From contig NZ_PKUQ01000042.1 in NCBI RefSeq assembly GCF_002866925.1, forward strand, positions 186,001 through 250,000: DNA of 64,000 bases. The letters are read 5' to 3'. This document shows, piece by piece, positions 1-64,000 of this stretch. The position numbers were made by a program, and so were the translations under genes. The stretch is from Cohaesibacter celericrescens (GTDB taxonomy: Bacteria > Pseudomonadota > Alphaproteobacteria > Rhizobiales > Cohaesibacteraceae). Every line of letters begins with the position of its first letter. Positions within the stretch are counted from its first letter, which is position 1. The notes beneath the pieces were generated by a model that saw only the letters and a program-made list of their open reading frames with translations, was not told the origin of the DNA and ran no database searches.

Positions 1-161
1 TTCTGGGCGGGTCCAAGGTTTTGATGCTGGAAACCCTGCTATATCAGCGGGTCAATGTATCCAATGATTTTGTTGCGGCCAGTGTCATCGCCATGATCCT
101 GATCGTCATGTCCTTTTCCACCAATCTGCTGCTCAAGCGCATTGCAACGGCCCGGAGTTGA
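1..161 (+). CDS. ABC transporter permease, C-terminal fragment (5' end outside window)
   Basis: The reading frame is open from the window edge (first full codon at base 3) to TGA at 159-161, encoding about 52 residues. The fragment contains one hydrophobic stretch (ASVIAMILIVMSFSTNLLL), the last membrane helix expected of a PotB/PotC-type ABC permease, followed by a short basic tail. The next permease starts 4 bases downstream, so this is almost certainly the first inner-membrane subunit of the same importer. The substrate-binding protein must lie further upstream. Substrate cannot be read from this fragment; the purine-salvage genes downstream suggest a nucleoside or nucleobase. Confidence 0.75.
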   Translation, partial: LGGSKVLMLETLLYQRVNVSNDFVAASVIAMILIVMSFSTNLLLKRIATARS

Positions 162-164
162 GCC

Positions 165-941
165 ATGAGACATTTTGCAAACTGGGGCATATTGGGGCTG
201 ACGCTTCTGTTCCTCATCGGGCCTTTTGTCATCATCATTTTCGCAGGCGCCTCTGCGGGCGAAAGCCTGACGTTCCCACCCGACGGCTTATCGCTAAAAT
301 GGTACGCCAAGGTCTTCACTGTTGAGAGTTTTCGCGCCAGCTTTGCGCTTTCGCTGTTCCTTGCCATTTTTGGCACGCTCACGGCGCTTCTTATAGGCGT
401 TCCTGCGGCTTATGCGCTTAGTCGCTATAAAATACCGGGGTCTGAGACCATCCGCACAATCGTGGCCGCGCCGATTATCGTGCCGGGCATCATCGTCGGC
501 CTTGCCCTGTTGCGCTATTTGGTGGTGCCGCTCAATTTCGGCATCACACTTGCTTTGTTCCTTGCGCACACGGCGCTGGTTTTGCCCTATGCCGTTCGGG
601 TCGTCTCTTCAAGCCTGAATAACCTCAAAGCCGATATGGAAGAAGCGGCTGTGCTTCTTGGCTGTTCACGCATGCAGGCTTTTACCAAAATTGTATTGCC
701 CAACATTCGTGGCGGCGTATTGGCCGCTTTCATTTTGGGGTTTGTGACCAGCTTTAATCAGGTGCCAGTATCGTTGTTCCTATCAGGTCCGGGCGTACGC
801 ACCCTTCCTATCGACATGTTGAGCTATATGGAGATCACCTACGATCCTTCTGTCGCCGCTTTGTCTGCGCTGCTGGCCTTCATGTCCCTCGCCATTGTTT
901 TTGTTGCCGAACGCCTTTTGGGATTATCTCGTTATGTCTGA
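165..941 (+). CDS. ABC transporter permease, PotC-like
   Basis: This 258-residue inner-membrane protein has about six hydrophobic segments. It carries the importer EAA loop (EEAAVLLGCSRMQAFTKIVLP, residues about 157-177) that contacts the ATPase, and its length is normal for binding-protein-dependent importers of the spermidine/putrescine-iron family. It starts 4 bases after the preceding permease and overlaps the ATPase gene by 8 bases, so the three form one transporter operon. Nucleoside hydrolase and adenine deaminase follow in the same operon, so I infer uptake of a purine nucleoside or base. Polyamine-type families are hard to assign by substrate, so this stays an inference. Confidence 0.85.
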   Translation: MRHFANWGILGLTLLFLIGPFVIIIFAGASAGESLTFPPDGLSLKWYAKVFTVESFRASFALSLFLAIFGTLTALLIGVPAAYALSRYKIPGSETIRTIVAAPIIVPGIIVGLALLRYLVVPLNFGITLALFLAHTALVLPYAVRVVSSSLNNLKADMEEAAVLLGCSRMQAFTKIVLPNIRGGVLAAFILGFVTSFNQVPVSLFLSGPGVRTLPIDMLSYMEITYDPSVAALSALLAFMSLAIVFVAERLLGLSRYV

Positions 942-1947
942 AAATTTTGTCCAGCTCACTGACCTGACCCTGTCCTATGGCAAGACGGTCGCCGTTCCTG
1001 AACTCAATTTGTCTATCGCTGAGGGCGAGCTGGTTGCCTTGCTAGGCCCGTCGGGCTGCGGCAAGACCACCACCATGCGTGCCATCGCCGGATTGCTACC
1101 ACCCACGTCGGGACGAATTCTGATTGACGGGCGCGACGTGACGCGTATGGCCGCTAACAAACGGGGCATTGGTCTGGTGTTCCAGTCCTATGCTCTGTTC
1201 CCCCATCTCAATGCCTTTGAGAATGTGGCCTTTGGCCTTCGTTTGCAAAAAATGTCCAATGACGAAGTGCAAACCCGCACTATGGCAGGGATCGAAAAGG
1301 TCGGCCTTTCGGGCTTTGAGAAACGAAAACCGGCCGAGATGTCAGGTGGGCAACAACAACGACTCTCGCTGGCGCGGTCGCTAGTGATGGAACCCAAAGT
1401 CTTGCTGTTGGATGAGCCTCTATCCAATCTTGACGCCCGGTTGCGGCTTGAAATGCGCACTGAGCTGCAACGCGTGCAGCGCGAAACCGGTGTCACAATG
1501 GTGTTCGTTACCCATGATCAAGCCGAAGCGCTGGCAATGGCCGACCGGATCGTACTGATGAATGCAGGTAAAATCGAGCAAGTTGGCACACCCGAAGATC
1601 TCTATGCCCGCCCCGAAACCGCTTTTGCAGCTGATTTCATCGGCTTTGAGAATATCTTTCACGTCAAGGATGGTGCGCTGGTCTCGGATGCGGGCAGCCT
1701 GCCCATGACCACGGCGAGCGACGCGGCCATATTGGCATGGCGACCCGGTGGGGTTCAGGTGGGGCAAGGTCCGCACCAAGGGGCTGTTCTGGCGTCCAGC
1801 TTCGCTGGAGAGCATCGCGAATATGTCATCGACAGCGCGCTCGGGCAAATCAAAGCCGATGCGCCAGTCGGAGCCGCAGCCGTGGCCATTGGCGACACCA
1901 TCGCCTTTGATTTACCCCTGCACACAGCACGTGCATTGGACGCTTGA
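934..1947 (+). CDS. ABC transporter ATP-binding protein, PotA/FbpC-like
   Basis: This is the 337-residue ATPase of the importer. It shows Walker A GPSGCGKT (about residues 40-47), Q-loop FQSYALFPH, signature MSGGQQQR, Walker B LLLDEP, D-loop SNLDARLR and H-loop VTHDQAEAL, all intact. The C-terminal 100 residues match a TOBE-like regulatory domain. The frame is open further upstream, but ATG 934 (MSENF) gives the family N-terminus and an 8-base overlap with the permease, which suggests translational coupling. The substrate is inferred from the downstream purine-salvage genes only. Confidence 0.88.
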   Translation: MSENFVQLTDLTLSYGKTVAVPELNLSIAEGELVALLGPSGCGKTTTMRAIAGLLPPTSGRILIDGRDVTRMAANKRGIGLVFQSYALFPHLNAFENVAFGLRLQKMSNDEVQTRTMAGIEKVGLSGFEKRKPAEMSGGQQQRLSLARSLVMEPKVLLLDEPLSNLDARLRLEMRTELQRVQRETGVTMVFVTHDQAEALAMADRIVLMNAGKIEQVGTPEDLYARPETAFAADFIGFENIFHVKDGALVSDAGSLPMTTASDAAILAWRPGGVQVGQGPHQGAVLASSFAGEHREYVIDSALGQIKADAPVGAAAVAIGDTIAFDLPLHTARALDA

Positions 1948-1949
1948 CG

Positions 1950-2843
1950 ATGCTGTGGGTCGACACCGATTTTGGCTTCGATGATCTATGGGCATTATTG
2001 TTATTGCAACAGCATGGCGTGTCACTGGCAGGCGTGTCGCTAGTCGCGGGAAATGTGCCGCTGGCGCAAGCCAAGGCCAATGCCCTTGGAGCGATTGAGA
2101 CCTATGGCCTGGACTTGCCTCTCTATGAGGGCGCTGATCGCCCTTTGCTACGCACGCTAGAGACCGCCGAAGCGATCCTTGGCCCAACCGGAATGCAGAC
2201 CCGCGGCAGGGCATTGCCATTTGTCCCCGCAAATCGTCCCTTGCCTGCCGCGGGATCTGCGCTTGCCAATTGGCTTTTATCAGCCAAAGATACTGAACCA
2301 CGCGAGATCCTTGCCATTGGACCACTGACCAACATCGCTCAGCTGATCGACGATACGCCCGAGGCCGCAGCCAAAATCACCCGCCTTGTCTGGATGGGTG
2401 GGAGCAACGGGCACGGCAATCACACCACTTTTGCCGAATACAACGCGATTGCCGATCCTGATGCCACCTTCAGAGTGATGCAGGCCAACTTGCCGCTTGA
2501 TGTGGTAGACCTGACACTGTGCCGCACGGTGAATTTTGCCGCCGATGATCTGCCCAATTGCGACCCGCTGACGGCGGATCTGCTGGGCGGATATCTCGAC
2601 ATTGCGATCAACAGGGGCCGCGACAGCATGGCAATCTATGACCCTGTGGCCGCGCTCGCGATTATCTCTCCCGAGGCTTTTGAGAGCCAAGCAATGGATA
2701 TGGCGATCGAGACACAATCGGGGGATCACTACGGGGCAACAACCTTCACAACAAATCCAGCAGCTATGGGGCATCTTTTGACCAAAGCTCCCCTTGATGC
2801 CGCTCGCACCTGTCTTCATGCACTAGCCAAGAAAGACCAATAA
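1950..2843 (+). CDS. Inosine-uridine preferring nucleoside hydrolase family protein
   Basis: The protein (about 297 residues) belongs to the IUNH fold, which hydrolyses the N-glycosidic bond of ribonucleosides to base plus ribose. The N-terminal calcium/ribose motif reads DTDFGFDD (family usual DTDPGxDD), so the aspartates are kept but Pro is Phe. LTNIAQL, WMGGSNGHGN, AEYNAIADPDA and a C-terminal YDPVAAL follow. The last motif is usually HDP; here the His is Tyr while the metal-binding Asp remains, so specificity or rate may differ. ATG 1950 follows a weak GGA; TTG 1944 overlapping the ATPase stop is an alternative. Next to an importer and adenine deaminase it probably releases adenine or another base from imported nucleosides. 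Confidence 0.85.
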   Translation: MLWVDTDFGFDDLWALLLLQQHGVSLAGVSLVAGNVPLAQAKANALGAIETYGLDLPLYEGADRPLLRTLETAEAILGPTGMQTRGRALPFVPANRPLPAAGSALANWLLSAKDTEPREILAIGPLTNIAQLIDDTPEAAAKITRLVWMGGSNGHGNHTTFAEYNAIADPDATFRVMQANLPLDVVDLTLCRTVNFAADDLPNCDPLTADLLGGYLDIAINRGRDSMAIYDPVAALAIISPEAFESQAMDMAIETQSGDHYGATTFTTNPAAMGHLLTKAPLDAARTCLHALAKKDQ

Positions 2844-2844
2844 C

Positions 2845-4620
2845 ATGGCGAAGGAAGCCAATCTTTCCAATCCCACCTTACGCCAATGCGCAGTTGATGC
2901 TGCCTGCGGCCGACGCGCCTTTGATATATTGATAGAAGGAGCCATCATCCTCGACATGGTGACAGGGCGAGAGCGACAGGCTGACATTGGCTTGGTTGGT
3001 GCGTTGATTGCATCGGTGCATGCTCCAGACCCACAGGCGCGCGCAAACAAACGCATCAATGCCGACGGGGCTTATGCTGTGCCCGGTTTCATTGATACAC
3101 ATATGCATATTGAAAGCTCGATGGTGACCGCAGCGACCTATTCCAATATCGCCCTTACCAAGGGAGTGACGAGCGTGGTTTGGGATCCACACGAACTCGC
3201 CAACGTTGTTGGAGTGGCTGGTGTTGACCATGCTCTGGAAGAAGCGCGTTCGGCGCGTTTGAGGATTCTGCCTCTGGCTCCCACCTGCGTGCCTTCTGCG
3301 CCGGGTTATGAATTTAGCGGTGGTGACTTTGATAGCGTGGTTCTGTCCGACCTTCTGAAACGGGATATGATCCATGGCGCTGCCGAGCTTATGACCATGC
3401 AGCCGTTGCTTGCCGGCGAAAAAAGGGTCACGGACATTGTCAATGCGGGGCTCGCCAGCGGAAAACGGGTATGCGGCCATGGACGCGGTCTTGCTGGCCG
3501 TGATCTGGCTGCCTATGCTGCGGCAGGCATCGAAACCGACCACGAGCTCACATCGGCTGAGGATCTGATTGCACGTCTTGAAGCGGGCATGACTGTAGAA
3601 TTACGCGGATCGCATGAGCATCTGTTGCCCGCCTTTGCCAAGGCTTTGCTGGAACTGGGCCAATTGCCGCAAACCGTCACACTATGTACCGATGATGTTT
3701 TTGCGGACGACTTACTGCACAAAGGAGCGCTTGACCGTGTGATGCGTATTTTGATCCGCGAAGGCTTGCCTGTCGACTGGGTTTATCGCGCTGCGACGCT
3801 CAATGCGGCCAGTCGCATTCGTCGTCCTGATCTTGGCTTGATAGCTCCGGGCAAACGCGCCGATATCGTATTGCTGTCTGATCTCATTGATGTGCGCGTT
3901 CAAACCGTCTTCACCGATGGAGCATTGGCAGTTGACAATGGTAAGCTTCTTGCGCCGGACCAGTCTGTGCCCTGCCCCGCAGCATTGTTAAAGACGGTCA
4001 AAACCGAACGGTTCACACCGCAGGATTTCGAAGTCGTCGCACAGGGCAACGAAGCCAAAATCGCCACTTTATCAAAACCACGCTTTCCACAATGGGGTGA
4101 ACGCGTCGTTGCCATAGAAGGCGATAGGCTGAAACTGCCCGATGACATGATCCGCATGGCGGTCGTCAACCGGCACGGGCGCCACACGCCGGTGCGTGTT
4201 GCATTTATGGAGAATTGGGGCACGTGGCGCGGCGCCTTTGCAACAACCATCTCTCACGATAGCCACAATCTGACAGTCTTTGGCCGCAATCCCGCTGATA
4301 TGGCCGCTGCAGCCAACGCCTTACACAGTATGGATGGCGGGTTAGCTGTGGCAAAGGACGGCGAAGTGATCGCCTCTCTTGCTCTACCCATTGCAGGCCT
4401 TGTCAGCAGCGACCCTCTTGAAAAGATTGCGGAGGATTTCACCGCAGTTCGCGCTGCTCTGGACGCGCTGGTGGATTGGGACCCACCTTACCTGGTGTTC
4501 AAAGCGCTATTCGGGTCATCCTTGGTCTGCAACCCCGGCCCGCGCCTTAGCGATGCCGGACTGGTGGATGTGTTCGAAGAGCGCATTCTCGAAAGTTGCG
4601 TGCTTGACAGCTATTTTTGA
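2845..4620 (+). CDS. ade: Adenine deaminase
   Basis: This 591-residue enzyme converts adenine to hypoxanthine and ammonia. It has the amidohydrolase metal motif in GFIDTHMHIESSM (about residues 77-89), the adenine-deaminase segment TSVVWDPHELANVVG, HGRG (about 211-214) and a C-terminal domain of the bacterial Ade family; length matches E. coli Ade (about 588). It starts 1 base after the nucleoside hydrolase stop, so it is the last gene of the import-hydrolysis-deamination operon. The product hypoxanthine would feed purine salvage or degradation. A long stem-loop overlaps its stop codon. Assignment is firm at family level. Confidence 0.92.
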   Translation: MAKEANLSNPTLRQCAVDAACGRRAFDILIEGAIILDMVTGRERQADIGLVGALIASVHAPDPQARANKRINADGAYAVPGFIDTHMHIESSMVTAATYSNIALTKGVTSVVWDPHELANVVGVAGVDHALEEARSARLRILPLAPTCVPSAPGYEFSGGDFDSVVLSDLLKRDMIHGAAELMTMQPLLAGEKRVTDIVNAGLASGKRVCGHGRGLAGRDLAAYAAAGIETDHELTSAEDLIARLEAGMTVELRGSHEHLLPAFAKALLELGQLPQTVTLCTDDVFADDLLHKGALDRVMRILIREGLPVDWVYRAATLNAASRIRRPDLGLIAPGKRADIVLLSDLIDVRVQTVFTDGALAVDNGKLLAPDQSVPCPAALLKTVKTERFTPQDFEVVAQGNEAKIATLSKPRFPQWGERVVAIEGDRLKLPDDMIRMAVVNRHGRHTPVRVAFMENWGTWRGAFATTISHDSHNLTVFGRNPADMAAAANALHSMDGGLAVAKDGEVIASLALPIAGLVSSDPLEKIAEDFTAVRAALDALVDWDPPYLVFKALFGSSLVCNPGPRLSDAGLVDVFEERILESCVLDSYF

Positions 4621-4652
4621 TTCCAAGGCAGAAGTCCCGCCTTGGAGTCAAA
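4616..4652. terminator. Convergent stem-loop between ade and the RND pump gene
   Basis: Arms 4616-4629 and 4639-4652 pair as a 14-base stem (TTTGATTCCAAGGC with GCCTTGGAGTCAAA, one G-T pair) around a 9-base loop. It overlaps the ade stop and sits 14 bases beyond the RND gene stop. A-rich and T-rich stretches flank it rather than a clean U-tract, so it may act as a bidirectional terminator or 3'-end stabiliser. Confidence 0.6.
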
Positions 4653-4665
4653 CAAAAACGATAGC

Positions 4666-7600
4666 CTAACGTTTCTGCTTGGCCAATCCAAAATCGGCAA
4701 GAATGGCAAACAGGGATGGCACGAGGAATAAAGACAGGATGGTCGCAGTGAGAAGGCCAAACGCCAAACTGTTGACCAGTGGGATCAAGAATTGCGCCTG
4801 CGTGCTGGTTTCTGCCAACAAAGGCAACAGCCCCGCAATGGTGGTTAGTGACGTCAAAACAACAGCCCTGAAGCGTGCCTTGGCTGCCTCGCGAGAGGCG
4901 TCCAACGGATCACGGCCATTTTCCATTTCTTCATGGATGAATGAAACCAACAGGATCGAGTTATTGACCACAACACCGGACAAGGTCGCCAACCCGACCA
5001 GAGACGGGATAGACAAATCCAGCCCCATAGCCAAATGGCCAATTACCATGCCTATCGCTCCCAAAGGAATGGCCGCCAGCACGATGATGGGTTGGACATA
5101 ACTTTTAAACTGGAAGCTTAGGAGGATAAAGACGAAGACCAGCCCAATGAGAAAATTATTGAGCAATGAACTGCCCGTTGTTGCCGCTTCCTTGCCTTGG
5201 CCGACAAAAGAAACCGAAACATCGGGATATTTTTCCTTCAATTGGGGCAAAAAGTTAAGCTTGGTAAAGGCCATCAGCTCACGGGCATTGACAACGCTGG
5301 CCTTGATGGCCCCCTGCACCGTGACTGTACGCAGGCCATCAATGCGGTTGATGCGCGCATAGCCTCGGGTTTGGGTGACATCAGCAACTGTGGAGAGCGG
5401 AATTTTGGACCCGTCCGGTCCCGTCACTGTGATGGCCTCAATACCACCGGGGCTGTTGATCGAGCCGCTTGCCAACCGGACGCGAACATCAACACCATAA
5501 CGGCCCGTCTGCACCTGAATGCCGGTGCCGCCTTGAACGATAGCCCTCAGTTCTTCGGAGACTGATTTGGCATTCAGTCCCAACGCGCCCGCATCATCAC
5601 GCAGCTTGACGCTGAATTCGGGCTTCCCCGGGCGCAAATCATCAAGCACGTCGACCACGCCATTAAAGCCAAGAAGAAAGGCTTTGAGCTCATCGCCTGC
5701 TTTTTTCAAACTGACCAAATTGCCCCCACGCAAGCGGATATCAATAGCATTGCCAGCGACACCACGCTCTTTATCGGTGAATTTCATAGCCACAGCCCCT
5801 GCGACAGGACCGGTCAATTTGCGCCAACTGGCGATCATCTCTGAAATAGAGCCGCTTCGGTCTTGTGCCTTGATCAAATCGGCGCTGATGGTAGCAAGAT
5901 GCGGCCCCTTCTCGTTTGCATCTGCATTGATGCCATAATAGACAAGCACATTGCGAATAAGCGGTTGGCCATCTTTCTGGAGCGGGGTGAATTCCTGATT
6001 TACTTTTTCCAATGCCGCAACCACCTGATCAATGGCCTGTTCGGTTTGGCTGAGCGGCGTGCCTTGCGGCATGAGAATGCGCGCCTGAATGACATCGCTT
6101 TCCAGCTGAGGGAAGGACCGGAATTTGAGCATACCGCTGGGGAAAGCTGCCGCAGAAAGAATCAAAAGACCGATGATCAATCCCACTGTCAGATAGCGCC
6201 AAGCAATGGCAACATCCATCATCCGACCGAAGGCACCATTGCGGAAATTTTCAAAACCCTGTTCAAACACCGCGTGAAAACGAGATTGCTTTCTGTTGTT
6301 TTGTTTTTTGAGCGAATGATGCAGGTGAGAGGGGAGGATGAGAAAGGCCTCGACCAGGCTTACGGCCAAAGTGATGACCAGAATAACTGGCAGAACTTTG
6401 AGTACAGCTCCGATTTTCCCCGCCATCAATGCCAACGGGCCGACAATGAAAATCGTGGTGAGAAAAGAGGAGATCACACTCGGCATGACCTGACGCACGC
6501 CATTAACGGCAGCGTCCAGCTCACTTTCACCCTTCTTCAGGCGTGCACCTATATTCTCGGAAATGACGATTGCGTCATCCATCAAAAGACCGGTGGAGAC
6601 GATCAAGCCCACCATGGTCATGGTGTTGAGGGTGTATCCCAAGCCATGCATGACGAAGATGGCCCCAAGGAAAGACACCGGTAACCCCATTGCTACCCAA
6701 AAAGAATAACGCAGGGAAAAGAAAGCCCACATCGTTAGGAACACCAGAACAAGCCCCTGCACGCCATTGTCCGTCAGGATGCGCAAGCGATCAAGAATGT
6801 TGGGTGAGACGTCTTGAGAGATGTCAAGACTGACGCCGGAAGGCGCAAGATCACGTTCATTGGCCAAAATTTGGTCGATCAATGCCTTGACCTTCAGTGT
6901 GTCCTGATTGGGGGTCTTGGCTATTTCGATCAGGGCTGCCTGTTTGCCATTGAATGTGACTTTATCTTCAGCAAATTCAAACCGCTTTTCGATGGTGGCG
7001 ATATCTCGTAACCGCACCAAACCACCATCTGGCGAGCTTTGGATCACGATGTCGGCAAACTCGCGTGGTTTGCGTTTTTGGTCAGCATAGCGAAGCACCA
7101 GATCACCATTTTTGGTCTCCAGGGTGCCCGCTGGTAAATCAATGCTCTGATTGCGAATGGCTGCTGACACGTCTGTGACGCTCATGTCCAAATCCCGCAA
7201 TGCGGTCTCTGAGACTCTGACATCGATCAAGGGATCGGAGAAGCCCTTCATCGTTGCCTGAGCTATCTGCTTGTTGCGCAAAATGCGTGAAAGCACTTTG
7301 TCAGCATAGGCAAAGAGGCCTTGCTGGTCTTCAATGCCCGTGATGGCAATAGTGGAAACAGTGGCGGTTCGCTCCAGCTTGTTGACAGACGGCCGCTCTA
7401 CACGCTCAGGAAAGCCGGTGACGGCCTCAATTGCGCCTTTGATATCGTTGTAGAAAGTATCAAAATCCCGCCCCTCATACATGCGCACAACGGTGATGGC
7501 GAGATTTTCACGGGCTTCACATTGCAGTTCGAGCTTGTCTGGAATGACACCCAAAGCTTCCTCAACACGCAGGCAAACGGCCTCTTCCACCTCCAATGCG

Positions 7601-7758
7601 CTACCTCCGGGATAATTAACCCGGACTTCGACTTCGGTTGGCTCTGTAGCGGGAAAGGTATCCCGCTGCAAGTTGGGCAGCGAAAGCGCGCCAATCAAGA
7701 TGATGCCAACCATCAGCAAATTGGCTGCGGTCGGGTGATTGGTGAAATAACGGATCAT
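4666..7758 (-). CDS. RND efflux transporter permease subunit (AcrB/MdtC-type)
   Basis: This 1030-residue inner-membrane drug/proton antiporter has the classical duplicated RND layout: helix 1 at residues about 12-30, a large periplasmic loop, helices 2-6 (about 330-480), a second periplasmic domain and the last helices (about 860-1020). The proton-relay aspartate pair lies in STGLLMDDAIVISENI (helix 4). It lies 2 bases downstream of the adaptor gene, forming a two-gene pump operon. No outer-membrane channel is encoded nearby, so a TolC elsewhere is needed. It groups with the HAE-type exporters by motif; substrate is unknown. Confidence 0.92.
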   Translation of the reverse strand: MIRYFTNHPTAANLLMVGIILIGALSLPNLQRDTFPATEPTEVEVRVNYPGGSALEVEEAVCLRVEEALGVIPDKLELQCEARENLAITVVRMYEGRDFDTFYNDIKGAIEAVTGFPERVERPSVNKLERTATVSTIAITGIEDQQGLFAYADKVLSRILRNKQIAQATMKGFSDPLIDVRVSETALRDLDMSVTDVSAAIRNQSIDLPAGTLETKNGDLVLRYADQKRKPREFADIVIQSSPDGGLVRLRDIATIEKRFEFAEDKVTFNGKQAALIEIAKTPNQDTLKVKALIDQILANERDLAPSGVSLDISQDVSPNILDRLRILTDNGVQGLVLVFLTMWAFFSLRYSFWVAMGLPVSFLGAIFVMHGLGYTLNTMTMVGLIVSTGLLMDDAIVISENIGARLKKGESELDAAVNGVRQVMPSVISSFLTTIFIVGPLALMAGKIGAVLKVLPVILVITLAVSLVEAFLILPSHLHHSLKKQNNRKQSRFHAVFEQGFENFRNGAFGRMMDVAIAWRYLTVGLIIGLLILSAAAFPSGMLKFRSFPQLESDVIQARILMPQGTPLSQTEQAIDQVVAALEKVNQEFTPLQKDGQPLIRNVLVYYGINADANEKGPHLATISADLIKAQDRSGSISEMIASWRKLTGPVAGAVAMKFTDKERGVAGNAIDIRLRGGNLVSLKKAGDELKAFLLGFNGVVDVLDDLRPGKPEFSVKLRDDAGALGLNAKSVSEELRAIVQGGTGIQVQTGRYGVDVRVRLASGSINSPGGIEAITVTGPDGSKIPLSTVADVTQTRGYARINRIDGLRTVTVQGAIKASVVNARELMAFTKLNFLPQLKEKYPDVSVSFVGQGKEAATTGSSLLNNFLIGLVFVFILLSFQFKSYVQPIIVLAAIPLGAIGMVIGHLAMGLDLSIPSLVGLATLSGVVVNNSILLVSFIHEEMENGRDPLDASREAAKARFRAVVLTSLTTIAGLLPLLAETSTQAQFLIPLVNSLAFGLLTATILSLFLVPSLFAILADFGLAKQKR

Positions 7759-7760
7759 AA

Positions 7761-9101
7761 TTATTTCTTCCCTTCGCTAGCCTTTTTACCGGTTGCTGCT
7801 GCCATCGTGTCGGCAAGTAGGTTTTTATCCGGGCGCGGAGCGACAAGCATGCCGTCTACAGGGGCTGGCATATCAGACACAATGACCTTTTCATCGGGCT
7901 CAATGCCTGACTTCAAGACGACAATATCTCCCTGCGTATAGGCCACCTTGACGGATTTGAAACGCAAGCGCTTGTCCTTGTCGACAACCATCACCATACC
8001 CTTGCGCACACTTAACGCTGGCAGGGCTATTTTGTTCTTTTGGGGTTGGCCTTCCAAAATCACTTCAACCGCAGTATCGCGCACCAGTGGCGGGCGCTGT
8101 CCGGGCGTTGCTTGGCCATAAGGATCATCAACCTTGAGCACTATACCACGGGTGCGGGTTTTGGGGTCCATGGCTTGAGAAACGCGATCTAATTTGGCGT
8201 CCCATTCGAGGACACCTTTAGGGACATGCAAACGAACTTTGGCTTTGAGCAGCTCATGTCGCTCTGAAACGCCACGTGCATCTTCCGCAAGCGTCTCTAA
8301 AGCTGCGCCTGTGTCACCTGTCTTGCCGAATAAAGGGCTTAGGGCGCCGATTGGGAATTGCGCGATGACTTCGGCCACGTCAATACCATCGCCACTAAAG
8401 AGTGTTTGGCCTTTGTTGACATATTGTCCCTGAGCAATATCGACAGCGCCCAAACGAATATCAAAGGGTGCCTTAATCAAGGTACGCTGCACATTCAGTG
8501 CGGCAATATCACGTTGACGCGACAATATATTGCGCTCTGCTTGATTGAGTTTGAGACCACTTTGAAGCGTTTGGACCTTGGCTTGCGCTGTCAACATTGC
8601 CCGTTCAGCTGCGTCCACGGCGGCTTTGGCCGAGGAGCCTTGTTTGAGCAATTGCTGTTTGCGCGCCATGTCATCCTCAAGCAACTCAAGCGACCGTTCC
8701 TCGATTCTGAGTGACGCTCGGGTGGTCTCGTCCTTGGCAGCCAGTGCTTCTTTTTGGGCGTCGATCTGGGCAAGCCCCAGCTCATATTCCTGCGCATCAA
8801 TGCGCAACAATTCAGAACCTTGCTGAATGAGCAATCCGTTGCGCAACTTGTCTGCGGTCCAAACCACAGAACCGGCGACCTGGGCCACGGCATCCCATCT
8901 GCGGGCTGGTTGAACCTTGCCATACCCCCTAATCGAAGGAACAGCCGTGACCGCTTTGACTGATATGACCTTTACCGGTGTGGCTTTTTCCTTCTTGTCG
9001 GCCGCGGCTTGAGGCGGTTTGGCATTGTTGCCTGAAAACAGCAAAACGGCCAGCGCCAATGCAATGGGAGGAATGAATAGGAATTTCTTGAAGATGCTCA
9101 T
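7761..9101 (-). CDS. RND efflux periplasmic adaptor (membrane fusion protein)
   Basis: The 446-residue protein has an N-terminal membrane segment or signal (residues about 7-24), a split biotinyl-lipoyl-like domain (GYGKVQPARRWD and later IKAPFDIRLG), an alpha-helical hairpin of about 100 residues rich in Gln/Lys/Glu, and beta-barrel and membrane-proximal domains ending in ...VVLKSGIEPDEKVIVSD. These are AcrA/HlyD-family features. It links the RND pump to an outer-membrane channel. It is the first gene of the operon, with a palindromic site 61-125 bases upstream of its start that could hold a repressor. Confidence 0.9.
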   Translation of the reverse strand: MSIFKKFLFIPPIALALAVLLFSGNNAKPPQAAADKKEKATPVKVISVKAVTAVPSIRGYGKVQPARRWDAVAQVAGSVVWTADKLRNGLLIQQGSELLRIDAQEYELGLAQIDAQKEALAAKDETTRASLRIEERSLELLEDDMARKQQLLKQGSSAKAAVDAAERAMLTAQAKVQTLQSGLKLNQAERNILSRQRDIAALNVQRTLIKAPFDIRLGAVDIAQGQYVNKGQTLFSGDGIDVAEVIAQFPIGALSPLFGKTGDTGAALETLAEDARGVSERHELLKAKVRLHVPKGVLEWDAKLDRVSQAMDPKTRTRGIVLKVDDPYGQATPGQRPPLVRDTAVEVILEGQPQKNKIALPALSVRKGMVMVVDKDKRLRFKSVKVAYTQGDIVVLKSGIEPDEKVIVSDMPAPVDGMLVAPRPDKNLLADTMAAATGKKASEGKK

Positions 9102-9161
9102 GGTTCAGCTCATTTCAAACAGGGCTAGCCATAGGAAGATGCGATTCAGAAAGACAAATGT

Positions 9162-9226
9162 CGTTACATTGCAATTATTGAATGTAGTGACTTTACCATA
9201 TAGAGATCAAGATAATAAATGTAACG
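9162..9226 (-). promoter_or_regulatory. Putative operator palindromes of the efflux operon
   Basis: CGTTACATT (9162-9170) recurs inverted as AATGTAACG (9218-9226). The first half also pairs locally with AATGTA at 9181-9186, with CAAT-T-ATTG (9172-9180) inside. Such nested inverted repeats upstream of an RND operon are typical of TetR- or MarR-type repressor sites. No regulator gene of that type is adjacent, so the partner is unknown. Confidence 0.4.
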
Positions 9227-9374
9227 GAACGCAACCAAACGCACTGAGCCTGCTCGAGCGTATTCTGTGACCCGAGCGATCCACGGCTTCTGGCCTAAGC
9301 TGGTTGACAAATTGTCGGCCAGACTTAAGGGCCATACAGTCGAGCCCCTTTTAGAAGCCGCATGCGCGTTCAAT

Positions 9375-9439
9375 TTGTAATACAAGTTATAAAAATCGCT
9401 AATTTTTTGCTTCCCCACTCCCTTCAACATATATTACAA
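9375..9439 (+). promoter_or_regulatory. Putative FadR/GntR-type operators upstream of the discoidin-like gene
   Basis: A perfect palindrome TTGTA-A-TACAA lies at 9375-9385 and fits the GTN(0-1)AC core of FCD-type GntR operators. A second copy on the other strand lies at 9429-9439 (TTGTAATATAT, 9 of 11 bases). A third copy precedes the GntR gene itself (10379-10389). The adjacent regulator is the obvious candidate to bind them. Confidence 0.5.
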
Positions 9440-9543
9440 GTGAATTCAACATACCCAACAGGCTGGTTCATGACCAGCACAACGCGCGCACTTGCGTTTA
9501 CGTTGAAGAAGCTGAAACACTCGTTCAATAAAGGAAGGCGACT

Positions 9544-10344
9544 ATGTCCATCACTCTATCAGTAATCGATGCCAGCGGAGCAATTCTTGCTCAGAATTCT
9601 GGCAATGAGACCGCTTTCCTCGTCTACAAGCAGACCTATAAAACGGGTGATGTGTTGCGCGTGAAATCCACCGAGCCTGGCAGCTTTGTAGAGGTTTGTT
9701 TGGATCACACAATGCAGCCAGCTATGTTGTTTCTCAAAGAGGGCAGCTTTGACATGCCAGTCCCGTTTGGAGACCAAAAGCAGATTTGTTCTCCCTTCGC
9801 CTTTGAAGGCAGCAATCACCGGCTTATAGCCCGCGCGGTGAATCCAGAAACACTACCGAAATTGCGGAATTTGAGCCTTAATCCCTGTGATCACTATGGC
9901 AATCTAACGGCGTTCCCCCACGCCACAGCAACGTCACAAACACGAGGTGAAGCAGCGTTTGCGGCCAGCAACGCGATTGATGGCGAACTTGCCAACGATG
10001 ATCACGGGGTGTGGCCTTACACCAGCTGGGGAATCAATCAAGACCCAGATGCGGCGCTGACTATTCACTTTGGCCGTCCCATTGTAATGCATCATATCAA
10101 GATATTCATTCGCGCAGATTTCCCTCACGATGCATGGTGGGAGAGTGCACGCATTTCGGCCAGTGACAATTGGACCCAAAAAGTTGAGCTTACCAAGACA
10201 GGCCAAGGGCAACTCATCCAATTGACTCCGCACCAGACTGACACGCTCATAATAGATCAGTTGATCAAGGCCGATGATCCATCGCCCTTTCCTGCCCTGA
10301 CCCAGATCGAGGTCTGGGGAACAGAGATTCCGACTTCGGATTGA
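9544..10344 (+). CDS. Protein with C-terminal discoidin (F5/8 type C)-like domain
   Basis: I do not recognise the full family. The 266-residue protein has no signal peptide or membrane segment. Residues about 100-260 resemble a galactose-binding-like/discoidin beta-sandwich: ATATSQTRGEAAFAASNAID is the usual start of such modules, followed by a Trp-rich core (WPYTSWGINQDPDA), LTIHFGRPIVMHHIKIFIRAD and a terminal FPALTQIEVWGTE strand. Residues 1-95 form a beta-rich domain containing FVEVCLDHTMQPAMLFL. A strong AAGGAAGG ribosome site precedes ATG 9544. With the FadR-type regulator 80 bases downstream it probably acts in sugar or uronate metabolism as a cytoplasmic binding protein or sugar-modifying enzyme; function is uncertain. 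Confidence 0.6.
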   Translation: MSITLSVIDASGAILAQNSGNETAFLVYKQTYKTGDVLRVKSTEPGSFVEVCLDHTMQPAMLFLKEGSFDMPVPFGDQKQICSPFAFEGSNHRLIARAVNPETLPKLRNLSLNPCDHYGNLTAFPHATATSQTRGEAAFAASNAIDGELANDDHGVWPYTSWGINQDPDAALTIHFGRPIVMHHIKIFIRADFPHDAWWESARISASDNWTQKVELTKTGQGQLIQLTPHQTDTLIIDQLIKADDPSPFPALTQIEVWGTEIPTSD

Positions 10345-10378
10345 TCAGCACAACTCGTATGTCTTGCAATAACGAATC

Positions 10379-10389
10379 TTGTCATACAG
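10379..10389 (+). promoter_or_regulatory. Putative autoregulatory GntR operator
   Basis: TTGTCATACAG matches 9 of 11 bases of the palindrome TTGTAATACAA found upstream of the discoidin-like gene. It lies 35 bases before the regulator's GTG start, where bound repressor would block its own transcription. Confidence 0.4.
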
Positions 10390-10423
10390 GTGATATATAT
10401 AGCTTCAAAAGCAGGAGCCTTGA

Positions 10424-11239
10424 GTGCTTAAGCGTAGAGCATCACGGGCAAGTTTAAGTGGCGACAACATGAAACAGGCCTCTCACCCAGCAAGCAGGGC
10501 AGCTTCTACCACAACACTCGTCTCGCGTGTCAGCAAAGCACTGCGCAGCGATGTCTTGCACGGGGATTACCGGTCAGGGGACAAGTTGCCCAGCGAAGCC
10601 CAACTGACACGCATCCATGGCGTTTCGCGCACGGTTATCCGAGAAGCCATTGCTGCCTTGCGTTCAGAAGGGCTCGTTGAGGCGCGTCAAGGAGCCGGAG
10701 TCTTTGTGCTCGATGCGATCAGTTCAGCGTTCCAACGCAGTCGGCTCGATGTTGACCGTCAACGGCTCTATTCGTCGCTTGAAATACTGGAAGCCAGAAC
10801 GCCGCTCGAAATCGAAGCAGCGGGACTGGCCGCTCAGAGGCGCTCTCCTGTACAGGAAGAGGAGATGTTTGAGAAACATACCGCTTTAATTAGTTGTTTG
10901 AACGATGGCACGCACTGGATACCAAACGATATCGCTTTGCATTTGGCCATTGCCCGAGCCACCAACAATCCGTTGTTTTCAACATTTCTTGAAATGCAGG
11001 GCAATTCGGTCATCCCGCAAACAGACAACACCGTCGGAAACGACAATGACGATGTGATAACCTATCGTCATCATCTCATTAAGGAACATGAGCGCATCGT
11101 GATGGCGATAGCCAATGGCGATGAACAAGGCGCACGCGATGCCATGCGTGAGCACCTGAAGGGCAGTTTGATGCGCCACCGCAAACTATTGCACGATGAA
11201 CGCATCCGGTTTGCAGCCCGATTGAGCCAGCAGGATTAA
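10424..11239 (+). CDS. GntR family transcriptional regulator, FadR subfamily (FCD domain)
   Basis: The 271-residue protein has an N-terminal winged helix (SKALRSDVLHGDYRSGDKLP ... LTRIHGVSRTVIREAIAAL, residues about 33-85) and a C-terminal FCD domain. The latter shows the metal-site pattern: IALHLAIA (about 168), a late HHLIKEHERIV and a final MREHLKGSL. FCD regulators usually sense sugar acids or other organic acids. GTG 10424 has AGGAG 7 bases upstream and is preferred over the internal ATG at 10469, which lacks one. It probably controls the preceding discoidin-like gene and itself through the TTGTAATACAA sites. Confidence 0.85.
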   Translation: MLKRRASRASLSGDNMKQASHPASRAASTTTLVSRVSKALRSDVLHGDYRSGDKLPSEAQLTRIHGVSRTVIREAIAALRSEGLVEARQGAGVFVLDAISSAFQRSRLDVDRQRLYSSLEILEARTPLEIEAAGLAAQRRSPVQEEEMFEKHTALISCLNDGTHWIPNDIALHLAIARATNNPLFSTFLEMQGNSVIPQTDNTVGNDNDDVITYRHHLIKEHERIVMAIANGDEQGARDAMREHLKGSLMRHRKLLHDERIRFAARLSQQD

Positions 11240-11274
11240 TCCAACCCCAAGATCTGGCTGCTTGCCGTTATTGC

Positions 11275-12399
11275 TTATCTGGCGTTGCGTTCTGCCAAAC
11301 GATCAAGATTGATCACCGTAGAGAACATAATACGTTCATGGCTCCAGTCATTGGGCTTCTGCATCATGATCGATACGAACCCGATCAAAGCAAGCAAAGG
11401 CACCATCAAAGCTAGAAGCGTCATAGTATGGCGCTTATGCCGCTCACCTTCTAGTAAAGCGACCATGCGTTGGCGTAGAAAGGTGGTGGCGTTTCCACTG
11501 GTATTAGACTTATCAATCTGCACAAACGCCACGCCGGGCATGGCCCCATTTATACGCTCACGTTGGCGTAATCCATATTCACACGTCCTCAGCAAACATT
11601 CGCAATAATCCTGAACTGAAAAGTTCTTGCGGGTGATTACTAGTTGATCACAGCTCAGCTCGCGAAGTCTTTCGATTTGGTGTTTCAGAAAGATAAAAGC
11701 GGGGTTCCAGAAAAACAGGGGGCGTAGAAATTCCAATCCCACTTCCCACTCAATGTCACGCTGGCGCAAATGTTGAAATTCGTGTTCGACGGCAATGCGC
11801 AAATCTTTACTGTTCGCCAGCATGGCGGTTGGCAGAACGATGTAGCGGCGCGTAAAATCACGGGTGGAAAAAGGCGTTGTAACGGTATCTGACAATAACA
11901 AATGCACATTGCCATAGCGACGCCATGCAAAACTACTGGCTAGAATCCGCCGTAGCTTGATGATGCTATACATGAGACGCACAACACCACACACGATACC
12001 AAACGACAGCGCAATCATGGTGAAAAGGGCATATTCACTTTGAATGCCAAGAAAATCCTCAGTCAAGCGGTTGCGCAGGCCCAATACAGCGTCCAGCTCC
12101 ATCGCGCGCACATTCAATCCACCCTGAATATACTGTGCGACAATCAAATCAGACAGGCTGAAAGAAAATGCATTGGCGGCACTGTCTTGGCGCAAGGTTT
12201 GATCGAACAGCACCACCAAAAGGGGGGCGATCAGACAGGCAAGCGCCAGCGTTTTGAGCAAGCGGAGTTTGAGGGCATGGTCATCTGCCAAGCCAAGGAT
12301 GCGCATCACTCCACGCGTACCAGCCCAAATTCCAAAAGCGACAATCAGCAGGATATTTATGTTCAGATATGCGTCAAATACCATCCCGGCCGTTATCAT
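11275..12399 (-). CDS. M56 family metallopeptidase, BlaR1/MecR1-like
   Basis: This 374-residue membrane protein has about four hydrophobic segments (residues 10-30, 45-65, 120-145, 315-335). The zinc peptidase motif is HEFQH (H206, E207, H210), followed by LRELSCDQLV, the glutamate-containing helix of the family. Full BlaR1 (about 585 residues) ends in a penicillin-binding sensor domain; that domain is absent, so the signal sensed is not evident. It overlaps the BlaI-like gene by 26 bases. By analogy it would cleave or inactivate the repressor on receiving an envelope signal. Confidence 0.85.
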   Translation of the reverse strand: MITAGMVFDAYLNINILLIVAFGIWAGTRGVMRILGLADDHALKLRLLKTLALACLIAPLLVVLFDQTLRQDSAANAFSFSLSDLIVAQYIQGGLNVRAMELDAVLGLRNRLTEDFLGIQSEYALFTMIALSFGIVCGVVRLMYSIIKLRRILASSFAWRRYGNVHLLLSDTVTTPFSTRDFTRRYIVLPTAMLANSKDLRIAVEHEFQHLRQRDIEWEVGLEFLRPLFFWNPAFIFLKHQIERLRELSCDQLVITRKNFSVQDYCECLLRTCEYGLRQRERINGAMPGVAFVQIDKSNTSGNATTFLRQRMVALLEGERHKRHTMTLLALMVPLLALIGFVSIMMQKPNDWSHERIMFSTVINLDRLAERNAR

Positions 12400-12781
12400 T
12401 GTTCATCCTCCTCTCAAGCAGAGCACGGATCTCGCGTAGCGCTTCCTCTGACAGGTCGTCATCATCGACCAATCGCGCCACGAGTGCTGCCGGCGTATTG
12501 TCGAAGAGTTTCTTCGAAATATCCTTCAGAAACCGCGTCTGATAAGAATCTTTTGTCAGCAGGGCATTATAGACGTGCGTCTTGCCTTCTTTTCTGCTTG
12601 TGACAAAGTTCTTCTGTTCCAAGATCCTCATGATCGTCGCCGCAGATGTGTAGGCCAGATCCCTCTCCGGGGCTAATTTGGCCATGATATCGCGCACAGT
12701 CCCCTCGCCCAGTTCCCAAAGTCGCGTCATAAATTCCAATTCGACTTCGGTTAGCAATTGGCTTTTCTTTTTTTTGCGCAT
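12374..12781 (-). CDS. BlaI/MecI/CopY family transcriptional repressor
   Basis: This protein of about 135 residues has the BlaI winged helix: LTEVELEFMTRLWELGEGTV, then IMAKLAPERDLAYTSAATIMRILEQKNFV and RKEGKTHVYNA, followed by a helical dimer domain. The frame extends to 12811, but ATG 12781 (MRKKKKS) has GGGAAG at proper distance and a typical N-terminus, so I place the start there. It is cotranscribed with the M56 peptidase. No beta-lactamase or penicillin-binding protein gene is adjacent, so the regulon is unknown. A short AGTA-AA-TACT inverted repeat lies upstream at 12820-12829. Confidence 0.87.
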   Translation of the reverse strand: MRKKKKSQLLTEVELEFMTRLWELGEGTVRDIMAKLAPERDLAYTSAATIMRILEQKNFVTSRKEGKTHVYNALLTKDSYQTRFLKDISKKLFDNTPAALVARLVDDDDLSEEALREIRALLERRMNNDNGRDGI

Positions 12782-12819
12782 AAAGCTTCCCGCTGGCAGA
12801 CAAACAATCATGAGTGTTC

Positions 12820-12829
12820 AGTAAATACT
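12820..12829 (-). promoter_or_regulatory. Possible operator of the BlaI-like repressor
   Basis: AGTA-AA-TACT forms a small dyad 39-48 bases upstream of the chosen BlaI start. BlaI-family operators are short dyads of the TACA-N2-TGTA kind, so position and size fit although the sequence differs. The short length makes chance occurrence possible. Confidence 0.3.
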
Positions 12830-12900
12830 AAAACTTTCGCAGATCCAACAATTTTTTTATCTTATTGAATTTGCAAAACTATTCACTTCACCCTTCGTCC

Positions 12901-13179
12901 TCACACCTTCCAAAAACAAAAACTTGCCCAAGCCAATGCCAAGCCAAGAGGAATCCACAATGGTGTCCCGAAAAACCCAAGCCAAGCGAGGAAAATGTAA
13001 GCCGATCCAAGCAAGGAAATAAAAAGACGGTCGCCTCGCGTGGTGACGAGCCCCAAGGCCCCTCGCCGCTCAGCTCCCCCTGGGGTGCGAACTTCCAGCA
13101 CCGTCAGGACGGCCATAGATGAAAAAATGCCGATGAAAACAAAGGCGGTAGGCCAAGTCCATGCCATCCAACTGAGCAT
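12901..13179 (-). CDS. glpU: Small membrane protein of glycerol importer operon, DUF2160 (GlpU-like)
   Basis: This 92-residue protein has three hydrophobic segments (about residues 8-28, 50-68, 72-90) and a central polar loop with EVRTPGGAERRG. This is the DUF2160 protein that accompanies rhizobial glycerol importers (glpSTPQUV), where its role is not established. It starts on the last base of the glpQ stop codon (TAATG-type overlap), so translation is coupled. It is the last gene of the operon. Confidence 0.8.
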   Translation of the reverse strand: MLSWMAWTWPTAFVFIGIFSSMAVLTVLEVRTPGGAERRGALGLVTTRGDRLFISLLGSAYIFLAWLGFFGTPLWIPLGLALAWASFCFWKV

Positions 13180-13976
13180 TATACCCTCCCCAGGGCAAAG
13201 CCCTTGGCAATATAGTTACGGACAAAATAGATCACGATCGCTCCGGGAATGATGGTCAGGGCTCCGGCAGCAGCCAACAGTCCCAGTTCATATCCTGCGC
13301 TGGAAGCCGTTTTGGTCATGGTGGCGGCAATGGGCTTGGCGGCAACAGCAGTTAGCGTTTTTGCCAGCAGCAATTCGACCCAAGAAAACATAAAACAGAA
13401 GAAAGCGGCGACACCGACACCGGAACTGATGGTCGGCAGGAAGATGGTCATAAAGAAGCGCGGGAAGGAATAGCCATCAACAAAGGCGGTTTCGTCCAAC
13501 TCTTTGGGCACGCCGCCCATGAACCCTTCCAGAATCCAAACCGCGAGCGGAATGTTGAACAGACAATGCGCCAAAGCCACAGCAAGATGCGTGTCAAACA
13601 ATCCAACGGCAGAATAGAGCTGAAAGAAGGGCAATGCAAAGACTGCAGCAGGCGCCATGCGATTTGTCAGCAACCAGAAGAACAGTTGTTTGTCCCCCAA
13701 GAATTTATAGCGTGAAAATGCGTAAGCCGCTGGCAAAGCCACTGCAACGGAAATCACCGTATTAAGGCCCACATAAATGATCGAATTGATATAGCCCCAA
13801 TACCATGTCGGGTCAGTGAAAATGACTTTGTAATTTTCCAAAGTCCAAGTTTGCGGGAACAGCGTGAAACCGGACAGGATCTCCCCTGTCGTCTTGAAGC
13901 TCATAGCCAACAACCAATAGATCGGTAGCAAGAGAAACAGGATATAGATGGTAGGAATTAGGAACCGTTTTTTCAT
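13179..13976 (-). CDS. glpQ: Glycerol ABC transporter permease GlpQ
   Basis: This 265-residue inner-membrane permease has about six helices. Its EAA loop reads ELDETAFVDGYSFPRFFMTIFLP (residues about 160-182), and its length is typical of CUT1 sugar permeases. The gene follows glpP by 14 bases and overlaps glpU. The set of a large binding protein, two distinct ATPases, two permeases and a DUF2160 protein is diagnostic for the rhizobial-type glycerol importer, which is the basis for the name. Confidence 0.87.
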   Translation of the reverse strand: MKKRFLIPTIYILFLLLPIYWLLAMSFKTTGEILSGFTLFPQTWTLENYKVIFTDPTWYWGYINSIIYVGLNTVISVAVALPAAYAFSRYKFLGDKQLFFWLLTNRMAPAAVFALPFFQLYSAVGLFDTHLAVALAHCLFNIPLAVWILEGFMGGVPKELDETAFVDGYSFPRFFMTIFLPTISSGVGVAAFFCFMFSWVELLLAKTLTAVAAKPIAATMTKTASSAGYELGLLAAAGALTIIPGAIVIYFVRNYIAKGFALGRV

Positions 13977-13990
13977 ATCTTGATCCTCCC

Positions 13991-14854
13991 TTAGGTCTGC
14001 TCATCACGGTTCATCAGCGTGTAGAACAGCCATGAAACCAACAAAGTAATAGCGAAATAGATGAGCGACATGGCAGCAGCCGGACCGAGGTCAAACTGAC
14101 CTAGTGCGATTTTCACCAGATCAATCGATAACAGCGTGGTAGAGTTGCCCGGGCCACCGCCGGTCAGTGTGAAGGGCTCGGTATAGATGTTGAAACTGTC
14201 CATGAAGCGCAGCAGAATCGCAATGGTCAGCACCTGTTTCATCTTAGGCAATTGAATGTGCCTGAAGACCGCCCATTTGGATGCACCATCAACCTCCGCC
14301 GCCTGATAAAAGGCATCAGGAATGGACATCAGACCAGCATAGGACAGCAACACTACCAGTGAGGTCCAGTGCCAGACATCCATAACGATAATCGTCACCC
14401 ATGCCGCGATTGGATCTTGCGTCATGTTATAGTCGATGCCCAAGGTATGGTTCAGGAAATAGCCCAAGAGGCCAATATCGGGCAGCGTGAAAATGTTCCA
14501 CATGGCACCAACTACGTTCCACGGAATCAGCATGGGCAAGGCCATGGTCACGAGGCACACCGGCACCCAAAATCCCTTTTTGGGCATGGCCAGCGCGATG
14601 GCAATGCCAAGAGGCACTTCGATAATCAGGATGAGGCCAGTGAACATAAATTGGCGGCCAAGGGCCTTGTGGAAGCGTTCCGAATTGAGGATTTGCTCAA
14701 ACCAATCCAGACCTTGCCAGAAAAAGAGATTGTCGCCGAACGTCTCTTGAACCGAATAGTTGACCACGGTCATCATCGGGATCAGAGCATTGAAGGCCAC
14801 CAGCACCATCACCGGCAGGACAAAGAGCCAAGCTTTTTGATTGACTGTTTTCAT
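13991..14854 (-). CDS. glpP: Glycerol ABC transporter permease GlpP
   Basis: The 287-residue permease has an N-terminal helix (WLFVLPVMVLVAFNALIPMM), about six membrane segments and the EAA loop FYQAAEVDGASKWAVFRHIQLP. The frame opens at 14887, but ATG 14854 (MKTVNQKAW) overlaps the glpT stop as ATGA and gives the family N-terminus, so I use it. It pairs with GlpQ to form the channel. Confidence 0.87.
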   Translation of the reverse strand: MKTVNQKAWLFVLPVMVLVAFNALIPMMTVVNYSVQETFGDNLFFWQGLDWFEQILNSERFHKALGRQFMFTGLILIIEVPLGIAIALAMPKKGFWVPVCLVTMALPMLIPWNVVGAMWNIFTLPDIGLLGYFLNHTLGIDYNMTQDPIAAWVTIIVMDVWHWTSLVVLLSYAGLMSIPDAFYQAAEVDGASKWAVFRHIQLPKMKQVLTIAILLRFMDSFNIYTEPFTLTGGGPGNSTTLLSIDLVKIALGQFDLGPAAAMSLIYFAITLLVSWLFYTLMNRDEQT

Positions 14855-15936
14855 TGTGATGCTCCCGCACGTTCCGTAGCAATCCAACCGTCCCGATAAA
14901 GGCGGGTTTTGACTGGATCTGGTGCCAAAAAGATGCTTTCGCCTTGGTTGGGTGTGTCATGTTCAGTGATGACTGAAATCGAGGTGTCTCCGACAATGGC
15001 CTCGACAACATTGTGGCGACCAACATCGGCTACTTTTTTGACGCGAGCTTCAAGCCCACGGGATGCCAATGTGATGTGTTCTGGTCTAACGCCAATCTCT
15101 GTGCGGCCTTCCCACCCAGTGCGAATGGCCCCTTCCAATGCAATGGGAGACCCGTTGAACACAGCTTGCTCGCCGACCACTTCACAGGGAAGAATATTCA
15201 TGCCGGGAGAACCGATGAAATGCCCCACAAAGGTATGTGTCGGGCGTTCGAACAGCTCGACCGGTGTGCCTATTTGCACGACCTCTCCATCCTGCATCAC
15301 CACCACTTGATCGGCAAATGTCAGGGCTTCGGTCTGGTCATGGGTGACGTAAATCATCGTTGCGCCCAGCTCTTGATGAAGCTCTTTGAGCTTGGAGCGT
15401 AATTTCCATTTCAAATGGGGATCGATCACCGTCAGCGGTTCATCAAACATGATGACATTGATGTCTTCGCGCACCAGTCCTCGCCCCATGGATATCTTTT
15501 GTTTGTTATCGGGCGACAGTCCGGCGGCCTTGGTGCCAAGCATGTCTGAGACTTCGAGCATCGCCGCGATTGATTCAACGCGGGTTTTCACGATAGCTTC
15601 GTCGATATTACGATTGCGTAAGGGGAATGCCAAATTATCATAGACCGTCATAGTGTCGTAGATGACGGGGAACTGGAAAACCTGTGCGATGTTGCGATCA
15701 GCTGGTTTGAGTTGCGTGATGTCTTTGTCGTCGAACAGAATTTTGCCCTCAGACGGGGTCAGTAGCCCCGAGATAATATTGAGCAAGGTGGACTTGCCAC
15801 AGCCAGACGGCCCCAGCAGCGCATAAGCGCCTCCATCTTGCCATGAGATGTCCATTTTCTTGAGCGCATAATCATCCGGCCCCTTGGGATTGGGGTAGTA
15901 GGAATGGCGCAAGCCTGAAAGCGTAATGGTTGCCAT
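14851..15936 (-). CDS. glpT: Glycerol ABC transporter ATP-binding protein GlpT
   Basis: This 361-residue ATPase has Walker [10 protein letters not shown] (about residues 40-48), Q-loop VFQFPVIY, Walker B VIMFDEP and H-loop VTHDQTEAL, with a C-terminal TOBE-like domain. The ABC signature is degenerate: LSPDNKQK replaces LSGGQ, and the D-loop reads TVIDPHLK. Its partner GlpS has an intact signature but a degenerate H-loop, so a GlpS-GlpT heterodimer would have one complete and one crippled ATP site. It is preceded closely by glpS and overlaps glpP by 4 bases. Confidence 0.88.
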   Translation of the reverse strand: MATITLSGLRHSYYPNPKGPDDYALKKMDISWQDGGAYALLGPSGCGKSTLLNIISGLLTPSEGKILFDDKDITQLKPADRNIAQVFQFPVIYDTMTVYDNLAFPLRNRNIDEAIVKTRVESIAAMLEVSDMLGTKAAGLSPDNKQKISMGRGLVREDINVIMFDEPLTVIDPHLKWKLRSKLKELHQELGATMIYVTHDQTEALTFADQVVVMQDGEVVQIGTPVELFERPTHTFVGHFIGSPGMNILPCEVVGEQAVFNGSPIALEGAIRTGWEGRTEIGVRPEHITLASRGLEARVKKVADVGRHNVVEAIVGDTSISVITEHDTPNQGESIFLAPDPVKTRLYRDGWIATERAGASQ

Positions 15937-15957
15937 GATCGGGGCCTTTCTAGCTGG

Positions 15958-17022
15958 TTAGCTGGCGCGCTGCCCATCAGGGTGAAAATAGAAGCACTCG
16001 GTCGGGTCCATGTAAAAAACATGATCCTGACCAATGCGATAGGGATGAACGCCGTGAGCCAGAGACACCCAACTTTCCTCACCTACCTTAAAATGAGCGC
16101 TTGATTCCGAGCCACTTAATTCGGTTACCAGCACAGTTCCGGTCATGGTGACCTGATGCTGCGATTGCTGAATAGGGCTAACAAAATGCGGCCTGATTGC
16201 AATGGAATAGGCACCATCGGCCAGAGCCGCAGCGGCTCCGTTCGCTTGCCATTTCACATCTGCGCTGAGACGGATTTGATCACCACTTTTGATGACACTG
16301 GCAGAATTGATCGGTGGATCGGAGAAGACTTCAGCCGAGATCAAATCATGTGGATCACGATAGATCTGTGCAGTGGGGCCAAACTGGGTGACGCGTCCGT
16401 CTTGCATCAGTGCCGTTTTGCCACCGAGCAATAAAGCTTCCTCCGGTTCGGATGTGGCATAGACCACCACCGCACCGCGCCCAGCGAATAAGTCCGGCAA
16501 CTGAGCCCGCAATTCTTCGCGCAATTTATAGTCAAGATTTGCAAGCGGCTCATCCAGGAACACAGCCTTGCTCTCCTTGGCAATCGCGCGCGCCAGCGCC
16601 GTACGCTGCTGTTGGCCGCCGGATAATTCATGTGGGCGGCGATGCAACATCGGGCGCAGTTGCAAAATGTCTGCCGCTTCCTCGACCCTGCCTTCAATTT
16701 CCGACTTGGCCATGCCAGCTACCTTGAGGGGAGAGGCAATGTTGTTGAAAACAGTCATGTGGGCATAATTGACAAAAAACTGATGCACCAGCGAAATATT
16801 GCGTTGCTGGGTGCTCTGTTTGGTGACGTCTATTCCATCCATTTCGATGCTGCCTGACGTGCAGCGATCGAGGCCTGCCATCAACTTGATCAGTGAGGTT
16901 TTTCCCGCACCGGTTTCGCCCAGCAGCACATTGAAATGTCCCGGCTCAAGGCGCAACGAGGTCTCTTTAATGTGAAGATTTCCGTCGACCTGTTTTGTGA
17001 TGCCTTTGAGTTCTAACGTCAT
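15958..17022 (-). CDS. glpS: Glycerol ABC transporter ATP-binding protein GlpS
   Basis: This 354-residue ATPase has Walker A GETGAGKTS (about residues 35-43), signature LSGGQQQR, Walker B AVFLDEP and D-loop ANLDYKLR. The H-loop is altered: TSEPEEAL replaces THDQ-EA, so the switch histidine is missing. The frame opens at 17184, but ATG 17022 (MTLELKGIT) has GAGGTG upstream and begins at the family N-terminus; the extra upstream codons cover two stem-loops and are not coding. It is the second gene of the operon, after the binding-protein gene. Confidence 0.87.
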   Translation of the reverse strand: MTLELKGITKQVDGNLHIKETSLRLEPGHFNVLLGETGAGKTSLIKLMAGLDRCTSGSIEMDGIDVTKQSTQQRNISLVHQFFVNYAHMTVFNNIASPLKVAGMAKSEIEGRVEEAADILQLRPMLHRRPHELSGGQQQRTALARAIAKESKAVFLDEPLANLDYKLREELRAQLPDLFAGRGAVVVYATSEPEEALLLGGKTALMQDGRVTQFGPTAQIYRDPHDLISAEVFSDPPINSASVIKSGDQIRLSADVKWQANGAAAALADGAYSIAIRPHFVSPIQQSQHQVTMTGTVLVTELSGSESSAHFKVGEESWVSLAHGVHPYRIGQDHVFYMDPTECFYFHPDGQRAS

Positions 17023-17107
17023 GTTTGAATTCACCTCGACCTGCCTTTGCAGCAGATCTTTTGTTTTTATTTCTTCCTTTGACATCCTGCAGCATGCACC
17101 TGCCCCG

Positions 17108-17142
17108 AACCGCCAGCGGTTTATGGAAATGCTCTGGCGGTT
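17108..17142 (-). other. Stem-loop in the glpV-glpS spacer
   Basis: AACCGCCAG (17108-17116) and CTGGCGGTT (17134-17142) form a 9-base stem with a 17-base loop. It is the second of two hairpins in the 208-base spacer and could pause, stabilise or attenuate the downstream transcript. Confidence 0.5.
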
Positions 17143-17186
17143 AGGATAGGCAGGGCGGAGGAAGAAGAATTTTGTGTGCTCCAAGC

Positions 17187-17214
17187 TCCAACTGGGGCGA
17201 AAGCCCCAGTTGGA
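17187..17214 (-). other. Strong intercistronic hairpin after glpV
   Basis: TCCAACTGGGGC (17187-17198) and GCCCCAGTTGGA (17203-17214) form a perfect 12-base stem closed by a 4-base loop, 17 bases past the glpV stop. No U-tract follows on the minus strand. This is the usual place for a stem that protects the abundant binding-protein message and lowers expression of the membrane genes. Confidence 0.65.
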
Positions 17215-17230
17215 TGATCATGCGTATGCC

Positions 17231-18967
17231 TTAGTTGGCATTCCAGCGAGCGACCAGGTCGTCATAGTTGACGGTCGTACCTTGCGGTTTCTCGTTGTCC
17301 AGTTTTGGTTTGGCGCCACCATTTTTGTACCACCATGCCGCGTCTTTTTCTTCGTTCAGACGCGGACCACAGCCGCCATAGACATTGGCTTTGATATCGG
17401 CCTGTTCCATGCGGCCCATGATGGTATCCATTTCACCAGCAAGACGGTCCATCGCTTCTTGCGGAGTAAAGGCACCGGAGTTCACATCTCCGATTTGTTG
17501 CCACCAAAGCTGTGCTAGTTTTGGATAGTCAGGCACGTTGATGCCAGTTGGAGACCAAGCCACACGATCTGGTGAGCGATAGAATTCAACCAAACCGCCC
17601 AATTTTGGTGCGCGTTCGGAGAAGCTTTCGTGATTAACCGAGCTGTCGCGGATGAAGGTCAAACCAACATGAGACTTTTTCACGTCGACCGTTTTGGAGA
17701 CCACAAATTGAGCATAGAGCCAAGCTGCTTTGGCCCGCTCAGCCGGTGTAGACTTGAGGATTGTCCAAGAGCCAACATCCTGATATCCGACCTTCTGGCC
17801 TTCTTCCCAATAAGGACCATGGGGAGATGGAGCCATACGCCACAATGGATTGCCAGCGTCATCAACGGTGTTGTTGCCTTCAGACTTTGGCTTCACCATG
17901 TCTGCGGTAAAGGCGGTGTACCAGAAGATCTGCTGGGCAACATTGCCTTGGCTCAACGCAGGCAGAGACTGGTAAAAGTCATAGGATGCAGCACCTGGAG
18001 GAGCAAAATTGCGCAACCATTCATCCCACTTGCGGATAGCGTAAACAGCCGCAGGACCGTTGGCGGCTCCACCGCGCGTAACGGACGCACCGACAGGGTT
18101 ACAAGAACCTGCTTCCATACGGATGCCCCACTCATCAATCGGCACACCATTTGGCTCTCCTTTTGAACCGGCACCAGCCATAGACAGCCATGCATCGGTC
18201 ATGCGCCAGCCAAGATCAGGGGCACGTTTGCCGTAATCCATGTGACCAAAGATTTCGACACCATCGATGTTTTTTACATCTTTGGAAAAGAATTCTGCAA
18301 TGTCTTCATACGCGGACCAGTTGACCGGCACACCCAATTCATAGCCGTATTTGGCTTTGAATTGCGCTTTAAATTCGGGATTGTCGAACCAGTCTTTGCG
18401 GAACCAATAGAGGTTGGCAAACTGCTGGTCTGGCAACTGATACAAATCACCGTCTGGACCGGTGGTGAACTGAGTGCCCATGAAGTCTTCTAGATCAAGA
18501 CCGGGGTTGGTCACATCCTTGGCTTCACCGGCCATAAAATCTGTCAGATTATAAGCGAGCTGCAAGCGTGAGTGAGTGCCAATCAAATCGGAATCGTTGA
18601 CATAGGCATCATACAGATTCCGCTTGGTTTGCATTTGGGTTTGAACAGCCTGCACCACTTCGCCCTCACCCAAAATCTGGTGATTAACCTTGATGCCCGT
18701 GATTTCAAAGAAAGCTTTGGTCAGCACTTCAGATTCGTAGGAATGGGTTGGAATACCCTCTGACAGGACGTTGATTTCCATCCCCTTGAATGGATCGGCA
18801 GCTTTGATAAACCAGTCCATTTCGGACATTTGTTGCTCTTTGCTGAGGACCGATGGTTGAAATTCCTGATCGATCCATTTTTTGGCAGCTGCCTCATCTG
18901 CCTGCACGACAGATGAAGAGGCAATCATGGCCGAAACGGCCACTGCCGATAGCAGAATATTCCGCAT
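17231..18967 (-). CDS. glpV: Glycerol ABC transporter substrate-binding protein GlpV
   Basis: This 578-residue secreted protein has a signal peptide (residues 1 to about 23, LLSAVAVSAMIASSSVVQA), so it is periplasmic. Its size is far above ordinary sugar-binding proteins and matches the GlpV family of rhizobial glycerol importers. Features include IPTHSYESEVLTKAFFEITG and a C-terminal GGAKPKLDNEKPQG. It is the first gene here (order V-S-T-P-Q-U), unlike the rhizobial glpSTPQUV order I recall. No glpD, glpK or glpR lies in the window, so glycerol catabolism is encoded elsewhere. Confidence 0.87.
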   Translation of the reverse strand: MRNILLSAVAVSAMIASSSVVQADEAAAKKWIDQEFQPSVLSKEQQMSEMDWFIKAADPFKGMEINVLSEGIPTHSYESEVLTKAFFEITGIKVNHQILGEGEVVQAVQTQMQTKRNLYDAYVNDSDLIGTHSRLQLAYNLTDFMAGEAKDVTNPGLDLEDFMGTQFTTGPDGDLYQLPDQQFANLYWFRKDWFDNPEFKAQFKAKYGYELGVPVNWSAYEDIAEFFSKDVKNIDGVEIFGHMDYGKRAPDLGWRMTDAWLSMAGAGSKGEPNGVPIDEWGIRMEAGSCNPVGASVTRGGAANGPAAVYAIRKWDEWLRNFAPPGAASYDFYQSLPALSQGNVAQQIFWYTAFTADMVKPKSEGNNTVDDAGNPLWRMAPSPHGPYWEEGQKVGYQDVGSWTILKSTPAERAKAAWLYAQFVVSKTVDVKKSHVGLTFIRDSSVNHESFSERAPKLGGLVEFYRSPDRVAWSPTGINVPDYPKLAQLWWQQIGDVNSGAFTPQEAMDRLAGEMDTIMGRMEQADIKANVYGGCGPRLNEEKDAAWWYKNGGAKPKLDNEKPQGTTVNYDDLVARWNAN

Positions 18968-19015
18968 GTTTTACTCCTCCCAAAGTAAGTTTTGCCAGCT
19001 ATGCAATCTGGTGTT

Positions 19016-19048
19016 CATATACTCACGGGAAACTACTTAATTTGTCAA
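19016..19048 (-). promoter_or_regulatory. Possible sigma70-type promoter of the glp operon
   Basis: On the minus strand a perfect -35-like TTGACA lies at 19048-19043, with a weak -10 candidate (GAGTAT or TATATG) around 19016-19024. It is 50-80 bases upstream of glpV in a very AT-rich stretch. No convincing GlpR operator was identified. Confidence 0.3.
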
Positions 19049-19184
19049 ACTAAAATATTAGTAGACGCACGTTATTTTATAAAACATTGTTTTAATTATA
19101 CTAATATCCCTACAACCTGTTTGTTGCTGCCGCTCGCCTGCGTTGTTGAATCTTAATCTTCCACCTAAAAAAGGCTTTCAAAAA

Positions 19185-20174
19185 TCATCCACGGGAAGTG
19201 CGGGAGGGGCCTTGCAGCAGCACATTGCCCTTCTTGTGGCCGCCTTCTACATAGCGGTGGGCCTCTATGATTTGATCAAACTGATATTGTCGATCAATAA
19301 AAACCCGCAACTCTTCGCTCGCCCGCAAATCTCGGACTTGTACCAGCAATTTTTTCAAGACCGGTTGTGGCAACAGGCCGGTGGCCGAGAAGAGCGCTTG
19401 TTTGGTACCAAAGAGCTTGGTCTGCAGCATAGAGCAAAGCGTACCGCCAAGAATCGGAGAGAGATATTTTCCATTTTCGGACAGCACTGCTTTGCATTTG
19501 TCAAAGCTGCTTTTGCCGACCGTGTCATAAATCACATCCCAGTTTTGCTCTGATTGGGTGAAATCGACGCTGTTATAGTCAATGACCTGATTTGCGCCCA
19601 ACGACGCGACCAGATCATGATTGGAGGCGCTGGACACCCCGGTGACATGGGCGCCAAAATAACGGGCAATTTGAATGGCTGCGGTGCCGAGACTACCGGA
19701 TGCCCCGTTGATCAAAACACGCTGTCCCGATTTGACATCCACCAATCGTTTGAGAAAATTCATAGATGTGAGGAACCCGTCACACAGAGTAGCACCATCA
19801 GTGAACGGCACGTTATCTGGTAAATGCATGATCAAACCATCTTGCGGGACACAGGTATATTCAGCGTTGGCACCATGGCCCAATATGGTTTCACCAAAAA
19901 CTCGGTCCCCTACACGAAAAGCATGAACCTGCGATCCTAGCGCTTGGACAGTGCCTGCGAACCCTGTGCCGGAAATGCTGTTTTTGGGTTTTAGAATGCC
20001 AAGAAAAAGCCGACCGATATACGGGACACCGCGCCGCATCATCACGTCTGCCGCGGTTACACTTGAAGCCTCAACACGCACGATGACTTCATCAGGTTTG
20101 GGTGTAGGCTGCGCGATTTGTCTCAGTTTCAGAACGTCAGCGGGTCCGTATTTTGTGGCTACAGCGGCAAGCAT
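19185..20174 (-). CDS. Zinc-independent medium-chain dehydrogenase/reductase (quinone oxidoreductase-like)
   Basis: This protein of about 329 residues begins at ATG 20174 (MLAAVATKYG), which has GGAG 8 bases upstream; the longer frame to 20282 runs into the divergent promoter. It shows the MDR pattern: a GroES-like half with FAGTVQALGSQVHAFRVGDRVFG, then a Rossmann NAD(P) site VLINGASGSLGTAAIQIARYFGAHVTG. The catalytic-zinc cysteines of classical alcohol dehydrogenases are not evident, so a QOR/enoyl-reductase-like NADPH enzyme is likely. It is divergent from a LysR regulator, which probably controls it. Confidence 0.82.
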   Translation of the reverse strand: MLAAVATKYGPADVLKLRQIAQPTPKPDEVIVRVEASSVTAADVMMRRGVPYIGRLFLGILKPKNSISGTGFAGTVQALGSQVHAFRVGDRVFGETILGHGANAEYTCVPQDGLIMHLPDNVPFTDGATLCDGFLTSMNFLKRLVDVKSGQRVLINGASGSLGTAAIQIARYFGAHVTGVSSASNHDLVASLGANQVIDYNSVDFTQSEQNWDVIYDTVGKSSFDKCKAVLSENGKYLSPILGGTLCSMLQTKLFGTKQALFSATGLLPQPVLKKLLVQVRDLRASEELRVFIDRQYQFDQIIEAHRYVEGGHKKGNVLLQGPSRTSRG

Positions 20175-20288
20175 GGTCGGTCTCCGGTGGTTTGATAGAT
20201 CTTTTTGATCGGTTGCGGAGGCTCTATATACGCATGCGCCTATACGAATAAAATTGACTAAACTCGTTGTTTTGATATTCATATTTGC

Positions 20289-21182
20289 ATGGATTGGAAA
20301 TCAGCAAAATTTGACTGGAACCACGCCCGCGCCTTTTTAGTGACGGTTGAAGAAGGGTCATTATCGGCGGCTGCGCGGGCGTTGGGGTTGACGCAACCGA
20401 CACTGGGACGGCAGGTATCGGCCTTGGAAAATGAGCTTGGGGTCGTGTTGTTTGAGCGCGTCGGACGGGGCCTAACACTCACGCCCAACGGTCAGGACCT
20501 CGCGGAACATGTCCGCGGTATGGGCGAAGCGGCAAGCCGCGTTTCCCTGACAGCATCGGGCAAGTCTCTATCCATTGAGGGGACTGTGTGCATAAGCGCC
20601 AGCGAGGTGGATGCCGCTTATCGGCTTCCCCCAATTGCCACACGACTTCGACAGCTGCATCCGGGCGTCAATCTTGAGATTGTAGCTACAAATGCAGAGA
20701 GTGATTTGCGGCGGCGCGAGGCAGACATCGCCATTCGCAATTACCGTCCAACCCAGCCCAATTTGATTGCGAAAAAGGTTGCGGTCCTGAAAGGGCGTAT
20801 GTTTGCCACACCGGCCTATTTGCACAGCTTGGGAAACCCGCAAACACCCAAAGGCCTCAACCAAGCCGACTTTATTGGCTTCAATCGCTCAAATGAGTTG
20901 ATCGAGGTGATGAAACGATTTGGCCTCACCCTGACACAAGACAATTTTCCCATCATCTCGGAAAATCATCTTGTTCAGTGGGAGCATGTCAAACAGGGGC
21001 TCGGCATTGGCATCATGTCACAAGACATCGGCAACCGGGAGCCCTTGGTTGAAATGCTCTTGCCACAACTTGCCCCCATTGTGGTGCCGGTCTGGTTGGT
21101 GGCTCATAGAGAATTGCACACAAACCGAAGGGTCCGGTTTGTGTTTGATCTAATGGCACAAGAATTGGCCACGTCTCTCTAA
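20289..21182 (+). CDS. LysR family transcriptional regulator
   Basis: The 297-residue protein has the LysR helix-turn-helix (FLVTVEEGSLSAAARALGLTQ, residues about 12-33, then LGRQVSALENELGVVLFERV) and a periplasmic-binding-like effector domain. It is divergent from the MDR dehydrogenase with 114 bases between starts. That spacer contains the palindrome CGCATGCG (20231-20238) as a possible binding site. No clear Shine-Dalgarno precedes ATG 20289. An 11-base G run follows its stop codon directly. Confidence 0.9.
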   Translation: MDWKSAKFDWNHARAFLVTVEEGSLSAAARALGLTQPTLGRQVSALENELGVVLFERVGRGLTLTPNGQDLAEHVRGMGEAASRVSLTASGKSLSIEGTVCISASEVDAAYRLPPIATRLRQLHPGVNLEIVATNAESDLRRREADIAIRNYRPTQPNLIAKKVAVLKGRMFATPAYLHSLGNPQTPKGLNQADFIGFNRSNELIEVMKRFGLTLTQDNFPIISENHLVQWEHVKQGLGIGIMSQDIGNREPLVEMLLPQLAPIVVPVWLVAHRELHTNRRVRFVFDLMAQELATSL

Positions 21183-21193
21183 GGGGGGGGGGG
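21183..21193 (+). repeat. Homopolymeric G11 tract
   Basis: Eleven consecutive G residues start on the base after the LysR TAA and precede the convergent SHOCT gene stop by 48 bases. Long G tracts are rare in such genomes and mutate by slippage; being outside coding sequence, length changes would not shift a frame. Tract length is also a common sequencing-error site. Confidence 0.8.
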
Positions 21194-21241
21194 AAATTGA
21201 ACGTTTCAAACCAATAGACAAGCCAAGACCGGTACTGATTT

Positions 21242-22114
21242 TCAGAGTCGGGACAGCAGTTCAGCTTTCTTGGCGTTAAACTCATCTTCGCTGACAAACC
21301 CCTTATCGCGCAAGGTGCCCAGCTTTTCGATCTGTTCAAACACATCCCCGGTCGCTGACACTGATTGTTTGGCAGTGGTTACTGGCTGGGGCTGCTCCAT
21401 TGCCAATGGCTCAACCGCTGGAGATAGAACATGCGGTGCAGTGGCCTCAACAGTATAAGCAGGCTGCGACACGGGGGCAGCCGGTTCGGGCTGAGGCGCA
21501 GATTGAGGTGCTGGAGCAAGAGGGTTGTTGTTATCAACCCTTGGCAAACTGCTGAGCTGGATCACCCCGAACTGGCTGCTCAACGTGATTGAGCCATCAT
21601 AAGACTGCTGCTGAGAAAAGCCGCCGATCTGGTGATTGAGCGTGTCGTAGATGGCAATCACCCCACCCGCATCAATCGCCAACCGATTGACATTGGGGAA
21701 ATAGGCGTAACGCATGTTGTTTTGTGAAGCAGAAGAAGAAGGCTGCCCCAGTTCTTGCGGCCACCAGTTGGACTGGCCTGACCCTGGGACAAACAGGCTG
21801 ACGTTGCCATGCTGGCCGCCCGTTTGTGCCTGTGGCTGCGGTTTGAACGGTTGATTGAAATACAGCGTTGACAGTTCAGCGCACAGGTTGTCGACGGTCA
21901 TTTTGAGGCCGTGATTGAACATATCGCCAACCATCGTCATACCGCCCTGCATCCATTGGCCACCGCCACCCAGTTCGGCAATATTGAACTGAGCCATAGT
22001 GCCACCACCATTGGCGACTGCGTCCAGCATCAATTCAACGGCTTGAGAAGACAGGCCATAGCGCATGGCGATCTCGTTAACGACTTGCTGGCCTTGTTGG
22101 GTTAATTTATGCAT
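21242..22114 (-). CDS. SHOCT domain-containing protein of unknown function
   Basis: The 290-residue protein has no signal peptide or membrane segment. It begins with a helical segment (LTQQGQQVVNEIAMRYGLSSQAVELMLDAV), then a Gly-rich part, a central beta-rich domain (SLFVPGSGQSNWWPQELGQP, residues about 100-190) with MRYAYFPNVNRLAI, and a Pro/Ala/Gln-rich linker (about 195-255). It ends in a SHOCT motif (EQIEKLGTLRDKGFVSEDEF). SHOCT modules often mediate oligomerisation. It stands alone, convergent with the LysR gene, with no functional clue from neighbours. Confidence 0.75.
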   Translation of the reverse strand: MHKLTQQGQQVVNEIAMRYGLSSQAVELMLDAVANGGGTMAQFNIAELGGGGQWMQGGMTMVGDMFNHGLKMTVDNLCAELSTLYFNQPFKPQPQAQTGGQHGNVSLFVPGSGQSNWWPQELGQPSSSASQNNMRYAYFPNVNRLAIDAGGVIAIYDTLNHQIGGFSQQQSYDGSITLSSQFGVIQLSSLPRVDNNNPLAPAPQSAPQPEPAAPVSQPAYTVEATAPHVLSPAVEPLAMEQPQPVTTAKQSVSATGDVFEQIEKLGTLRDKGFVSEDEFNAKKAELLSRL

Positions 22115-22644
22115 AGCTTATAATCCTTCGATCAAGCTCAATTTGGTCTGGGCAATACCTGCAGACAAAATTTAGAATGAATTTATTATTGAATGAAAAG
22201 AAAAAGCCTCGCGGGACATGCCTCATGCGGTGGCTTTTGGGAACGTTGTTCCAGTGTTGGGCGCAACTCTTATCCTCTTTCCAGCCAGAGTCAAACAGAT
22301 TTACGATGTAAATCCGATCAAAAACTAGGCACGACAAGAGGGACTTGTTTGGATGGCACCCAAACAGATCACTTTTTACCCATATGACACCGCTGCCAAC
22401 ATCCTCAATACTATAACGGTTGGCAAGATCAACACGGAGGCGCTTCTAGCACCATCAGCTTAGGTTGCAAACGTGCCATGTTGGTGACACTGTCGGAGCT
22501 GCTTATAATAGCATAATACCGTAAGAATGATGCTTGACAAAATTGACATCGAATGGCCGAAGGGAACGAGACCCACAAACCTGATGCTATTTGCGGTTTA
22601 TGCTGTTCGTCCCACAGCATCCGCCCAAAGGGCCGATTGACTGG
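22115..22644. other. Intergenic region without recognisable gene
   Basis: These 530 bases between the SHOCT gene and the dadA-like gene contain only short frames with no ribosome site or family features. A weak hairpin (ATGCTG 22600-22605 with CAGCAT 22615-22620) lies 25-45 bases past the dadA-like stop and could be part of its 3' end. I see nothing else. Confidence 0.55.
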
Positions 22645-23883
22645 TCACGAAACAATAGATCTATTTTCCGGTGACAAGGAAGTCATCAGAGGATCGGGGT
22701 TGCCATCGATGGCATCGGCCAACAAATGCGCTGTTGTTGGGCCCATGCTAAGGCCTTGATGACCATGGCCGAAGTGGAACCACAATCCTTTGTGGCGAGG
22801 GGCAGCCCCAACCAAAGGCAACATATCAGGCAAGCAGGGCCGGTTGCCAGACCAGACTGTATTGGTCGCCTCACCAACTGCCATCAATTCACGGGCGCTT
22901 TTCAACGCATGCTTGAGCTGCTTGAGATTATTGGGTCCCTCGCGGCGTACAAGCTCTGCGCCCGTCACTATTCGGAGGCCATCAATCATCGAACTGTAAA
23001 CGGCCCCATTGGCGAAGTCGTGGATTGGTCGAGATAGAGGCACCGCCATCCGGTACTGCTGATGATAGCCCCGCTTCCAGACCATCGGCACGTGATAGCC
23101 GAAGAGCTTGAGCAAATCCGGTGACCATGGCCCCAAGGCCACAACCACCTGCGAGGCTGTGACTGGGTGTTCTCCGCTGTCAACGGTCCAGCCAGTTGCC
23201 ACCTGTTTCAATGATAATGCGTCACCTTTAACCAAACGCCCGCCCCTGTCGGTGAACAGTTTGGCATAAGCTGCCGTAAGGTCGCCGGGGCTGGTCGTGC
23301 TCCAAGCGTCACTCCAATGGATCGCTCCGGCAATATCAGCCATAATTGCAGGCTCTTCTCTCTTGACGTCATTGCCGGAGATCACACGCAACGCGACATC
23401 ATAGGTGCTTTTAAGACGCTCGGCCTCGCGGCTTTCTTTTTCCATCGCCGCGTCATCTCGGCATATTGTGAAAAACCCGTTGCGCCGGAGCAGATGCTCA
23501 GCATTTGCGGCTTGGATCAAGGGAGCATGGTCATCTGTAACACGAGCGGTTATCTGCGCGTAAATATTAGAGATCGCTGCGTGACGACGCGGTGAGGAAT
23601 GGCGAAAATAGGACCATAGCGCGGGGAATACTTGCGGCAAGTCACGCACATGATAGACGATGTCGTTGGTTCGCCCCAAACCGTAGCGGATCAGTGTCGG
23701 TAGATCTTGCGGAATAGCATAAGGTTCAACCGCTTCACGCTGGATAATACCGGCATTGCCGTAGCTGGTTTCCAAACCAGGATCGAGGCGATCCAAGATC
23801 GTCACACTGTGCCCACGCTGCTGCAAAGCAAGCCCCGTACTAACGCCAACCACACCAGCACCAAGAACAAGAAATTCCGCCAT
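22645..23883 (-). CDS. FAD-dependent D-amino-acid dehydrogenase-like oxidoreductase
   Basis: The 412-residue enzyme starts at ATG 23883 (MAEFLVLGAGVVG), preceded by GAGG; the frame upstream to 23955 is not used. The N-terminal FAD Rossmann motif GAGVVGVSTGLALQQRGH (residues 7-24), SYGNAGII and the C-terminal PLVGAAPRHKGLWFHFGHGH are as in DadA, which oxidises D-amino acids to 2-oxoacids and feeds the respiratory chain. It is 157 bases downstream of the D-serine dehydratase gene and in the same direction, supporting D-Ala or broad D-amino-acid oxidation. Sarcosine/glycine oxidase-like specificity cannot be excluded. Confidence 0.82.
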   Translation of the reverse strand: MAEFLVLGAGVVGVSTGLALQQRGHSVTILDRLDPGLETSYGNAGIIQREAVEPYAIPQDLPTLIRYGLGRTNDIVYHVRDLPQVFPALWSYFRHSSPRRHAAISNIYAQITARVTDDHAPLIQAANAEHLLRRNGFFTICRDDAAMEKESREAERLKSTYDVALRVISGNDVKREEPAIMADIAGAIHWSDAWSTTSPGDLTAAYAKLFTDRGGRLVKGDALSLKQVATGWTVDSGEHPVTASQVVVALGPWSPDLLKLFGYHVPMVWKRGYHQQYRMAVPLSRPIHDFANGAVYSSMIDGLRIVTGAELVRREGPNNLKQLKHALKSARELMAVGEATNTVWSGNRPCLPDMLPLVGAAPRHKGLWFHFGHGHQGLSMGPTTAHLLADAIDGNPDPLMTSLSPENRSIVS

Positions 23884-24040
23884 TACCCGACCTCTTAGAA
23901 ATAAATTTTGCACTGCAACAGTCATTATATTCCAGACTTTTGCATCACTTATCACACCACCGAAGCGGTTGAATATCTGTATTACTCACACAGAAACGAG
24001 AAAGCCGCATGCCTCTCGTAAAGGTGCGCGCCCTTACCGT

Positions 24041-25390
24041 TCAAAAACCAACGTCCTTCATCAATTCACTTTCGAGATCGAGCGCATCGCCTCGATCAAC
24101 AAAGTCCTGAAACTTCAAATCAGGGACGAAAGATCCACCTGTTGTCCAGACCACATGGACCGCATTGGCCATTGCAGACGGTGCAATATGGGTTTTGCAA
24201 AACGTGCGACCTTGCTCGGTATTGAGCAGAAAATGCGGCCCACCAAAGCCGATGGCAGCAGAAGGCTCAAGTTGCATTTTCAAGCAATTGAAAGCCAAAG
24301 CGACCCAGCGGAACAGATCATCATCCCCTACAGTGTAAACGCCAGCCAACCGGTCTTGCATGTGTCTTGCCACGAGGCCAGACATCGTAGCCACGGCCAT
24401 CCCGTCCGCTTCTGTTTTGTTGGTCAAGCCAACATCGTAAATCGATATGGGCTTTTCAGCTCCATGCATCATTTGCACCAACGCGGAAGGTGCTTGGACC
24501 GGTTCGGCAAAGAAGCAATGAACGTTGGGTCCAAATACCCCACGCGCACCATAAGCAATGCCGCCAGGTGCACCACCGATGCCGCAGGGCAAATATAAAA
24601 ACAAAGGTCGCTGCGGTCCAATTTCAATGTCCGCGTCTTTCAACTGGCTTGCTAATTCCTGTGCGGCTGCACTGTAGCCACTAAAGAGCAATTCTGAATC
24701 TTCATCATCGACAAAATAGGTCAACGGATCTCGGCTTGCGGCATCGCGAGCTGCCGCCACTGCCAAATTATAGTCGCCCTGATGCTGAACCACCTTGGCA
24801 CCAAATCGGCGCAGACGCTCAATCTTCCATTTCTTGGCTTCAGCCGACATATGAACGACGACAGCATAGCCAAGTGTTCTGGCGGCAATGCCAACGCTCA
24901 GACCCAAATTCCCTGTTGAGCCGACCGCAATTGTTCTGCGGCTGTAAAAATCGTGCGCCGCTTGGCTCGCCAGCATTGTGATGTCGTCATCGGGGGCCAA
25001 AAAGCCAGCCGCCCGTGCCTGCATCACAGCATGCATCATGACTTCGAAAACGCCGCCTCGCGCCTTGACTGACCCTGCGACTGGAAGTGCATGATCTGCC
25101 TTAACAAACAAACGTCCGAACCGCGGATCCGCATACCCCAATCCATCTCGAAGGTCCTCCACCTCGATCAAATCAGAGGCAATGCCACCGCCGCTTGTTT
25201 TCAATTCGGGAAACAAGCGCTCCAGTAGAGGCGCAAGCATCTCCCAGTTCGTTATCGCGTCCTTTAGAGCCTCTTGGGCGGAGAGGTCTAAGCTAGGCCT
25301 GTAATCACGATTGCACCAGAATGTCGGTCGCGCCTGCTTTACTGCACCAAGGATCGCGTCATCAGGCCGAAAAACTGGATTGGAACTCAT
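24041..25390 (-). CDS. dsdA: D-serine dehydratase (D-serine ammonia-lyase)
   Basis: This 449-residue fold-type-II PLP enzyme converts D-serine to pyruvate and ammonia. The Schiff-base lysine is in GSVKARGGV (K109, compare K118 of E. coli DsdA), and the phosphate loop is GSTGNLGLS. Other family segments include KWKIERLRRFGAKVVQHQGDY and a late GIGGAPGGIAYG. The start is ATG 25390, which has AAGG about 10 bases upstream; GTG 25399 is too close to it. Together with the symporter and DadA-like oxidase it indicates growth on D-amino acids. Its product pyruvate is the substrate of the PFOR encoded 3.3 kb away. Confidence 0.9.
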   Translation of the reverse strand: MSSNPVFRPDDAILGAVKQARPTFWCNRDYRPSLDLSAQEALKDAITNWEMLAPLLERLFPELKTSGGGIASDLIEVEDLRDGLGYADPRFGRLFVKADHALPVAGSVKARGGVFEVMMHAVMQARAAGFLAPDDDITMLASQAAHDFYSRRTIAVGSTGNLGLSVGIAARTLGYAVVVHMSAEAKKWKIERLRRFGAKVVQHQGDYNLAVAAARDAASRDPLTYFVDDEDSELLFSGYSAAAQELASQLKDADIEIGPQRPLFLYLPCGIGGAPGGIAYGARGVFGPNVHCFFAEPVQAPSALVQMMHGAEKPISIYDVGLTNKTEADGMAVATMSGLVARHMQDRLAGVYTVGDDDLFRWVALAFNCLKMQLEPSAAIGFGGPHFLLNTEQGRTFCKTHIAPSAMANAVHVVWTTGGSFVPDLKFQDFVDRGDALDLESELMKDVGF

Positions 25391-25550
25391 ACGACTCACG
25401 CCTTACGTAACATAATATCTGCGAAAAAATGAAGGATGGTACAGGCAAAGTCTAAACGCAAGGGTCCCTAAGGGACTATCTTCGACATCAGCATCAAGAT
25501 CAAAATTGCCTAGGAAAGGCCATGGGGAGAGCCAGATTGATCAGAAAGCG

Positions 25551-25576
25551 AAAAGTGGCACAGAAGCGCCACTTTT
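25551..25576 (-). terminator. Intrinsic terminator of the symporter gene
   Basis: AAAAGTGGC (25551-25559) and GCCACTTTT (25568-25576) form a perfect 9-base stem with an 8-base loop, 41 bases beyond the symporter stop. On the minus strand the stem ends in TTTT followed by a T-rich stretch. Confidence 0.75.
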
Positions 25577-25616
25577 GATTTTATCCTGCCATTTCCCTGT
25601 GCAGGCATGTCATTCT

Positions 25617-27176
25617 TCAGGACCTATATTTCTTGATCTCACCCGATTTTAGGCGGGATGAATATGAGATCAGCTCCTTGCGTACAATCCCAACGAGGAA
25701 GTAAAGCGCAAAGATGTTGACCACCGCCATTGCGAAGATGGCAGCATCAGAGAAATCAATCACCGGACCAAGGCTGGCCGATGCACCGATGACCACAAAG
25801 ACACAGAAGATGATCTTGAAGGTCAATTCAGACTTTTTGCCTTCGCCGAACAAATAGGTCCATGCTTTCAGACCATAATAGGACCAGGAAATCATGGTGG
25901 AGAAGGCAAACAAAACCACGGCAACCGCTAGAACAACCGGGAACCAACTGATGGCTGACCCGAAGGCAGCGGAGGTCAAAGCAACACCCGTATTGCCATC
26001 AACCGTTGCGATGCGTGATCCATCGAGGATATATTTTCCCGCTTCTACATCAAATATCAGTTGACCTGAAATAGTGATCACGAGAGCCGTCATAGTGCAG
26101 ATAACAACGGTATCAATGAGAGGCTCCAGTAGGGACACGAAGCCTTCAGTGATGGGTTCATTGGTTCGCACAGCAGAGTGAGCAATGGCAGCAGACCCGA
26201 CACCGGCCTCATTTGAGAAGGCCGCGCGTTTAAAGCCCTGGATCAAAGCACCGACAAAACCACCAGCAATTCCAAGACCAGTGAAGGCACCGGCAAAAAT
26301 CTGACCGAATGCCCAGCCGATTTGGTCATAATTGACCGCAAGGATGATCAAAGCAGCGCCCACATAGAGAATGCCCATGAAGGGAACGATTTTCTCGGTG
26401 ACATGCGCAATAGACTTGATGCCACCGACGATGACGGCAAACACGACTGCGGCAAAAATGATGCCCGTGATCCAGCCTGGATAATCACCAACCAGATTGG
26501 AAATTTGCGCATGGGCCTGATTGGCTTGGAACATATTACCACCGCCCAAAGCCCCCAGAATACAGAAGATGGAGAAAGCGATAGCAAGAAATTTCCCCCC
26601 GGGCAGTCCGCGCTCTGCAAAGCCTTTGGAGATGTAATACATTGGGCCACCGGAAACGGAACCATCGTCATACTCGTTGCGGTATTTTACGCCCAAAGTA
26701 CATTCGGTGAATTTGGATGCCATACCCAGCAAACCCGCCAAAATCATCCAGAAGGTTGCACCCGGACCACCGATGCCGACGGCTACGGCCACTCCGGCAA
26801 TATTACCCAAACCGACTGTGCCGGACAAAGCGGTCGCCAGTGCCTGAAAATGACTGACTTCACCGGCGTCTTTGGGGTTGGAATAATCACCCTTTACCAG
26901 TGCAATTGCGTGTCCGAAAAAGCGAAACTGAACAAAGGAAAAATAGACGGTAAATACAACCGCGGCGACGACCAACCACAGCACGATCCATGGAAAGCTG
27001 GTGCCCGGAAATGGAGCAAAAATAAGGCTCACGAAGGGCCCGGTTACCGTGGCAAAGACTTCGTTAACCTTTTGATCAAGGGACATGCTTTCTTGAGCCT
27101 GAGCAATGCCAGCACCAGAAACCATCCCGAGCAATCCGAGGACAAATAATGAGAATGTATGTTTCAACAATTGCAT
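25617..27176 (-). CDS. Sodium:alanine/glycine symporter (AGCS family)
   Basis: The 519-residue inner-membrane carrier has an N-terminal signal-like helix (residues 7-26) and about ten further membrane segments. AGCS landmarks are present: GTVGLGNIAGVAVAVGIGGPGA, FTECTLGVKYRN, GPMYYISKG and NEAGVGSAAIAHSA. It imports alanine, glycine or related neutral amino acids with Na+. It lies 4 bases downstream of the Usp gene and upstream of dsdA and the dadA-like gene. I infer uptake of D/L-alanine, glycine or D-serine. Confidence 0.92.
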   Translation of the reverse strand: MQLLKHTFSLFVLGLLGMVSGAGIAQAQESMSLDQKVNEVFATVTGPFVSLIFAPFPGTSFPWIVLWLVVAAVVFTVYFSFVQFRFFGHAIALVKGDYSNPKDAGEVSHFQALATALSGTVGLGNIAGVAVAVGIGGPGATFWMILAGLLGMASKFTECTLGVKYRNEYDDGSVSGGPMYYISKGFAERGLPGGKFLAIAFSIFCILGALGGGNMFQANQAHAQISNLVGDYPGWITGIIFAAVVFAVIVGGIKSIAHVTEKIVPFMGILYVGAALIILAVNYDQIGWAFGQIFAGAFTGLGIAGGFVGALIQGFKRAAFSNEAGVGSAAIAHSAVRTNEPITEGFVSLLEPLIDTVVICTMTALVITISGQLIFDVEAGKYILDGSRIATVDGNTGVALTSAAFGSAISWFPVVLAVAVVLFAFSTMISWSYYGLKAWTYLFGEGKKSELTFKIIFCVFVVIGASASLGPVIDFSDAAIFAMAVVNIFALYFLVGIVRKELISYSSRLKSGEIKKYRS

Positions 27177-27180
27177 TGGC

Positions 27181-27627
27181 TTAAACTCCCGGATTGATCA
27201 CTGTGACTGGAACGGACGCACTCATAACCAGATTTGCTGTTGAGCTACCAAACAAGCGTTTCGCGATGCCGCCTTCCGAAGAACGGCAAATAATGATCTG
27301 GTCCGCTTCTTCTTCTTTTGCGATATCGTTGAGGGCATCCGCCACATCGCCATGGCGCACTATACCGCGCGCTTGGGCTCCCGATTGAGTGAGTTTGGAC
27401 ACAGCCGGGGTTACGATACGTTCCATCGCGGTGGAAATTTCTTCTTCCCGACGTTTATGACGCTGCGCGTTTTCTTCCGGAGTCTGGAATGAGTAAGGCG
27501 ACCATTCGATGATATAAGTCACCAAAAGTTCGCAATCTCCGATTTTTGCAGCCAATTGTTCCCCATAGTCGAGTGCACGCTGACCTGAGGATTTCCCATC
27601 CAGCCCGATTACTAATTTTGAAGTCAT
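27181..27627 (-). CDS. Universal stress protein, UspA family
   Basis: The 148-residue cytoplasmic protein has the Usp fold: VIGLDGKSSGQRALDYGEQLA at the N-terminus, VRHGDVADALNDIAKEEEAD in the middle, and the ATP-binding signature GGIAKRLFGSSTANLV (close to G-2x-G-9x-G-S/T). It is the first gene before the symporter with 4 bases between. Usp-transporter pairs are common; a regulatory interaction with the symporter is possible but not shown. Confidence 0.9.
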   Translation of the reverse strand: MTSKLVIGLDGKSSGQRALDYGEQLAAKIGDCELLVTYIIEWSPYSFQTPEENAQRHKRREEEISTAMERIVTPAVSKLTQSGAQARGIVRHGDVADALNDIAKEEEADQIIICRSSEGGIAKRLFGSSTANLVMSASVPVTVINPGV

Positions 27628-27824
27628 TTTCTAACTCTCATTTGTTTTGTTCCGCTTCGGGAAAGACGGCCGTTGGTATGGCAGGGCCGAAGCTTTTTTC
27701 CTCCCCTTTCTACTGTCGTCTCTCATCAATAAGAGTAGCCTTAACGACTGGTAAATGGGTCCAAACTTGCCTGATATTCGGGATATTTTCCCATTATATA
27801 GATTTAAATAGGAAAAATGACTAA

Positions 27825-28275
27825 ATGGCAGAGATTTAGACTATATCGATCGACGCATATTGCATCAGCTACAGCGTGATGGGCAGCTGCCCATAGTTGA
27901 ATCAAGAATCATATTCAACCTGTCCAGACACCCTCTGCCGTGCGCGTGCGTCGCTTGGAGATAAGTGAAGTGAGCACGGGATATAGAGCGTTGCAAGTAC
28001 CCGATTTGGTCGGTCGGATACATGTGGCAATCGTTCATATCAGCTTAGAGAAAACCCGCGGCAACATTCGTGAGGATTTCAACAAACAAGCCACTGCGAT
28101 GTCAGAGGTCGAAACCTGTCTCATGATCGCGGGCAATTTTAATGATATGCCGAAAATTCACACGAAAGACATTGAGCATTTCCGCAGTGTCCTCACAGAC
28201 AAAATCGGCAACTTGCCGAGCGCCACGATGTTTGATGTGTTTGGATTTGTTGCCCAATTGGCCAAGTATAAGTAG
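27825..28275 (+). pseudogene. Lrp/AsnC family regulator, frameshifted pseudogene
   Basis: Three successive frames together spell a complete Lrp protein. ATG 27825 gives MAE; a shift near 27832 leads to DLDYIDRRILHQLQRDGQL and the rest of the helix-turn-helix (NLSRHPLPCA), which stops at the TAA in 27961-27964. A second shift near 27935-27945 gives RRLEISEVSTGYRALQVPDL and the RAM/ACT domain (VHISLEK, ETCLMIAGNF, DIEHFRSVLTDKIGNLPS) to TAG 28275. Each piece aligns with the intact Lrp proteins at 61350 and 63148. It lies divergent from usp-symporter, where a regulator of amino-acid use would be expected. Sequencing error at both shifts is possible but less likely than decay. Confidence 0.75.
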
Positions 28276-28707
28276 AACACATGGTGGCACATAATTTGCG
28301 CTAACCTTACTCAGAGAGGCGGTAAAAATCCAATAGCCATTGTACATAAAGCGCAGATTTTCAACATATAGGCGTCATTTCTACCGTCTTCCCCATACAC
28401 CTATCCCAAAGGTGCAGCAGCCGCTCGTTGATGCAAGTCAACGCAATTACAGAGCAAAGCGACTAACAATTACGCGACCAAGTATTGGAGGACCAATCAG
28501 ATGAACTCGAGATTTCGGGACATTCAGCTGGGGTCGACATGACCGTCGCCCACAACCCCTACATACGCAGCAGCTAACAGAATATTATCGCCTGCGACCA
28601 TCCCATGGTCCACGGGCTTTGGCTGTATGCATCCAAATTTTTACATTTCAAATTAAGTCGACAATCGGCGGTGAGGCAAATTCCCGCCAGTTTATAATTG
28701 GGTGGAA
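28276..28707. other. Upstream region of the PFOR operon
   Basis: This 432-base region holds no convincing gene. It carries an FNR/FixK-type box at 28428-28441 and a possible -10 (TAACAA, 28464-28469) spaced as in class II FNR promoters, which would leave a leader of about 230 bases. Two overlapping mini-frames (28501-28542 and 28539-28577) begin after a GGAGGA but resemble nothing known. Confidence 0.5.
28428..28441 (+). promoter_or_regulatory. FNR/FixK-type box upstream of the PFOR operon
   Basis: TTGATGCAAGTCAA fits the FixK/FNR consensus TTGA-N6-TCAA perfectly. Its centre (28434.5) is 41.5 bases before a start predicted from the TAACAA at 28464-28469, the spacing of FNR-activated class II promoters. 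The same half sites (TTGAT and GTCAA) occur before the second 2-oxoacid oxidoreductase operon. Low-oxygen activation is inferred. Confidence 0.6.
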
Positions 28708-31700
28708 ATGATGAACGATAAGCTTCCTAAAGTGCCGGAGTTTCCCGGAATCTCAACAGTTATTCATGGCAATGGTGCCATTGCTCAAGTGATGAGCCAG
28801 ATCTGCGGCGGTGTTATCGGCTATCCGATCACGCCTTCAACTGAAATTGCCGAGCTTTACGAAGCCTTTCGCGCCAGTGGTGGCGAAAACATCTGGGGTA
28901 GACACCCCTTCTTCTTTGAACCCGAGGGGGAACATTCCGCACAATCCGGTGCGTTGGGTGCGGCACTGACCGGGGGACAGTATGTCTCTAACGCTTCATC
29001 CAGTCAGGGCATTCTATATGGTTTGGAATCCCACTATGTAACCGTTGGCAAGAAAGTTGGCGGTTTCGTCATGCAGATCGCGGCTAGGTCCGTGTCTCGA
29101 CACTCCCTTAATGTTATGGCCGGGCATGACGATGTTTATGCTCTTCTGCCGTCCGGCTACACCATCTTGTTTGGCTCCAACCCACAAGAAGCCGCCGACC
29201 TTGCTGCGATCTCCTATCGCGTCAGTGCAATGTCGATGATACCTGTGGCCAACGCCATGGATGGGTTTGTCACCAGCCACATGATGAGCGAAGTCTTGAT
29301 GCCCGAAGACGACCTGCTGCGTCGTTTTATCGGCGATCCGAACGATCAAATCCAATGCCCAACCGTTGCACAAGAAATGCTATTTGGTGCAAAGGGGCGG
29401 GTCTTCCAGCTCAAACGCTACCTTGGCCGCCACAGCACGGATCTGGAACCAGAAAATTATGCCAAGCTGATTGCTTTCATTGACGCCAATGCAAATGCAA
29501 TCGAAAAAGATGAAGAAGCCACTCTGGCAGCTGAGACTCTTTGCCTTCTCCCACAGGAACTGCATTCCCAGTGGCAGCGTCAGTGGCAGAACGCATATGA
29601 AAAAGGCACGCGCCAACGGGTCCCAGCTCAAGTGGACATCCACAATCCGGGCTTGACCGGCGGCGTTCAGAACCAACCAGATTTCCAAGCTGGCGCCGTT
29701 GACCACCGTACGCACTTTGTACGCGATGTTCCTCGCTTCGTCCGTGAAGCAATGGAAGAATATACCGCACTGACCGGTCGCTTTTATGCCCCAATCAAAT
29801 GCTTTGAATGCGATGATGCAGAAAGCGTCGTGATCGGCCTTGGTTCGGTCACTGATGATGCTGAAGCGGTTGCCTCCTATCTTCGTCGTCAAGGCAAAAA
29901 AGTCGGCGTTATCTCGATAAAGATGCTTCAGCCATTCCCTGAAGCCGAGTTGGTGGCTGTCCTGAAAGGCAAAAAAGCAGTTACTGTGCTAGAACGTTCT
30001 GACGTCACAGCGCTAACAAGCTTTGTCAATCAAGCACTTGTCAAAGCGGTCGAGAACTCCACTCAAGACCGGCATCCCGGCATTCCGGCCATGACACAAT
30101 TGCCAAAACTCACCACAGCTATCTTTGGTCTGGGGGCTCATGACTTGCAGCCACGCGATATGGTTGCCGCCTTTGAGAATATGGAAACAAGTGTTGCACC
30201 ACTGGTTTATCTGGGCACGCAATTCTTTTCTAAAAATCCAAGCCCTCGCATTAGCGAGCTGCAAGAGAAAATGCGCATTGCCTATCCCGAAACGGAACTG
30301 ATGGCTCTGCAAACCAAACCCAACCCACAATTGTTGCCCGAAGGCGCCCTACGCATCCGCTTCCACTCAGTTGGCGGCTATGGCACCATCGCCACAGGCA
30401 AGTTGCTCACCGACATTTTGGCCAACGCACTGCATTTACATTCCAAAGCTGCACCAAAATATGGCTCGGAAAAAAGCGGCGCACCAACCAACTATTACAT
30501 CACTCTCAGCCCTGAACCGGTAAAAATCACCAACGCAGACCTTGAAGATGTCGAAGTGGTGGTCTCCCCTGACCACAAGGTGTTTGCCCATAGCAATCCC
30601 CTGCGCGGATTGGTCGAAGGCGGTACATTTATTCTTCAATCAGGTCTCTCGCCATTTGAAGTCTGGAAGGAACTGCCTGAATCGGCGCGCGCCACCATCG
30701 TTAGCAAGAACATCCGCTTCTTCGTGCTCGACGGGTTCGCGATTGCCAAAAAACATGCACCAACTCCAGAGTTGGAAACCCGCATGATGGGCATTGCCTT
30801 CATCGGCGCTGTTTGTGGCAACGTAGAACGTGTTGCAGACGGGGCCGACGAAGCTGCAGTGCTTGAAAAGGTACGCACACAAATTGCTAAAAAGTTTGGT
30901 GGCAAAGGTGCTGCGATTGTCGATGGCAACATGGCCGTGATCCGCGATGGTGCGGAAGCAACCGTCGCTGTTGACTATTCGGCCCCTGACTATGCAGCCG
31001 TCACAGCCTCTCCTGACGAAGAACCACTTTTGACCGCTGCCATTTCAGCCTCGATGTGCCGCATTTCGAACGACTCGTCACCGATCGGCATGTTCGATCA
31101 TGATTATTATGAAGAAACCATGGCGGCCCCTTACCGGGCAGGCACCATTGGAGAAGCCCCTGTTCTGCCGGGCAGTGGCATGTATATGCCTTCCGGCACC
31201 GCTGCCGCTAAAGACAAAGGCATGTTCCGCCGCAATGTGCCGATCTTCAATCCAGATCTGTGCACCGGTTGTATGGAATGTACAATGGTTTGCCCAGATG
31301 CCGCCATTCCTGCGACGGTTCACGATATCGACGATCTGTTGATGACGGCTCTCAAAGAAGTCGAGATGCCAGCCGCCCAGCGTGAAGTGGTGCGCGAATA
31401 TGTACGCACAATAGGCAGCACAGTACGCAGCAAGCTTACAGCAAGCACGGACGCTCCTGTCTTTGCGGCTCTGGTGTCAGACGCTGTTGAAAACCTGTAT
31501 GTCGAAAATGCTGTCGTCAAAGGAAAACTGATCCAGATGGCGCAAGCTGTCGCCGTCCTTCCCGTTGCCAAAACGCGACCTTTCTTTACCTCTATGGAGA
31601 ATGCGCAAGCGGGAACCGGCGGGCTGTTCTCAGCCGTGGTCGATCCTTGGAAATGCTCAGGTTGTCTGGAGTGTATCGATGTTTGCGGCCCCGGCGCTTT

Positions 31701-33714
31701 GGCAGCCGTCGAACAAGACGCTCCGGTTCTTGAAAAACTACAGCAGGAATTCAACTTCCTGTCCAAGACCTCAAACACACCGGCTCGCTATGTCGACCCA
31801 GCGTTTGAACCCGGTGGCGACATCAAACAGATGATGCTGGATCGGGCCACTTATTATGCAACAACCGGTGGCCATGGTGCTTGCCGTGGCTGTGGTGAAG
31901 TTACCGCAATCCGGCAAGTTGTTTCAGCCAGCCATGCAATCCATGACCGACGCCTGAAGGGGCATATTCAGGAACTGGAAAGCCTGACCAAGGATCTAAA
32001 AGCCAAACTGATCCAGGTGTCTGGCGATACAGATCGCGCAGCACGCATCGCAAACACACTCAAAGTGCTGGAAAAACGCCTCTTTCTGATGGAAGGTGGG
32101 CCAACAGGTAACGGACCAGCTCCAATGGTGGTTGCCAACGCGACAGGTTGCAGCAGTGTTTATGCATCAACCTTCCCTTACAACCCTTACAATGACCCCT
32201 GGGTCAACAGCCTGTTCCAAGACGGGCCGGCTTTGACAAAAGGTATTTTTGAAGGATTGACCGCCCCAGCTGCTGTCGACTTTAAAGCCATGCGGGTTGC
32301 AAAACTCGAATTGGCGGATGCATACGATGCGGCGCATGATGATGCCCTGTTCAAAAACTTTGAATGGCTGCAATTCTCCACCGCAGAACGCTCATTGTTG
32401 CCAACAGTGATCAACATCAGCGGTGACGGTGCGGCTTATGACATCGGCTTCGGGGCTCTGTCTCGCCTCTTGGCCAGCAACACACCGGTAAAAGTGATGG
32501 TGCTGAACAGTGGTGTCTATTCCAACACCGGTGGCCAGACTTCAACCGCCAGCCTTTCCGGACAGGACAGTGACTTGTCCCGCTTTGGACCGGCCTTGTC
32601 GGGCAAACAGGAAGATCGTAAGGAACTCGGCCTAATCGCTGCTTTCCATCCCAATGTTTTGGTGGTGCAGAGCGCAACGTCAATGCCAAACCACTTCCTC
32701 AAAAACCTGATGATTTATCTGGAGCATAGTTCATCTCCTGCGTTGCTCGACGTTTACACCCCTTGCCAAGGGGAGCAGGGCATCGCCGATGATTTGGCGC
32801 ATCGTCGCAGCAAACTGGCTGTTGAAGCGCGCATCAGTCCGGTCTTCGTGCATAATCCAAATGCTGGTGAGACGCTTGAAGAACGCTTCTCGCTTGAGGG
32901 CAACCCTGCTGTCGATCAAGATTGGGCAACAAGAACACTCGAGTATGTTGAAGACGGCGCACTCAAGTTGATGGATGTGCCTTTGACACCGGCGGACTTT
33001 GCCTTTGAAGAAACCCGCTTCAAAAAACAGTTCCGTGTGTTGAAAGATACGACCAATGCGATCCCGGTTCATGAGTTCGTCAATCTGTCTCTCGAAGAAC
33101 GCAAAGGCAAATCGCCCTATGTTCTAACCACGAACAAAGAGCGCGCCCTTGTCATGCTCGAAGTGGGAACCACAGTGGTTCATCTGGTGGAAGAACGGCG
33201 TAAATATTGGCGCACGTTGCAACATCTTGCTGGGCAACATGTGGTGCAAATTGATGCATCCCATCATGCGGAAGTGGCTGCGTTGCAGCAAAGCTACAAC
33301 GAAGCAATCAATGCACGCGAAAGCACGATGGACAGCATCGCAACCGGCATGAGTGAACTTGCTGCGGCGTCCGCTGCGCCTGCTGCGGTTGGTGCTTTGG
33401 GTGCTCTGGCTCCAATTTCCCCAGTTAGTAATGGAGCAAATGCTTCCAACGGTGCGGTGGCTTCTGCGCCACCGGCGAACGGCTCTTCCATCCCGCACAT
33501 CCGCGAGGAGGACATGGCCCAGTGCACCGACTGCAAAACCTGTTATCAGGAAATCCCAGAGTTGTTCGAAGCAACCAAAATCATTGTCGATGGTAAAGCC
33601 AAAACCGTGGCCCACACCATTCCCGGTGCCTTGGAAACAGTTGAGATGACACCAGAACTCGCAGCCCGCCTTAAAAAGATTGTCGCCAATTGTGATGCGG
33701 AGATCCTGCGATGA
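28708..33714 (+). CDS. Pyruvate:ferredoxin oxidoreductase (NifJ-type) with extra C-terminal module and ferredoxin-like tail
   Basis: At 1668 residues this exceeds normal NifJ/PFOR (about 1170-1200) by over 450. In order it has an alpha domain with YPITPSTEIAEL (about residue 38), a gamma domain GGYGTIATGKLL (about 556), a 2[4Fe-4S] domain (CTGCMECTMVCP about 852, CSGCLECIDVCG about 983) and a beta/TPP domain. The latter shows HGACRGCGE (about 1054), GDGAAYDIG (about 1239), NSGVYSNTGGQ (about 1266) and YTPC, so it looks catalytically complete. The extension (about 1430-1668) has TPADFAFEETRFKKQF, SPYV, WRTLQHLAG, an Ala/Ser linker and CTDCKTC. It should oxidise pyruvate to acetyl-CoA and CO2 and pass electrons to the tail domain and the Nfn-like partner, whose gene overlaps by ATGA. 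The start could be GTG 28702 or ATG 28711 instead. Another 2-oxoacid substrate is possible. Confidence 0.88.
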   Translation: MMNDKLPKVPEFPGISTVIHGNGAIAQVMSQICGGVIGYPITPSTEIAELYEAFRASGGENIWGRHPFFFEPEGEHSAQSGALGAALTGGQYVSNASSSQGILYGLESHYVTVGKKVGGFVMQIAARSVSRHSLNVMAGHDDVYALLPSGYTILFGSNPQEAADLAAISYRVSAMSMIPVANAMDGFVTSHMMSEVLMPEDDLLRRFIGDPNDQIQCPTVAQEMLFGAKGRVFQLKRYLGRHSTDLEPENYAKLIAFIDANANAIEKDEEATLAAETLCLLPQELHSQWQRQWQNAYEKGTRQRVPAQVDIHNPGLTGGVQNQPDFQAGAVDHRTHFVRDVPRFVREAMEEYTALTGRFYAPIKCFECDDAESVVIGLGSVTDDAEAVASYLRRQGKKVGVISIKMLQPFPEAELVAVLKGKKAVTVLERSDVTALTSFVNQALVKAVENSTQDRHPGIPAMTQLPKLTTAIFGLGAHDLQPRDMVAAFENMETSVAPLVYLGTQFFSKNPSPRISELQEKMRIAYPETELMALQTKPNPQLLPEGALRIRFHSVGGYGTIATGKLLTDILANALHLHSKAAPKYGSEKSGAPTNYYITLSPEPVKITNADLEDVEVVVSPDHKVFAHSNPLRGLVEGGTFILQSGLSPFEVWKELPESARATIVSKNIRFFVLDGFAIAKKHAPTPELETRMMGIAFIGAVCGNVERVADGADEAAVLEKVRTQIAKKFGGKGAAIVDGNMAVIRDGAEATVAVDYSAPDYAAVTASPDEEPLLTAAISASMCRISNDSSPIGMFDHDYYEETMAAPYRAGTIGEAPVLPGSGMYMPSGTAAAKDKGMFRRNVPIFNPDLCTGCMECTMVCPDAAIPATVHDIDDLLMTALKEVEMPAAQREVVREYVRTIGSTVRSKLTASTDAPVFAALVSDAVENLYVENAVVKGKLIQMAQAVAVLPVAKTRPFFTSMENAQAGTGGLFSAVVDPWKCSGCLECIDVCGPGALAAVEQDAPVLEKLQQEFNFLSKTSNTPARYVDPAFEPGGDIKQMMLDRATYYATTGGHGACRGCGEVTAIRQVVSASHAIHDRRLKGHIQELESLTKDLKAKLIQVSGDTDRAARIANTLKVLEKRLFLMEGGPTGNGPAPMVVANATGCSSVYASTFPYNPYNDPWVNSLFQDGPALTKGIFEGLTAPAAVDFKAMRVAKLELADAYDAAHDDALFKNFEWLQFSTAERSLLPTVINISGDGAAYDIGFGALSRLLASNTPVKVMVLNSGVYSNTGGQTSTASLSGQDSDLSRFGPALSGKQEDRKELGLIAAFHPNVLVVQSATSMPNHFLKNLMIYLEHSSSPALLDVYTPCQGEQGIADDLAHRRSKLAVEARISPVFVHNPNAGETLEERFSLEGNPAVDQDWATRTLEYVEDGALKLMDVPLTPADFAFEETRFKKQFRVLKDTTNAIPVHEFVNLSLEERKGKSPYVLTTNKERALVMLEVGTTVVHLVEERRKYWRTLQHLAGQHVVQIDASHHAEVAALQQSYNEAINARESTMDSIATGMSELAAASAAPAAVGALGALAPISPVSNGANASNGAVASAPPANGSSIPHIREEDMAQCTDCKTCYQEIPELFEATKIIVDGKAKTVAHTIPGALETVEMTPELAARLKKIVANCDAEILR

Positions 33715-36467
33715 GTATTGAAATAACTAAAGAACAGGACGAACTGTTCCATATGCAACTGGATGTCTTGAAAAAGCATCTGGCGGCTGATCCAAAGTCA
33801 CTTAACAGTGTGTTTGTTGCCGATGGCACACAAGCAATGGCTTGGGAATTCCAGCAACCGGAAATCGGAGAACGCTTCATTAGCGTTCTCTGGAACCTGT
33901 TGCTGCGCGATGATGATATGAGCATCGTGTTGCAACGCTTCCTTTGGGATTTGCCTCTCAAGTTCAAACGCAAATTTATCAAAGCACTCGACACCCATTT
34001 GTCAGACCGCTACCCGATGTTCAAAGGCTTGTCTGTTGATTGGCCTGCAAACAACTACATCCCGCCCTATATCCGGCCGGCTGAAGATCGCAGCAAAGAT
34101 TTCGAGTTGGTCAATCAGGGCTATCTTGGTTATCAATCGTTGGGGTATAGCCTGCGTGAAGTGGACATGTTCGTTTGGTTGGAAGTGTTGCGCGACAAGC
34201 AATGCGAAGACAAGCCTTGCGAACTGGGCGTATTGATGGAACGCCATAGGAAAATGGAAAAGGTCGGCGGCTGTCCTGTCAAAATCCATATTCCCGAAAT
34301 GATCGACCTGATTGGCAAAGGCAAAATACGTCAAGCGCTGGAGCTCATCGAGTCTTGCAACCCCTTGCCGAATGTGACGGGACGCGTTTGCCCGCAAGAG
34401 CATCAGTGTCAGGGCGTGTGCAAACATACCAAACGGCCGATCGAAATCGGTCAAATCGAATGGTATTTGCCCGAGCATGAAAAACTCGCTGATCCAGATC
34501 GAATGGCAAAATATGCCGGCATTCCCAACCCTTGGGATCAGGCAGAGAAACCTCCCATTGCCGTGGTTGGGTCGGGCCCATCCGGCCTGATCAATGCCTA
34601 TCTGTTGGCGGTTGAAGGCTTTCCTGTCACTGTGTTCGAGGCATTCCATGAATTGGGTGGCGTGTTGCGTTACGGCATCCCCGAATTCCGGTTACCCAAC
34701 AGCCTGATTGATGATGTTGTAGCCAAAATCGATGCCCTTGGCGGCAGATTTGTCAAAAATTTTGTGGTCGGTAAAACAGCCACATTGGACGATCTGAAAG
34801 AAGCTGGTTTCTGGAAAATCTTTGTTGGCTCCGGTGCAGGTCTTCCCACTTTCATGAATGTACCGGGCGAGCATTTGCTCGGTGTGATGTCAGCCAATGA
34901 GTTCCTGACCCGCGTCAACCTGATGCGCGGTCTGGATGCATCCTATGAAACGCCACTGCCCGATGTAAAAGACAAAAACATCCTGATCATCGGTGGTGGC
35001 AACACCGCAATGGACGCCGCCCGCACAGCCAAACGTCTTGGCGGTAATGTCACCATCGTCTATCGCCGGACTCAATCGGAAATGCCCGCCCGCGTGGAAG
35101 AATTGCATCACGCGTTGGAAGAAGGCATTGGACTGGCCGAGCTGCGTGGCCCTCGTGAATTTATCGGGGATTCTCATACGCACTTTGTCACGCACGCACT
35201 TGTCGATGTAAATGAGTTGGGTGAAGCCGATGCCTCTGGTCGTCGTCGTCCGGTAGCAACAGGCGAGACCATTCGTATGCCTGCCGATCTGGTGATCATG
35301 GCGCTTGGCAACAAGTCCAATCCGATTATTCCAGCCTCGGAGCCAGGTCTCAAACTCAGCAAATGGGGAACGATCGAAGTCGAAGAGGGCAGCCAAGAAA
35401 CCTCCATTGCCGATGTTTATACCGGTGGCGATGCCGCTCGCGGCGGCTCAACTGCTATTATGGCTGCAGGCGATGGTCAAGCCGCTGCGCGTGAGATTGT
35501 CGGTGACATCACGTTCGATGCGGAAACCATTCGCAACATGGTCCAGAAAGCTGACTATTACACTGGTCTGGGTCAGGAAGATCAGGCCATCCTCAAACAC
35601 TCAAGCCTTGCCTCTGGCATTGTCGAAATGACGGTCCGAGCACCGGTTGTGGCACGGTCGGCCAAAGCTGGGCAATTTGTGCGGGTTTTGGCAACTGACG
35701 ATGGCGAACTGATCCCTCTGACATTGGCTGATTGGAACGAAGAAGCCGGTACCATTGATCTGGTTATTCAGGGAATGGGAACCTCGACAAAATTGATGAA
35801 CCAAATGGCTGTTGGCGACGCTTTTGCTGGTATCGCCGGCCCACTTGGATCTCCAAGCCATGTGCAATCATTTGCGGAAGATGAAACCGCTGTGTTTGCC
35901 GCCGGCGGTGTTGGGTTGCCTGCCATCTACCCCATTGCCAAAGCCCATCTGGAAATCGGCAATCATGTGACCATGATCATCGGCTTCCGCTCAGCGGATC
36001 ACCTTTTCTGGACAGGAGACGACGAGCGCATGGGCCTGTTAAAAGCCCAATATGGCGACAAACTTGATGTGATCTATTGCTCCAATGATGGCACCTTTGG
36101 CATCAAAGGCTTTGTCACCACGCCGCTGGAAGAAATGCTTAAAGCAGGCAACATTTCCAATGGTCGCAAAATTGCCGAAGTCATCTCGGTTGGACCGCCA
36201 ATGATGATGCGCGCAGTCAGCGATATGACCAAACCATATGGCGTTCCAACGGTTGTCAGCCTCAATTCCATTATGGTGGATGCCACCGGCATGTGCGGGG
36301 CCTGTATGGTGCCTGTACTGGAAGATGGCAAATCTCTCCGCCTGCACGCATGTATTGACGGACCAGAGTTCAACGCCCACAGCGTAGAATGGGACAAGTT
36401 TATGCCGCGTTTCAACCAGTTCAAAACGCAGGAAGTGCGCAGTATGGAGCTTCACGGTCTCAACTGA
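33711..36467 (+). CDS. Fused NfnB-NfnA-type flavoprotein (NAD(P)H/ferredoxin oxidoreductase) with novel N-terminal domain
   Basis: This 918-residue protein has an unrecognised helical N-terminal part (residues 1-160). A GltD/NfnB-like unit follows: GGCPVKIHIP (about 186), GRVCPQEHQCQGVC (about 224), FAD motif VVGSGPSGLINAYLLA (about 284), NAD(P) motif IIGGGNTAMDAARTAKRLGG (about 424) and YTGGDAARGG (about 570). A DHOD-B/NfnA-like unit ends it: AGQFVRV (about 653), FAAGGVGLPAIYP (about 731) and the [2Fe-2S] loop GMCGAC...HACIDGPEF (about 860). Known NfnAB couples NADH, NADPH and ferredoxin by electron bifurcation as two proteins; here they are fused. The first Fe-S site is altered (CEDKPCE spacing; CGRVC has become TGRVC). 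Coupling to the PFOR gene suggests one complex making NAD(P)H. Confidence 0.85.
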   Translation: MSIEITKEQDELFHMQLDVLKKHLAADPKSLNSVFVADGTQAMAWEFQQPEIGERFISVLWNLLLRDDDMSIVLQRFLWDLPLKFKRKFIKALDTHLSDRYPMFKGLSVDWPANNYIPPYIRPAEDRSKDFELVNQGYLGYQSLGYSLREVDMFVWLEVLRDKQCEDKPCELGVLMERHRKMEKVGGCPVKIHIPEMIDLIGKGKIRQALELIESCNPLPNVTGRVCPQEHQCQGVCKHTKRPIEIGQIEWYLPEHEKLADPDRMAKYAGIPNPWDQAEKPPIAVVGSGPSGLINAYLLAVEGFPVTVFEAFHELGGVLRYGIPEFRLPNSLIDDVVAKIDALGGRFVKNFVVGKTATLDDLKEAGFWKIFVGSGAGLPTFMNVPGEHLLGVMSANEFLTRVNLMRGLDASYETPLPDVKDKNILIIGGGNTAMDAARTAKRLGGNVTIVYRRTQSEMPARVEELHHALEEGIGLAELRGPREFIGDSHTHFVTHALVDVNELGEADASGRRRPVATGETIRMPADLVIMALGNKSNPIIPASEPGLKLSKWGTIEVEEGSQETSIADVYTGGDAARGGSTAIMAAGDGQAAAREIVGDITFDAETIRNMVQKADYYTGLGQEDQAILKHSSLASGIVEMTVRAPVVARSAKAGQFVRVLATDDGELIPLTLADWNEEAGTIDLVIQGMGTSTKLMNQMAVGDAFAGIAGPLGSPSHVQSFAEDETAVFAAGGVGLPAIYPIAKAHLEIGNHVTMIIGFRSADHLFWTGDDERMGLLKAQYGDKLDVIYCSNDGTFGIKGFVTTPLEEMLKAGNISNGRKIAEVISVGPPMMMRAVSDMTKPYGVPTVVSLNSIMVDATGMCGACMVPVLEDGKSLRLHACIDGPEFNAHSVEWDKFMPRFNQFKTQEVRSMELHGLN

Positions 36468-36493
36468 TCTTTTTGGACATCACCAAGCTCAAC

Positions 36494-36534
36494 CGCCGGA
36501 TAGTTGCACTTCAGTGCGATTGTCCGGCGTTTTT
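36494..36534 (+). terminator. Rho-independent terminator of the PFOR-Nfn operon
   Basis: CGCCGGA (36494-36500) pairs with TCCGGCG (36523-36529), and an inner stem (TGCACT with AGTGCGA) extends it; TTTTT follows at 36530-36534. It lies 27 bases after the Nfn-fusion stop. Confidence 0.9.
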
Positions 36535-36610
36535 GTTGCATATCTGACGCGCACGCAAATATGAGTCATTTTTTTATCGATTTGAGTCGTAATTCTATTT
36601 AGGAATTCGA

Positions 36611-36616
36611 TATAAT
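36611..36616 (+). promoter_or_regulatory. Likely -10 element of the tamAB promoter
   Basis: A perfect TATAAT lies 58 bases upstream of the chosen tamA start and directly abuts ATG 36617, so that ATG is unlikely to be the start. No good -35 is seen at 16-18 bases spacing. Confidence 0.4.
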
Positions 36617-36673
36617 ATGCTTGATGTCTGGTTGGGTGCACTATGCGAGACGATGAGTAGGAGAGTTTTGAGT

Positions 36674-38629
36674 ATGCCGTTTGGCTCGGATACCACAGTG
36701 GAGCGAAAACCTTTTGCCTCCAGAGTTGACCTGTGTCCAACCGTTGCACGCATTTTGCTGGTCGCGGCAATGATGGTATGCGGTTTCTCCACTCCATCCA
36801 CGGCGTTTGAATTGTTCGGCTACGAATTTGGTACCGATGGCATAAAAGCAGTGTCTGAGGACACACAAAGGGAAGATATCCCTGATCCAGTGCGCTATGA
36901 TGTTACTCTTGTCAGCACAGATGAAGAAATGCTCCCCTCTTTGGAAGAGGCATCCCTGTTGGTCGGGCAACAAGACAAGCCGGCATCGGGTACAACGGGA
37001 CTTTTGTTGCGTGTACGCAATGATCAGAAACGCCTGATATCAACACTCTACCGCTCTGGACGTTATGGGGGCACAGTTGATATTACTGTTGATGGTCGCA
37101 CATATGACCAGATCCCACTTGATGAGAATTTGAATGCAAAAGGACCTGCAAGAGTTGAGATCAAAGTGATCCCCGGTGCGGTGTTTGCCTTTTCTAACCC
37201 CAAAGCACGAAGCAGCGATGGCAGTACCGTTTCGCTGGCAGATCTTGGCATTATTGAAGGTCAAGCCGCGCGATCCGAACTGGTTCTGGACGCAGAAAAT
37301 GCATTGGTGGATCGGTATCGCAAACAAGGCTATCCCTTTGCGCGTATCACAGACCGCTCCCTTGAAGCGGACCATGACACCCGTACGCTTGAAGTCTCCC
37401 TCGAAGTTGATCCGGGCAGGCAGGCCAGACTAGGGCGCGCTCAGGTTTCCGGAGCAACAAGCGTCGATGCGGATTTTATTGTTGACCATGCGGATATGAC
37501 GGAAGGCGCACTTTATAGCCCTCAAGAATTGCAAGCTGCCACAAAACGTTTGCGTTCGCTTGGGGTGTTTGAAAGTGTCGTTGTTAAAACAGCCGAGACT
37601 GTGGATGCAGATGGCACTGTGCCCGTTATCATTGACGTCAAAGAACGCAAGCACCGCACCCTCGGAGCTGGTGTTACAATGGGCAATCTGGACGGGATAG
37701 GGCTTGAGGCCTTTTGGACACATCGCAACCTTTTTGGTCGGGCCGAAAGCCTGCGCGTGGAGGCCTCGGTTTCCCGTATTGGCCAAGATCCGTTCTCGGA
37801 CCTTGACTATCATGGTGCTGTGCTCTTTTCGAAACCCGGTATTTTTGGGCCAGCGGGTACGTTTGAAGCTGAGTTGGCCGCAGACTTCACCAATCCGGAC
37901 GCCTATCAGAAAAGGGCGATCAGCGGTGAGATTGGCGTGCGCTACGACTTTTCTGACCAAGTATCAGGCCGCGTTGGTTTGAAGACAGAGTTTGCGCGCA
38001 TTACAGACAGTACTGGAACAGAGCATAGTCTGCTCACCTCTATTCCGCTCGAGCTGAGCTATGACACGCGCGATAACAAACTGGACCCAAGCAAAGGTTT
38101 CCAGATTTTACTCGAAGCCGAACCAACCATAAGCAACAGAGACAATGTGCGCTTTTTCAAAGCCAGCGCAACCGCGACCGCTTATCAAGCTCTGGACAAA
38201 GCCAAACGGTTTGTGATTGCCGGCAAGCTGTCTGCAGGAAGCATTGTTGGTGCATCCAAATCCAATATTCCTGCGGATCGCCGCTACTTCACAGGCGGCG
38301 GCGGCTCCATTCGCGGATATGCTTATCAAGCGGCAGGTCCACGCGATACAAGCAACGACCCTGAAGGCGGGCGCTCCTTTGCACTTGCTTCGCTGGAAGC
38401 CCGGGTGCGGGTAACCGACAGCATTGGTCTGGCCGCCTTTGTCGATACCGGTGGGGCTTTTGATTCCACTCTTCCGGGAACTGATGGCGATTGGTACACA
38501 GGTGTTGGTGCTGGCGTGCGATATTTGACCCCGATTGGCCCGTTGCGCCTTGATGTGGCTATACCGCTCAAAAAAATTGAAGGCGAGCCACAATATGGTG
38601 TTTATTTGGGGTTAGGTCAGGCATTCTGA
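36674..38629 (+). CDS. tamA: Outer-membrane translocation and assembly module TamA (BamA/Omp85 family)
   Basis: The protein (about 651 residues) has a signal segment (ILLVAAMMVCGFSTPSTAFE), three POTRA-like repeats (residues about 60-310), and a C-terminal 16-strand barrel with the Omp85 motif GGGGSIRGYAYQAAGP and a terminal phenylalanine. AGGAG about 10 bases upstream of ATG 36674 supports this start; ATG 36653 and 36617 are alternatives. tamB follows 54 bases downstream, which makes TamA a safer call than BamA. It would insert autotransporters and other outer-membrane proteins. Confidence 0.9.
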   Translation: MPFGSDTTVERKPFASRVDLCPTVARILLVAAMMVCGFSTPSTAFELFGYEFGTDGIKAVSEDTQREDIPDPVRYDVTLVSTDEEMLPSLEEASLLVGQQDKPASGTTGLLLRVRNDQKRLISTLYRSGRYGGTVDITVDGRTYDQIPLDENLNAKGPARVEIKVIPGAVFAFSNPKARSSDGSTVSLADLGIIEGQAARSELVLDAENALVDRYRKQGYPFARITDRSLEADHDTRTLEVSLEVDPGRQARLGRAQVSGATSVDADFIVDHADMTEGALYSPQELQAATKRLRSLGVFESVVVKTAETVDADGTVPVIIDVKERKHRTLGAGVTMGNLDGIGLEAFWTHRNLFGRAESLRVEASVSRIGQDPFSDLDYHGAVLFSKPGIFGPAGTFEAELAADFTNPDAYQKRAISGEIGVRYDFSDQVSGRVGLKTEFARITDSTGTEHSLLTSIPLELSYDTRDNKLDPSKGFQILLEAEPTISNRDNVRFFKASATATAYQALDKAKRFVIAGKLSAGSIVGASKSNIPADRRYFTGGGGSIRGYAYQAAGPRDTSNDPEGGRSFALASLEARVRVTDSIGLAAFVDTGGAFDSTLPGTDGDWYTGVGAGVRYLTPIGPLRLDVAIPLKKIEGEPQYGVYLGLGQAF

Positions 38630-38683
38630 CCCGGCGCATTTTGATTTGCGTGACCATATCTTCAATCCCTGCCTGAGGCCTTA

Positions 38684-41600
38684 ATGATTCCGCTTCGAAA
38701 ATGGCTGCTGCGTGGCCTCTATACTGTTGTTGTCCTGCTGTTGCTGGTTGTTGTGGCAGTCCTGTTTCTGTTGGCAACGTCTCCCGGACGCTCCCTGACC
38801 GTGGGGCTGGTAAATAATCTTGCCAGCTCGGACGATCAAAAAGTCGAATTGGTAGGCCTTGAAAGCGTAATGGGTGCGCTACAGCTGTCTGCTGTGCGCC
38901 TGTCGGATAAACAAGGGGTATGGCTAGAAGCCAAAGGCTTGTCAGCGGATTATTCACTCTCCGATCTTTTGATGCTGCGTTTTTCGGCCAATCATATCAC
39001 ACTTGAACAATTGGCTATCAAGCGCGCCCCCCAAGCCACGGATGCACCCGCCCCTACCGAAAGCGGACCACTCCTTCCTGACATCCCTGCGATAAGAGCA
39101 CAAATCGACGACATTGCGATTAAAAGCATCCAGATCGACGAAACCCTGCTCGGCATACCTGCTTCTCTGAGCCTATCGGGCAAACTTACGCTGGAAGACC
39201 AACCTTTGCGCCTTTCCGGTGCTTTGGATATCCTGCACACAGATGGCGGCAACGGCTATGTCAAAGCGTCATGGGATTTCATACCAGTTCAGAATCGTCG
39301 CAAGATCAATATTTCATTGTTTGGACCAAGAGGAGGGCTTGCCGCACGACTGATGGCAATGAAAGATCTGCCAGCCATTCAAGTGACGCTGGTTGGCGAT
39401 GGGTCTGCAGACGATTGGCAATCTCAACTATCAGTGTCCTTGGATGAAAAACCAATGATTGGCGGGCAGTTGACGGCTCGGCTTGCGAATGGAACACGCA
39501 GGATAGAAGCCCAATTGGACGGCACTTTGGCGCCTTTTGTGCCACAGAGTTTGCTGCCTCTTGTTGCGGGCAAAAGCCAATTGACTTTATCCGCAGAGCA
39601 AATAGGCGACACAAAACTCACCTTGCCCCAGTTTTCATTTACGTCGGAACTGGCAAGTTTAAAAGCCGTGGGTACGGTTGATCTGACAGAAAACACATTG
39701 GATGTTTCAACACGGTTCCAGCTTGGACAAGAGGGAACCCATATTGCCCTCGAACAACCTCAGGGAGCCCCCCTCTATCTTGGTTTGGTTGATCTGGCAG
39801 CTCGCATTCATGGTCCTATGTCTCAAGCGGCATTGCAACTTCAGGGCTCTGTTGCGCATATTGGTAGTGGTCAAACGCTGATTGAAAAAACCACCGTCAG
39901 TGCGACCTCCAACACTTTTGATGTTGGTAACGGAACTGGCCCGATCAAAGCTCTTTTCGCGATTGAACAAGTGGCTACAGGGTCCGACCCTCTGGATCGC
40001 ATGGTGCGGGGTCCCATTACGCTTAGTATTGACAGCACACTCGGCGGTAGCAGTGTTGATCTGACCAAGGCAAAATTGGATGCGGGGCTGCTTTCTGCCG
40101 TGTTTCAGGGCGTTCTATCCGCAAAGGAGCTTGCTCTGGATGGCACCTTCACATTGCGCGATCTTGACGTGATTGAACCAGACCTTGCAGGAGCGCTATC
40201 TGGAGAACTGGCCATCAAAGGCACCGCACAAGCGCCAGCGCTCACTCTTTCTGTCGAAGGCGACGCATTGTCGGTTGCCAATAAAGCCATTGAAGGTTTG
40301 CAGCTTAAGATTTCCGCTGACGCCACACCCAATGCCGCGCTTGCTCTCACAGCACGGTATGCAGGGGCACCTTTGGAAATCAAGGCTGATTTGACCTCTG
40401 ATACAGACGGCAACAAACAGATCGAAAATATTGTGATCAATGCGCCGGATACACAGGTCAAGGGTGCCATTTCCCTGTCGCCAACAGGTTTGGTGAGCGG
40501 TGTATTGGACGCTGAAATTTCTGATTTTAAACAGTTGGGTGCATTGCTGCTGCAACCTGATCTTGAAGGTGCGCTCAAGGCCAAAATTACGCTTTCTGAC
40601 GAGAATGACCGTCAAATGATCGCCCTTGAAGCCGTTGCGCCGCAGATCATAACCAAGGATCTATCGCTTGCAGGTCTCGCGCTTAATGCCCGCATAGTTG
40701 ATCCTTCCAAATCCATGGCCGTGGACGCAAAACTGGATATGGGCGACTTGCGCGCAGGTGGCGAACAACTGCGCCAATTCTCGGCCCGCATGGTTGGGCA
40801 GGATGGCTCATTGCCCTTTTCCGTCACAGCACTATTTTCCAATTCGCCCTTGCAGATACAAGGGACCCTGACCCAACTGGCCAATCAGACTTCGCTCACG
40901 CTAAACCAGTTTGATGCCAGCTGGAAAGGCGTGGCTCTTGCCTTGGTTGGTCCCTCTGAGATTGATCTCAATGATGGAGTTGCTCTTGCCAAGCCCTTGG
41001 CCTTGTCAATCGATGGCGGCAGTGTGCAAGTTTCAGGGAAAGCGGGGGACACACTGGATCTGTCCGTAGCTCTTCGCGGCCTTCCCTTGGCCATTGCCAA
41101 TAAAGTTGCAGCAACGGGGGAAGATATCTCCGGTCAGCTGACCCTAGACGCCCGCATCACAGGGCAGGCAGACAACCCAAGCGTAGACTGGACAGGCACT
41201 GTGTCCAGGTTGTCGGCCAAGTCCATGCGTCAAGCTGGTGTGCCTGCCATGGGCATTGCCACAAAGGGGCTGTTGCAAAACAACATTATCAATGTGCAAA
41301 CAGCCATTACGGGTGGGGGGACAAAACTTGATGTGAATGGAGCTGTTTCCCTTAATAACCAGACCCTTGATTTGGCGGCAGATGGCACTCTGCCCTTCTC
41401 ACTGATAGCGCGAACCTTGGCTGATGCAGGCTTGCGGCTGGATGGCAACGCCAGCCTGTCTGCCAAAATATCCGGCCCACTGTCAAAGCCGGATATCACA
41501 GGTTCTTTAGCCACAAAAGGCACGCGTTTCATAGAGCTGTCGTCCGGTCTGGTGTTGCGTGATTTGTCCGGCACTGTACGGCTGGCCGGCCAAACAGCAC

Positions 41601-42679
41601 AGTTGGACAATTTCCAGGGGCGGATCGGCACAGACGGCACGCTGTCGATGAACGGCACGGTGGGCATTGATCCTGCCGAGCAAATTCCCGCAGACATCAA
41701 GCTCTCCATCAGTAAAGGCACCTTCAAACATGAAGATATCTTGAGCACCCTTTTTGATGCCAATTTGACTCTTGAAGGCAAACTCGCAGGCCAATCAACG
41801 ATTTCGGGCCAAATCAATCTGACCACCACTGAGATATCCATTCCGGAAACCCTGCCGGGCAGCGTGTCTTCTGTCGATGTTCAGCATGTAAATGCCCAAG
41901 GTAAAGTGGCCGAGCAGATCAAAAGCCTTGCTCCCAAACAATCTTCCCAGCAAGCCAAATCATCCGATGGTTCGGCAATTGCTTTGAATATGTCGATTTC
42001 ATCGCCGCGTCGCATCTACCTACGAGGGAGGGGTATTGACGCCGAATTGGGTGGAACCATCCGCATTTTGGGCACTACAGATTCACCAAATCCAGTAGGG
42101 AGCATGTCCTTGACGCGCGGTCGTATGGACCTTTTGACAAAGCGCCTCGAATTTGACAGCGGCAGCGTCAATTTTGCTGGATCGCTGGATCCAAGTCTCG
42201 ATTTTAGCGCCAGTTCAACCAGCAGCGGAACAACCTACACACTCGCTTTGGGTGGTTATGCTTCTGCACCAGAGATCAACCTGTCGTCGTCGCCGGAAAT
42301 GCCGGAAGATGAAATCCTTGCCAACTTGTTCTTTGATCGCGATCTGGCAGATCTGTCGCCATTGCAACTGGTGCAATTGGCCAATGCCATTGCAACAATC
42401 AGCGGGGTGAATTCCGGCCCCGGCGTGCTGGATCGTTTGCGCAATCTGGCGGGAATCGACAATGTTGATGTCAAATCAGATGAAGAAACAGGAGAGACCA
42501 CGGTTGGTGTCGGTCGATATCTCAACGACAAGACCTATCTCAACGTTGAAAAAGGCACTGCCAGCGATTCTGGCAAGGTAACAATTGATCTCGAAATCTC
42601 AAAAAGCTTCAAGGCCCGCGGTGAGGCCGACACCAGTGGCAATTCAAAAGCCGGTATCTTTTTCGAAAAAGACTATTAG
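38684..42679 (+). CDS. tamB: Translocation and assembly module inner-membrane component TamB
   Basis: This 1331-residue protein has one N-terminal membrane anchor (VVVLLLLVVVAVLFLLATSPG, residues about 15-35) and then a very long beta-rich, taco-like AsmA-type region. It ends in the conserved TamB domain (DUF490, about residues 1000-1331) with AINFAG-like SVNFAG, ASAPEINLSSSPEMPEDEIL and the final GIFFEKDY. It bridges inner and outer membranes with TamA and is implicated in outer-membrane protein insertion and lipid transport. GAGG precedes ATG 38684. It is convergent with the HAD phosphatase gene 33 bases away. Confidence 0.93.
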   Translation: MIPLRKWLLRGLYTVVVLLLLVVVAVLFLLATSPGRSLTVGLVNNLASSDDQKVELVGLESVMGALQLSAVRLSDKQGVWLEAKGLSADYSLSDLLMLRFSANHITLEQLAIKRAPQATDAPAPTESGPLLPDIPAIRAQIDDIAIKSIQIDETLLGIPASLSLSGKLTLEDQPLRLSGALDILHTDGGNGYVKASWDFIPVQNRRKINISLFGPRGGLAARLMAMKDLPAIQVTLVGDGSADDWQSQLSVSLDEKPMIGGQLTARLANGTRRIEAQLDGTLAPFVPQSLLPLVAGKSQLTLSAEQIGDTKLTLPQFSFTSELASLKAVGTVDLTENTLDVSTRFQLGQEGTHIALEQPQGAPLYLGLVDLAARIHGPMSQAALQLQGSVAHIGSGQTLIEKTTVSATSNTFDVGNGTGPIKALFAIEQVATGSDPLDRMVRGPITLSIDSTLGGSSVDLTKAKLDAGLLSAVFQGVLSAKELALDGTFTLRDLDVIEPDLAGALSGELAIKGTAQAPALTLSVEGDALSVANKAIEGLQLKISADATPNAALALTARYAGAPLEIKADLTSDTDGNKQIENIVINAPDTQVKGAISLSPTGLVSGVLDAEISDFKQLGALLLQPDLEGALKAKITLSDENDRQMIALEAVAPQIITKDLSLAGLALNARIVDPSKSMAVDAKLDMGDLRAGGEQLRQFSARMVGQDGSLPFSVTALFSNSPLQIQGTLTQLANQTSLTLNQFDASWKGVALALVGPSEIDLNDGVALAKPLALSIDGGSVQVSGKAGDTLDLSVALRGLPLAIANKVAATGEDISGQLTLDARITGQADNPSVDWTGTVSRLSAKSMRQAGVPAMGIATKGLLQNNIINVQTAITGGGTKLDVNGAVSLNNQTLDLAADGTLPFSLIARTLADAGLRLDGNASLSAKISGPLSKPDITGSLATKGTRFIELSSGLVLRDLSGTVRLAGQTAQLDNFQGRIGTDGTLSMNGTVGIDPAEQIPADIKLSISKGTFKHEDILSTLFDANLTLEGKLAGQSTISGQINLTTTEISIPETLPGSVSSVDVQHVNAQGKVAEQIKSLAPKQSSQQAKSSDGSAIALNMSISSPRRIYLRGRGIDAELGGTIRILGTTDSPNPVGSMSLTRGRMDLLTKRLEFDSGSVNFAGSLDPSLDFSASSTSSGTTYTLALGGYASAPEINLSSSPEMPEDEILANLFFDRDLADLSPLQLVQLANAIATISGVNSGPGVLDRLRNLAGIDNVDVKSDEETGETTVGVGRYLNDKTYLNVEKGTASDSGKVTIDLEISKSFKARGEADTSGNSKAGIFFEKDY

Positions 42680-42712
42680 AACGCAGACGGTGCCAGCTAC
42701 GCGACAAGCCCG

Positions 42713-43402
42713 TCACGCAGGTGTGGCTGATAACATGGTTTCAATCTCGGCCAACGTTCTGACGATGTGAGACGCCCCACTTTTGGTCAATTTAGCAGCG
42801 TGACTGTCTTCGCATCCGAGTAGGTGACTGCCCCCAACAAAGCCAATGATGTGATCAATTTCGGCCGCCTTGGCACCCACCGTGCCCGCGATACCATCTT
42901 CGATCACCAGACAATTACGAGGGGATACCCCCAGTTTGTCTGCTGCATAGAAGAAAATATCCGGAGCTGGTTTGCCTTTTGCGACCAGATCGCAGCTATA
43001 GGCTTTGTCCCTGAAGCATCCATCCAGACCGACAAGCTCCAGCGAATATTGCAACCGATCCGGGCTACTGCCGGACGCAATGCAATAGGGAATGGCCTCT
43101 GCATCAAGCGTGCCCAGAAGATCCATCGTGCCGGGGATCAAGGTGAGGTCCGTAGCAAAGCGTTCAAATATGCGTTTGGCCCAGCGCTCAGGGAATTCGA
43201 TCCCTGGGTTTTGGCCACTGTGTTGCTCGATATACTCGGCGATGGCGCTGTTGGAGTGCCCAAGAAAGCCATCGACCAATGCTTCCCATGATTTGCCAAT
43301 ACCAAAAGCCTCAAGAGAGCGGTTTAATTCAGACAGAGAGATCAGTTCGCTATCTACCAATACCCCGTCAAAGTCAAAAATGACCGCATCAAACCGTCTC
43401 AT
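42713..43402 (-). CDS. HAD superfamily hydrolase, beta-phosphoglucomutase-like (polyol operon)
   Basis: This 229-residue enzyme has the HAD nucleophile motif FDFDGVLVDSE (residues 8-18), motif II ASGSS, conserved lysine in KGKPAPD and motif IV VIEDGIAG. This class dephosphorylates small sugar or polyol phosphates, or isomerises hexose phosphates. It is the last gene of the polyol cluster, 94 bases after mtlK. A second HAD enzyme of the same length (51210) opens the cluster, and the two are clearly paralogous by motif. Removal of inhibitory sugar phosphates is a reasonable inference. Confidence 0.85.
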   Translation of the reverse strand: MRRFDAVIFDFDGVLVDSELISLSELNRSLEAFGIGKSWEALVDGFLGHSNSAIAEYIEQHSGQNPGIEFPERWAKRIFERFATDLTLIPGTMDLLGTLDAEAIPYCIASGSSPDRLQYSLELVGLDGCFRDKAYSCDLVAKGKPAPDIFFYAADKLGVSPRNCLVIEDGIAGTVGAKAAEIDHIIGFVGGSHLLGCEDSHAAKLTKSGASHIVRTLAEIETMLSATPA

Positions 43403-43496
43403 GCCTAAGTCCTTTGTATAATACTTAAAAGTCGCGCAAACCTTTCACTTTCGCGCGCCAGCATCAACCAAAAACAAACATGCCGGCCTTTTAATC

Positions 43497-44972
43497 CTAC
43501 GTTTGCTTCAAATATGCGTTCAGAGCTGCGTAGATTCCCTCGTCACCGATCATCAATAACCAGCGTTCGAAGGCATTCGCAAAAATAGCGTTGTCCGCGA
43601 GGTCCCCATAAATGTGCCGCATCTCCAACCAGATATGTGGGATTTTGCGTGCCTGATGGGATATTTTGTTCAGATCCGCCCAGAGCGGATCATTGGGCTC
43701 GATGGCACTGCCATCGTTGCGCGTACCTTGACAATAACGTGCCCAAAAAGCACTGGCCAAAGCCAACCCTTCGATTGAGCCCCCCTTGGCAAGAGCATCG
43801 CGAATGGAGGGCGCCAAAAAGCCGGAATGACGGCTTGATCCGTCAAAAGCAACACGGCGGGTGGTGTCAACAATGTCTGGATTAGAAAAGCGCCGGTCAA
43901 TCAGATCCAGATAGTCAATAGCCTCGAATTCGGGAACCGGCTGCACATAGGGTACAATCTCTTCCTTCTGTACTTTTTGGAAGAATGCATGGACCTTTGG
44001 ATCAGTCATACATCCTGAAATGGTTTCTAAACTCAGCAGCTCCCCGAGATCAGAAATCAATTGATGACCACCATTGAGAATGCGGATCTTCATGGTTTCA
44101 TAATCATGCACACGGTCGGAGATGGTGGCTCCGGCTTTGTCCCAATCTGGGCGTCCGGCACAGAATTTGTCCTCAATTACCCACTGCCGAAATTGCTCAT
44201 GGGTGACAGGAACACTGTCAGTAATGCCGAACTCCTCAGCAAGGGCCAGCTCTTTGGGGCCGGTGGCAGGAACGATGCAATCAACCATGGAGTTGGGGAA
44301 AGTACAATTGGCGTCAATCCAATCAGCCAGCTCCGGATCAGACAGACGCGCCAGGGATGTCAGCGTCTGGTGAAGGATGGTGCCGTTGCCTTGCAGATTG
44401 TCACATGATTGGCCTGTGAAAGGACCAACGCCTTGGTCTCTACGCATTTTCAGTGCGGCAATCATCGCACCAAATGCCGTACGTGGTTTGTCTGGATTGG
44501 CGGCATCATACTGCATATCAGGGTGGGCGGCATCAAACCCCTTGGTTGCCAGATCGATATAGTAGCCGCTTTCGGTGACTGTCAGTGCCACGATACGAAT
44601 GGCGGGGTCGGCCATTTGTTTGATCAAGGGGGCATTTCCCTCTTGCACAGGCACATAGTCAATCATAGAGCCGACGACTTCGGCCGTTTTGCCTGATGGA
44701 TCAAGTTCGATCAATGTGGTGAGATAGTCCTGCGCTTTCATCTTCTGGCGCATTTGCTCATCATACGGGCGCACCCCAGCGCCGATGATGGCCCAATCCT
44801 TATTAAGGCCTTTTTCAAAGAGACGATGCAAATACCAAGATTGGTGAGCTCGGTGAAAATTGCCCAACCCGATATGGACGATTCCCGGGGTCAACATGGT
44901 GCGATCATAGGTAGGCTTGATGATTGATTCTGGCAAATCACCCAATGTTGCATCAGACAGCCGAATTCCCAT
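43497..44972 (-). CDS. mtlK: Mannitol 2-dehydrogenase (polyol dehydrogenase, long-chain)
   Basis: The 491-residue cytoplasmic enzyme has an N-terminal NAD-binding segment (GIVHIGLGNFHRAHQSWY, residues about 30-47) and the polyol-specific long-chain dehydrogenase motif KIRILNGGHQ containing the catalytic lysine. It oxidises D-mannitol to fructose with NAD, with D-arabitol or sorbitol as possible substrates. Length matches Rhodobacter MtlK. It lies downstream of the polyol importer genes, but a 234-base gap containing a stem-loop separates it from smoS, so its level may be set separately. Confidence 0.9.
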   Translation of the reverse strand: MGIRLSDATLGDLPESIIKPTYDRTMLTPGIVHIGLGNFHRAHQSWYLHRLFEKGLNKDWAIIGAGVRPYDEQMRQKMKAQDYLTTLIELDPSGKTAEVVGSMIDYVPVQEGNAPLIKQMADPAIRIVALTVTESGYYIDLATKGFDAAHPDMQYDAANPDKPRTAFGAMIAALKMRRDQGVGPFTGQSCDNLQGNGTILHQTLTSLARLSDPELADWIDANCTFPNSMVDCIVPATGPKELALAEEFGITDSVPVTHEQFRQWVIEDKFCAGRPDWDKAGATISDRVHDYETMKIRILNGGHQLISDLGELLSLETISGCMTDPKVHAFFQKVQKEEIVPYVQPVPEFEAIDYLDLIDRRFSNPDIVDTTRRVAFDGSSRHSGFLAPSIRDALAKGGSIEGLALASAFWARYCQGTRNDGSAIEPNDPLWADLNKISHQARKIPHIWLEMRHIYGDLADNAIFANAFERWLLMIGDEGIYAALNAYLKQT

Positions 44973-44997
44973 AACTAACCTCTTTATAGTGTTGTCT

Positions 44998-45026
44998 CAT
45001 CCATTTTTGATTGAAACAAATGGATG
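44998..45026 (-). other. Stem-loop in the smoS-mtlK spacer
   Basis: CATCCATTT (44998-45006) and AAATGGATG (45018-45026) form a 9-base stem with an 11-base loop, about 26-54 bases upstream of mtlK in an otherwise gene-free spacer of 234 bases. It may affect transcript stability or translation of mtlK. Confidence 0.45.
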
Positions 45027-45206
45027 CCGCATCTCGTTCTGCGGGGGTATACGCACAAGCCTTTCCCGTTTCGGCAACCGGTATTGCTCCGGGCCAATCA
45101 AAAACTGCAGCCGTATAGTTTGTTGTTAAGCACCACGGCTTGTAATCCCATCGGGAACACAGGTCGCAGCAGGTTTTACGAGCAAATCAATCTAATCTGC
45201 CAGTCG

Positions 45207-45980
45207 TCAACTCATCCATTGTCCGCCATCGACATTGTAGGTCTGGGCGATGATATAGTCGGCCTCTTGAGAAGCCAGAAACACAGCCATTCCGGTCAGA
45301 TCTTCTGCCGTACCCATACGCCCGTAAGGCACACTTTTTCCGACCTCTATTTTCTTTTGGCCAAGCGGCTTGTTCTCGAGTCTGGCAAATTGTGCGTCGA
45401 CACCGTCCCAATGTTCACCATCCACCACACCGGGTGAAATAGCGTTGACATTGATGCCATATTGAATGAGATCAAGCCCCGCTGATTGGGTCAGACTAAT
45501 GATGGCGGCCTTGGTTGCGCAATAAACGGCCACGACCGCTTCACCGCGACGGCCTGCCTGAGACGCCATATTGATAATCTTGCCACCACCGCCACGGGCG
45601 ATCATATGCTTGGCAACGGCCTGCATGGTAAATAGAACGCCAGACACATTGATATCGAACAATTGATGGAAGTCTTGCCGTTTGATCTCAATAATCGGGT
45701 CAGCCTTAAACACCGCAGCATTGTTAATGAGAATATCAATGCGGCCCATTTTTTCGACTGCTTCAGCAACCGCAGCATCAATGCTGTTTTGGCTGGTGAC
45801 ATCCATTTTTATGGCAACGGCCGCGTCACCTATCTCTACAGCTGCGTTGTGTGCCCGCTCAATGTCGATATCGGCAATAGCGACCTGAGCGCCCTCGCTG
45901 GCATATTTCTTGGCAAACGCAAAACCTATGCCTCGGGCGGCTCCGGTGATGAGCGCAGTTTTTCCTTCAAGCCGTTTCAT
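45207..45980 (-). CDS. smoS: Short-chain dehydrogenase, sorbitol (L-iditol) dehydrogenase type
   Basis: The 257-residue SDR has the NAD motif TGAARGIG (residues 12-19), NNAAV (86-90), catalytic S140 and Y153-CAT-K157. The C-terminal half matches the Rhodobacter SmoS/PolS group, which oxidises D-sorbitol to fructose and galactitol to tagatose. The gene overlaps the smoK stop by 4 bases, placing it in the importer operon. Confidence 0.87.
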
Positions 45981-46981
45981 TCTATTCTCAGCCCTTGTTC
46001 ATCAAACTTGTGCAACTGATCCATCTGTGGTGTCAGAAATATTGTGTCGCCATGTTTGACCGAAATATCGCCGCTGATGCGGACGGTGATCATATCCCCC
46101 AGTCCCGTATCGTGAACGTGGATGAATGTGTCTGAACCGAGGTGTTCGGCAACGCCGACACGACCACTCCACATGCCTTCTTTGGTGCTGACATCAATAT
46201 GTTCAGGGCGAATGCCTATAGCTTGCACCCCATGCTTTTGCGCTTCATCGCCTTTGATGATGTTCATCTTTGGCGAGCCAATAAAGCCAGCGACAAATTC
46301 ATTGCGTGGTTTGTGATACAATTCTAACGGACTACCGACTTGCTCGATGAAGCCTGCACGCAAAACCACGATTTTGTCCGCCATGGTCATCGCTTCCACT
46401 TGATCGTGGGTCACATAGACCATCGTCGTTTTCAGGCGCTCATGCAGTTCACTGATTTCCAAGCGCATCCCAACCCGCAAGGCCGCATCCAGATTTGACA
46501 ATGGTTCATCAAACAGGAAAGCCGAAGGTTCCCGGACAATCGAACGACCGATGGCGACACGCTGACGCTGACCGCCAGACAGCTGGCCTGGCTTACGGTC
46601 CAGATAATCCGTCAGATTGAGCGCGGCGGCGGCGGCGTCAATCCGCCGAACCTGCTCGTCCTCGGGCACTTTCGCCATCTTCATCGGAAAGGCGATATTC
46701 TTGCGTACCGACATATGCGGATAGAGAGCATAGGATTGGAACACCATGGCCAGACCACGTTTGGCGGGTGGTACGTGTGTTGCGTCGGCATCGTCGATTT
46801 TAATAATGCCATCAGTGGTGTCTTCGAGCCCAGCAATCAGGCGCAAAAGTGTTGATTTACCACAACCAGAAGGGCCAACAAAAACCGTAAATTCTCCGTC
46901 TTCGATTGTCAGGTCCAAAGGCGGGATGACTTCGACATCACCGAACTTCTTCTGAACTTTCTCAAGTACAATACGTCCCAT
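45977..46981 (-). CDS. smoK: Polyol ABC transporter ATP-binding protein
   Basis: The 334-residue ATPase has Walker [10 protein letters not shown] (about residues 37-45), Q-loop [10 protein letters not shown], signature LSGGQRQR, Walker B FLFDEP, D-loop SNLDAALR and H-loop VTHDQVEAM, plus a C-terminal MalK-type regulatory region. All motifs are intact, so it would act as a homodimer. It sits between the permease and dehydrogenase genes. Confidence 0.9.
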
Positions 46982-46992
46982 AAGTCTATTCC

Positions 46993-47823
46993 TTATTTCA
47001 CCGCGCCGAAGGTCAGGCCGCTGACAAGCTGTTTCTGGCTGAACCAGCCAAGGATGAGGATAGGTGCAATTGCCATGGTCGAGGCCGCACTAAGCTTTGC
47101 ATAAAACAAGCCTTCCGGGCTGGAATAGCTGGCAATGAAAGCGGTCAGTGGCGCCGCTTTGGCAGCGGTCAGATTCAGAGTCCAAAAGGCTTCGTTCCAG
47201 GCAAGAATGACGTTCAGCAGAAGAGTAGACGCAATCCCGGGGATCGCCATAGGCGTCAGGATATAGATGACTTCTTCTTTCAAACCGGCACCATCCATAC
47301 GCGCCGCTTCAAGGATTTCGCCGGGGATTTCTTTGAAGTAAGTAAAGAGCATCCAAACAATGATCGGCAGGTTGATCAACATCAAGACAATCATCAGGCC
47401 GATCTTTGTATCCAACAAGCCCATTTTGATAAAAATCAGATAGATCGGATACAAAACACCCACAGCAGGTAGCATTTTTGTGCTCAGCATCCAAAGCAAG
47501 ATATCTTTGGTCCATTTACTAGGAACAAAGGCCATCGACCATGCTGCAGGGATGGCAATGATGATACCCAGCACGGTGGAACCGCCCGCGATGATCACCG
47601 AATTCCACAAAAAGCGCATATAATTGGAGCGTTCCATAACTGCGCTGTAATTTTCCAAGGTCCAGTCAAACGCCAGAAACACTGGCGGGTCTGCAATGGC
47701 TGTGGCTTCGGTTTTAAAGCTGGTCAAAATGGTCCAAAGGATCGGAAAGAAGATCAGCAACCCAATTGCCCAAGCGGCGGCGGTGTTGATGATTTTGCGT
47801 TGATTTGTAACGGCACGTGCCAT
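46993..47823 (-). CDS. smoG: Polyol ABC transporter permease
   Basis: This 276-residue CUT1-type permease has about six membrane helices and the EAA loop [20 protein letters not shown] (residues about 176-195). It is 13 bases downstream of smoF and 11 bases upstream of smoK. It forms the membrane channel with SmoF. Confidence 0.88.
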
Positions 47824-47836
47824 GGTGTGTTTCTCC

Positions 47837-48703
47837 TCACGCGTCCAGGTTTTTGCCGACGATGCGCATCAAGAAGATCGCAACGATATTGGCAAGAATG
47901 ATTGCATAGACACCGCCAGCAGAGCCCAGTCCGACATTCTGGCTTTCAAGCACACGCTGGAAAATCAGATAGGTCAGTGTTTTGGTCCCAAAGGCCCCTT
48001 GCGTCGTCACGTAAATTTCAGCAAAAATCGACAGCAAGAAAATCGTCTGGATCAGCAGCACAATCGTGATAGCGCGGCCCAGATGAGGCAAGATGATATA
48101 GCCAAAGCGGGCCAGCGGCGACGCGCCGTCCATTTCGGACGCTTCGAGTTGCTCACTATCCAGCGATTGAATGGCGGTCAGCAAAATTAATGTCGCAAAG
48201 GGTAACCATTGCCAGCTGACAATCAAAATGATCGATTGCAGCGAGGCCTCGGTCAACCAGACCATAGGCTCGGCACCAAAGAATTTCCAAATATGCGCCA
48301 ACAACCCGTTTACTGGGTCCATAAACATATTTTTCCAGACAAGAGCCGTGACTGTTGGCATAACGAAAAATGGCGCGATGACGAGGATGCGGACAATGCC
48401 CTGCCCCCACATTGGCTGGTTCAACAAAACCGCCAACAGAACACCGAGCACAATGGTGATAATCAAAACACCACCGACAATGATCAAAGTCGTAAGGACG
48501 GACGGCCAGAAGGCACTGGAAGTGACAAACCGCACATAGTTGTCAAACCCAACCCACCCAAGGTCTCCCCCCCGCAGTGGCAGATATTTCTTAAAAGAAA
48601 AGGTCAGCGTCATAATCAGCGGCACCAACATCCAGCCCAAAAGCAAGATAACCGCAGGTGCCATCATGATGCGCGCAGCTGAACGCGATTGCTGGGTCGC
48701 CAT
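47837..48703 (-). CDS. smoF: Polyol ABC transporter permease
   Basis: The 288-residue permease begins with a helix (MMAPAVILLLGWMLVPLIM) and has an EAA loop EASEMDGASPLARFGYIILP (residues about 190-209). It follows the binding-protein gene after a 113-base spacer with a strong stem-loop. It pairs with SmoG. Confidence 0.88.
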   Translation of the reverse strand: MATQQSRSAARIMMAPAVILLLGWMLVPLIMTLTFSFKKYLPLRGGDLGWVGFDNYVRFVTSSAFWPSVLTTLIIVGGVLIITIVLGVLLAVLLNQPMWGQGIVRILVIAPFFVMPTVTALVWKNMFMDPVNGLLAHIWKFFGAEPMVWLTEASLQSIILIVSWQWLPFATLILLTAIQSLDSEQLEASEMDGASPLARFGYIILPHLGRAITIVLLIQTIFLLSIFAEIYVTTQGAFGTKTLTYLIFQRVLESQNVGLGSAGGVYAIILANIVAIFLMRIVGKNLDA

Positions 48704-48770
48704 GTCACGCCTCCATCATGGACGGCCAATAGCCGCCCTACCGTCGTTTCAAAGGAATCAAAGAAGTGTG

Positions 48771-48800
48771 CCAGAGGATGACAGTTAGGTCACCCTCTGG
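48771..48800 (-). other. Strong intercistronic hairpin after smoE
   Basis: CCAGAGG (48771-48777) pairs with CCTCTGG (48794-48800), and an inner TGAC/GTCA stem extends it around a 6-base loop. It starts 16 bases past the smoE stop and has no U-tract. The position mirrors the hairpin after glpV: after the binding-protein gene and before the membrane genes. Confidence 0.6.
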
Positions 48801-48816
48801 CTTGGGAGGACGCGGC

Positions 48817-50118
48817 TTAGTAACCTGCGGCTTCCATTTCATCAGCCGTCAGCGCCTGCGCTTTGGCAAGGGCTTCTTCTGCGGTCTGTTGCCCAGCCAG
48901 AGCGGCCGAGAATTCCTGACCAACCTGAGTTGCGATCCCTGCAAATTCAGGAATGGCCGCGAACTGCACACCAACATACGGCACAGGCTTCACTGTCGGG
49001 TTGTTCGGATCTGCGGACAAGATGCTTTTCAAGGTCATCTCAGCAAAAGGCACAGATTTGTAGTTCTCATTTTCATACAGCGAAGTGCGAGCTCCTGGGG
49101 GGACGTTTGCCCAGCCTTCATTGGCTGCAACGAGCTCAATATATTCTTTCGAGGTTGCCCACTGGATAAATTCCTTGGCAGCAGCTTCTTTTTGAGTGCC
49201 AGCGGGAATACCAAGAGCCCAAGCCCAAAGCCAATTTCCACGCTTACCTAGGCCTGTATCAGGAGCCAACGCAAAGCCGACTTTGTCTGCTACAGTTGAA
49301 TCCTTGGGGTTGGTCACAAAGGACGCTGCCACAGTAGCATCGATCCACATGCCACATTTGCCCTGTTGGAACAGAGACAGGTTTTCATTGAAGCCATTGT
49401 TGGAGGCACCTGGAGGCCCTGCTTCAGTCATCAGATTGATATAGAAGTTGAGAGTGGTCGCCCATTCTTCGCTATCGAACTGAGGCTTCCAGTTTTCATC
49501 AAACCAACGAGCACCGAAGGCATTGGAGGTTGCGGTCAGGAAGGCCATATTCTCGCCCCAGCCAGCTTTACCGCGCAAACAAATGCCATATATCTCTTTG
49601 TCTTTGTCGGTCATTGCACGCGCTGCTTTGGCAACAAAATCCCAAGTGGGAGCTTCAGGCATTTCAAGCCCAGCAGCTTCCATCAGATCTGTGCGATACA
49701 TGATCATGGAGCTTTCGCCATAGAATGGCGCAGCATAGAGGGTTCCGTCTAGGGACAAGCCACCACGCATTGCGGGCAGAATATCATCTGTATCATAATC
49801 TGCCGAGAAATCATCCAGAGCAACGAGCCAACCATTCTTGGCCCAGATCGGGGTCTCATACATGCCGATGGTCATAATGTCGAACTGACCGCCTTTGGCG
49901 GAGATATCAGTTGTGACTCGCTGGCGAAGTACGTTTTCTTCCAACGTAACCCACTCAACCTCATGGCCGGTTTTTTTGGTAAAATCACCGGTCAACTTCT
50001 GCATACGGATCATGTCGCCGTTGTTCACTGTAGCGATCGTCAACGTTTCAGCCATAGCGGTCGTAGCAAGCGCACCAATGGCGCACGCACTCAACAGAGT
50101 GCGGATCTTAATGGTCAT
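48817..50118 (-). CDS. smoE: Polyol ABC transporter substrate-binding protein
   Basis: This 433-residue periplasmic protein starts at ATG 50118 (MTIKIRTLL), which has a strong GGGAGGAAT ribosome site; the frame upstream is not used. The signal peptide runs to about residue 23 (ACAIGALATTAMAE). Binding-protein features include GLSLDGTLYAAPFYGESSMIMYR and GKCGMWIDATVAASFV. The set smoEFGK-smoS-mtlK matches the sorbitol/mannitol importer operon of Rhodobacter and rhizobia. Confidence 0.9.
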   Translation of the reverse strand: MTIKIRTLLSACAIGALATTAMAETLTIATVNNGDMIRMQKLTGDFTKKTGHEVEWVTLEENVLRQRVTTDISAKGGQFDIMTIGMYETPIWAKNGWLVALDDFSADYDTDDILPAMRGGLSLDGTLYAAPFYGESSMIMYRTDLMEAAGLEMPEAPTWDFVAKAARAMTDKDKEIYGICLRGKAGWGENMAFLTATSNAFGARWFDENWKPQFDSEEWATTLNFYINLMTEAGPPGASNNGFNENLSLFQQGKCGMWIDATVAASFVTNPKDSTVADKVGFALAPDTGLGKRGNWLWAWALGIPAGTQKEAAAKEFIQWATSKEYIELVAANEGWANVPPGARTSLYENENYKSVPFAEMTLKSILSADPNNPTVKPVPYVGVQFAAIPEFAGIATQVGQEFSAALAGQQTAEEALAKAQALTADEMEAAGY

Positions 50119-50250
50119 GATATTCCTCCCAGAATACGAGCAAATGCTCAAGCTATGAGCAAATAATCACTTATAGACCTACCAATTGTCAAGCGACTTT
50201 TTCAAAAGCGCTCGGAAAACCAGATCAGCAGGGCAAGAAGAATCTATTTA

Positions 50251-51204
50251 TCAATCTGTTAACAATTTTATTGCGGTGTGCTCATCTGTGATCAAACCAG
50301 TAAGCAGGCCCCCTTTAAGGGCCGCACGCAATGCGGGTATTTTGCCTTCTCCTGCGGCAATACAATAAACCGGCATGGTCCCCACTCTAGTGCTCACGAC
50401 ACGTTGATTGAGGGGATGATCAATGAATAAACCATCTTTATCGAAAACCTGACCACAGATCTCACCGACCGCTCCGGCCGCTTGGAGGCTTTGATGCTCA
50501 TCCTTGGTCAAAAACCCATCCAGAAATAACGGGGCCTTCTCTCCCATTTGGCCAATCCCGACGATCGCCAGATCAGACCCTTCAGCCATTTTTTTGGTCG
50601 CCTTCACATGTGGCAGCGACACATAGAGATCGCGCTCTTCTAATGACTGGGCAATCACGGGAGCAGGCATGGGATAGTATTTGGACGAGGTCTTTTCTGC
50701 CAATCGCATGATCGCTTCATACATGCTTGCAGACCCGTCCGGTGCAACATTACCAATCAGTGAGACCAATTTGTGAACGGATCCATTCACTGGATGGATG
50801 TGTTTGACCATCATTCTCAAGGTCCTGCCTGTCCCAACGGCAAAACACTGCGGCTCGGTCGTTGCGAACATGTGCTCGATGATGTTGGCAGCAAAGGGAG
50901 CCAATCCTGTCAAGGCATCGGTCTCGGCGCCAAGCCCAGGAGAAACCCACGCGTGTTTGAGATCGAATTTATTCTTCAAACTGCGTTCCAGCTCGAGACA
51001 ATCGGCAATTTTGTGTTCTATGCGGACATGGATCAGGCCCTGGGTACCCGCACGCGCGACAAGCCGCTGCGCCCGCTGCCTTGAAATGCCCAATTCGTTG
51101 GCAATCTGATCCTGCGTCAAACCTCCAACAAAGGACAACCAAGCTGCCCTAGCGGCAAGATCCATCGGTGATTGCTCTTTGTCATGTTCATTGTTGCGGA
51201 CCAT
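50251..51204 (-). CDS. SorC family sugar-binding transcriptional regulator of polyol operon
   Basis: The 317-residue protein has an N-terminal helix-turn-helix (AAWLSFVGGLTQDQIANELG, then ISRQRAQRLVARA, residues about 18-53) and a long C-terminal sugar-phosphate-isomerase-like effector domain with FAVGTGRTLRMMV, LIGNVAPDGS and DLAIVGIGQMGE. SorC regulators respond to phosphorylated or free sugars and polyols. It lies just upstream of smoE (132 bases) and 5 bases downstream of a HAD phosphatase gene, so it is the likely local regulator. Confidence 0.88.
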   Translation of the reverse strand: MVRNNEHDKEQSPMDLAARAAWLSFVGGLTQDQIANELGISRQRAQRLVARAGTQGLIHVRIEHKIADCLELERSLKNKFDLKHAWVSPGLGAETDALTGLAPFAANIIEHMFATTEPQCFAVGTGRTLRMMVKHIHPVNGSVHKLVSLIGNVAPDGSASMYEAIMRLAEKTSSKYYPMPAPVIAQSLEERDLYVSLPHVKATKKMAEGSDLAIVGIGQMGEKAPLFLDGFLTKDEHQSLQAAGAVGEICGQVFDKDGLFIDHPLNQRVVSTRVGTMPVYCIAAGEGKIPALRAALKGGLLTGLITDEHTAIKLLTD

Positions 51205-51209
51205 TGGAG

Positions 51210-51887
51210 TTAGACTCCTCTCTTCAATTCAGGGGCGAGGCGAAACATGTCGGCAAAGGAGGAGAATCTCTTGTGCGCGGCAACACTATTTTGTGCGTCA
51301 AAAGTTTGTCCTGCCAAATGGCTTCCCCCGGCAAAATGCCAAACCTGCATTCCGGCAGCCAAACCTGATGAAATTCCTGCGAAGGAATCTTCGATTACCA
51401 AGCATTTTTCTGGCTTGGTATCATGTTTGGAGGCAGCCAGCAAAAACAAATCCGGAGCCGGTTTTCCGTTGGCCACTTCAGACGCAGTGGTAATGCGTCC
51501 TTTAAATTGGTCGGTCAATCCGACTATTTCAAGAGATTGCTGAACGCGGGCAGGACTGGAACTGGTTGCCAGACAATAGGGCACTGCCAATAGGTCCAGC
51601 ACCTCGCGGACACCTGGCATAATTTTTAGATCGTTTTGAAAAGCTGCGATAAGGCGCGCTCGATAATCGGCTTCGAAGTTGTCCGACAATTCTATGTCAA
51701 AATCCTGACGAATTTGGGTTAATACCACCGGATAGCTGCGGCCCAAAAAATGTCTCGCAATATAATCCAGATCCAAATTTACGCCATAAGTTGCCAGTTC
51801 ATCTATCAGCATGTGAGCTGAAATGATTTCGCTGTCAATTATCACGCCGTCACAGTCAAAAATCACCAATTCGCAATCAATCATCAT
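51210..51887 (-). CDS. HAD superfamily hydrolase, beta-phosphoglucomutase-like
   Basis: This 225-residue HAD enzyme starts at ATG 51887, preceded by GGGGGGAAGC. It has the nucleophile motif FDCDGVIIDSE (residues about 8-18), motif II ATSSSP, NGKPAPDLFL and VIEDSFAG. It is paralogous to the HAD enzyme at the other end of the cluster. Its 5-base distance to the SorC-type regulator suggests cotranscription; it may remove the sugar phosphate the regulator senses, which is an inference. Confidence 0.85.
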   Translation of the reverse strand: MMIDCELVIFDCDGVIIDSEIISAHMLIDELATYGVNLDLDYIARHFLGRSYPVVLTQIRQDFDIELSDNFEADYRARLIAAFQNDLKIMPGVREVLDLLAVPYCLATSSSPARVQQSLEIVGLTDQFKGRITTASEVANGKPAPDLFLLAASKHDTKPEKCLVIEDSFAGISSGLAAGMQVWHFAGGSHLAGQTFDAQNSVAAHKRFSSFADMFRLAPELKRGV

Positions 51888-52274
51888 GCTTCCCCCCAAA
51901 GTGGCGTTTCATTATTGGCAGCGGATTGTCTGTTGAGTGTTTGAGATGGGAAACCATCCTTTGTCAAGGTTTGGTTCCTCGTATCAGGTCACGGTCAACC
52001 GAGATTGTTCAAGTGTGGCTCCCCGCAGCGGTCTTGCACAGATAAATTCATCATGCCCGCACCCATGGTCGTGCATAACGTTAGCGAAAAAGGGGAAATC
52101 ACCACCGTTTGTGACACTGCGGGCATTCCCTGAGCGACTTTAGGCTATGAGCCTTATTGATCGGTGTCAATGCGTTACGCACTTGTGAGCGTAGCGTCGA
52201 AACAGTTGTTTCTGCGCCAATTTCCACAACAATTTCTTTTAGTTGGCCAGAGTCGCAACAAGGGAGGAAACTAT
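51888..52274. other. Divergent promoter region between the polyol and second 2-oxoacid oxidoreductase operons
   Basis: These 387 bases contain no gene. The frame of the nfnA-like gene runs back to 52164, but its upstream part covers the FNR/FixK box and lacks family sequence. The strong GGGAGG before ATG 52275 marks the true start. Confidence 0.6.
52157..52170 (+). promoter_or_regulatory. FNR/FixK-type box upstream of the second 2-oxoacid oxidoreductase operon
   Basis: TTGATCGGTGTCAA is a perfect TTGA-N6-TCAA box, with the same TTGAT and GTCAA halves as the box before the PFOR operon. It lies about 105 bases before the first start codon. No strong -10 is visible at class II distance. Confidence 0.6.
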
Positions 52275-53264
52275 ATGTCCGATCGCAAACCTGAGGGCGG
52301 TCGAACGACCGACGCGCCTGTAAAATCCCACCAGCCCTTTGCTGATGGTGATGCTGTTGCGTGTTTTCCAATTGTCTCGCGAACTGATTTTTCCGAGACA
52401 ACTTTTTTGCTCGAAATTCACCACCCGATGATGGCCAAGGCGGCGAAGCCGGGGCAATTTGTCATTGTCATGGTCAATGAACACGGGGAACGTGTTCCTC
52501 TAACCATCGCCGATTTTGATCGCGTTAAGGGTACCATTACGCTGGTTGTGCAAGCGGTTGGAAAATCCAGTCGCGAGATGCAGGACGCGTGTCAGGTTGG
52601 TGGATCGATTTTTGCGATTGTTGGCCCGATGGGCATTCCTAGCGAAGTCTCCAACGCCAAAAAGGTGATTTGTGTGGGCGGCGGCTTGGGTGTTGCCCCC
52701 ATCTTTCCGCAAGCGCGTGCCTTCAAAGAAGCCGGTGCTTATGTAATCGGTGTCGTCGGCTTTCGCTCAGCCAATTTGATGTTCTGGGAGGAAAAATTCA
52801 AATCGGTTTGTGATGAATTTGTTGTTTGTACGGATGACGGCTCGGCTGGCATCCACGGATTGGTAACCCAAGGCATAGAGCAGGCCATCATCGCCCATGG
52901 CGACATTAATGAGGTGGTCGCAATCGGACCACCTATTATGATGCGCGCCTGTGCCGAGACAACGCGCCCGCACAAAATCAAAACCATGGTCAGCCTCAAC
53001 CCCATTATGGTGGACGGAACCGGCATGTGTGGGGGTTGCCGAGTGCGTGTAGCAGATCGCATCAAATTTGCCTGCGTAGATGGTCCCGATTTTGACGGTC
53101 ATGCCGTCGACTTTGACGATCTATTGTCCCGTCTTCATCGCTATAAACCGGAAGAAAAGCAGGCAATGGAACGCTACTCAGACAGTTGTCGCCGTTTGTC
53201 GCTTGATCCAACCAAAGCCAATGATACAGGCACCCAAACAGCCATCGAAACGGGGGGACAGTAA
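52275..53264 (+). CDS. NfnA-like ferredoxin-NAD(P) oxidoreductase subunit
   Basis: The 329-residue protein matches the DHOD-B/NfnA family. It has an FAD-binding barrel (KPGQFVIVMVNEHGERVPLT, about residue 60), a pyridine-nucleotide site (CVGGGLGVAPIFPQA, about 134) and the [2Fe-2S] loop GTGMCGGCRV with FACVDGP (about 249-268). A C-terminal tail of about 40 residues exceeds ordinary NfnA. ATG 52275 has a strong GGGAGG. It ends directly against the NfnB-like ATG (TAAATG), so the two should form a complex. In known NfnAB this subunit exchanges electrons with NAD(H). Confidence 0.87.
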   Translation: MSDRKPEGGRTTDAPVKSHQPFADGDAVACFPIVSRTDFSETTFLLEIHHPMMAKAAKPGQFVIVMVNEHGERVPLTIADFDRVKGTITLVVQAVGKSSREMQDACQVGGSIFAIVGPMGIPSEVSNAKKVICVGGGLGVAPIFPQARAFKEAGAYVIGVVGFRSANLMFWEEKFKSVCDEFVVCTDDGSAGIHGLVTQGIEQAIIAHGDINEVVAIGPPIMMRACAETTRPHKIKTMVSLNPIMVDGTGMCGGCRVRVADRIKFACVDGPDFDGHAVDFDDLLSRLHRYKPEEKQAMERYSDSCRRLSLDPTKANDTGTQTAIETGGQ

Positions 53265-54773
53265 ATGGCCCGCAAAACAATTCGGACCATTCCGCAGGAA
53301 CGCGCGGTTATGTCGGTTCAAGACCCTGAGGTGCGTTCCAAAAACTTTGATGAAGTGTCGCATGGCTTTGATCTGGAAAATGCCATGCTGGAATGCGAAC
53401 GCTGTTTGATGTGTCCGGAACCGGCCTGTATCGCAGGGTGTCCGGTCAGCATAGACATCCCCGGTTTCATCGCCAAAATGCTCGAGAAAGACCATCGCGG
53501 CGCCTATGATCTGCTTACCGACTCCACACAGCTGCCCGCCGTATGCGGCCGGGTTTGCCCTCAAGAAGATCAGTGCGAAGGCGTATGTGCCGTTGGTGTC
53601 GGGACTGATCTGGAACCGGTGGCCATTGGCCGTCTGGAACGTTTTTTAGGCGACATGGCCATCGAAAAAGGTTGGCAAAAGACAAGCCATATCGTCGCCA
53701 ACCGGTTCCGTGTTGCCATTGTCGGGTCAGGGCCTGCCGGTATGGCTTGCGCCGCAGATTTAGCCAAAGCGGGTTGCTCTGTCACCATCTACGAAGCGCT
53801 GCATGCCCCAGGCGGCGTGCTACGGTACGGCATCCCTGAATTTCGCCTCCCCAATACCGTGGTTGACGCAGAAATTGCCAACCTCAAAGCGCTTGGGGTT
53901 GAGTTCCAGTGCAACATACTGGTCGGCCGACTGTTTACCATCGAACAGATGCTCGACGACATGGGGTTTGATGCGGTCTTCATAGGGGTTGGAGCGGGAA
54001 CGCCGCATTTCATGGATATTCCAGGTGAGAATCTCAATGGGGTTCTCTCCGCCAACGAACTGCTGACCCGTTGTAATTTGATGCATGCAGGTGAATTCCC
54101 CAAATATGACACGCCACTGGGACTTGGTCGCCGTGTCGCGGTGATTGGGTCTGGCAATACGGCGATGGATGCCATGCGGGTTTCCTTGCGGTTGGGAGCT
54201 GAAGAAGTGCATTGCGTTTATCGGCGCTCCGAAGTGGAATGCCCAGCACGTCGCGAAGAATTACACCATGCCCAAGAAGAAGGTGTCACCTTCCATTGGC
54301 TGACCAATCCGGTCGAATTGCTGGGAGATGCTGATAACAATGTTCGCAGTATCCGCTGCATTCAGATGGAACTGGGTGAGCCCGATGCATCGGGCCGCAG
54401 GCGCCCCGTGCCTGTGGCCGGTAGCGAGTTCGACTTTGATGCAGACACGGTGGTCTATGCCATTGGCACATCGCCCAACCCAATTTTGGGCCAAACCTCT
54501 CATATTGGTCTGAACAAATGGGGCTATATCGATACCGATGACAGCCTCGCCACATCCTTGGCCGGTGTGTATGCCGGAGGCGATATTGTGACCGGCGCTG
54601 CCACCGTTATTCAAGCGATGGGCGCAGGCCGCAAAGCGGCGGACAGCATCCGGCGATATCTCGGAATTCGCTCTTCAGGCGTGGTCTATAAACCCGAGCA
54701 ATCCGGGTTTGATGGCAGCCTGTTTGGCATTGATCTTGCCGAGCAAAATTTTAACCGTATTCGACTGACCTGA
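53265..54773 (+). CDS. NfnB-like (GltD-related) NADPH-ferredoxin oxidoreductase subunit
   Basis: The 502-residue protein has two complete N-terminal [4Fe-4S] motifs (CERCLMCPEPACIAGCP about residue 44, CGRVCPQEDQCEGVC about 93), an FAD motif AIVGSGPAGMACA (about 151), GVLRYGIPEFRLP, NADP motif AVIGSGNTAMDAMR (about 291) and a final FAD contact YAGGDIVTGAATVI. Unlike the fused version at 33711, both Fe-S sites are intact. NfnB carries the bifurcating FAD in characterised enzymes. It lies between nfnA-like and korA in a tight operon, so I infer electron exchange between the 2-oxoacid oxidoreductase and NAD(P). Confidence 0.88.
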   Translation: MARKTIRTIPQERAVMSVQDPEVRSKNFDEVSHGFDLENAMLECERCLMCPEPACIAGCPVSIDIPGFIAKMLEKDHRGAYDLLTDSTQLPAVCGRVCPQEDQCEGVCAVGVGTDLEPVAIGRLERFLGDMAIEKGWQKTSHIVANRFRVAIVGSGPAGMACAADLAKAGCSVTIYEALHAPGGVLRYGIPEFRLPNTVVDAEIANLKALGVEFQCNILVGRLFTIEQMLDDMGFDAVFIGVGAGTPHFMDIPGENLNGVLSANELLTRCNLMHAGEFPKYDTPLGLGRRVAVIGSGNTAMDAMRVSLRLGAEEVHCVYRRSEVECPARREELHHAQEEGVTFHWLTNPVELLGDADNNVRSIRCIQMELGEPDASGRRRPVPVAGSEFDFDADTVVYAIGTSPNPILGQTSHIGLNKWGYIDTDDSLATSLAGVYAGGDIVTGAATVIQAMGAGRKAADSIRRYLGIRSSGVVYKPEQSGFDGSLFGIDLAEQNFNRIRLT

Positions 54774-54789
54774 AGAGCGGGACACAGCA

Positions 54790-56718
54790 ATGACTTCGGA
54801 TGGCATTCACACATACGCCAACAACAAACCACTTTACGATGCTGGCCTGATCGGTATCGCAAACAATCAACCGCCTGAGGCAATTGTTCTTGACGAACAT
54901 ATAGTCGAGATCGTCAGCGATTCCGGTGAAGGAGCACAGAGATGTGGTCAATCGCTGGCGGCAATCGCAGCCCGTTCAGGCAACGGTATCTGGACGGTCG
55001 AGATTATTCCGGCCGAAATTCAGCCACCACAACGCTCTGTTGCAGGAGCCAGCGGCAATCGGGTTCGCATGGCTGCCCACAAGGTGACCAACGTCGGAGA
55101 CGAGGCTGATCTGGTCGTTGCCTTCAATGAACAAGTGTTGCTCAGCCGCCTGCGCGCCGGTGAAATCAAACAGGGTGCCACAATCCTGATTGAGGAGATG
55201 TGGAAGGCAGATGGCAACCCCAAGATCGTCGCCGCCTATGACGCGGTGGTGGCCGAAGTGCGGGCCGCAGGCTATCGCCTGTATGAAATTCCGATGGAGG
55301 CCGAGTGCCAGAAATATGTGCCAGACCCGCGCAAGGGCAAGAATATGTTCGTTCTGGGCATGTTGTGCGCCATCTATAGTCTTGATGAAGCATTGTCTCA
55401 GGCGCAGGTCGGACTGACCTTTGCCAAAAAGGACCAGAAAATCATCAATGCCAATCTGGAGCTATTGGCCGCAGGGCGGGCATGGGCCGACACCAATCTT
55501 GACCTGAAATATAAGATCCCCGCCCCCGCTGTTGAAAAGCCCCAAATTGTGACCAATGGCAATGCAGCCCTAGCCTTGGGCGTGGTCGCATCGGGCATGG
55601 AAGTCTGTGCGATGTATCCCATCACACCGGCAACATCGGCGTCGCATTATCTATCCAGCATCTTTGAAAAAGTTGGCTGTGTTGTCCATCAGGCAGAGGA
55701 TGAAATAGCTGCGGCGACGTTTGCCATCGGCGCATCCTATGCCGGCAAATGCGCGGTCACGATCACATCGGGGCCGGGATTGTCACTCAAACAAGAAGCT
55801 TTGGGCTTGGCAGTGATGACTGAAATCCCGCTAGTGGTGATCAATGTCCAGCGCGGTGGACCAAGCACCGGCCTGCCAACCAAGGTGGAACAGGGCGACT
55901 TGATGGCAGCCATGTTTGGTGGCCACGGCGACGCACCGAAGATCGTGATGGCAGTGGATTCCATCGAGGATTGCTTTTACTCGGTCATCACGGCGCGCAA
56001 GATCGCAGAGACCTTTAATATGGTGGTTGTGATCCTGTCCGATGCGGCCTTGTCTACTGCACAGCAACCCTTTGACCGGCCCAATTTCAACGCCGCTTGG
56101 CTGGCTCCTCCTGTCAACCAAAGCGCCGTACCAGAAGACGCTCGTCCCTATGATTGGGATGAACGCACAGGCATCGCGACACGGTTCATTCCCGGCCAAC
56201 CCAATGGCATGCATTGCCTGACCGGCCTTGCGCATGATCGGGACAGCCATGTGGCCTATGACCCCAAAATCAACGAAGAGGGACTGCTGAACCGCAGTCG
56301 CAAACTTGCTGCCTTCCAAACAACATTAAGGCTGGCACCTGTCTTTGGCGGGGAGGATGGCGAGTTGCTGCTGATCGGTTGGGGCAGCACCCGCGGCGCC
56401 ATTGAGGAAGCCGTCACAGCCATGCGAGCCAAAGGACACGCAGTGTCTTCGCTGCATTTGAAATATCTCCAGCCAATGGCATCGGGGATCGACGAAGTGA
56501 TGCGCCGCTTTGGTACGGTGATGACCATTGAAAACAACTGGAATGATCCAAAGGATGATCCTTTGATCACACCTGATAACCGGCGTTATTCCCAACTGGC
56601 CATGTTGTTGCGATCCCGCTGGCTGGTCGATGTGGATTGTTGGGGGAACGCGCGCGGTCAACCGCTAAAACCTGCCGCAATCATCAAGGCCGCACTAAAC
56701 AAACTTGGAAAGGCATAG
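54790..56718 (+). CDS. korA: 2-oxoacid:acceptor oxidoreductase alpha subunit (gamma-alpha fusion, KorA-type)
   Basis: The 642-residue subunit has an N-terminal gamma domain (SGEGAQRCGQSLA about residue 47, IPAEIQPP about 76) joined by a linker (about 240-258) to the alpha domain. The latter has MYPITPATSASHYL (about 275), TSGPGLSLK, RGGPSTGLPTKVEQGDL (about 355) and LKYLQPM near the end. This gamma-alpha form with a separate beta subunit is typical of 2-oxoglutarate:ferredoxin oxidoreductases, which convert 2-oxoglutarate plus CoA to succinyl-CoA. Substrate is inferred from architecture, so other 2-oxoacids are possible. It is 16 bases after nfnB-like and 9 before korB. Confidence 0.87.
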   Translation: MTSDGIHTYANNKPLYDAGLIGIANNQPPEAIVLDEHIVEIVSDSGEGAQRCGQSLAAIAARSGNGIWTVEIIPAEIQPPQRSVAGASGNRVRMAAHKVTNVGDEADLVVAFNEQVLLSRLRAGEIKQGATILIEEMWKADGNPKIVAAYDAVVAEVRAAGYRLYEIPMEAECQKYVPDPRKGKNMFVLGMLCAIYSLDEALSQAQVGLTFAKKDQKIINANLELLAAGRAWADTNLDLKYKIPAPAVEKPQIVTNGNAALALGVVASGMEVCAMYPITPATSASHYLSSIFEKVGCVVHQAEDEIAAATFAIGASYAGKCAVTITSGPGLSLKQEALGLAVMTEIPLVVINVQRGGPSTGLPTKVEQGDLMAAMFGGHGDAPKIVMAVDSIEDCFYSVITARKIAETFNMVVVILSDAALSTAQQPFDRPNFNAAWLAPPVNQSAVPEDARPYDWDERTGIATRFIPGQPNGMHCLTGLAHDRDSHVAYDPKINEEGLLNRSRKLAAFQTTLRLAPVFGGEDGELLLIGWGSTRGAIEEAVTAMRAKGHAVSSLHLKYLQPMASGIDEVMRRFGTVMTIENNWNDPKDDPLITPDNRRYSQLAMLLRSRWLVDVDCWGNARGQPLKPAAIIKAALNKLGKA

Positions 56719-56727
56719 GGGAGAGAT

Positions 56728-57720
56728 ATGACCGCTTCAATGAGTCAATGTCTGATGCAGATGGTGCATACTGACTATGCCATCAAGGATTATCAGAGCG
56801 AAATTGCGCCCCGCTGGTGTTCTGGCTGTGGCGATACCGGCATTCTCACCGCCATGCAACGTCTGTGCAGGGATGAGCAGTTGCCACCCGAGAAAACCGT
56901 TTGTGTTTCGGGCATCGGATGCGCTTCACGTTTGCCCCATTATATGAATGCCTATGGCTTTCACGGTATCCATGGCCGCGCATTGCCCATCGCCGAAGGG
57001 ATCAAAATCCGAAGACCGGATCTGAATGTATTTGTGACCACAGGAGACGGCGATTGTTGTTCCATTGGTGCGGCCCACTGGCTGCATGCGGTGCGCTACA
57101 ACATGAACATGACCATGCTGTTGCATGACAACAATGTCTATGGCCTGACAAAAAAGCAGGCCTCTCCCACATCACCCAAAGGCTTTAAAAGCAATACCAC
57201 ACCGTTCGGGGCAACTTTGGCACCGCTAAATCCATTAACGGTGACATTGGGTGTTTCCAATGTTTCCTTTGTGGCACAAGTGGTCGACTGGATCCCCGAG
57301 CTGCTCTATGAAGTCTTGTCCAAGGCCTATCACCACAAAGGATTTTCTTTTGTGCGCATTTTGCAACGATGCCCCAATTTCATGGAACATCATTTTGATG
57401 AGGCCGTGCGTGATCCGCTCAAAACCCGCATTCTGACCCATCAGAACGGGTTGCGATTGAAACCGGAAATTTCGCGGGTCTACAAGAACCAAGAGACCCA
57501 TGATCCGCTGGATATGACACGCGCTTTGGCGCTTGCTGCCCTTGGCGAAGAAATCCCAGTGGGCATCCTTTATGCCAATCCTACCGTGCCTTGCTATGAC
57601 GAATTACGCGCAGGTGAACGCCCCAGTACACCTGCATTGGTTGAAACGGTTCTGAACGAAGAGTTTGATAAAATCGGCATTTGGCCAACAGACGCTTCAT
57701 CGGCACAAGGCGGGGAGTGA
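56728..57720 (+). CDS. korB: 2-oxoacid:acceptor oxidoreductase beta subunit (KorB-type)
   Basis: This 330-residue TPP-binding subunit is complete: four probable [4Fe-4S] ligands C31, C34, C65 and C215 (WCSGCGDTG, GIGCASRLP, ILQRCPNF), TPP motif GDGDCCSIG (about residue 107) and NNVYGLTKKQASPTS (about 135), with YGFHGIHGRALPIAEGIK between. It forms the catalytic core with KorA. There is no separate ferredoxin gene; the next gene encodes a protein with a ferredoxin-like tail, the likely acceptor. GGGAGAG precedes the start. Confidence 0.89.
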   Translation: MTASMSQCLMQMVHTDYAIKDYQSEIAPRWCSGCGDTGILTAMQRLCRDEQLPPEKTVCVSGIGCASRLPHYMNAYGFHGIHGRALPIAEGIKIRRPDLNVFVTTGDGDCCSIGAAHWLHAVRYNMNMTMLLHDNNVYGLTKKQASPTSPKGFKSNTTPFGATLAPLNPLTVTLGVSNVSFVAQVVDWIPELLYEVLSKAYHHKGFSFVRILQRCPNFMEHHFDEAVRDPLKTRILTHQNGLRLKPEISRVYKNQETHDPLDMTRALALAALGEEIPVGILYANPTVPCYDELRAGERPSTPALVETVLNEEFDKIGIWPTDASSAQGGE

Positions 57721-57726
57721 TCGGTT

Positions 57727-59967
57727 ATGCAAAATACTCAATTCGCACAAAATAACGTCTCCCCAATGGCCCCACAAACCATGAATGACACACAATTGAC
57801 CACGCTCAAACCAGCGCTTTTTGCCCGTTATGGAGCGCTGGAAAACCTCCGCTATGACTATCCACTGGTCTTGGTAGACAGCGAAGATCAAGCCAACCTG
57901 CTACGCCCGCTTAGTCGGATTATCGATGACGTACTCAGGGCTGTTGCGCCACAAGGTCCATCGGGTGAAGAGCTGCGTCAACAGGTTCTAAGCCTTGAAC
58001 AACGTATGCGGGAGTATGTGTCGCAAGGACGAGAGGAAAATCTCTCGGACCTATGGCATTTGTGTGAAATGGAATTGGTGGAGGAAAGCGGCGAAGACCG
58101 CTTTGGTCCGCTTGATCAAAACCTTGACCTTGCCCGCCAGAAAATCAAAGTTGACGGCAAAGTCATTGGCTGCGACGGATCCACGCCCAGCAAGATTCTT
58201 TCCCACAGTTGGAAAGCCATGCACAAATTCAGGGCGCGCCGCTTTCGCAACAAGGTGGACGGATTGATTCTGAGACTGACAGACATCCTCAAATCCGACC
58301 ATATGAAATCTGAAGAAGCTCATGGTGCCACAGCGCTTGCCGCTTCAATGGGAGCAGATGGAGACGGTTCAATTGATTTTTCCGCCCTGTCAGGAGTCTT
58401 GCATCGCGCCCGCCCTGAAGACCGTTTACCCACGGATCGCGTGGCGCGGATCAAACATGCTATGCGCGTGCTGCAGTCCCAGGCTTTCTTTGGTCCCGGA
58501 CGCGCGTCCTACAGCGAACCCGGACATGCGGTCTGCTACAATTATGTCTTCAAAAGCTGTTCTGAAGCACTCGACGCCTATCGGGAACGTTTACCCAGCA
58601 TGGTTGACTTCACCAAAGCGTTGACTATTGCCGAATTGGAAGTCGATAACAAATATGTGTCGTCGCTGCATGACACAATTTTTGATCGTTTTGATGAAAG
58701 CGACCTGACGGCGGAACAAATGGATCTGTTGCCTCCAGCGATGATCTATTTGCGTGACGGCATCACAGACTCGGCCGAAATCGCCCGCGTGTATGAAGCG
58801 CTTGCGTGTGGACTGCCGATCAAGGTGTTGATCCAGATTGATGATATTTTGGGCCCAACATCACCAGAGCCTCCGCTCAACTCCTTTGGGGCAGGCACAG
58901 CACGACTGGCCACGATGGCGATAGGGCTCAACAATGCTTTTGTGATGCAAACCACAAGTGCCCATCTTTATCGCATGCGGGATTCCCTGATGCACGGCAT
59001 GCAATATGGCGGGCCTGCTGTATTCAGCCTCTATTCTGGAGCGACCGCAACCGCGCCCGATATCCCGCCTTATATTCTGGCAGCCGCAGCCACCGAATCC
59101 CGAGCTTTCCCCAATTTCACCTTTGATCCCTCTGCTGGCACCAATTGGGCCGGACGGTTCGACCTCTCCCAAAACCCGCAGAACCTGACTGATTGGCCAG
59201 AGCATGACTTGCTGTATGAGGACCAAGCAGGCAACAGCAAAACGGAACACATGGCTTTCACCTTTGGTGATTTTGCAATCTGTGACAGCCGCTATCGCCG
59301 GTTCTGTCATGAGGTTCCTCGCACACAATGGCGTGGCGACATGGTGCCATTGGCTGACTGGCTCAAGGTGCCAAAAGACTCAAACGACATCCAGAGCCCT
59401 TATGTATTTGGTGTTGAAAGCGACAAGCAATTGCTAAGGGTCGTTGTCGACGACAAGATCATCAGTGCAGCACGACGGTGCAATGACGCTTGGGGTAGGT
59501 TGCAGGAACTGGCAGGCATCAACAATTCACATGCGCAGGCACTATTGGCAGAAGAGCGGAAAAAACGCGAAGCTCTGGCGCGGGAATTGGCAGCCAATGT
59601 TGCGGCTGCGCCCGTGTTTCCTGCTGTGCCTGTCGCGGCATCGTTACCCGTTGCACCTGCAGCGGGTGAAGCGGCGCCAGAAATCCAGCCAGAAGCATCA
59701 GAGGATCCAGACCATTCAGACGGACTTGCATGGATCGAAACGCCTCGTTGCACCACCTGCAATGAATGCACTCAGGTCAGCAATACGTTGTTTGCCTATA
59801 ATGAAAATATGCAAGCCTATGTGAAGGACCCCGATGGTGGTACCTACCGGCAACTTGTGGAGGCAGCAGAAAGCTGTCAGGTCAGCATCATTCACCCCGG
59901 ACTGCCGCGCAATCCTGACGAGCCGGATCTGGAAGACCTGATGCAAAGAGCCGAAATATTCAATTGA
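57727..59967 (+). CDS. Pseudo-PFOR scaffold protein with shared C-terminal ferredoxin-like module
   Basis: I do not know a name for this 746-residue protein. Residues 1-300 are mainly helical with coiled-coil tendency. Residues about 335-500 read like the last part of a PFOR beta domain (DGITDSAEI, LPIKVLIQID, FVMQTTSA, PAVFSLYSGA, ESRAFPNF), but GDG is RDG, the TPP loop NSGVYSNTGG is gone and the YTPC cysteine is YSGA. Residues about 513-600 match the extension of the giant PFOR (GDFAICDSRYRRF, SPYVFGV, WGRLQELAG). An Ala/Pro linker (about 622-665) leads to CTTCNECTQVSNTLF and a final ESCQ cysteine. I infer a non-catalytic scaffold carrying electrons from KorAB to the Nfn pair. Confidence 0.6.
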   Translation: MQNTQFAQNNVSPMAPQTMNDTQLTTLKPALFARYGALENLRYDYPLVLVDSEDQANLLRPLSRIIDDVLRAVAPQGPSGEELRQQVLSLEQRMREYVSQGREENLSDLWHLCEMELVEESGEDRFGPLDQNLDLARQKIKVDGKVIGCDGSTPSKILSHSWKAMHKFRARRFRNKVDGLILRLTDILKSDHMKSEEAHGATALAASMGADGDGSIDFSALSGVLHRARPEDRLPTDRVARIKHAMRVLQSQAFFGPGRASYSEPGHAVCYNYVFKSCSEALDAYRERLPSMVDFTKALTIAELEVDNKYVSSLHDTIFDRFDESDLTAEQMDLLPPAMIYLRDGITDSAEIARVYEALACGLPIKVLIQIDDILGPTSPEPPLNSFGAGTARLATMAIGLNNAFVMQTTSAHLYRMRDSLMHGMQYGGPAVFSLYSGATATAPDIPPYILAAAATESRAFPNFTFDPSAGTNWAGRFDLSQNPQNLTDWPEHDLLYEDQAGNSKTEHMAFTFGDFAICDSRYRRFCHEVPRTQWRGDMVPLADWLKVPKDSNDIQSPYVFGVESDKQLLRVVVDDKIISAARRCNDAWGRLQELAGINNSHAQALLAEERKKREALARELAANVAAAPVFPAVPVAASLPVAPAAGEAAPEIQPEASEDPDHSDGLAWIETPRCTTCNECTQVSNTLFAYNENMQAYVKDPDGGTYRQLVEAAESCQVSIIHPGLPRNPDEPDLEDLMQRAEIFN

Positions 59968-59991
59968 GCGGGAAACCTGCTTTGAACAACC

Positions 59992-60020
59992 AACCCCCGA
60001 CGCTATATGCGCCGAGGGTT
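59992..60020 (+). terminator. Terminator of the second 2-oxoacid oxidoreductase operon
   Basis: AACCC (59992-59996) pairs with GGGTT (60016-60020), and the stem is extended by CG and CGC/GCG pairs around a TATAT loop; TATTTG follows. It is 25 bases past the last stop, between convergent genes. Confidence 0.65.
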
Positions 60021-60028
60021 TATTTGAC

Positions 60029-61234
60029 TTATTGTGCCGCTTTCTGCGTTTTGTGCGGCATGGCCTGCTCAAGATCAGCCAGAATATCATCCACATCTTC
60101 CAGTCCCACTGATAGGCGAATTAAGCCATCGCTGATCATATGCTCGGCACGTTCTTCGGGGGTGTAGGTTGAGTGGGTCATCGAAGCGGGATGCTGGATG
60201 AGCGTTTCCGCATCGCCCAAGCTGACCGCGCGCGGAATCATTTTAAGACGGTTCATGAAATCCCGACCAGCGCCCAGACCATCTCTCATCTCAAAGGCAA
60301 TCATCGCGCCCGACAGAGCCATTTGCTTTTCCGCCAAATCCTTTTGGGCGAAACTCTCCAGGCCAGGGAAGGAAACATGCGAGACGGAGGGTTGAGCCTC
60401 CAGCCATTTCGCCACAACCAGCGCCGATGCACAGTGACGTTCCATGCGAAGCGCCAAAGTTTTCAGGCCACGCAGAATCAACATAGCGTTGAAAGGCGCC
60501 ATCACGGCACCGGTCATGTCTTTCATGCCAAACAGGCGAATTTCGGTGATTTTCTCAAGGCTGCCAGCCACCAACCCAGCCACCACGTCTCCATGGCCCC
60601 CCAAATATTTGGTTGCTGAATGCACCACCAAATCGGCACCCAATTCAATTGGTCTGGTCAGATAAGGTGTCGCATAGGTGTTATCGACCACCACTGTCGC
60701 ATGCGCTTTGTGCGCGATGGCACTGATCGCAGCGATGTCTACCAACCGCATATTCGGGTTGGCGGGGGTTTCGAAATAGACAATCTTTGTTTTGTCACTA
60801 ATCGCGGCACTGAGATTATCCGGATCGGTCAAATCCAGATGAGTGATGGTGATGCCGAATTTGGTCAGGCCATGGTTCATATAGGCAAATGTGCAGCCGT
60901 AGAGCGTTTTGTCGACGATCACTTCATCACCGGGGGCCAGCAAGGTCCAAAGCGTGGAGGTGATAGCACCCATGCCGGAGGATAAAGCCAAACCGGCCTC
61001 TGCGCCTTCAAGCGAGGCAATCCTTTGTTCTAATAAGGCGTTGGTCGGGTTGGAAATTCGGCTATAGATGTAGCCTTCCCGCTCGCCAGCAAACATCTCG
61101 CCACCCGCTTCTGCAGATTCGAATGCAAAGGTAGATGTCAAATGCAGCGGCGGCGTCAGCGCGCCGTCATTATCCAGCGGATCATAAGCGTGATGAATGG
61201 CGCGTGTTGCAAAGCCTTTGGCGGTGTTCTTCAT
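60029..61234 (-). CDS. megL: Methionine gamma-lyase
   Basis: This 401-residue Cys/Met-metabolism PLP enzyme splits L-methionine into methanethiol, ammonia and 2-oxobutyrate. It has PLP lysine K209 in SATKYLGG and the residues that mark methionine gamma-lyases, Y112 and C114 in LYGCTFAY (C116 in the Pseudomonas putida enzyme). SSGMGAITSTLW and the late SLGDAETLIQHPASMTHS also match. It is divergent from an Lrp regulator with a near-perfect palindrome between them. It is convergent with the korAB operon, and its product 2-oxobutyrate is a possible 2-oxoacid substrate there. Confidence 0.9.
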   Translation of the reverse strand: MKNTAKGFATRAIHHAYDPLDNDGALTPPLHLTSTFAFESAEAGGEMFAGEREGYIYSRISNPTNALLEQRIASLEGAEAGLALSSGMGAITSTLWTLLAPGDEVIVDKTLYGCTFAYMNHGLTKFGITITHLDLTDPDNLSAAISDKTKIVYFETPANPNMRLVDIAAISAIAHKAHATVVVDNTYATPYLTRPIELGADLVVHSATKYLGGHGDVVAGLVAGSLEKITEIRLFGMKDMTGAVMAPFNAMLILRGLKTLALRMERHCASALVVAKWLEAQPSVSHVSFPGLESFAQKDLAEKQMALSGAMIAFEMRDGLGAGRDFMNRLKMIPRAVSLGDAETLIQHPASMTHSTYTPEERAEHMISDGLIRLSVGLEDVDDILADLEQAMPHKTQKAAQ

Positions 61235-61316
61235 GGGTCTCTCCTGTACGACGTGCTGATCATTGTGATCTGCCTTGCGTGGCAGGTGCTTGCTATTTCA
61301 GCCAACTGTGCAATAG

Positions 61317-61339
61317 ATATTGGCATATAATGCCAATAT
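61317..61339 (+). promoter_or_regulatory. Palindromic operator between megL and lrp-like gene
   Basis: ATATTGGCAT (61317-61326) is mirrored by ATGCCAATAT (61330-61339) around ATA: perfect 10-base arms. It ends 10 bases before the Lrp start codon and 83 bases upstream of megL, fitting an Lrp-family site for autoregulation and control of the lyase. Confidence 0.7.
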
Positions 61340-61349
61340 TGAGGATTTT

Positions 61350-61808
61350 ATGGACAAAAAGGATCGTCAGATCATTCGGGCTCTGCAAGAAGATGGCCGC
61401 ATGACAAACCTGGAATTGGCAGAAAAGGTCAATCTGTCCCCGTCGCCCTGTTTGCGGCGATTACGTAATCTGGAAACATCCGGCGTCATCCGCAGTTTTA
61501 GTGCCGATGTGGACCCCGTTGCTTATGGATTGCCGATGACGGTCTTTGTGCGGATAAGATTGGAACGACATAATGAGAAGGAAACGCGTCATTTCGAGCG
61601 CCATATTCAGCTGATTGATGAGGTCTTGGAGTGTTATATTCTGACCGGACAAACCGATTATCAATTGCGGGTGTTGGTGCCTGATCTGAATGCCTATGAG
61701 GATTTCATCCGCTCACGCATTCACCCGATTGGCGGTATCGCCTCGATTGATACGAGTTTTGTTTTTAGCACGGTCAAAAAGACATCGGTATTTCCGCTGT
61801 TGGACTAA
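61350..61808 (+). CDS. Lrp/AsnC family transcriptional regulator (likely megL regulator)
   Basis: The 152-residue regulator has the asnC-type helix-turn-helix (DRQIIRALQEDGRMTNLELA, then NLSPSPCLRRLRNLETSGVI) and a RAM/ACT effector domain (ECYILTGQTDYQLRVLVPDL). ATG 61350 with GAGG upstream is preferred; the TTG at 61320 would start inside the palindrome. It is divergent from methionine gamma-lyase, as for MdeR-type regulators that respond to methionine, so I infer that role. Confidence 0.88.
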   Translation: MDKKDRQIIRALQEDGRMTNLELAEKVNLSPSPCLRRLRNLETSGVIRSFSADVDPVAYGLPMTVFVRIRLERHNEKETRHFERHIQLIDEVLECYILTGQTDYQLRVLVPDLNAYEDFIRSRIHPIGGIASIDTSFVFSTVKKTSVFPLLD

Positions 61809-61835
61809 ACCGGTTAATTCAATTTGCAAGTTGGA

Positions 61836-61873
61836 CCATCCCGAGGCATTAGGCGCTTTGGGCCTCGGGATGG
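61836..61873. terminator. Bidirectional stem-loop between lrp-like gene and hpd
   Basis: CCATCCCGAGGC (61836-61847) and GCCTCGGGATGG (61862-61873) form a perfect 12-base stem with a 14-base loop between two convergent genes. TTTGCG follows on the plus strand; there is no long U-tract. Confidence 0.7.
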
Positions 61874-61884
61874 TTTGCGTTGGG

Positions 61885-63009
61885 CTAGGCCGCTGTGGTG
61901 TCTGTGGCGGGATCCGATATTACGCCACGCTCGATCTGATCACGTTCAATGCTTTCGAACAGGGCCTTAAAGTTGCCCTCACCAAAGCCGTCATCGCCCT
62001 TGCGTTGGATAAACTCAAAGAAAATCGGCCCGATGACGGTCTTGGAAAAAATCTGCAGCAGGACACGGGTCATCCCACCATCAAGAACCCCTTCCCCGTC
62101 GATCAAAATGCCGTTCTTTTTCAGTTGGTCCAGCGGTTCCTTGTGATCTTTCACCCGTTCGTGGGACATATCATAATAGATATCCGGAGGGGCTGGCATA
62201 AAACTAATGCCACGCTCGGCGATAGCATCTGTGGAGGTATAAATATCATCGGACCCCACTGCGATGTGCTGGATGCCCTCGCCTTTATATTCGTTTAGAT
62301 ATTCTTCAATCTGGCTGTTTGCATCTGCGCTCTCATTGATCGGAATGCGAATTTTGCCGTCAGGAGATGTCAGCGCCCGTGAGAAAAGGCCCGTTATCCT
62401 GCCCTTTATATCGAAAAAGCGAATTTCTTTGAAGTTGAACGCCTGCGCATAAAAGTCATACCAGGTGCTCATGTTACCCCGCATCACATTGTGGGTCAGG
62501 TGATCGAGATAATAGAAACCAGCCCCTTGTGGCCTAGGATCCACGTCTTTCAACCAGTCAAATGTGCCTTCATAGGCAGAACCAGCCTCGCCGTAAGTCT
62601 CAACAAAATACAATAAAGAGCCGCCGATGCCATAAACGGCTGGGACATCCAGAGTTTTGTCTGCACCGGTATATTCTTTAGCGCCATAGTCGAGAGCGCA
62701 TTTCAAGGCGTGCCGGGCATCCACAACCCGCCACGCCATGCTCGGCGCACAAGGACCATGGTCCTCCACAAATTGCGCCGCATGTGTGTTGCGCTCGCGG
62801 TTGACGATATAGTTGATATCCCCCTGACGGAAGAGCGCTATATCGAGGTGTTTGTGGCGAGCGACTTCTATAAAGCCCATGCTCTCAAACAATGCCTCAA
62901 GCACACCAGCGTCGGGATGTGCGAATTCGACAAATTCGAACCCGTCGGTTCCGGCAACATTGACTTCATCAATTATGGCCTTGTCTGCATCGTGCGGAAA
63001 TGGTCCCAT
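61885..63009 (-). CDS. hpd: 4-hydroxyphenylpyruvate dioxygenase
   Basis: The 374-residue non-haem iron enzyme converts 4-hydroxyphenylpyruvate to homogentisate in tyrosine breakdown. The 2-His-1-Glu iron ligands are visible as H170 (LDHLTHN), H248 (IQHIAVG) and E332 (FFEFIQRKG), with spacings close to the Pseudomonas enzyme. The C-terminal GDDGFGEGNFKALFESIE is characteristic. It is divergent from an Lrp-type regulator. The monooxygenase fragment at the window end suggests more aromatic catabolic genes beyond it. Confidence 0.94.
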   Translation of the reverse strand: MGPFPHDADKAIIDEVNVAGTDGFEFVEFAHPDAGVLEALFESMGFIEVARHKHLDIALFRQGDINYIVNRERNTHAAQFVEDHGPCAPSMAWRVVDARHALKCALDYGAKEYTGADKTLDVPAVYGIGGSLLYFVETYGEAGSAYEGTFDWLKDVDPRPQGAGFYYLDHLTHNVMRGNMSTWYDFYAQAFNFKEIRFFDIKGRITGLFSRALTSPDGKIRIPINESADANSQIEEYLNEYKGEGIQHIAVGSDDIYTSTDAIAERGISFMPAPPDIYYDMSHERVKDHKEPLDQLKKNGILIDGEGVLDGGMTRVLLQIFSKTVIGPIFFEFIQRKGDDGFGEGNFKALFESIERDQIERGVISDPATDTTAA

Positions 63010-63061
63010 TGTATCCTCCCCAATCTCCCATCATCTAAGGGAATATACTAATTCAAACCCT

Positions 63062-63112
63062 ATGCAAGATGTGCGCAAAATCTACATTTAGCACCCACTC
63101 TATGCGCAAGAT
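63062..63112. promoter_or_regulatory. Repeated motif between hpd and lrp-like gene
   Basis: Three direct copies of a related motif occur in the 138-base divergent spacer: ATGCAAGAT (63062-63070), TGCGCAAAAT (63072-63081) and TGCGCAAGAT (63103-63112). Lrp-type proteins bind arrays of weak repeats, so this may be the binding region of the adjacent regulator. Confidence 0.45.
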
Positions 63113-63147
63113 TTGACAAATTTTCGAGATCTGTGCGATATCAACGC

Positions 63148-63618
63148 ATGGATATGTTTGATCTAAAAATTCTTGATGCCTTGCAACAGGATGGCCGCTT
63201 AACCAGTCAGGAACTGGCAACAAAGGTGGGCTTGTCGGCCTCTCAATGTGCCCGCCGTCGTGCCTTGTTGGAACAATCAGGCGTGATATCGGGCTATCAC
63301 GCACGCCTGTCGAGAGCAGCGGTTGGGCTGGAGTTGATTGTATTTATGGAAATCACATTGGATTCCCATTCGGTTGGTGCGGCTGATCGGCTTTTGGCGT
63401 TGATGCAGGCGATGCCGGAGGTGACCGAAGCCTATTCGATGACAGGATCAACGGATTATCATGTCAAACTGGTGGTGCCGGACCTCAAGACCTTATCGCA
63501 TGTCATCAACAACAAGCTTTTACCACATGAGGGTGTGTCGCACCTCAAGTCTTCCATCGTACTTGATCGTCTCAAGGAGACAGGCACACTGTCACTGTCT
63601 CATTTGTGCAAGGCTTGA
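63148..63618 (+). CDS. Lrp/AsnC family transcriptional regulator (likely hpd regulator)
   Basis: The protein (about 156 residues from ATG 63148; GTG 63133 is an alternative start) has the helix-turn-helix (DLKILDALQQDGRLTSQELA, then GLSASQCARRRALLEQSGVI) and the RAM/ACT domain (MTGSTDYHVKLVVPDL). It is divergent from hpd, a common arrangement for regulators of tyrosine degradation. Its 3' end overlaps the convergent DUF2783 gene by 19 bases. Confidence 0.87.
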   Translation: MDMFDLKILDALQQDGRLTSQELATKVGLSASQCARRRALLEQSGVISGYHARLSRAAVGLELIVFMEITLDSHSVGAADRLLALMQAMPEVTEAYSMTGSTDYHVKLVVPDLKTLSHVINNKLLPHEGVSHLKSSIVLDRLKETGTLSLSHLCKA

Positions 63619-63800
63619 GGACCGGCCAATTCAATCGCCTTTTTTAAATCCTCAAGATTGCCGACCTGATTGGCAAGAATGAGCACCAAACGCGCATTCA
63701 TGTCATTGGCTTCATCTTCGCTTAAATCACGCTGGGCGTCGGTCAACGCTTGGTAAAAATTATCCGGATTTTCGATATTAGGTGTGAGGATCAGGCTCAT
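63600..63800 (-). CDS. DUF2783 domain-containing small protein
   Basis: The 66-residue soluble protein has the DUF2783 pattern: NIENPDNFYQALTDAQRDLS, then NARLVLILANQVGN and LEDLKKAIELA. Such proteins usually follow FAD-dependent aromatic monooxygenases, as here, where its ATG overlaps the monooxygenase stop (ATGA). The function of the family is unknown to me; a partner role is likely. Confidence 0.8.
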   Translation of the reverse strand: MSLILTPNIENPDNFYQALTDAQRDLSEDEANDMNARLVLILANQVGNLEDLKKAIELAGPQALHK

Positions 63801-64000
63801 TGTGCATCTCCTGCCGTAGCTCTGGTGATGGCAGCGCAGATCGCATCCGGGTCAAAGGAGCGCCACCGTGCCGCAATATGATGGTCTGGACGGATCAAAT
63901 AAACAGCGCCTTGGGCGGCATCAAAACGCGCACGGGCGAGGTTTTGTACGTCCGAAAAATCACGCCCTTCAATCACAATTCTGGGCGAAAATGCTCCAGC
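63797..64000 (-). CDS. FAD-dependent aromatic monooxygenase, C-terminal fragment (5' end outside window)
   Basis: The last 67 codons and stop of a gene entering from the right edge are present. The segment RARFDAAQGAVYLIRPDHHI followed by AARWRSFDP matches the C-terminal domain of MhpA/PheA-like class A flavin monooxygenases, where YLVRPDxHVAARWR is conserved. Together with DUF2783 and hpd it suggests hydroxylation of an aromatic acid. The FAD-binding domain lies outside the window, so the substrate cannot be judged. Confidence 0.75.
   Translation of the reverse strand, partial: AGAFSPRIVIEGRDFSDVQNLARARFDAAQGAVYLIRPDHHIAARWRSFDPDAICAAITRATAGDAQ

Follow-up and report, generated by a model that had tools for sequence, protein, structure and literature searches.

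Two gene groups in a 64,000-nt stretch of the Cohaesibacter celericrescens genome (hereafter the window) each combine a 2-oxoacid oxidoreductase with Nfn, which raises the question of how electrons pass from the one to the other. We consider it rather probable that at each locus they travel through a flexibly tethered ferredoxin to a dedicated Nfn. The reading frames listed in the preliminary description, namely a PFOR and a fused NfnB-NfnA at locus 1 and separate NfnA-like, NfnB-like, KorA, KorB and 746-aa proteins at locus 2, were all recovered with agreeing family calls (Table 1); the PFOR start given there, 28708, is an ATG in frame with the start at 28702.

Table 1. Features of the two loci, in coordinates of the window
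Feature	Position	Strand	Description
FNR/FixK-type box	28428..28441	+	TTGATGCAAGTCAA; 274 bp upstream of the PFORx start (28702)
Locus 1	28702-36467		Extended PFOR-like protein and overlapping fused NfnB-NfnA
PFORx, 1670 aa	28702..33714	+	PFOR-like core, accessory module, linker, C-terminal one-cluster ferredoxin
PFORx linker, aa 1545-1603	33334..33510	+	Ala/Pro/Gly/Ser-rich, by composition
Tethered one-cluster ferredoxin of PFORx	33523..33714	+	Fer4_15, aa 1604-1667; C1608, C1611, C1614, C1664
Fused NfnB-NfnA (NfnBA), 918 aa	33711..36467	+	Pattern C type; overlaps the PFORx stop codon
FNR/FixK-type box	52157..52170	+	TTGATCGGTGTCAA; 118 bp upstream of nfnA (52275)
Locus 2	52275-59967		nfnA-nfnB-korA-korB and P746
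NfnA-like	52275..53264	+	FAD/NAD and [2Fe-2S] subunit
NfnB/GltD-like	53265..54773	+	FAD, NADP site, two [4Fe-4S] clusters; 559 bits to 4ylf_B
KorA-like	54790..56718	+	Subunit of a two-subunit 2-oxoacid oxidoreductase; TIGR03710 510.6 bits, cut-off 482.75
KorB-like	56728..57720	+	Beta subunit with TPP site; TPP_enzyme_C; TIGR02177 246.4 bits, below the 261.9 cut-off
P746, 746 aa	57727..59967	+	C-terminal half of PFORx without the TPP motif, starting near aa 138; linker; one-cluster ferredoxin; aa 1-137 without assigned homology

Judged by its sequence, PFORx is a divergent PFOR-like protein. It scores 389.5 bits with the NCBIfam PFOR model TIGR02176, below the curated cut-off of 911.35, and because the core lies so far under that cut-off (389 versus 911 bits), pyruvate as its substrate is a guess. 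The residues expected of a PFOR-like catalytic core are nevertheless in place: the cysteines of two clusters (854/857/860/864 and 985/988/991/995), the four cluster cysteines near TPP (1061/1064/1150/1355), the TPP-motif residues D1242, N1275 and G1278, and the ferredoxin cysteines are unsubstituted in 21-22 of 23 alignment rows, the rest being gaps. The linker that joins this ferredoxin to the body of the protein is 71% A/P/G/S/T/E/Q, against 48% for the entire protein, and its length varies; composition and length variation together suggest a flexible arm. The host genome holds another PFOR, of classic size, in a 1209-aa open frame.

The neighbour of PFORx is an Nfn with its two parts in one chain. 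NfnBA scores 1707 bits with NF009415 (cut-off 1519), and its layout, with the NfnB part at aa 185-596 and the NfnA part C-terminal at aa 627-913, fits Pattern C as outlined by Liang et al. 2019 (PMC6405883), which is fused, has the NfnA part C-terminal, is about 200 residues longer and occurs in Alpha- and Gammaproteobacteria and Actinobacteria. Both cluster signatures described for Nfn (PMC8097209), Asp-Cys3 (D857, C862, C865, C881) and Glu-Cys3 (C188, C227, C233, E250), are present in 22/22 rows. The ligand signatures are intact except for one Asp-for-Cys change: unlike in the characterised Nfn of Pattern A, the distal [4Fe-4S] site is not four-Cys, one position being Asp162 in all 22 rows, followed by an insertion (assigned by aligning RDKQCEDKPC of NfnBA to RCLQCPTHPC of 4ylf_B). 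Plasmid spread of NfnBA was considered and ruled out, with no match at E 1e-100 in 72,556 plasmid records.

At locus 2 the same functions are divided among separate genes, and the Nfn is of Pattern A. For nfnA, the start at 52275 is preferred because the mechanical start, 52164, falls within the upstream box. Numbered in the 52164 frame, the Asp-Cys3 residues of NfnA (D284, C289, C292, C304) are invariant in 19/19 rows, as assigned by alignment with 5jca_S and 4ylf_A and the pattern given in PMC8097209. The NfnA parts of both loci are closer to NfnI than to NfnII (300 versus 160 bits and 227 versus 127 bits). NfnB keeps C47, C50, C55, C59, C98, C104, C108 and E125, the ligands expected for two [4Fe-4S] clusters of which one is Glu-Cys3; they are unsubstituted in 20-21 of 21 rows and fall in gaps otherwise. 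The best PDB match of KorA is 6n2n_A, a 2-oxoglutarate enzyme. KorA carries the YPITP motif and the carboxylate-binding Arg, with YPITP and VQRGGPSTGLPTK aligning to 6n2n_A; the roles of the Thr and Arg are described in PMC5020499. Neither Kor subunit has an internal ferredoxin domain, a domain search having matched Fer4 to neither of them.

The last protein of the locus, P746, had been called ‘scaffold-like’, a label that did not survive profile comparison: from about residue 138 it is a degenerate PFORx half carrying a ferredoxin, which rules out a generic scaffold. Compared by hhalign with the C-terminal halves of PFORx proteins encoded in rnf clusters (Rnf-type, below), it aligns from aa 138 to its end (probability 100, E 2.9e-73, 599 columns), and it is thus nearer by profile to these than to Nfn-type PFORx (profile-profile probability 99.9, E 2.2e-35). 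The C-terminal module previously proposed as common to the two loci is upheld by the latter match and by BLASTP (E 2e-23, PFOR 1110-1622 versus P746 236-689). Over its residues 669-745, P746 shares 58% identity with the Rnf-type PFORx of Gemmatirosa. The TPP motif is lost, with GDG changed to RDG and the NTGGQ stretch replaced, and three of four cluster cysteines are gone, one (C149) still aligning. The ferredoxin cysteines (C675, C678, C681, C717) are unsubstituted in the P746 rows, from which a shortened copy in genome G196 (L040, 37% identical, N-terminal part only) is excluded by the 40% filter. Because the accessory module, the one-cluster ferredoxin and a linker rich in Ala and Pro are all retained in P746, both systems have a tethered ferredoxin, at the C-terminus of PFORx and of P746 respectively, a point in favour of part of the preliminary interpretation. 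Descent of P746 as a branch within Rnf-type PFORx was rejected: in a midpoint-rooted tree of 9/22 P746, 6/22 Nfn-type PFORx, 5/5 Rnf-type and 4/10 PorB sequences, it forms a separate group on its own long branch.

The gene pairs recur outside this genome, a distant genus (g276) included, and the preliminary view of them as systems is strengthened to that extent. NfnBA lies directly after PFORx in 22/22 Nfn-type loci and KorB directly before P746 in 22/22; NfnA with conserved ligands is found in all 19 locus-2 copies whose DNA reaches the gene. Among 18 genomes of the home genus, 14 have both systems and four have neither. Such synteny is consistent with contact between the subunits but is no proof of it. 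The accessory module was rejected as a feature unique to the two systems, its first ~80 positions being shared with PorB (~550 aa), a subunit of split enzymes; the linker and the ferredoxin are, as far as sequence comparison goes, the only parts specific to the tethered systems. E1-type dehydrogenase genes are also present in the host genome.

Twenty-seven PFORs with a tethered ferredoxin were found and read, of which 22 adjoin NfnBA and five, from three phyla, lie in rnf clusters. In four of these five (Gemmatirosa and three Pseudomonadota) the gene stands between rnfB and rnfC, while in Persicobacter it directly precedes rnfC, with rnfB further downstream. The Gemmatirosa cluster also contains korA and korB, 57% and 51% identical to those of locus 2. 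With relatives encoded in rnf clusters, the family to be considered extends beyond Nfn. Most likely its members are 2-oxoacid oxidoreductases that a ferredoxin arm hard-wires to a single acceptor, which is Nfn in the present loci and Rnf in others.

The same observations bear on the possibility that an ordinary PFOR or KGOR and an ordinary Nfn merely share the free ferredoxin pool, the C-terminal ferredoxin being an extra domain that passes electrons to soluble ferredoxin and the clustering reflecting co-regulation. Free ferredoxin commonly links PFOR and Nfn, the legend to Fig. 2 of PMC6405883 names a PFOR gene near nfn, and the separate 1209-aa PFOR of the host would fit such a pool. A shared pool, however, accounts poorly for pairing as specific as 22/22 and 22/22 loci, for the retention of a dead PFOR half together with module, linker and ferredoxin, and for the change of partner to Rnf in five other loci, and we regard it as unlikely.

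When would the two systems operate? The preliminary description proposed FNR control of both loci from the box TTGAT-N4-GTCAA, and exactly two such boxes occur in the window, one 5' of each operon. Boxes with one mismatch show no clear enrichment there (11 found versus 6.4 expected, a count reached by 7 of 100 shuffles). Genome-wide there are 24 exact boxes against four for the reversed control pattern, although two pairs among the 24 sites seem to stem from contig duplication (C1 and C46, identical sequences with the same 17,928-bp spacing). Conservation within the genus is stronger evidence than these counts. All 13 other locus 1 copies of the genus have the box between -264 and -299, matching 9-10 of its 10 positions (14/14 with the one here). 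The locus 2 box, at a threshold of at least 8/10 matches, stands at 18 of 19 locus 2 copies with upstream DNA read, the present one included. In g276, by contrast, none of six regions upstream of PFORx has a box with at least 9 matches. The proposed control is kept for the genus, where an FNR-type regulator probably switches on both systems, and is rejected as a property of locus 1 wherever it occurs. Both would probably stand in for lipoate-type dehydrogenases at low oxygen.

The opposite direction of flow, in which NAD(P)H would drive reduction of the arm for acyl-CoA carboxylation (pyruvate or 2-oxoglutarate synthase), is conceivable given that such enzymes are generally reversible in principle. 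No carbon-fixation set was seen among the neighbouring genes scanned, however, and FNR-type boxes together with E1-type dehydrogenase genes fit low-oxygen oxidation better, so that we hold this use to be very improbable.

In the tethered-arm scheme that we prefer, the PFOR core of locus 1, probably acting on pyruvate, would reduce its own clusters and then the one-cluster ferredoxin arm, which would dock on the remodelled distal cluster of NfnBA. At locus 2, KorAB, probably acting on 2-oxoglutarate and having no internal ferredoxin domain, would be served by P746, whose catalytically dead PFORx half would act as adaptor and carry the ferredoxin arm to NfnAB. Nfn would then reduce NADP, with confurcation of NADH as the likeliest mode, giving 2-oxoacid + CoA + NADH + 2 NADP+ -> acyl-CoA + CO2 + 2 NADPH as the predicted reaction. 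Relatives of the same arm would feed Rnf instead. Confurcation is not implied by homology, because NfnII of P. furiosus, a close relative, appears not to bifurcate (PMC8097209). Electrons might instead pass directly from the 2-oxoacid to NADP (or NAD) without bifurcation. NfnB is a GltD-like NADP module, and the three-subunit Azoarcus evansii enzyme has KorA-, KorB- and GltD-like subunits, to which the present loci would only add further ones. That reading is nonetheless somewhat unlikely in view of NfnA, whose ligands are conserved in all 19 locus-2 copies that reach the gene. Taken as a whole, an undescribed family with a swinging ferredoxin arm hard-wired to Nfn or Rnf, in which P746 is a pseudoenzyme adaptor wiring KorAB to Nfn and the pair are 2-oxoacid-driven confurcating transhydrogenases yielding two NADPH per 2-oxoacid, is put forward tentatively, with slightly more doubt than belief.

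A PFOR-Nfn or PFOR-Rnf unit is described in none of the literature matches listed (including PMC3534657, PMC7325909, PMC9012536 and a term search of PMC4014512), save for the Fig. 2 legend of PMC6405883; in the available text of the Rnf/Nqr review PMC12174285, PFOR is not mentioned as a member of rnf clusters and the word itself is absent. If our scheme is correct, low-potential electrons from pyruvate and 2-oxoglutarate can do without free ferredoxin as a carrier. Such a bypass may be of importance to facultative bacteria, in which oxygen reacts with the free ferredoxin once it is reduced. Pattern C Nfn, listed in the 2019 review among homologues needing attention, with fused patterns not characterised in detail (PMC6405883), would gain a definite partner and a reaction open to assay, and Rnf a candidate direct electron donor. 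P746 would be a dead enzyme half seemingly turned into an electron-transfer adaptor, and the ferredoxin arm might be likened, as a redox equivalent, to the lipoyl arm in pyruvate dehydrogenase.

How do these systems compare with those already known? P. furiosus NfnI, T. maritima NfnAB and Pattern C consist of the same two parts with the same ligand signatures, from which the present case differs in the adjoining PFORx (22/22) and in the invariant Asp (D162) in place of a distal-cluster Cys. AadN of Rhodopseudomonas palustris is a fused Nfn of Pattern B that serves a single pathway, a role for which other strains have korAB instead; its NfnA part comes first, and the available text mentions no PFOR partner (PMC9973337). 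FrhB6 of ANME-1 is another acceptor module found in PFOR gene clusters, there an F420 module (PMC9012536). With PFOR proper (PDB 1b0p, 6cin), PFORx shares the PFOR domains and cluster cysteines, while none of the ten split PorAB enzymes opened (class of g276) has the C-terminal linker or the one-cluster ferredoxin. Relative to both, PFORx has a long stretch separating its two internal clusters. The Azoarcus evansii 2-oxoglutarate:NADP+ oxidoreductase (KGOR) consists of KorA, KorB and a GltD-like FAD/[4Fe-4S] NADP subunit, to which locus 2 adds NfnA and P746 with the ferredoxin arm. The pyruvate:NADP+ oxidoreductase of Euglena, a PFOR fused to a cytochrome P450 reductase-like domain, reduces NADP without free ferredoxin and embodies the same idea of a PFOR hard-wired to an NADP reductase, whose place would here be taken by Nfn and a ferredoxin arm.

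The two 2-oxoacid oxidoreductase loci of the preliminary description stand with their coordinates and gene calls unchanged: PFORx, an extended PFOR-like protein, with the fused NfnB-NfnA protein NfnBA in locus 1, and nfnA-nfnB-korA-korB with the gene of the 746-residue protein P746 in locus 2. The intervening genes, which encode TamA-like and TamB-like proteins, a mannitol-type dehydrogenase, a short-chain dehydrogenase and an ABC transporter, seem unrelated to either system.

Coordinates of the two loci, their surroundings and related loci in other genomes
Feature	Position	Remark
PFORx, PFOR-like, 1670 aa, locus 1	window 28702-33714	stop overlaps NfnBA start
NfnBA, fused NfnB-NfnA, 918 aa, locus 1	window 33711-36467	
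TamA-like (Omp85/POTRA) and TamB-like genes	window 36617-42679	downstream of locus 1
Locus 2: nfnA, nfnB, korA, korB, P746	window 52275-59967	
First ~137 residues of P746	window 57727-58140	
PFORx split over two frames (L141)	G627:C2:58000-71000, 3991-8977	genome of the same genus
korA, korB, rnfB, PFORx, rnfC, D, E, A (L030)	1170-16540	Gemmatirosa kalamazoonensis plasmid 1
Extra PorA-like and GltD-like genes (L038)	14927-18846	genome G053

Co-occurrence of both gene sets beyond this genome, on which the proposal of paired systems turned, is borne out. Of 240 sampled genomes of the class, five encode P746, the present one included; the protein also occurs in four named contigs (two Aliiruegeria, Tropicimonas and a Kiloniellaceae bacterium) and in 13 further genomes of the window's genus, giving 22 copies of locus 2 altogether. 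KorB lies directly upstream of P746 in all 22, and wherever the DNA reaches the gene the other partners are there as well (KorA 21/21, NfnB 21/21, NfnA 19/19), with identical order and strand across all copies covered. The NfnBA family (NF009415) exceeds its cut-off in nine of 398 genomes of the phylum, namely this one and eight of g276, a distant genus from another class, each time with PFORx directly upstream; NfnBA likewise directly follows PFORx in all 13 other genomes of the genus, where PFORx was located by the profile of its C-terminal arm and not through NfnBA, making the adjacency 22/22. Among 18 genomes of the genus, 14 hold both arms, four neither and none one alone; one of these four, at 64% completeness, carries little weight, and the chance of so perfect a pattern by simple counting, 1 in 3060, is a guide only, the genomes being related. 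The stretches encoding the two arms share a contig in 13 of these 14 genomes, separated by ~16-50 kb; they run on the same strand in the present genome and on opposite strands in the other 12. Locus 2 can also be present where a close NfnBA is absent: among the 240 sampled genomes of the class, NfnBA is found at E 1e-180 solely in the present one. At E 1e-25 the arm profile matches 8/48 genomes from the class to which g276 belongs, every one of them a g276 genome, and it matches 1/43 genomes outside the genus of the window (G643). Both systems are rare and patchy, as these few arm-profile and NF009415 matches attest. In G053, two more genes come after locus 2, one PorA-like and one GltD-like, the latter with a two-cluster ferredoxin domain; they perhaps encode another 2-oxoacid oxidoreductase.

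PFORx and P746 share one layout: an accessory module, an Ala/Pro-rich linker and a one-cluster ferredoxin, the last two forming the arm. The linker of PFORx consists to 71% of A/P/G/S/T/E/Q, vs 48% in the whole protein, and that of P746 to 66% vs 45%. Across 14 aligned C-termini the linker differs in both length and sequence, and the four ferredoxin cysteines never change; these cysteines are present in 22 of 23 PFORx rows, the remaining one being a gap, and in all 21 P746 rows (a truncated G196 copy left out). Against the PFOR model PFORx scores 389 bits, far under the 911-bit cut-off; in one genome of the genus, G627, it is split over two frames, a frameshift either in the gene or in the assembly. 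The preliminary description had seen the same extra C-terminal module in both loci, and comparison of P746 with the window's own PFORx agrees (BLASTP E 2e-23; profile comparison E 2.2e-35). The accessory module itself falls into two pieces. A profile of module, linker and ferredoxin matches 49 of 398 genomes of the phylum at E 1e-8, over its full length in 11 (the present genome, eight of g276, G492 and G579) and within the first ~80 positions of the module in the other 38. Each of the ten short-match loci opened (g276 genomes contribute two, as second copies) encodes a ~550-aa PorB adjoining a ~680-aa PorA, and a C-terminal ferredoxin is absent from all ten PorB proteins. Split PorAB enzymes carrying these ~80 positions in PorB are widespread (L075-L084, 38 genomes), and g276 has both split PorAB and PFORx. 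Because the start of the module occurs in ferredoxin-less PorB, the module is ruled out as a unique mark of the two systems, and it is the arm that distinguishes PFORx and P746.

What could the arm serve? Of the 27 tethered-ferredoxin PFORs read, 22 adjoin NfnBA, five lie in an rnf cluster and none stands alone. This pattern is the chief argument for the view that the arm would serve a dedicated acceptor; eight of the 22, from g276, were first found through NfnBA, and the arm profile recovers them independently. The five rnf loci belong to Persicobacter, Gemmatirosa, G492, G579 and G643. PFORx sits between rnfB and rnfC in four of them, in the order rnfB-PFORx-rnfC-rnfD-rnfE-rnfA, and in Persicobacter it is followed directly by rnfC, rnfD, rnfE and rnfA, with an rnfB-like gene downstream of these. 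On the 1.1-Mb plasmid 1 of Gemmatirosa kalamazoonensis, korA and korB, 57% and 51% identical to those of the window, precede rnfB, so that korAB, rnf and PFORx stand together. A midpoint-rooted tree of 24 C-terminal sequences resolves nine P746, six Nfn-type (beside NfnBA), five Rnf-type and four split PorB sequences as one strongly supported group each (100/100, 100/99, 98/94 and 100/100), with a long P746 stem; profile scores favour a closer relationship of P746 to Rnf-type PFORx. P746 residues 669-745 are 58% identical to their Gemmatirosa counterpart.

The sole Pfam match of P746 is its C-terminal ferredoxin, and NCBIfam yields none. When compared with four Rnf-associated PFORs, each represented by its C-terminal half, it aligns from residue 138 to the end (probability 100, E 2.9e-73, 599 columns). 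Residues 1-137 are conserved across the P746 family and have no match in Pfam or to the profile of PFORx. At the TPP site RDG replaces GDG and the N-T-G-G-Q stretch is replaced, and only one of the four cysteines holding the cluster near TPP aligns (C149). Given this homology and these changes, P746 is read as a catalytically dead PFOR half that retains accessory module, linker and ferredoxin cysteines. The idea that each locus forms a complex passing electrons from 2-oxoacids to NAD(P)H without free ferredoxin gains support from conservation, while the roles of its parts are redefined, P746 being for the most part a degenerate PFOR half and not an unrelated scaffold.

In Nfn, the [2Fe-2S] cluster of NfnA is held by Asp-Cys3 and one [4Fe-4S] cluster of NfnB by Glu-Cys3, and NfnII does not appear to bifurcate, according to PMC8097209. 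Both ligand sets are conserved in both loci, and the NfnA parts are nearer NfnI than NfnII (300 vs 160 and 227 vs 127 bits). The NfnB of locus 2 keeps all eight ligand positions. In fused NfnBA the first cysteine of the set that we assign, from related structures, to the distal cluster is Asp162 in 22/22 rows, and the stretch up to the next cysteine motif is lengthened; a distal cluster remodelled in this way would suit an electron donor that is not free ferredoxin.

A TTGAT-N4-GTCAA box had been noted at both loci. As TTGAT-N4-(A/G)TCAA, this FNR/FixK-type box is kept at 14/14 PFORx loci of the genus, where it lies 264-299 bp before the start used and matches at 9 or 10 of 10 positions. Among the 19 copies of locus 2 with upstream DNA, 18 have it (at least 8 of 10; exactly 8 in L037, L123 and L125, no box in L039), and it is a perfect palindrome in L011 and L013. 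Shuffle controls were made for part of the upstream regions; taken by itself, the L037 box falls short of significance, as 8% of shuffles do equally well. The PFORx box is not kept in g276: of six upstream regions there, none exceeds 8 matches and two reach that number, as do 20-24% of shuffles. Several genes of the Crp/Fnr family are present in the genome (8 of 18 matches exceed the cut-off), and one of them (L145) has cysteines at 26, 29, 37 and 125, as in an oxygen-sensing FNR; we infer that the boxes would bind FNR. Two contigs of the assembly, C1 and C46, each carry two box sites of identical sequence and identical 17,928-bp spacing, which together with a 7.95% contamination figure suggests duplicated contigs.

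Besides the two POR_N proteins of the window, the genome encodes a third, whose 1209-aa open frame matches a classic PFOR in size. It also has five strong E1 dehydrogenase genes, one SucA-sized (1029-aa frame), and therefore probably possesses the usual aerobic enzymes. Two low-oxygen stand-ins would fit this setting, with pyruvate as the predicted substrate of PFORx and 2-oxoglutarate that of KorAB.

None of the literature matches listed, mostly papers available without subscription, describes P746, a PFOR with a tethered ferredoxin or an rnf cluster that includes a PFOR. Nfn, PFOR, KorAB and Rnf are each of an established type, and no novelty is claimed for PFOR-nfn adjacency in itself, because a PFOR gene is listed among the neighbours of some nfn genes in the legend of Fig. 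2 of PMC6405883. AadN, a fused Nfn of Pattern B, is required for aromatic degradation in Rhodopseudomonas palustris, and korAB is present in strains without AadN, according to PMC9973337. The F420 module FrhB6, placed in PFOR gene clusters of ANME-1 archaea in PMC9012536, may hint, by analogy, at further PFOR-dedicated acceptors. The fused Nfn of locus 1 corresponds to Pattern C as set out by Liang et al. 2019 (PMC6405883), one of the fused patterns that this review describes as not characterised in detail.
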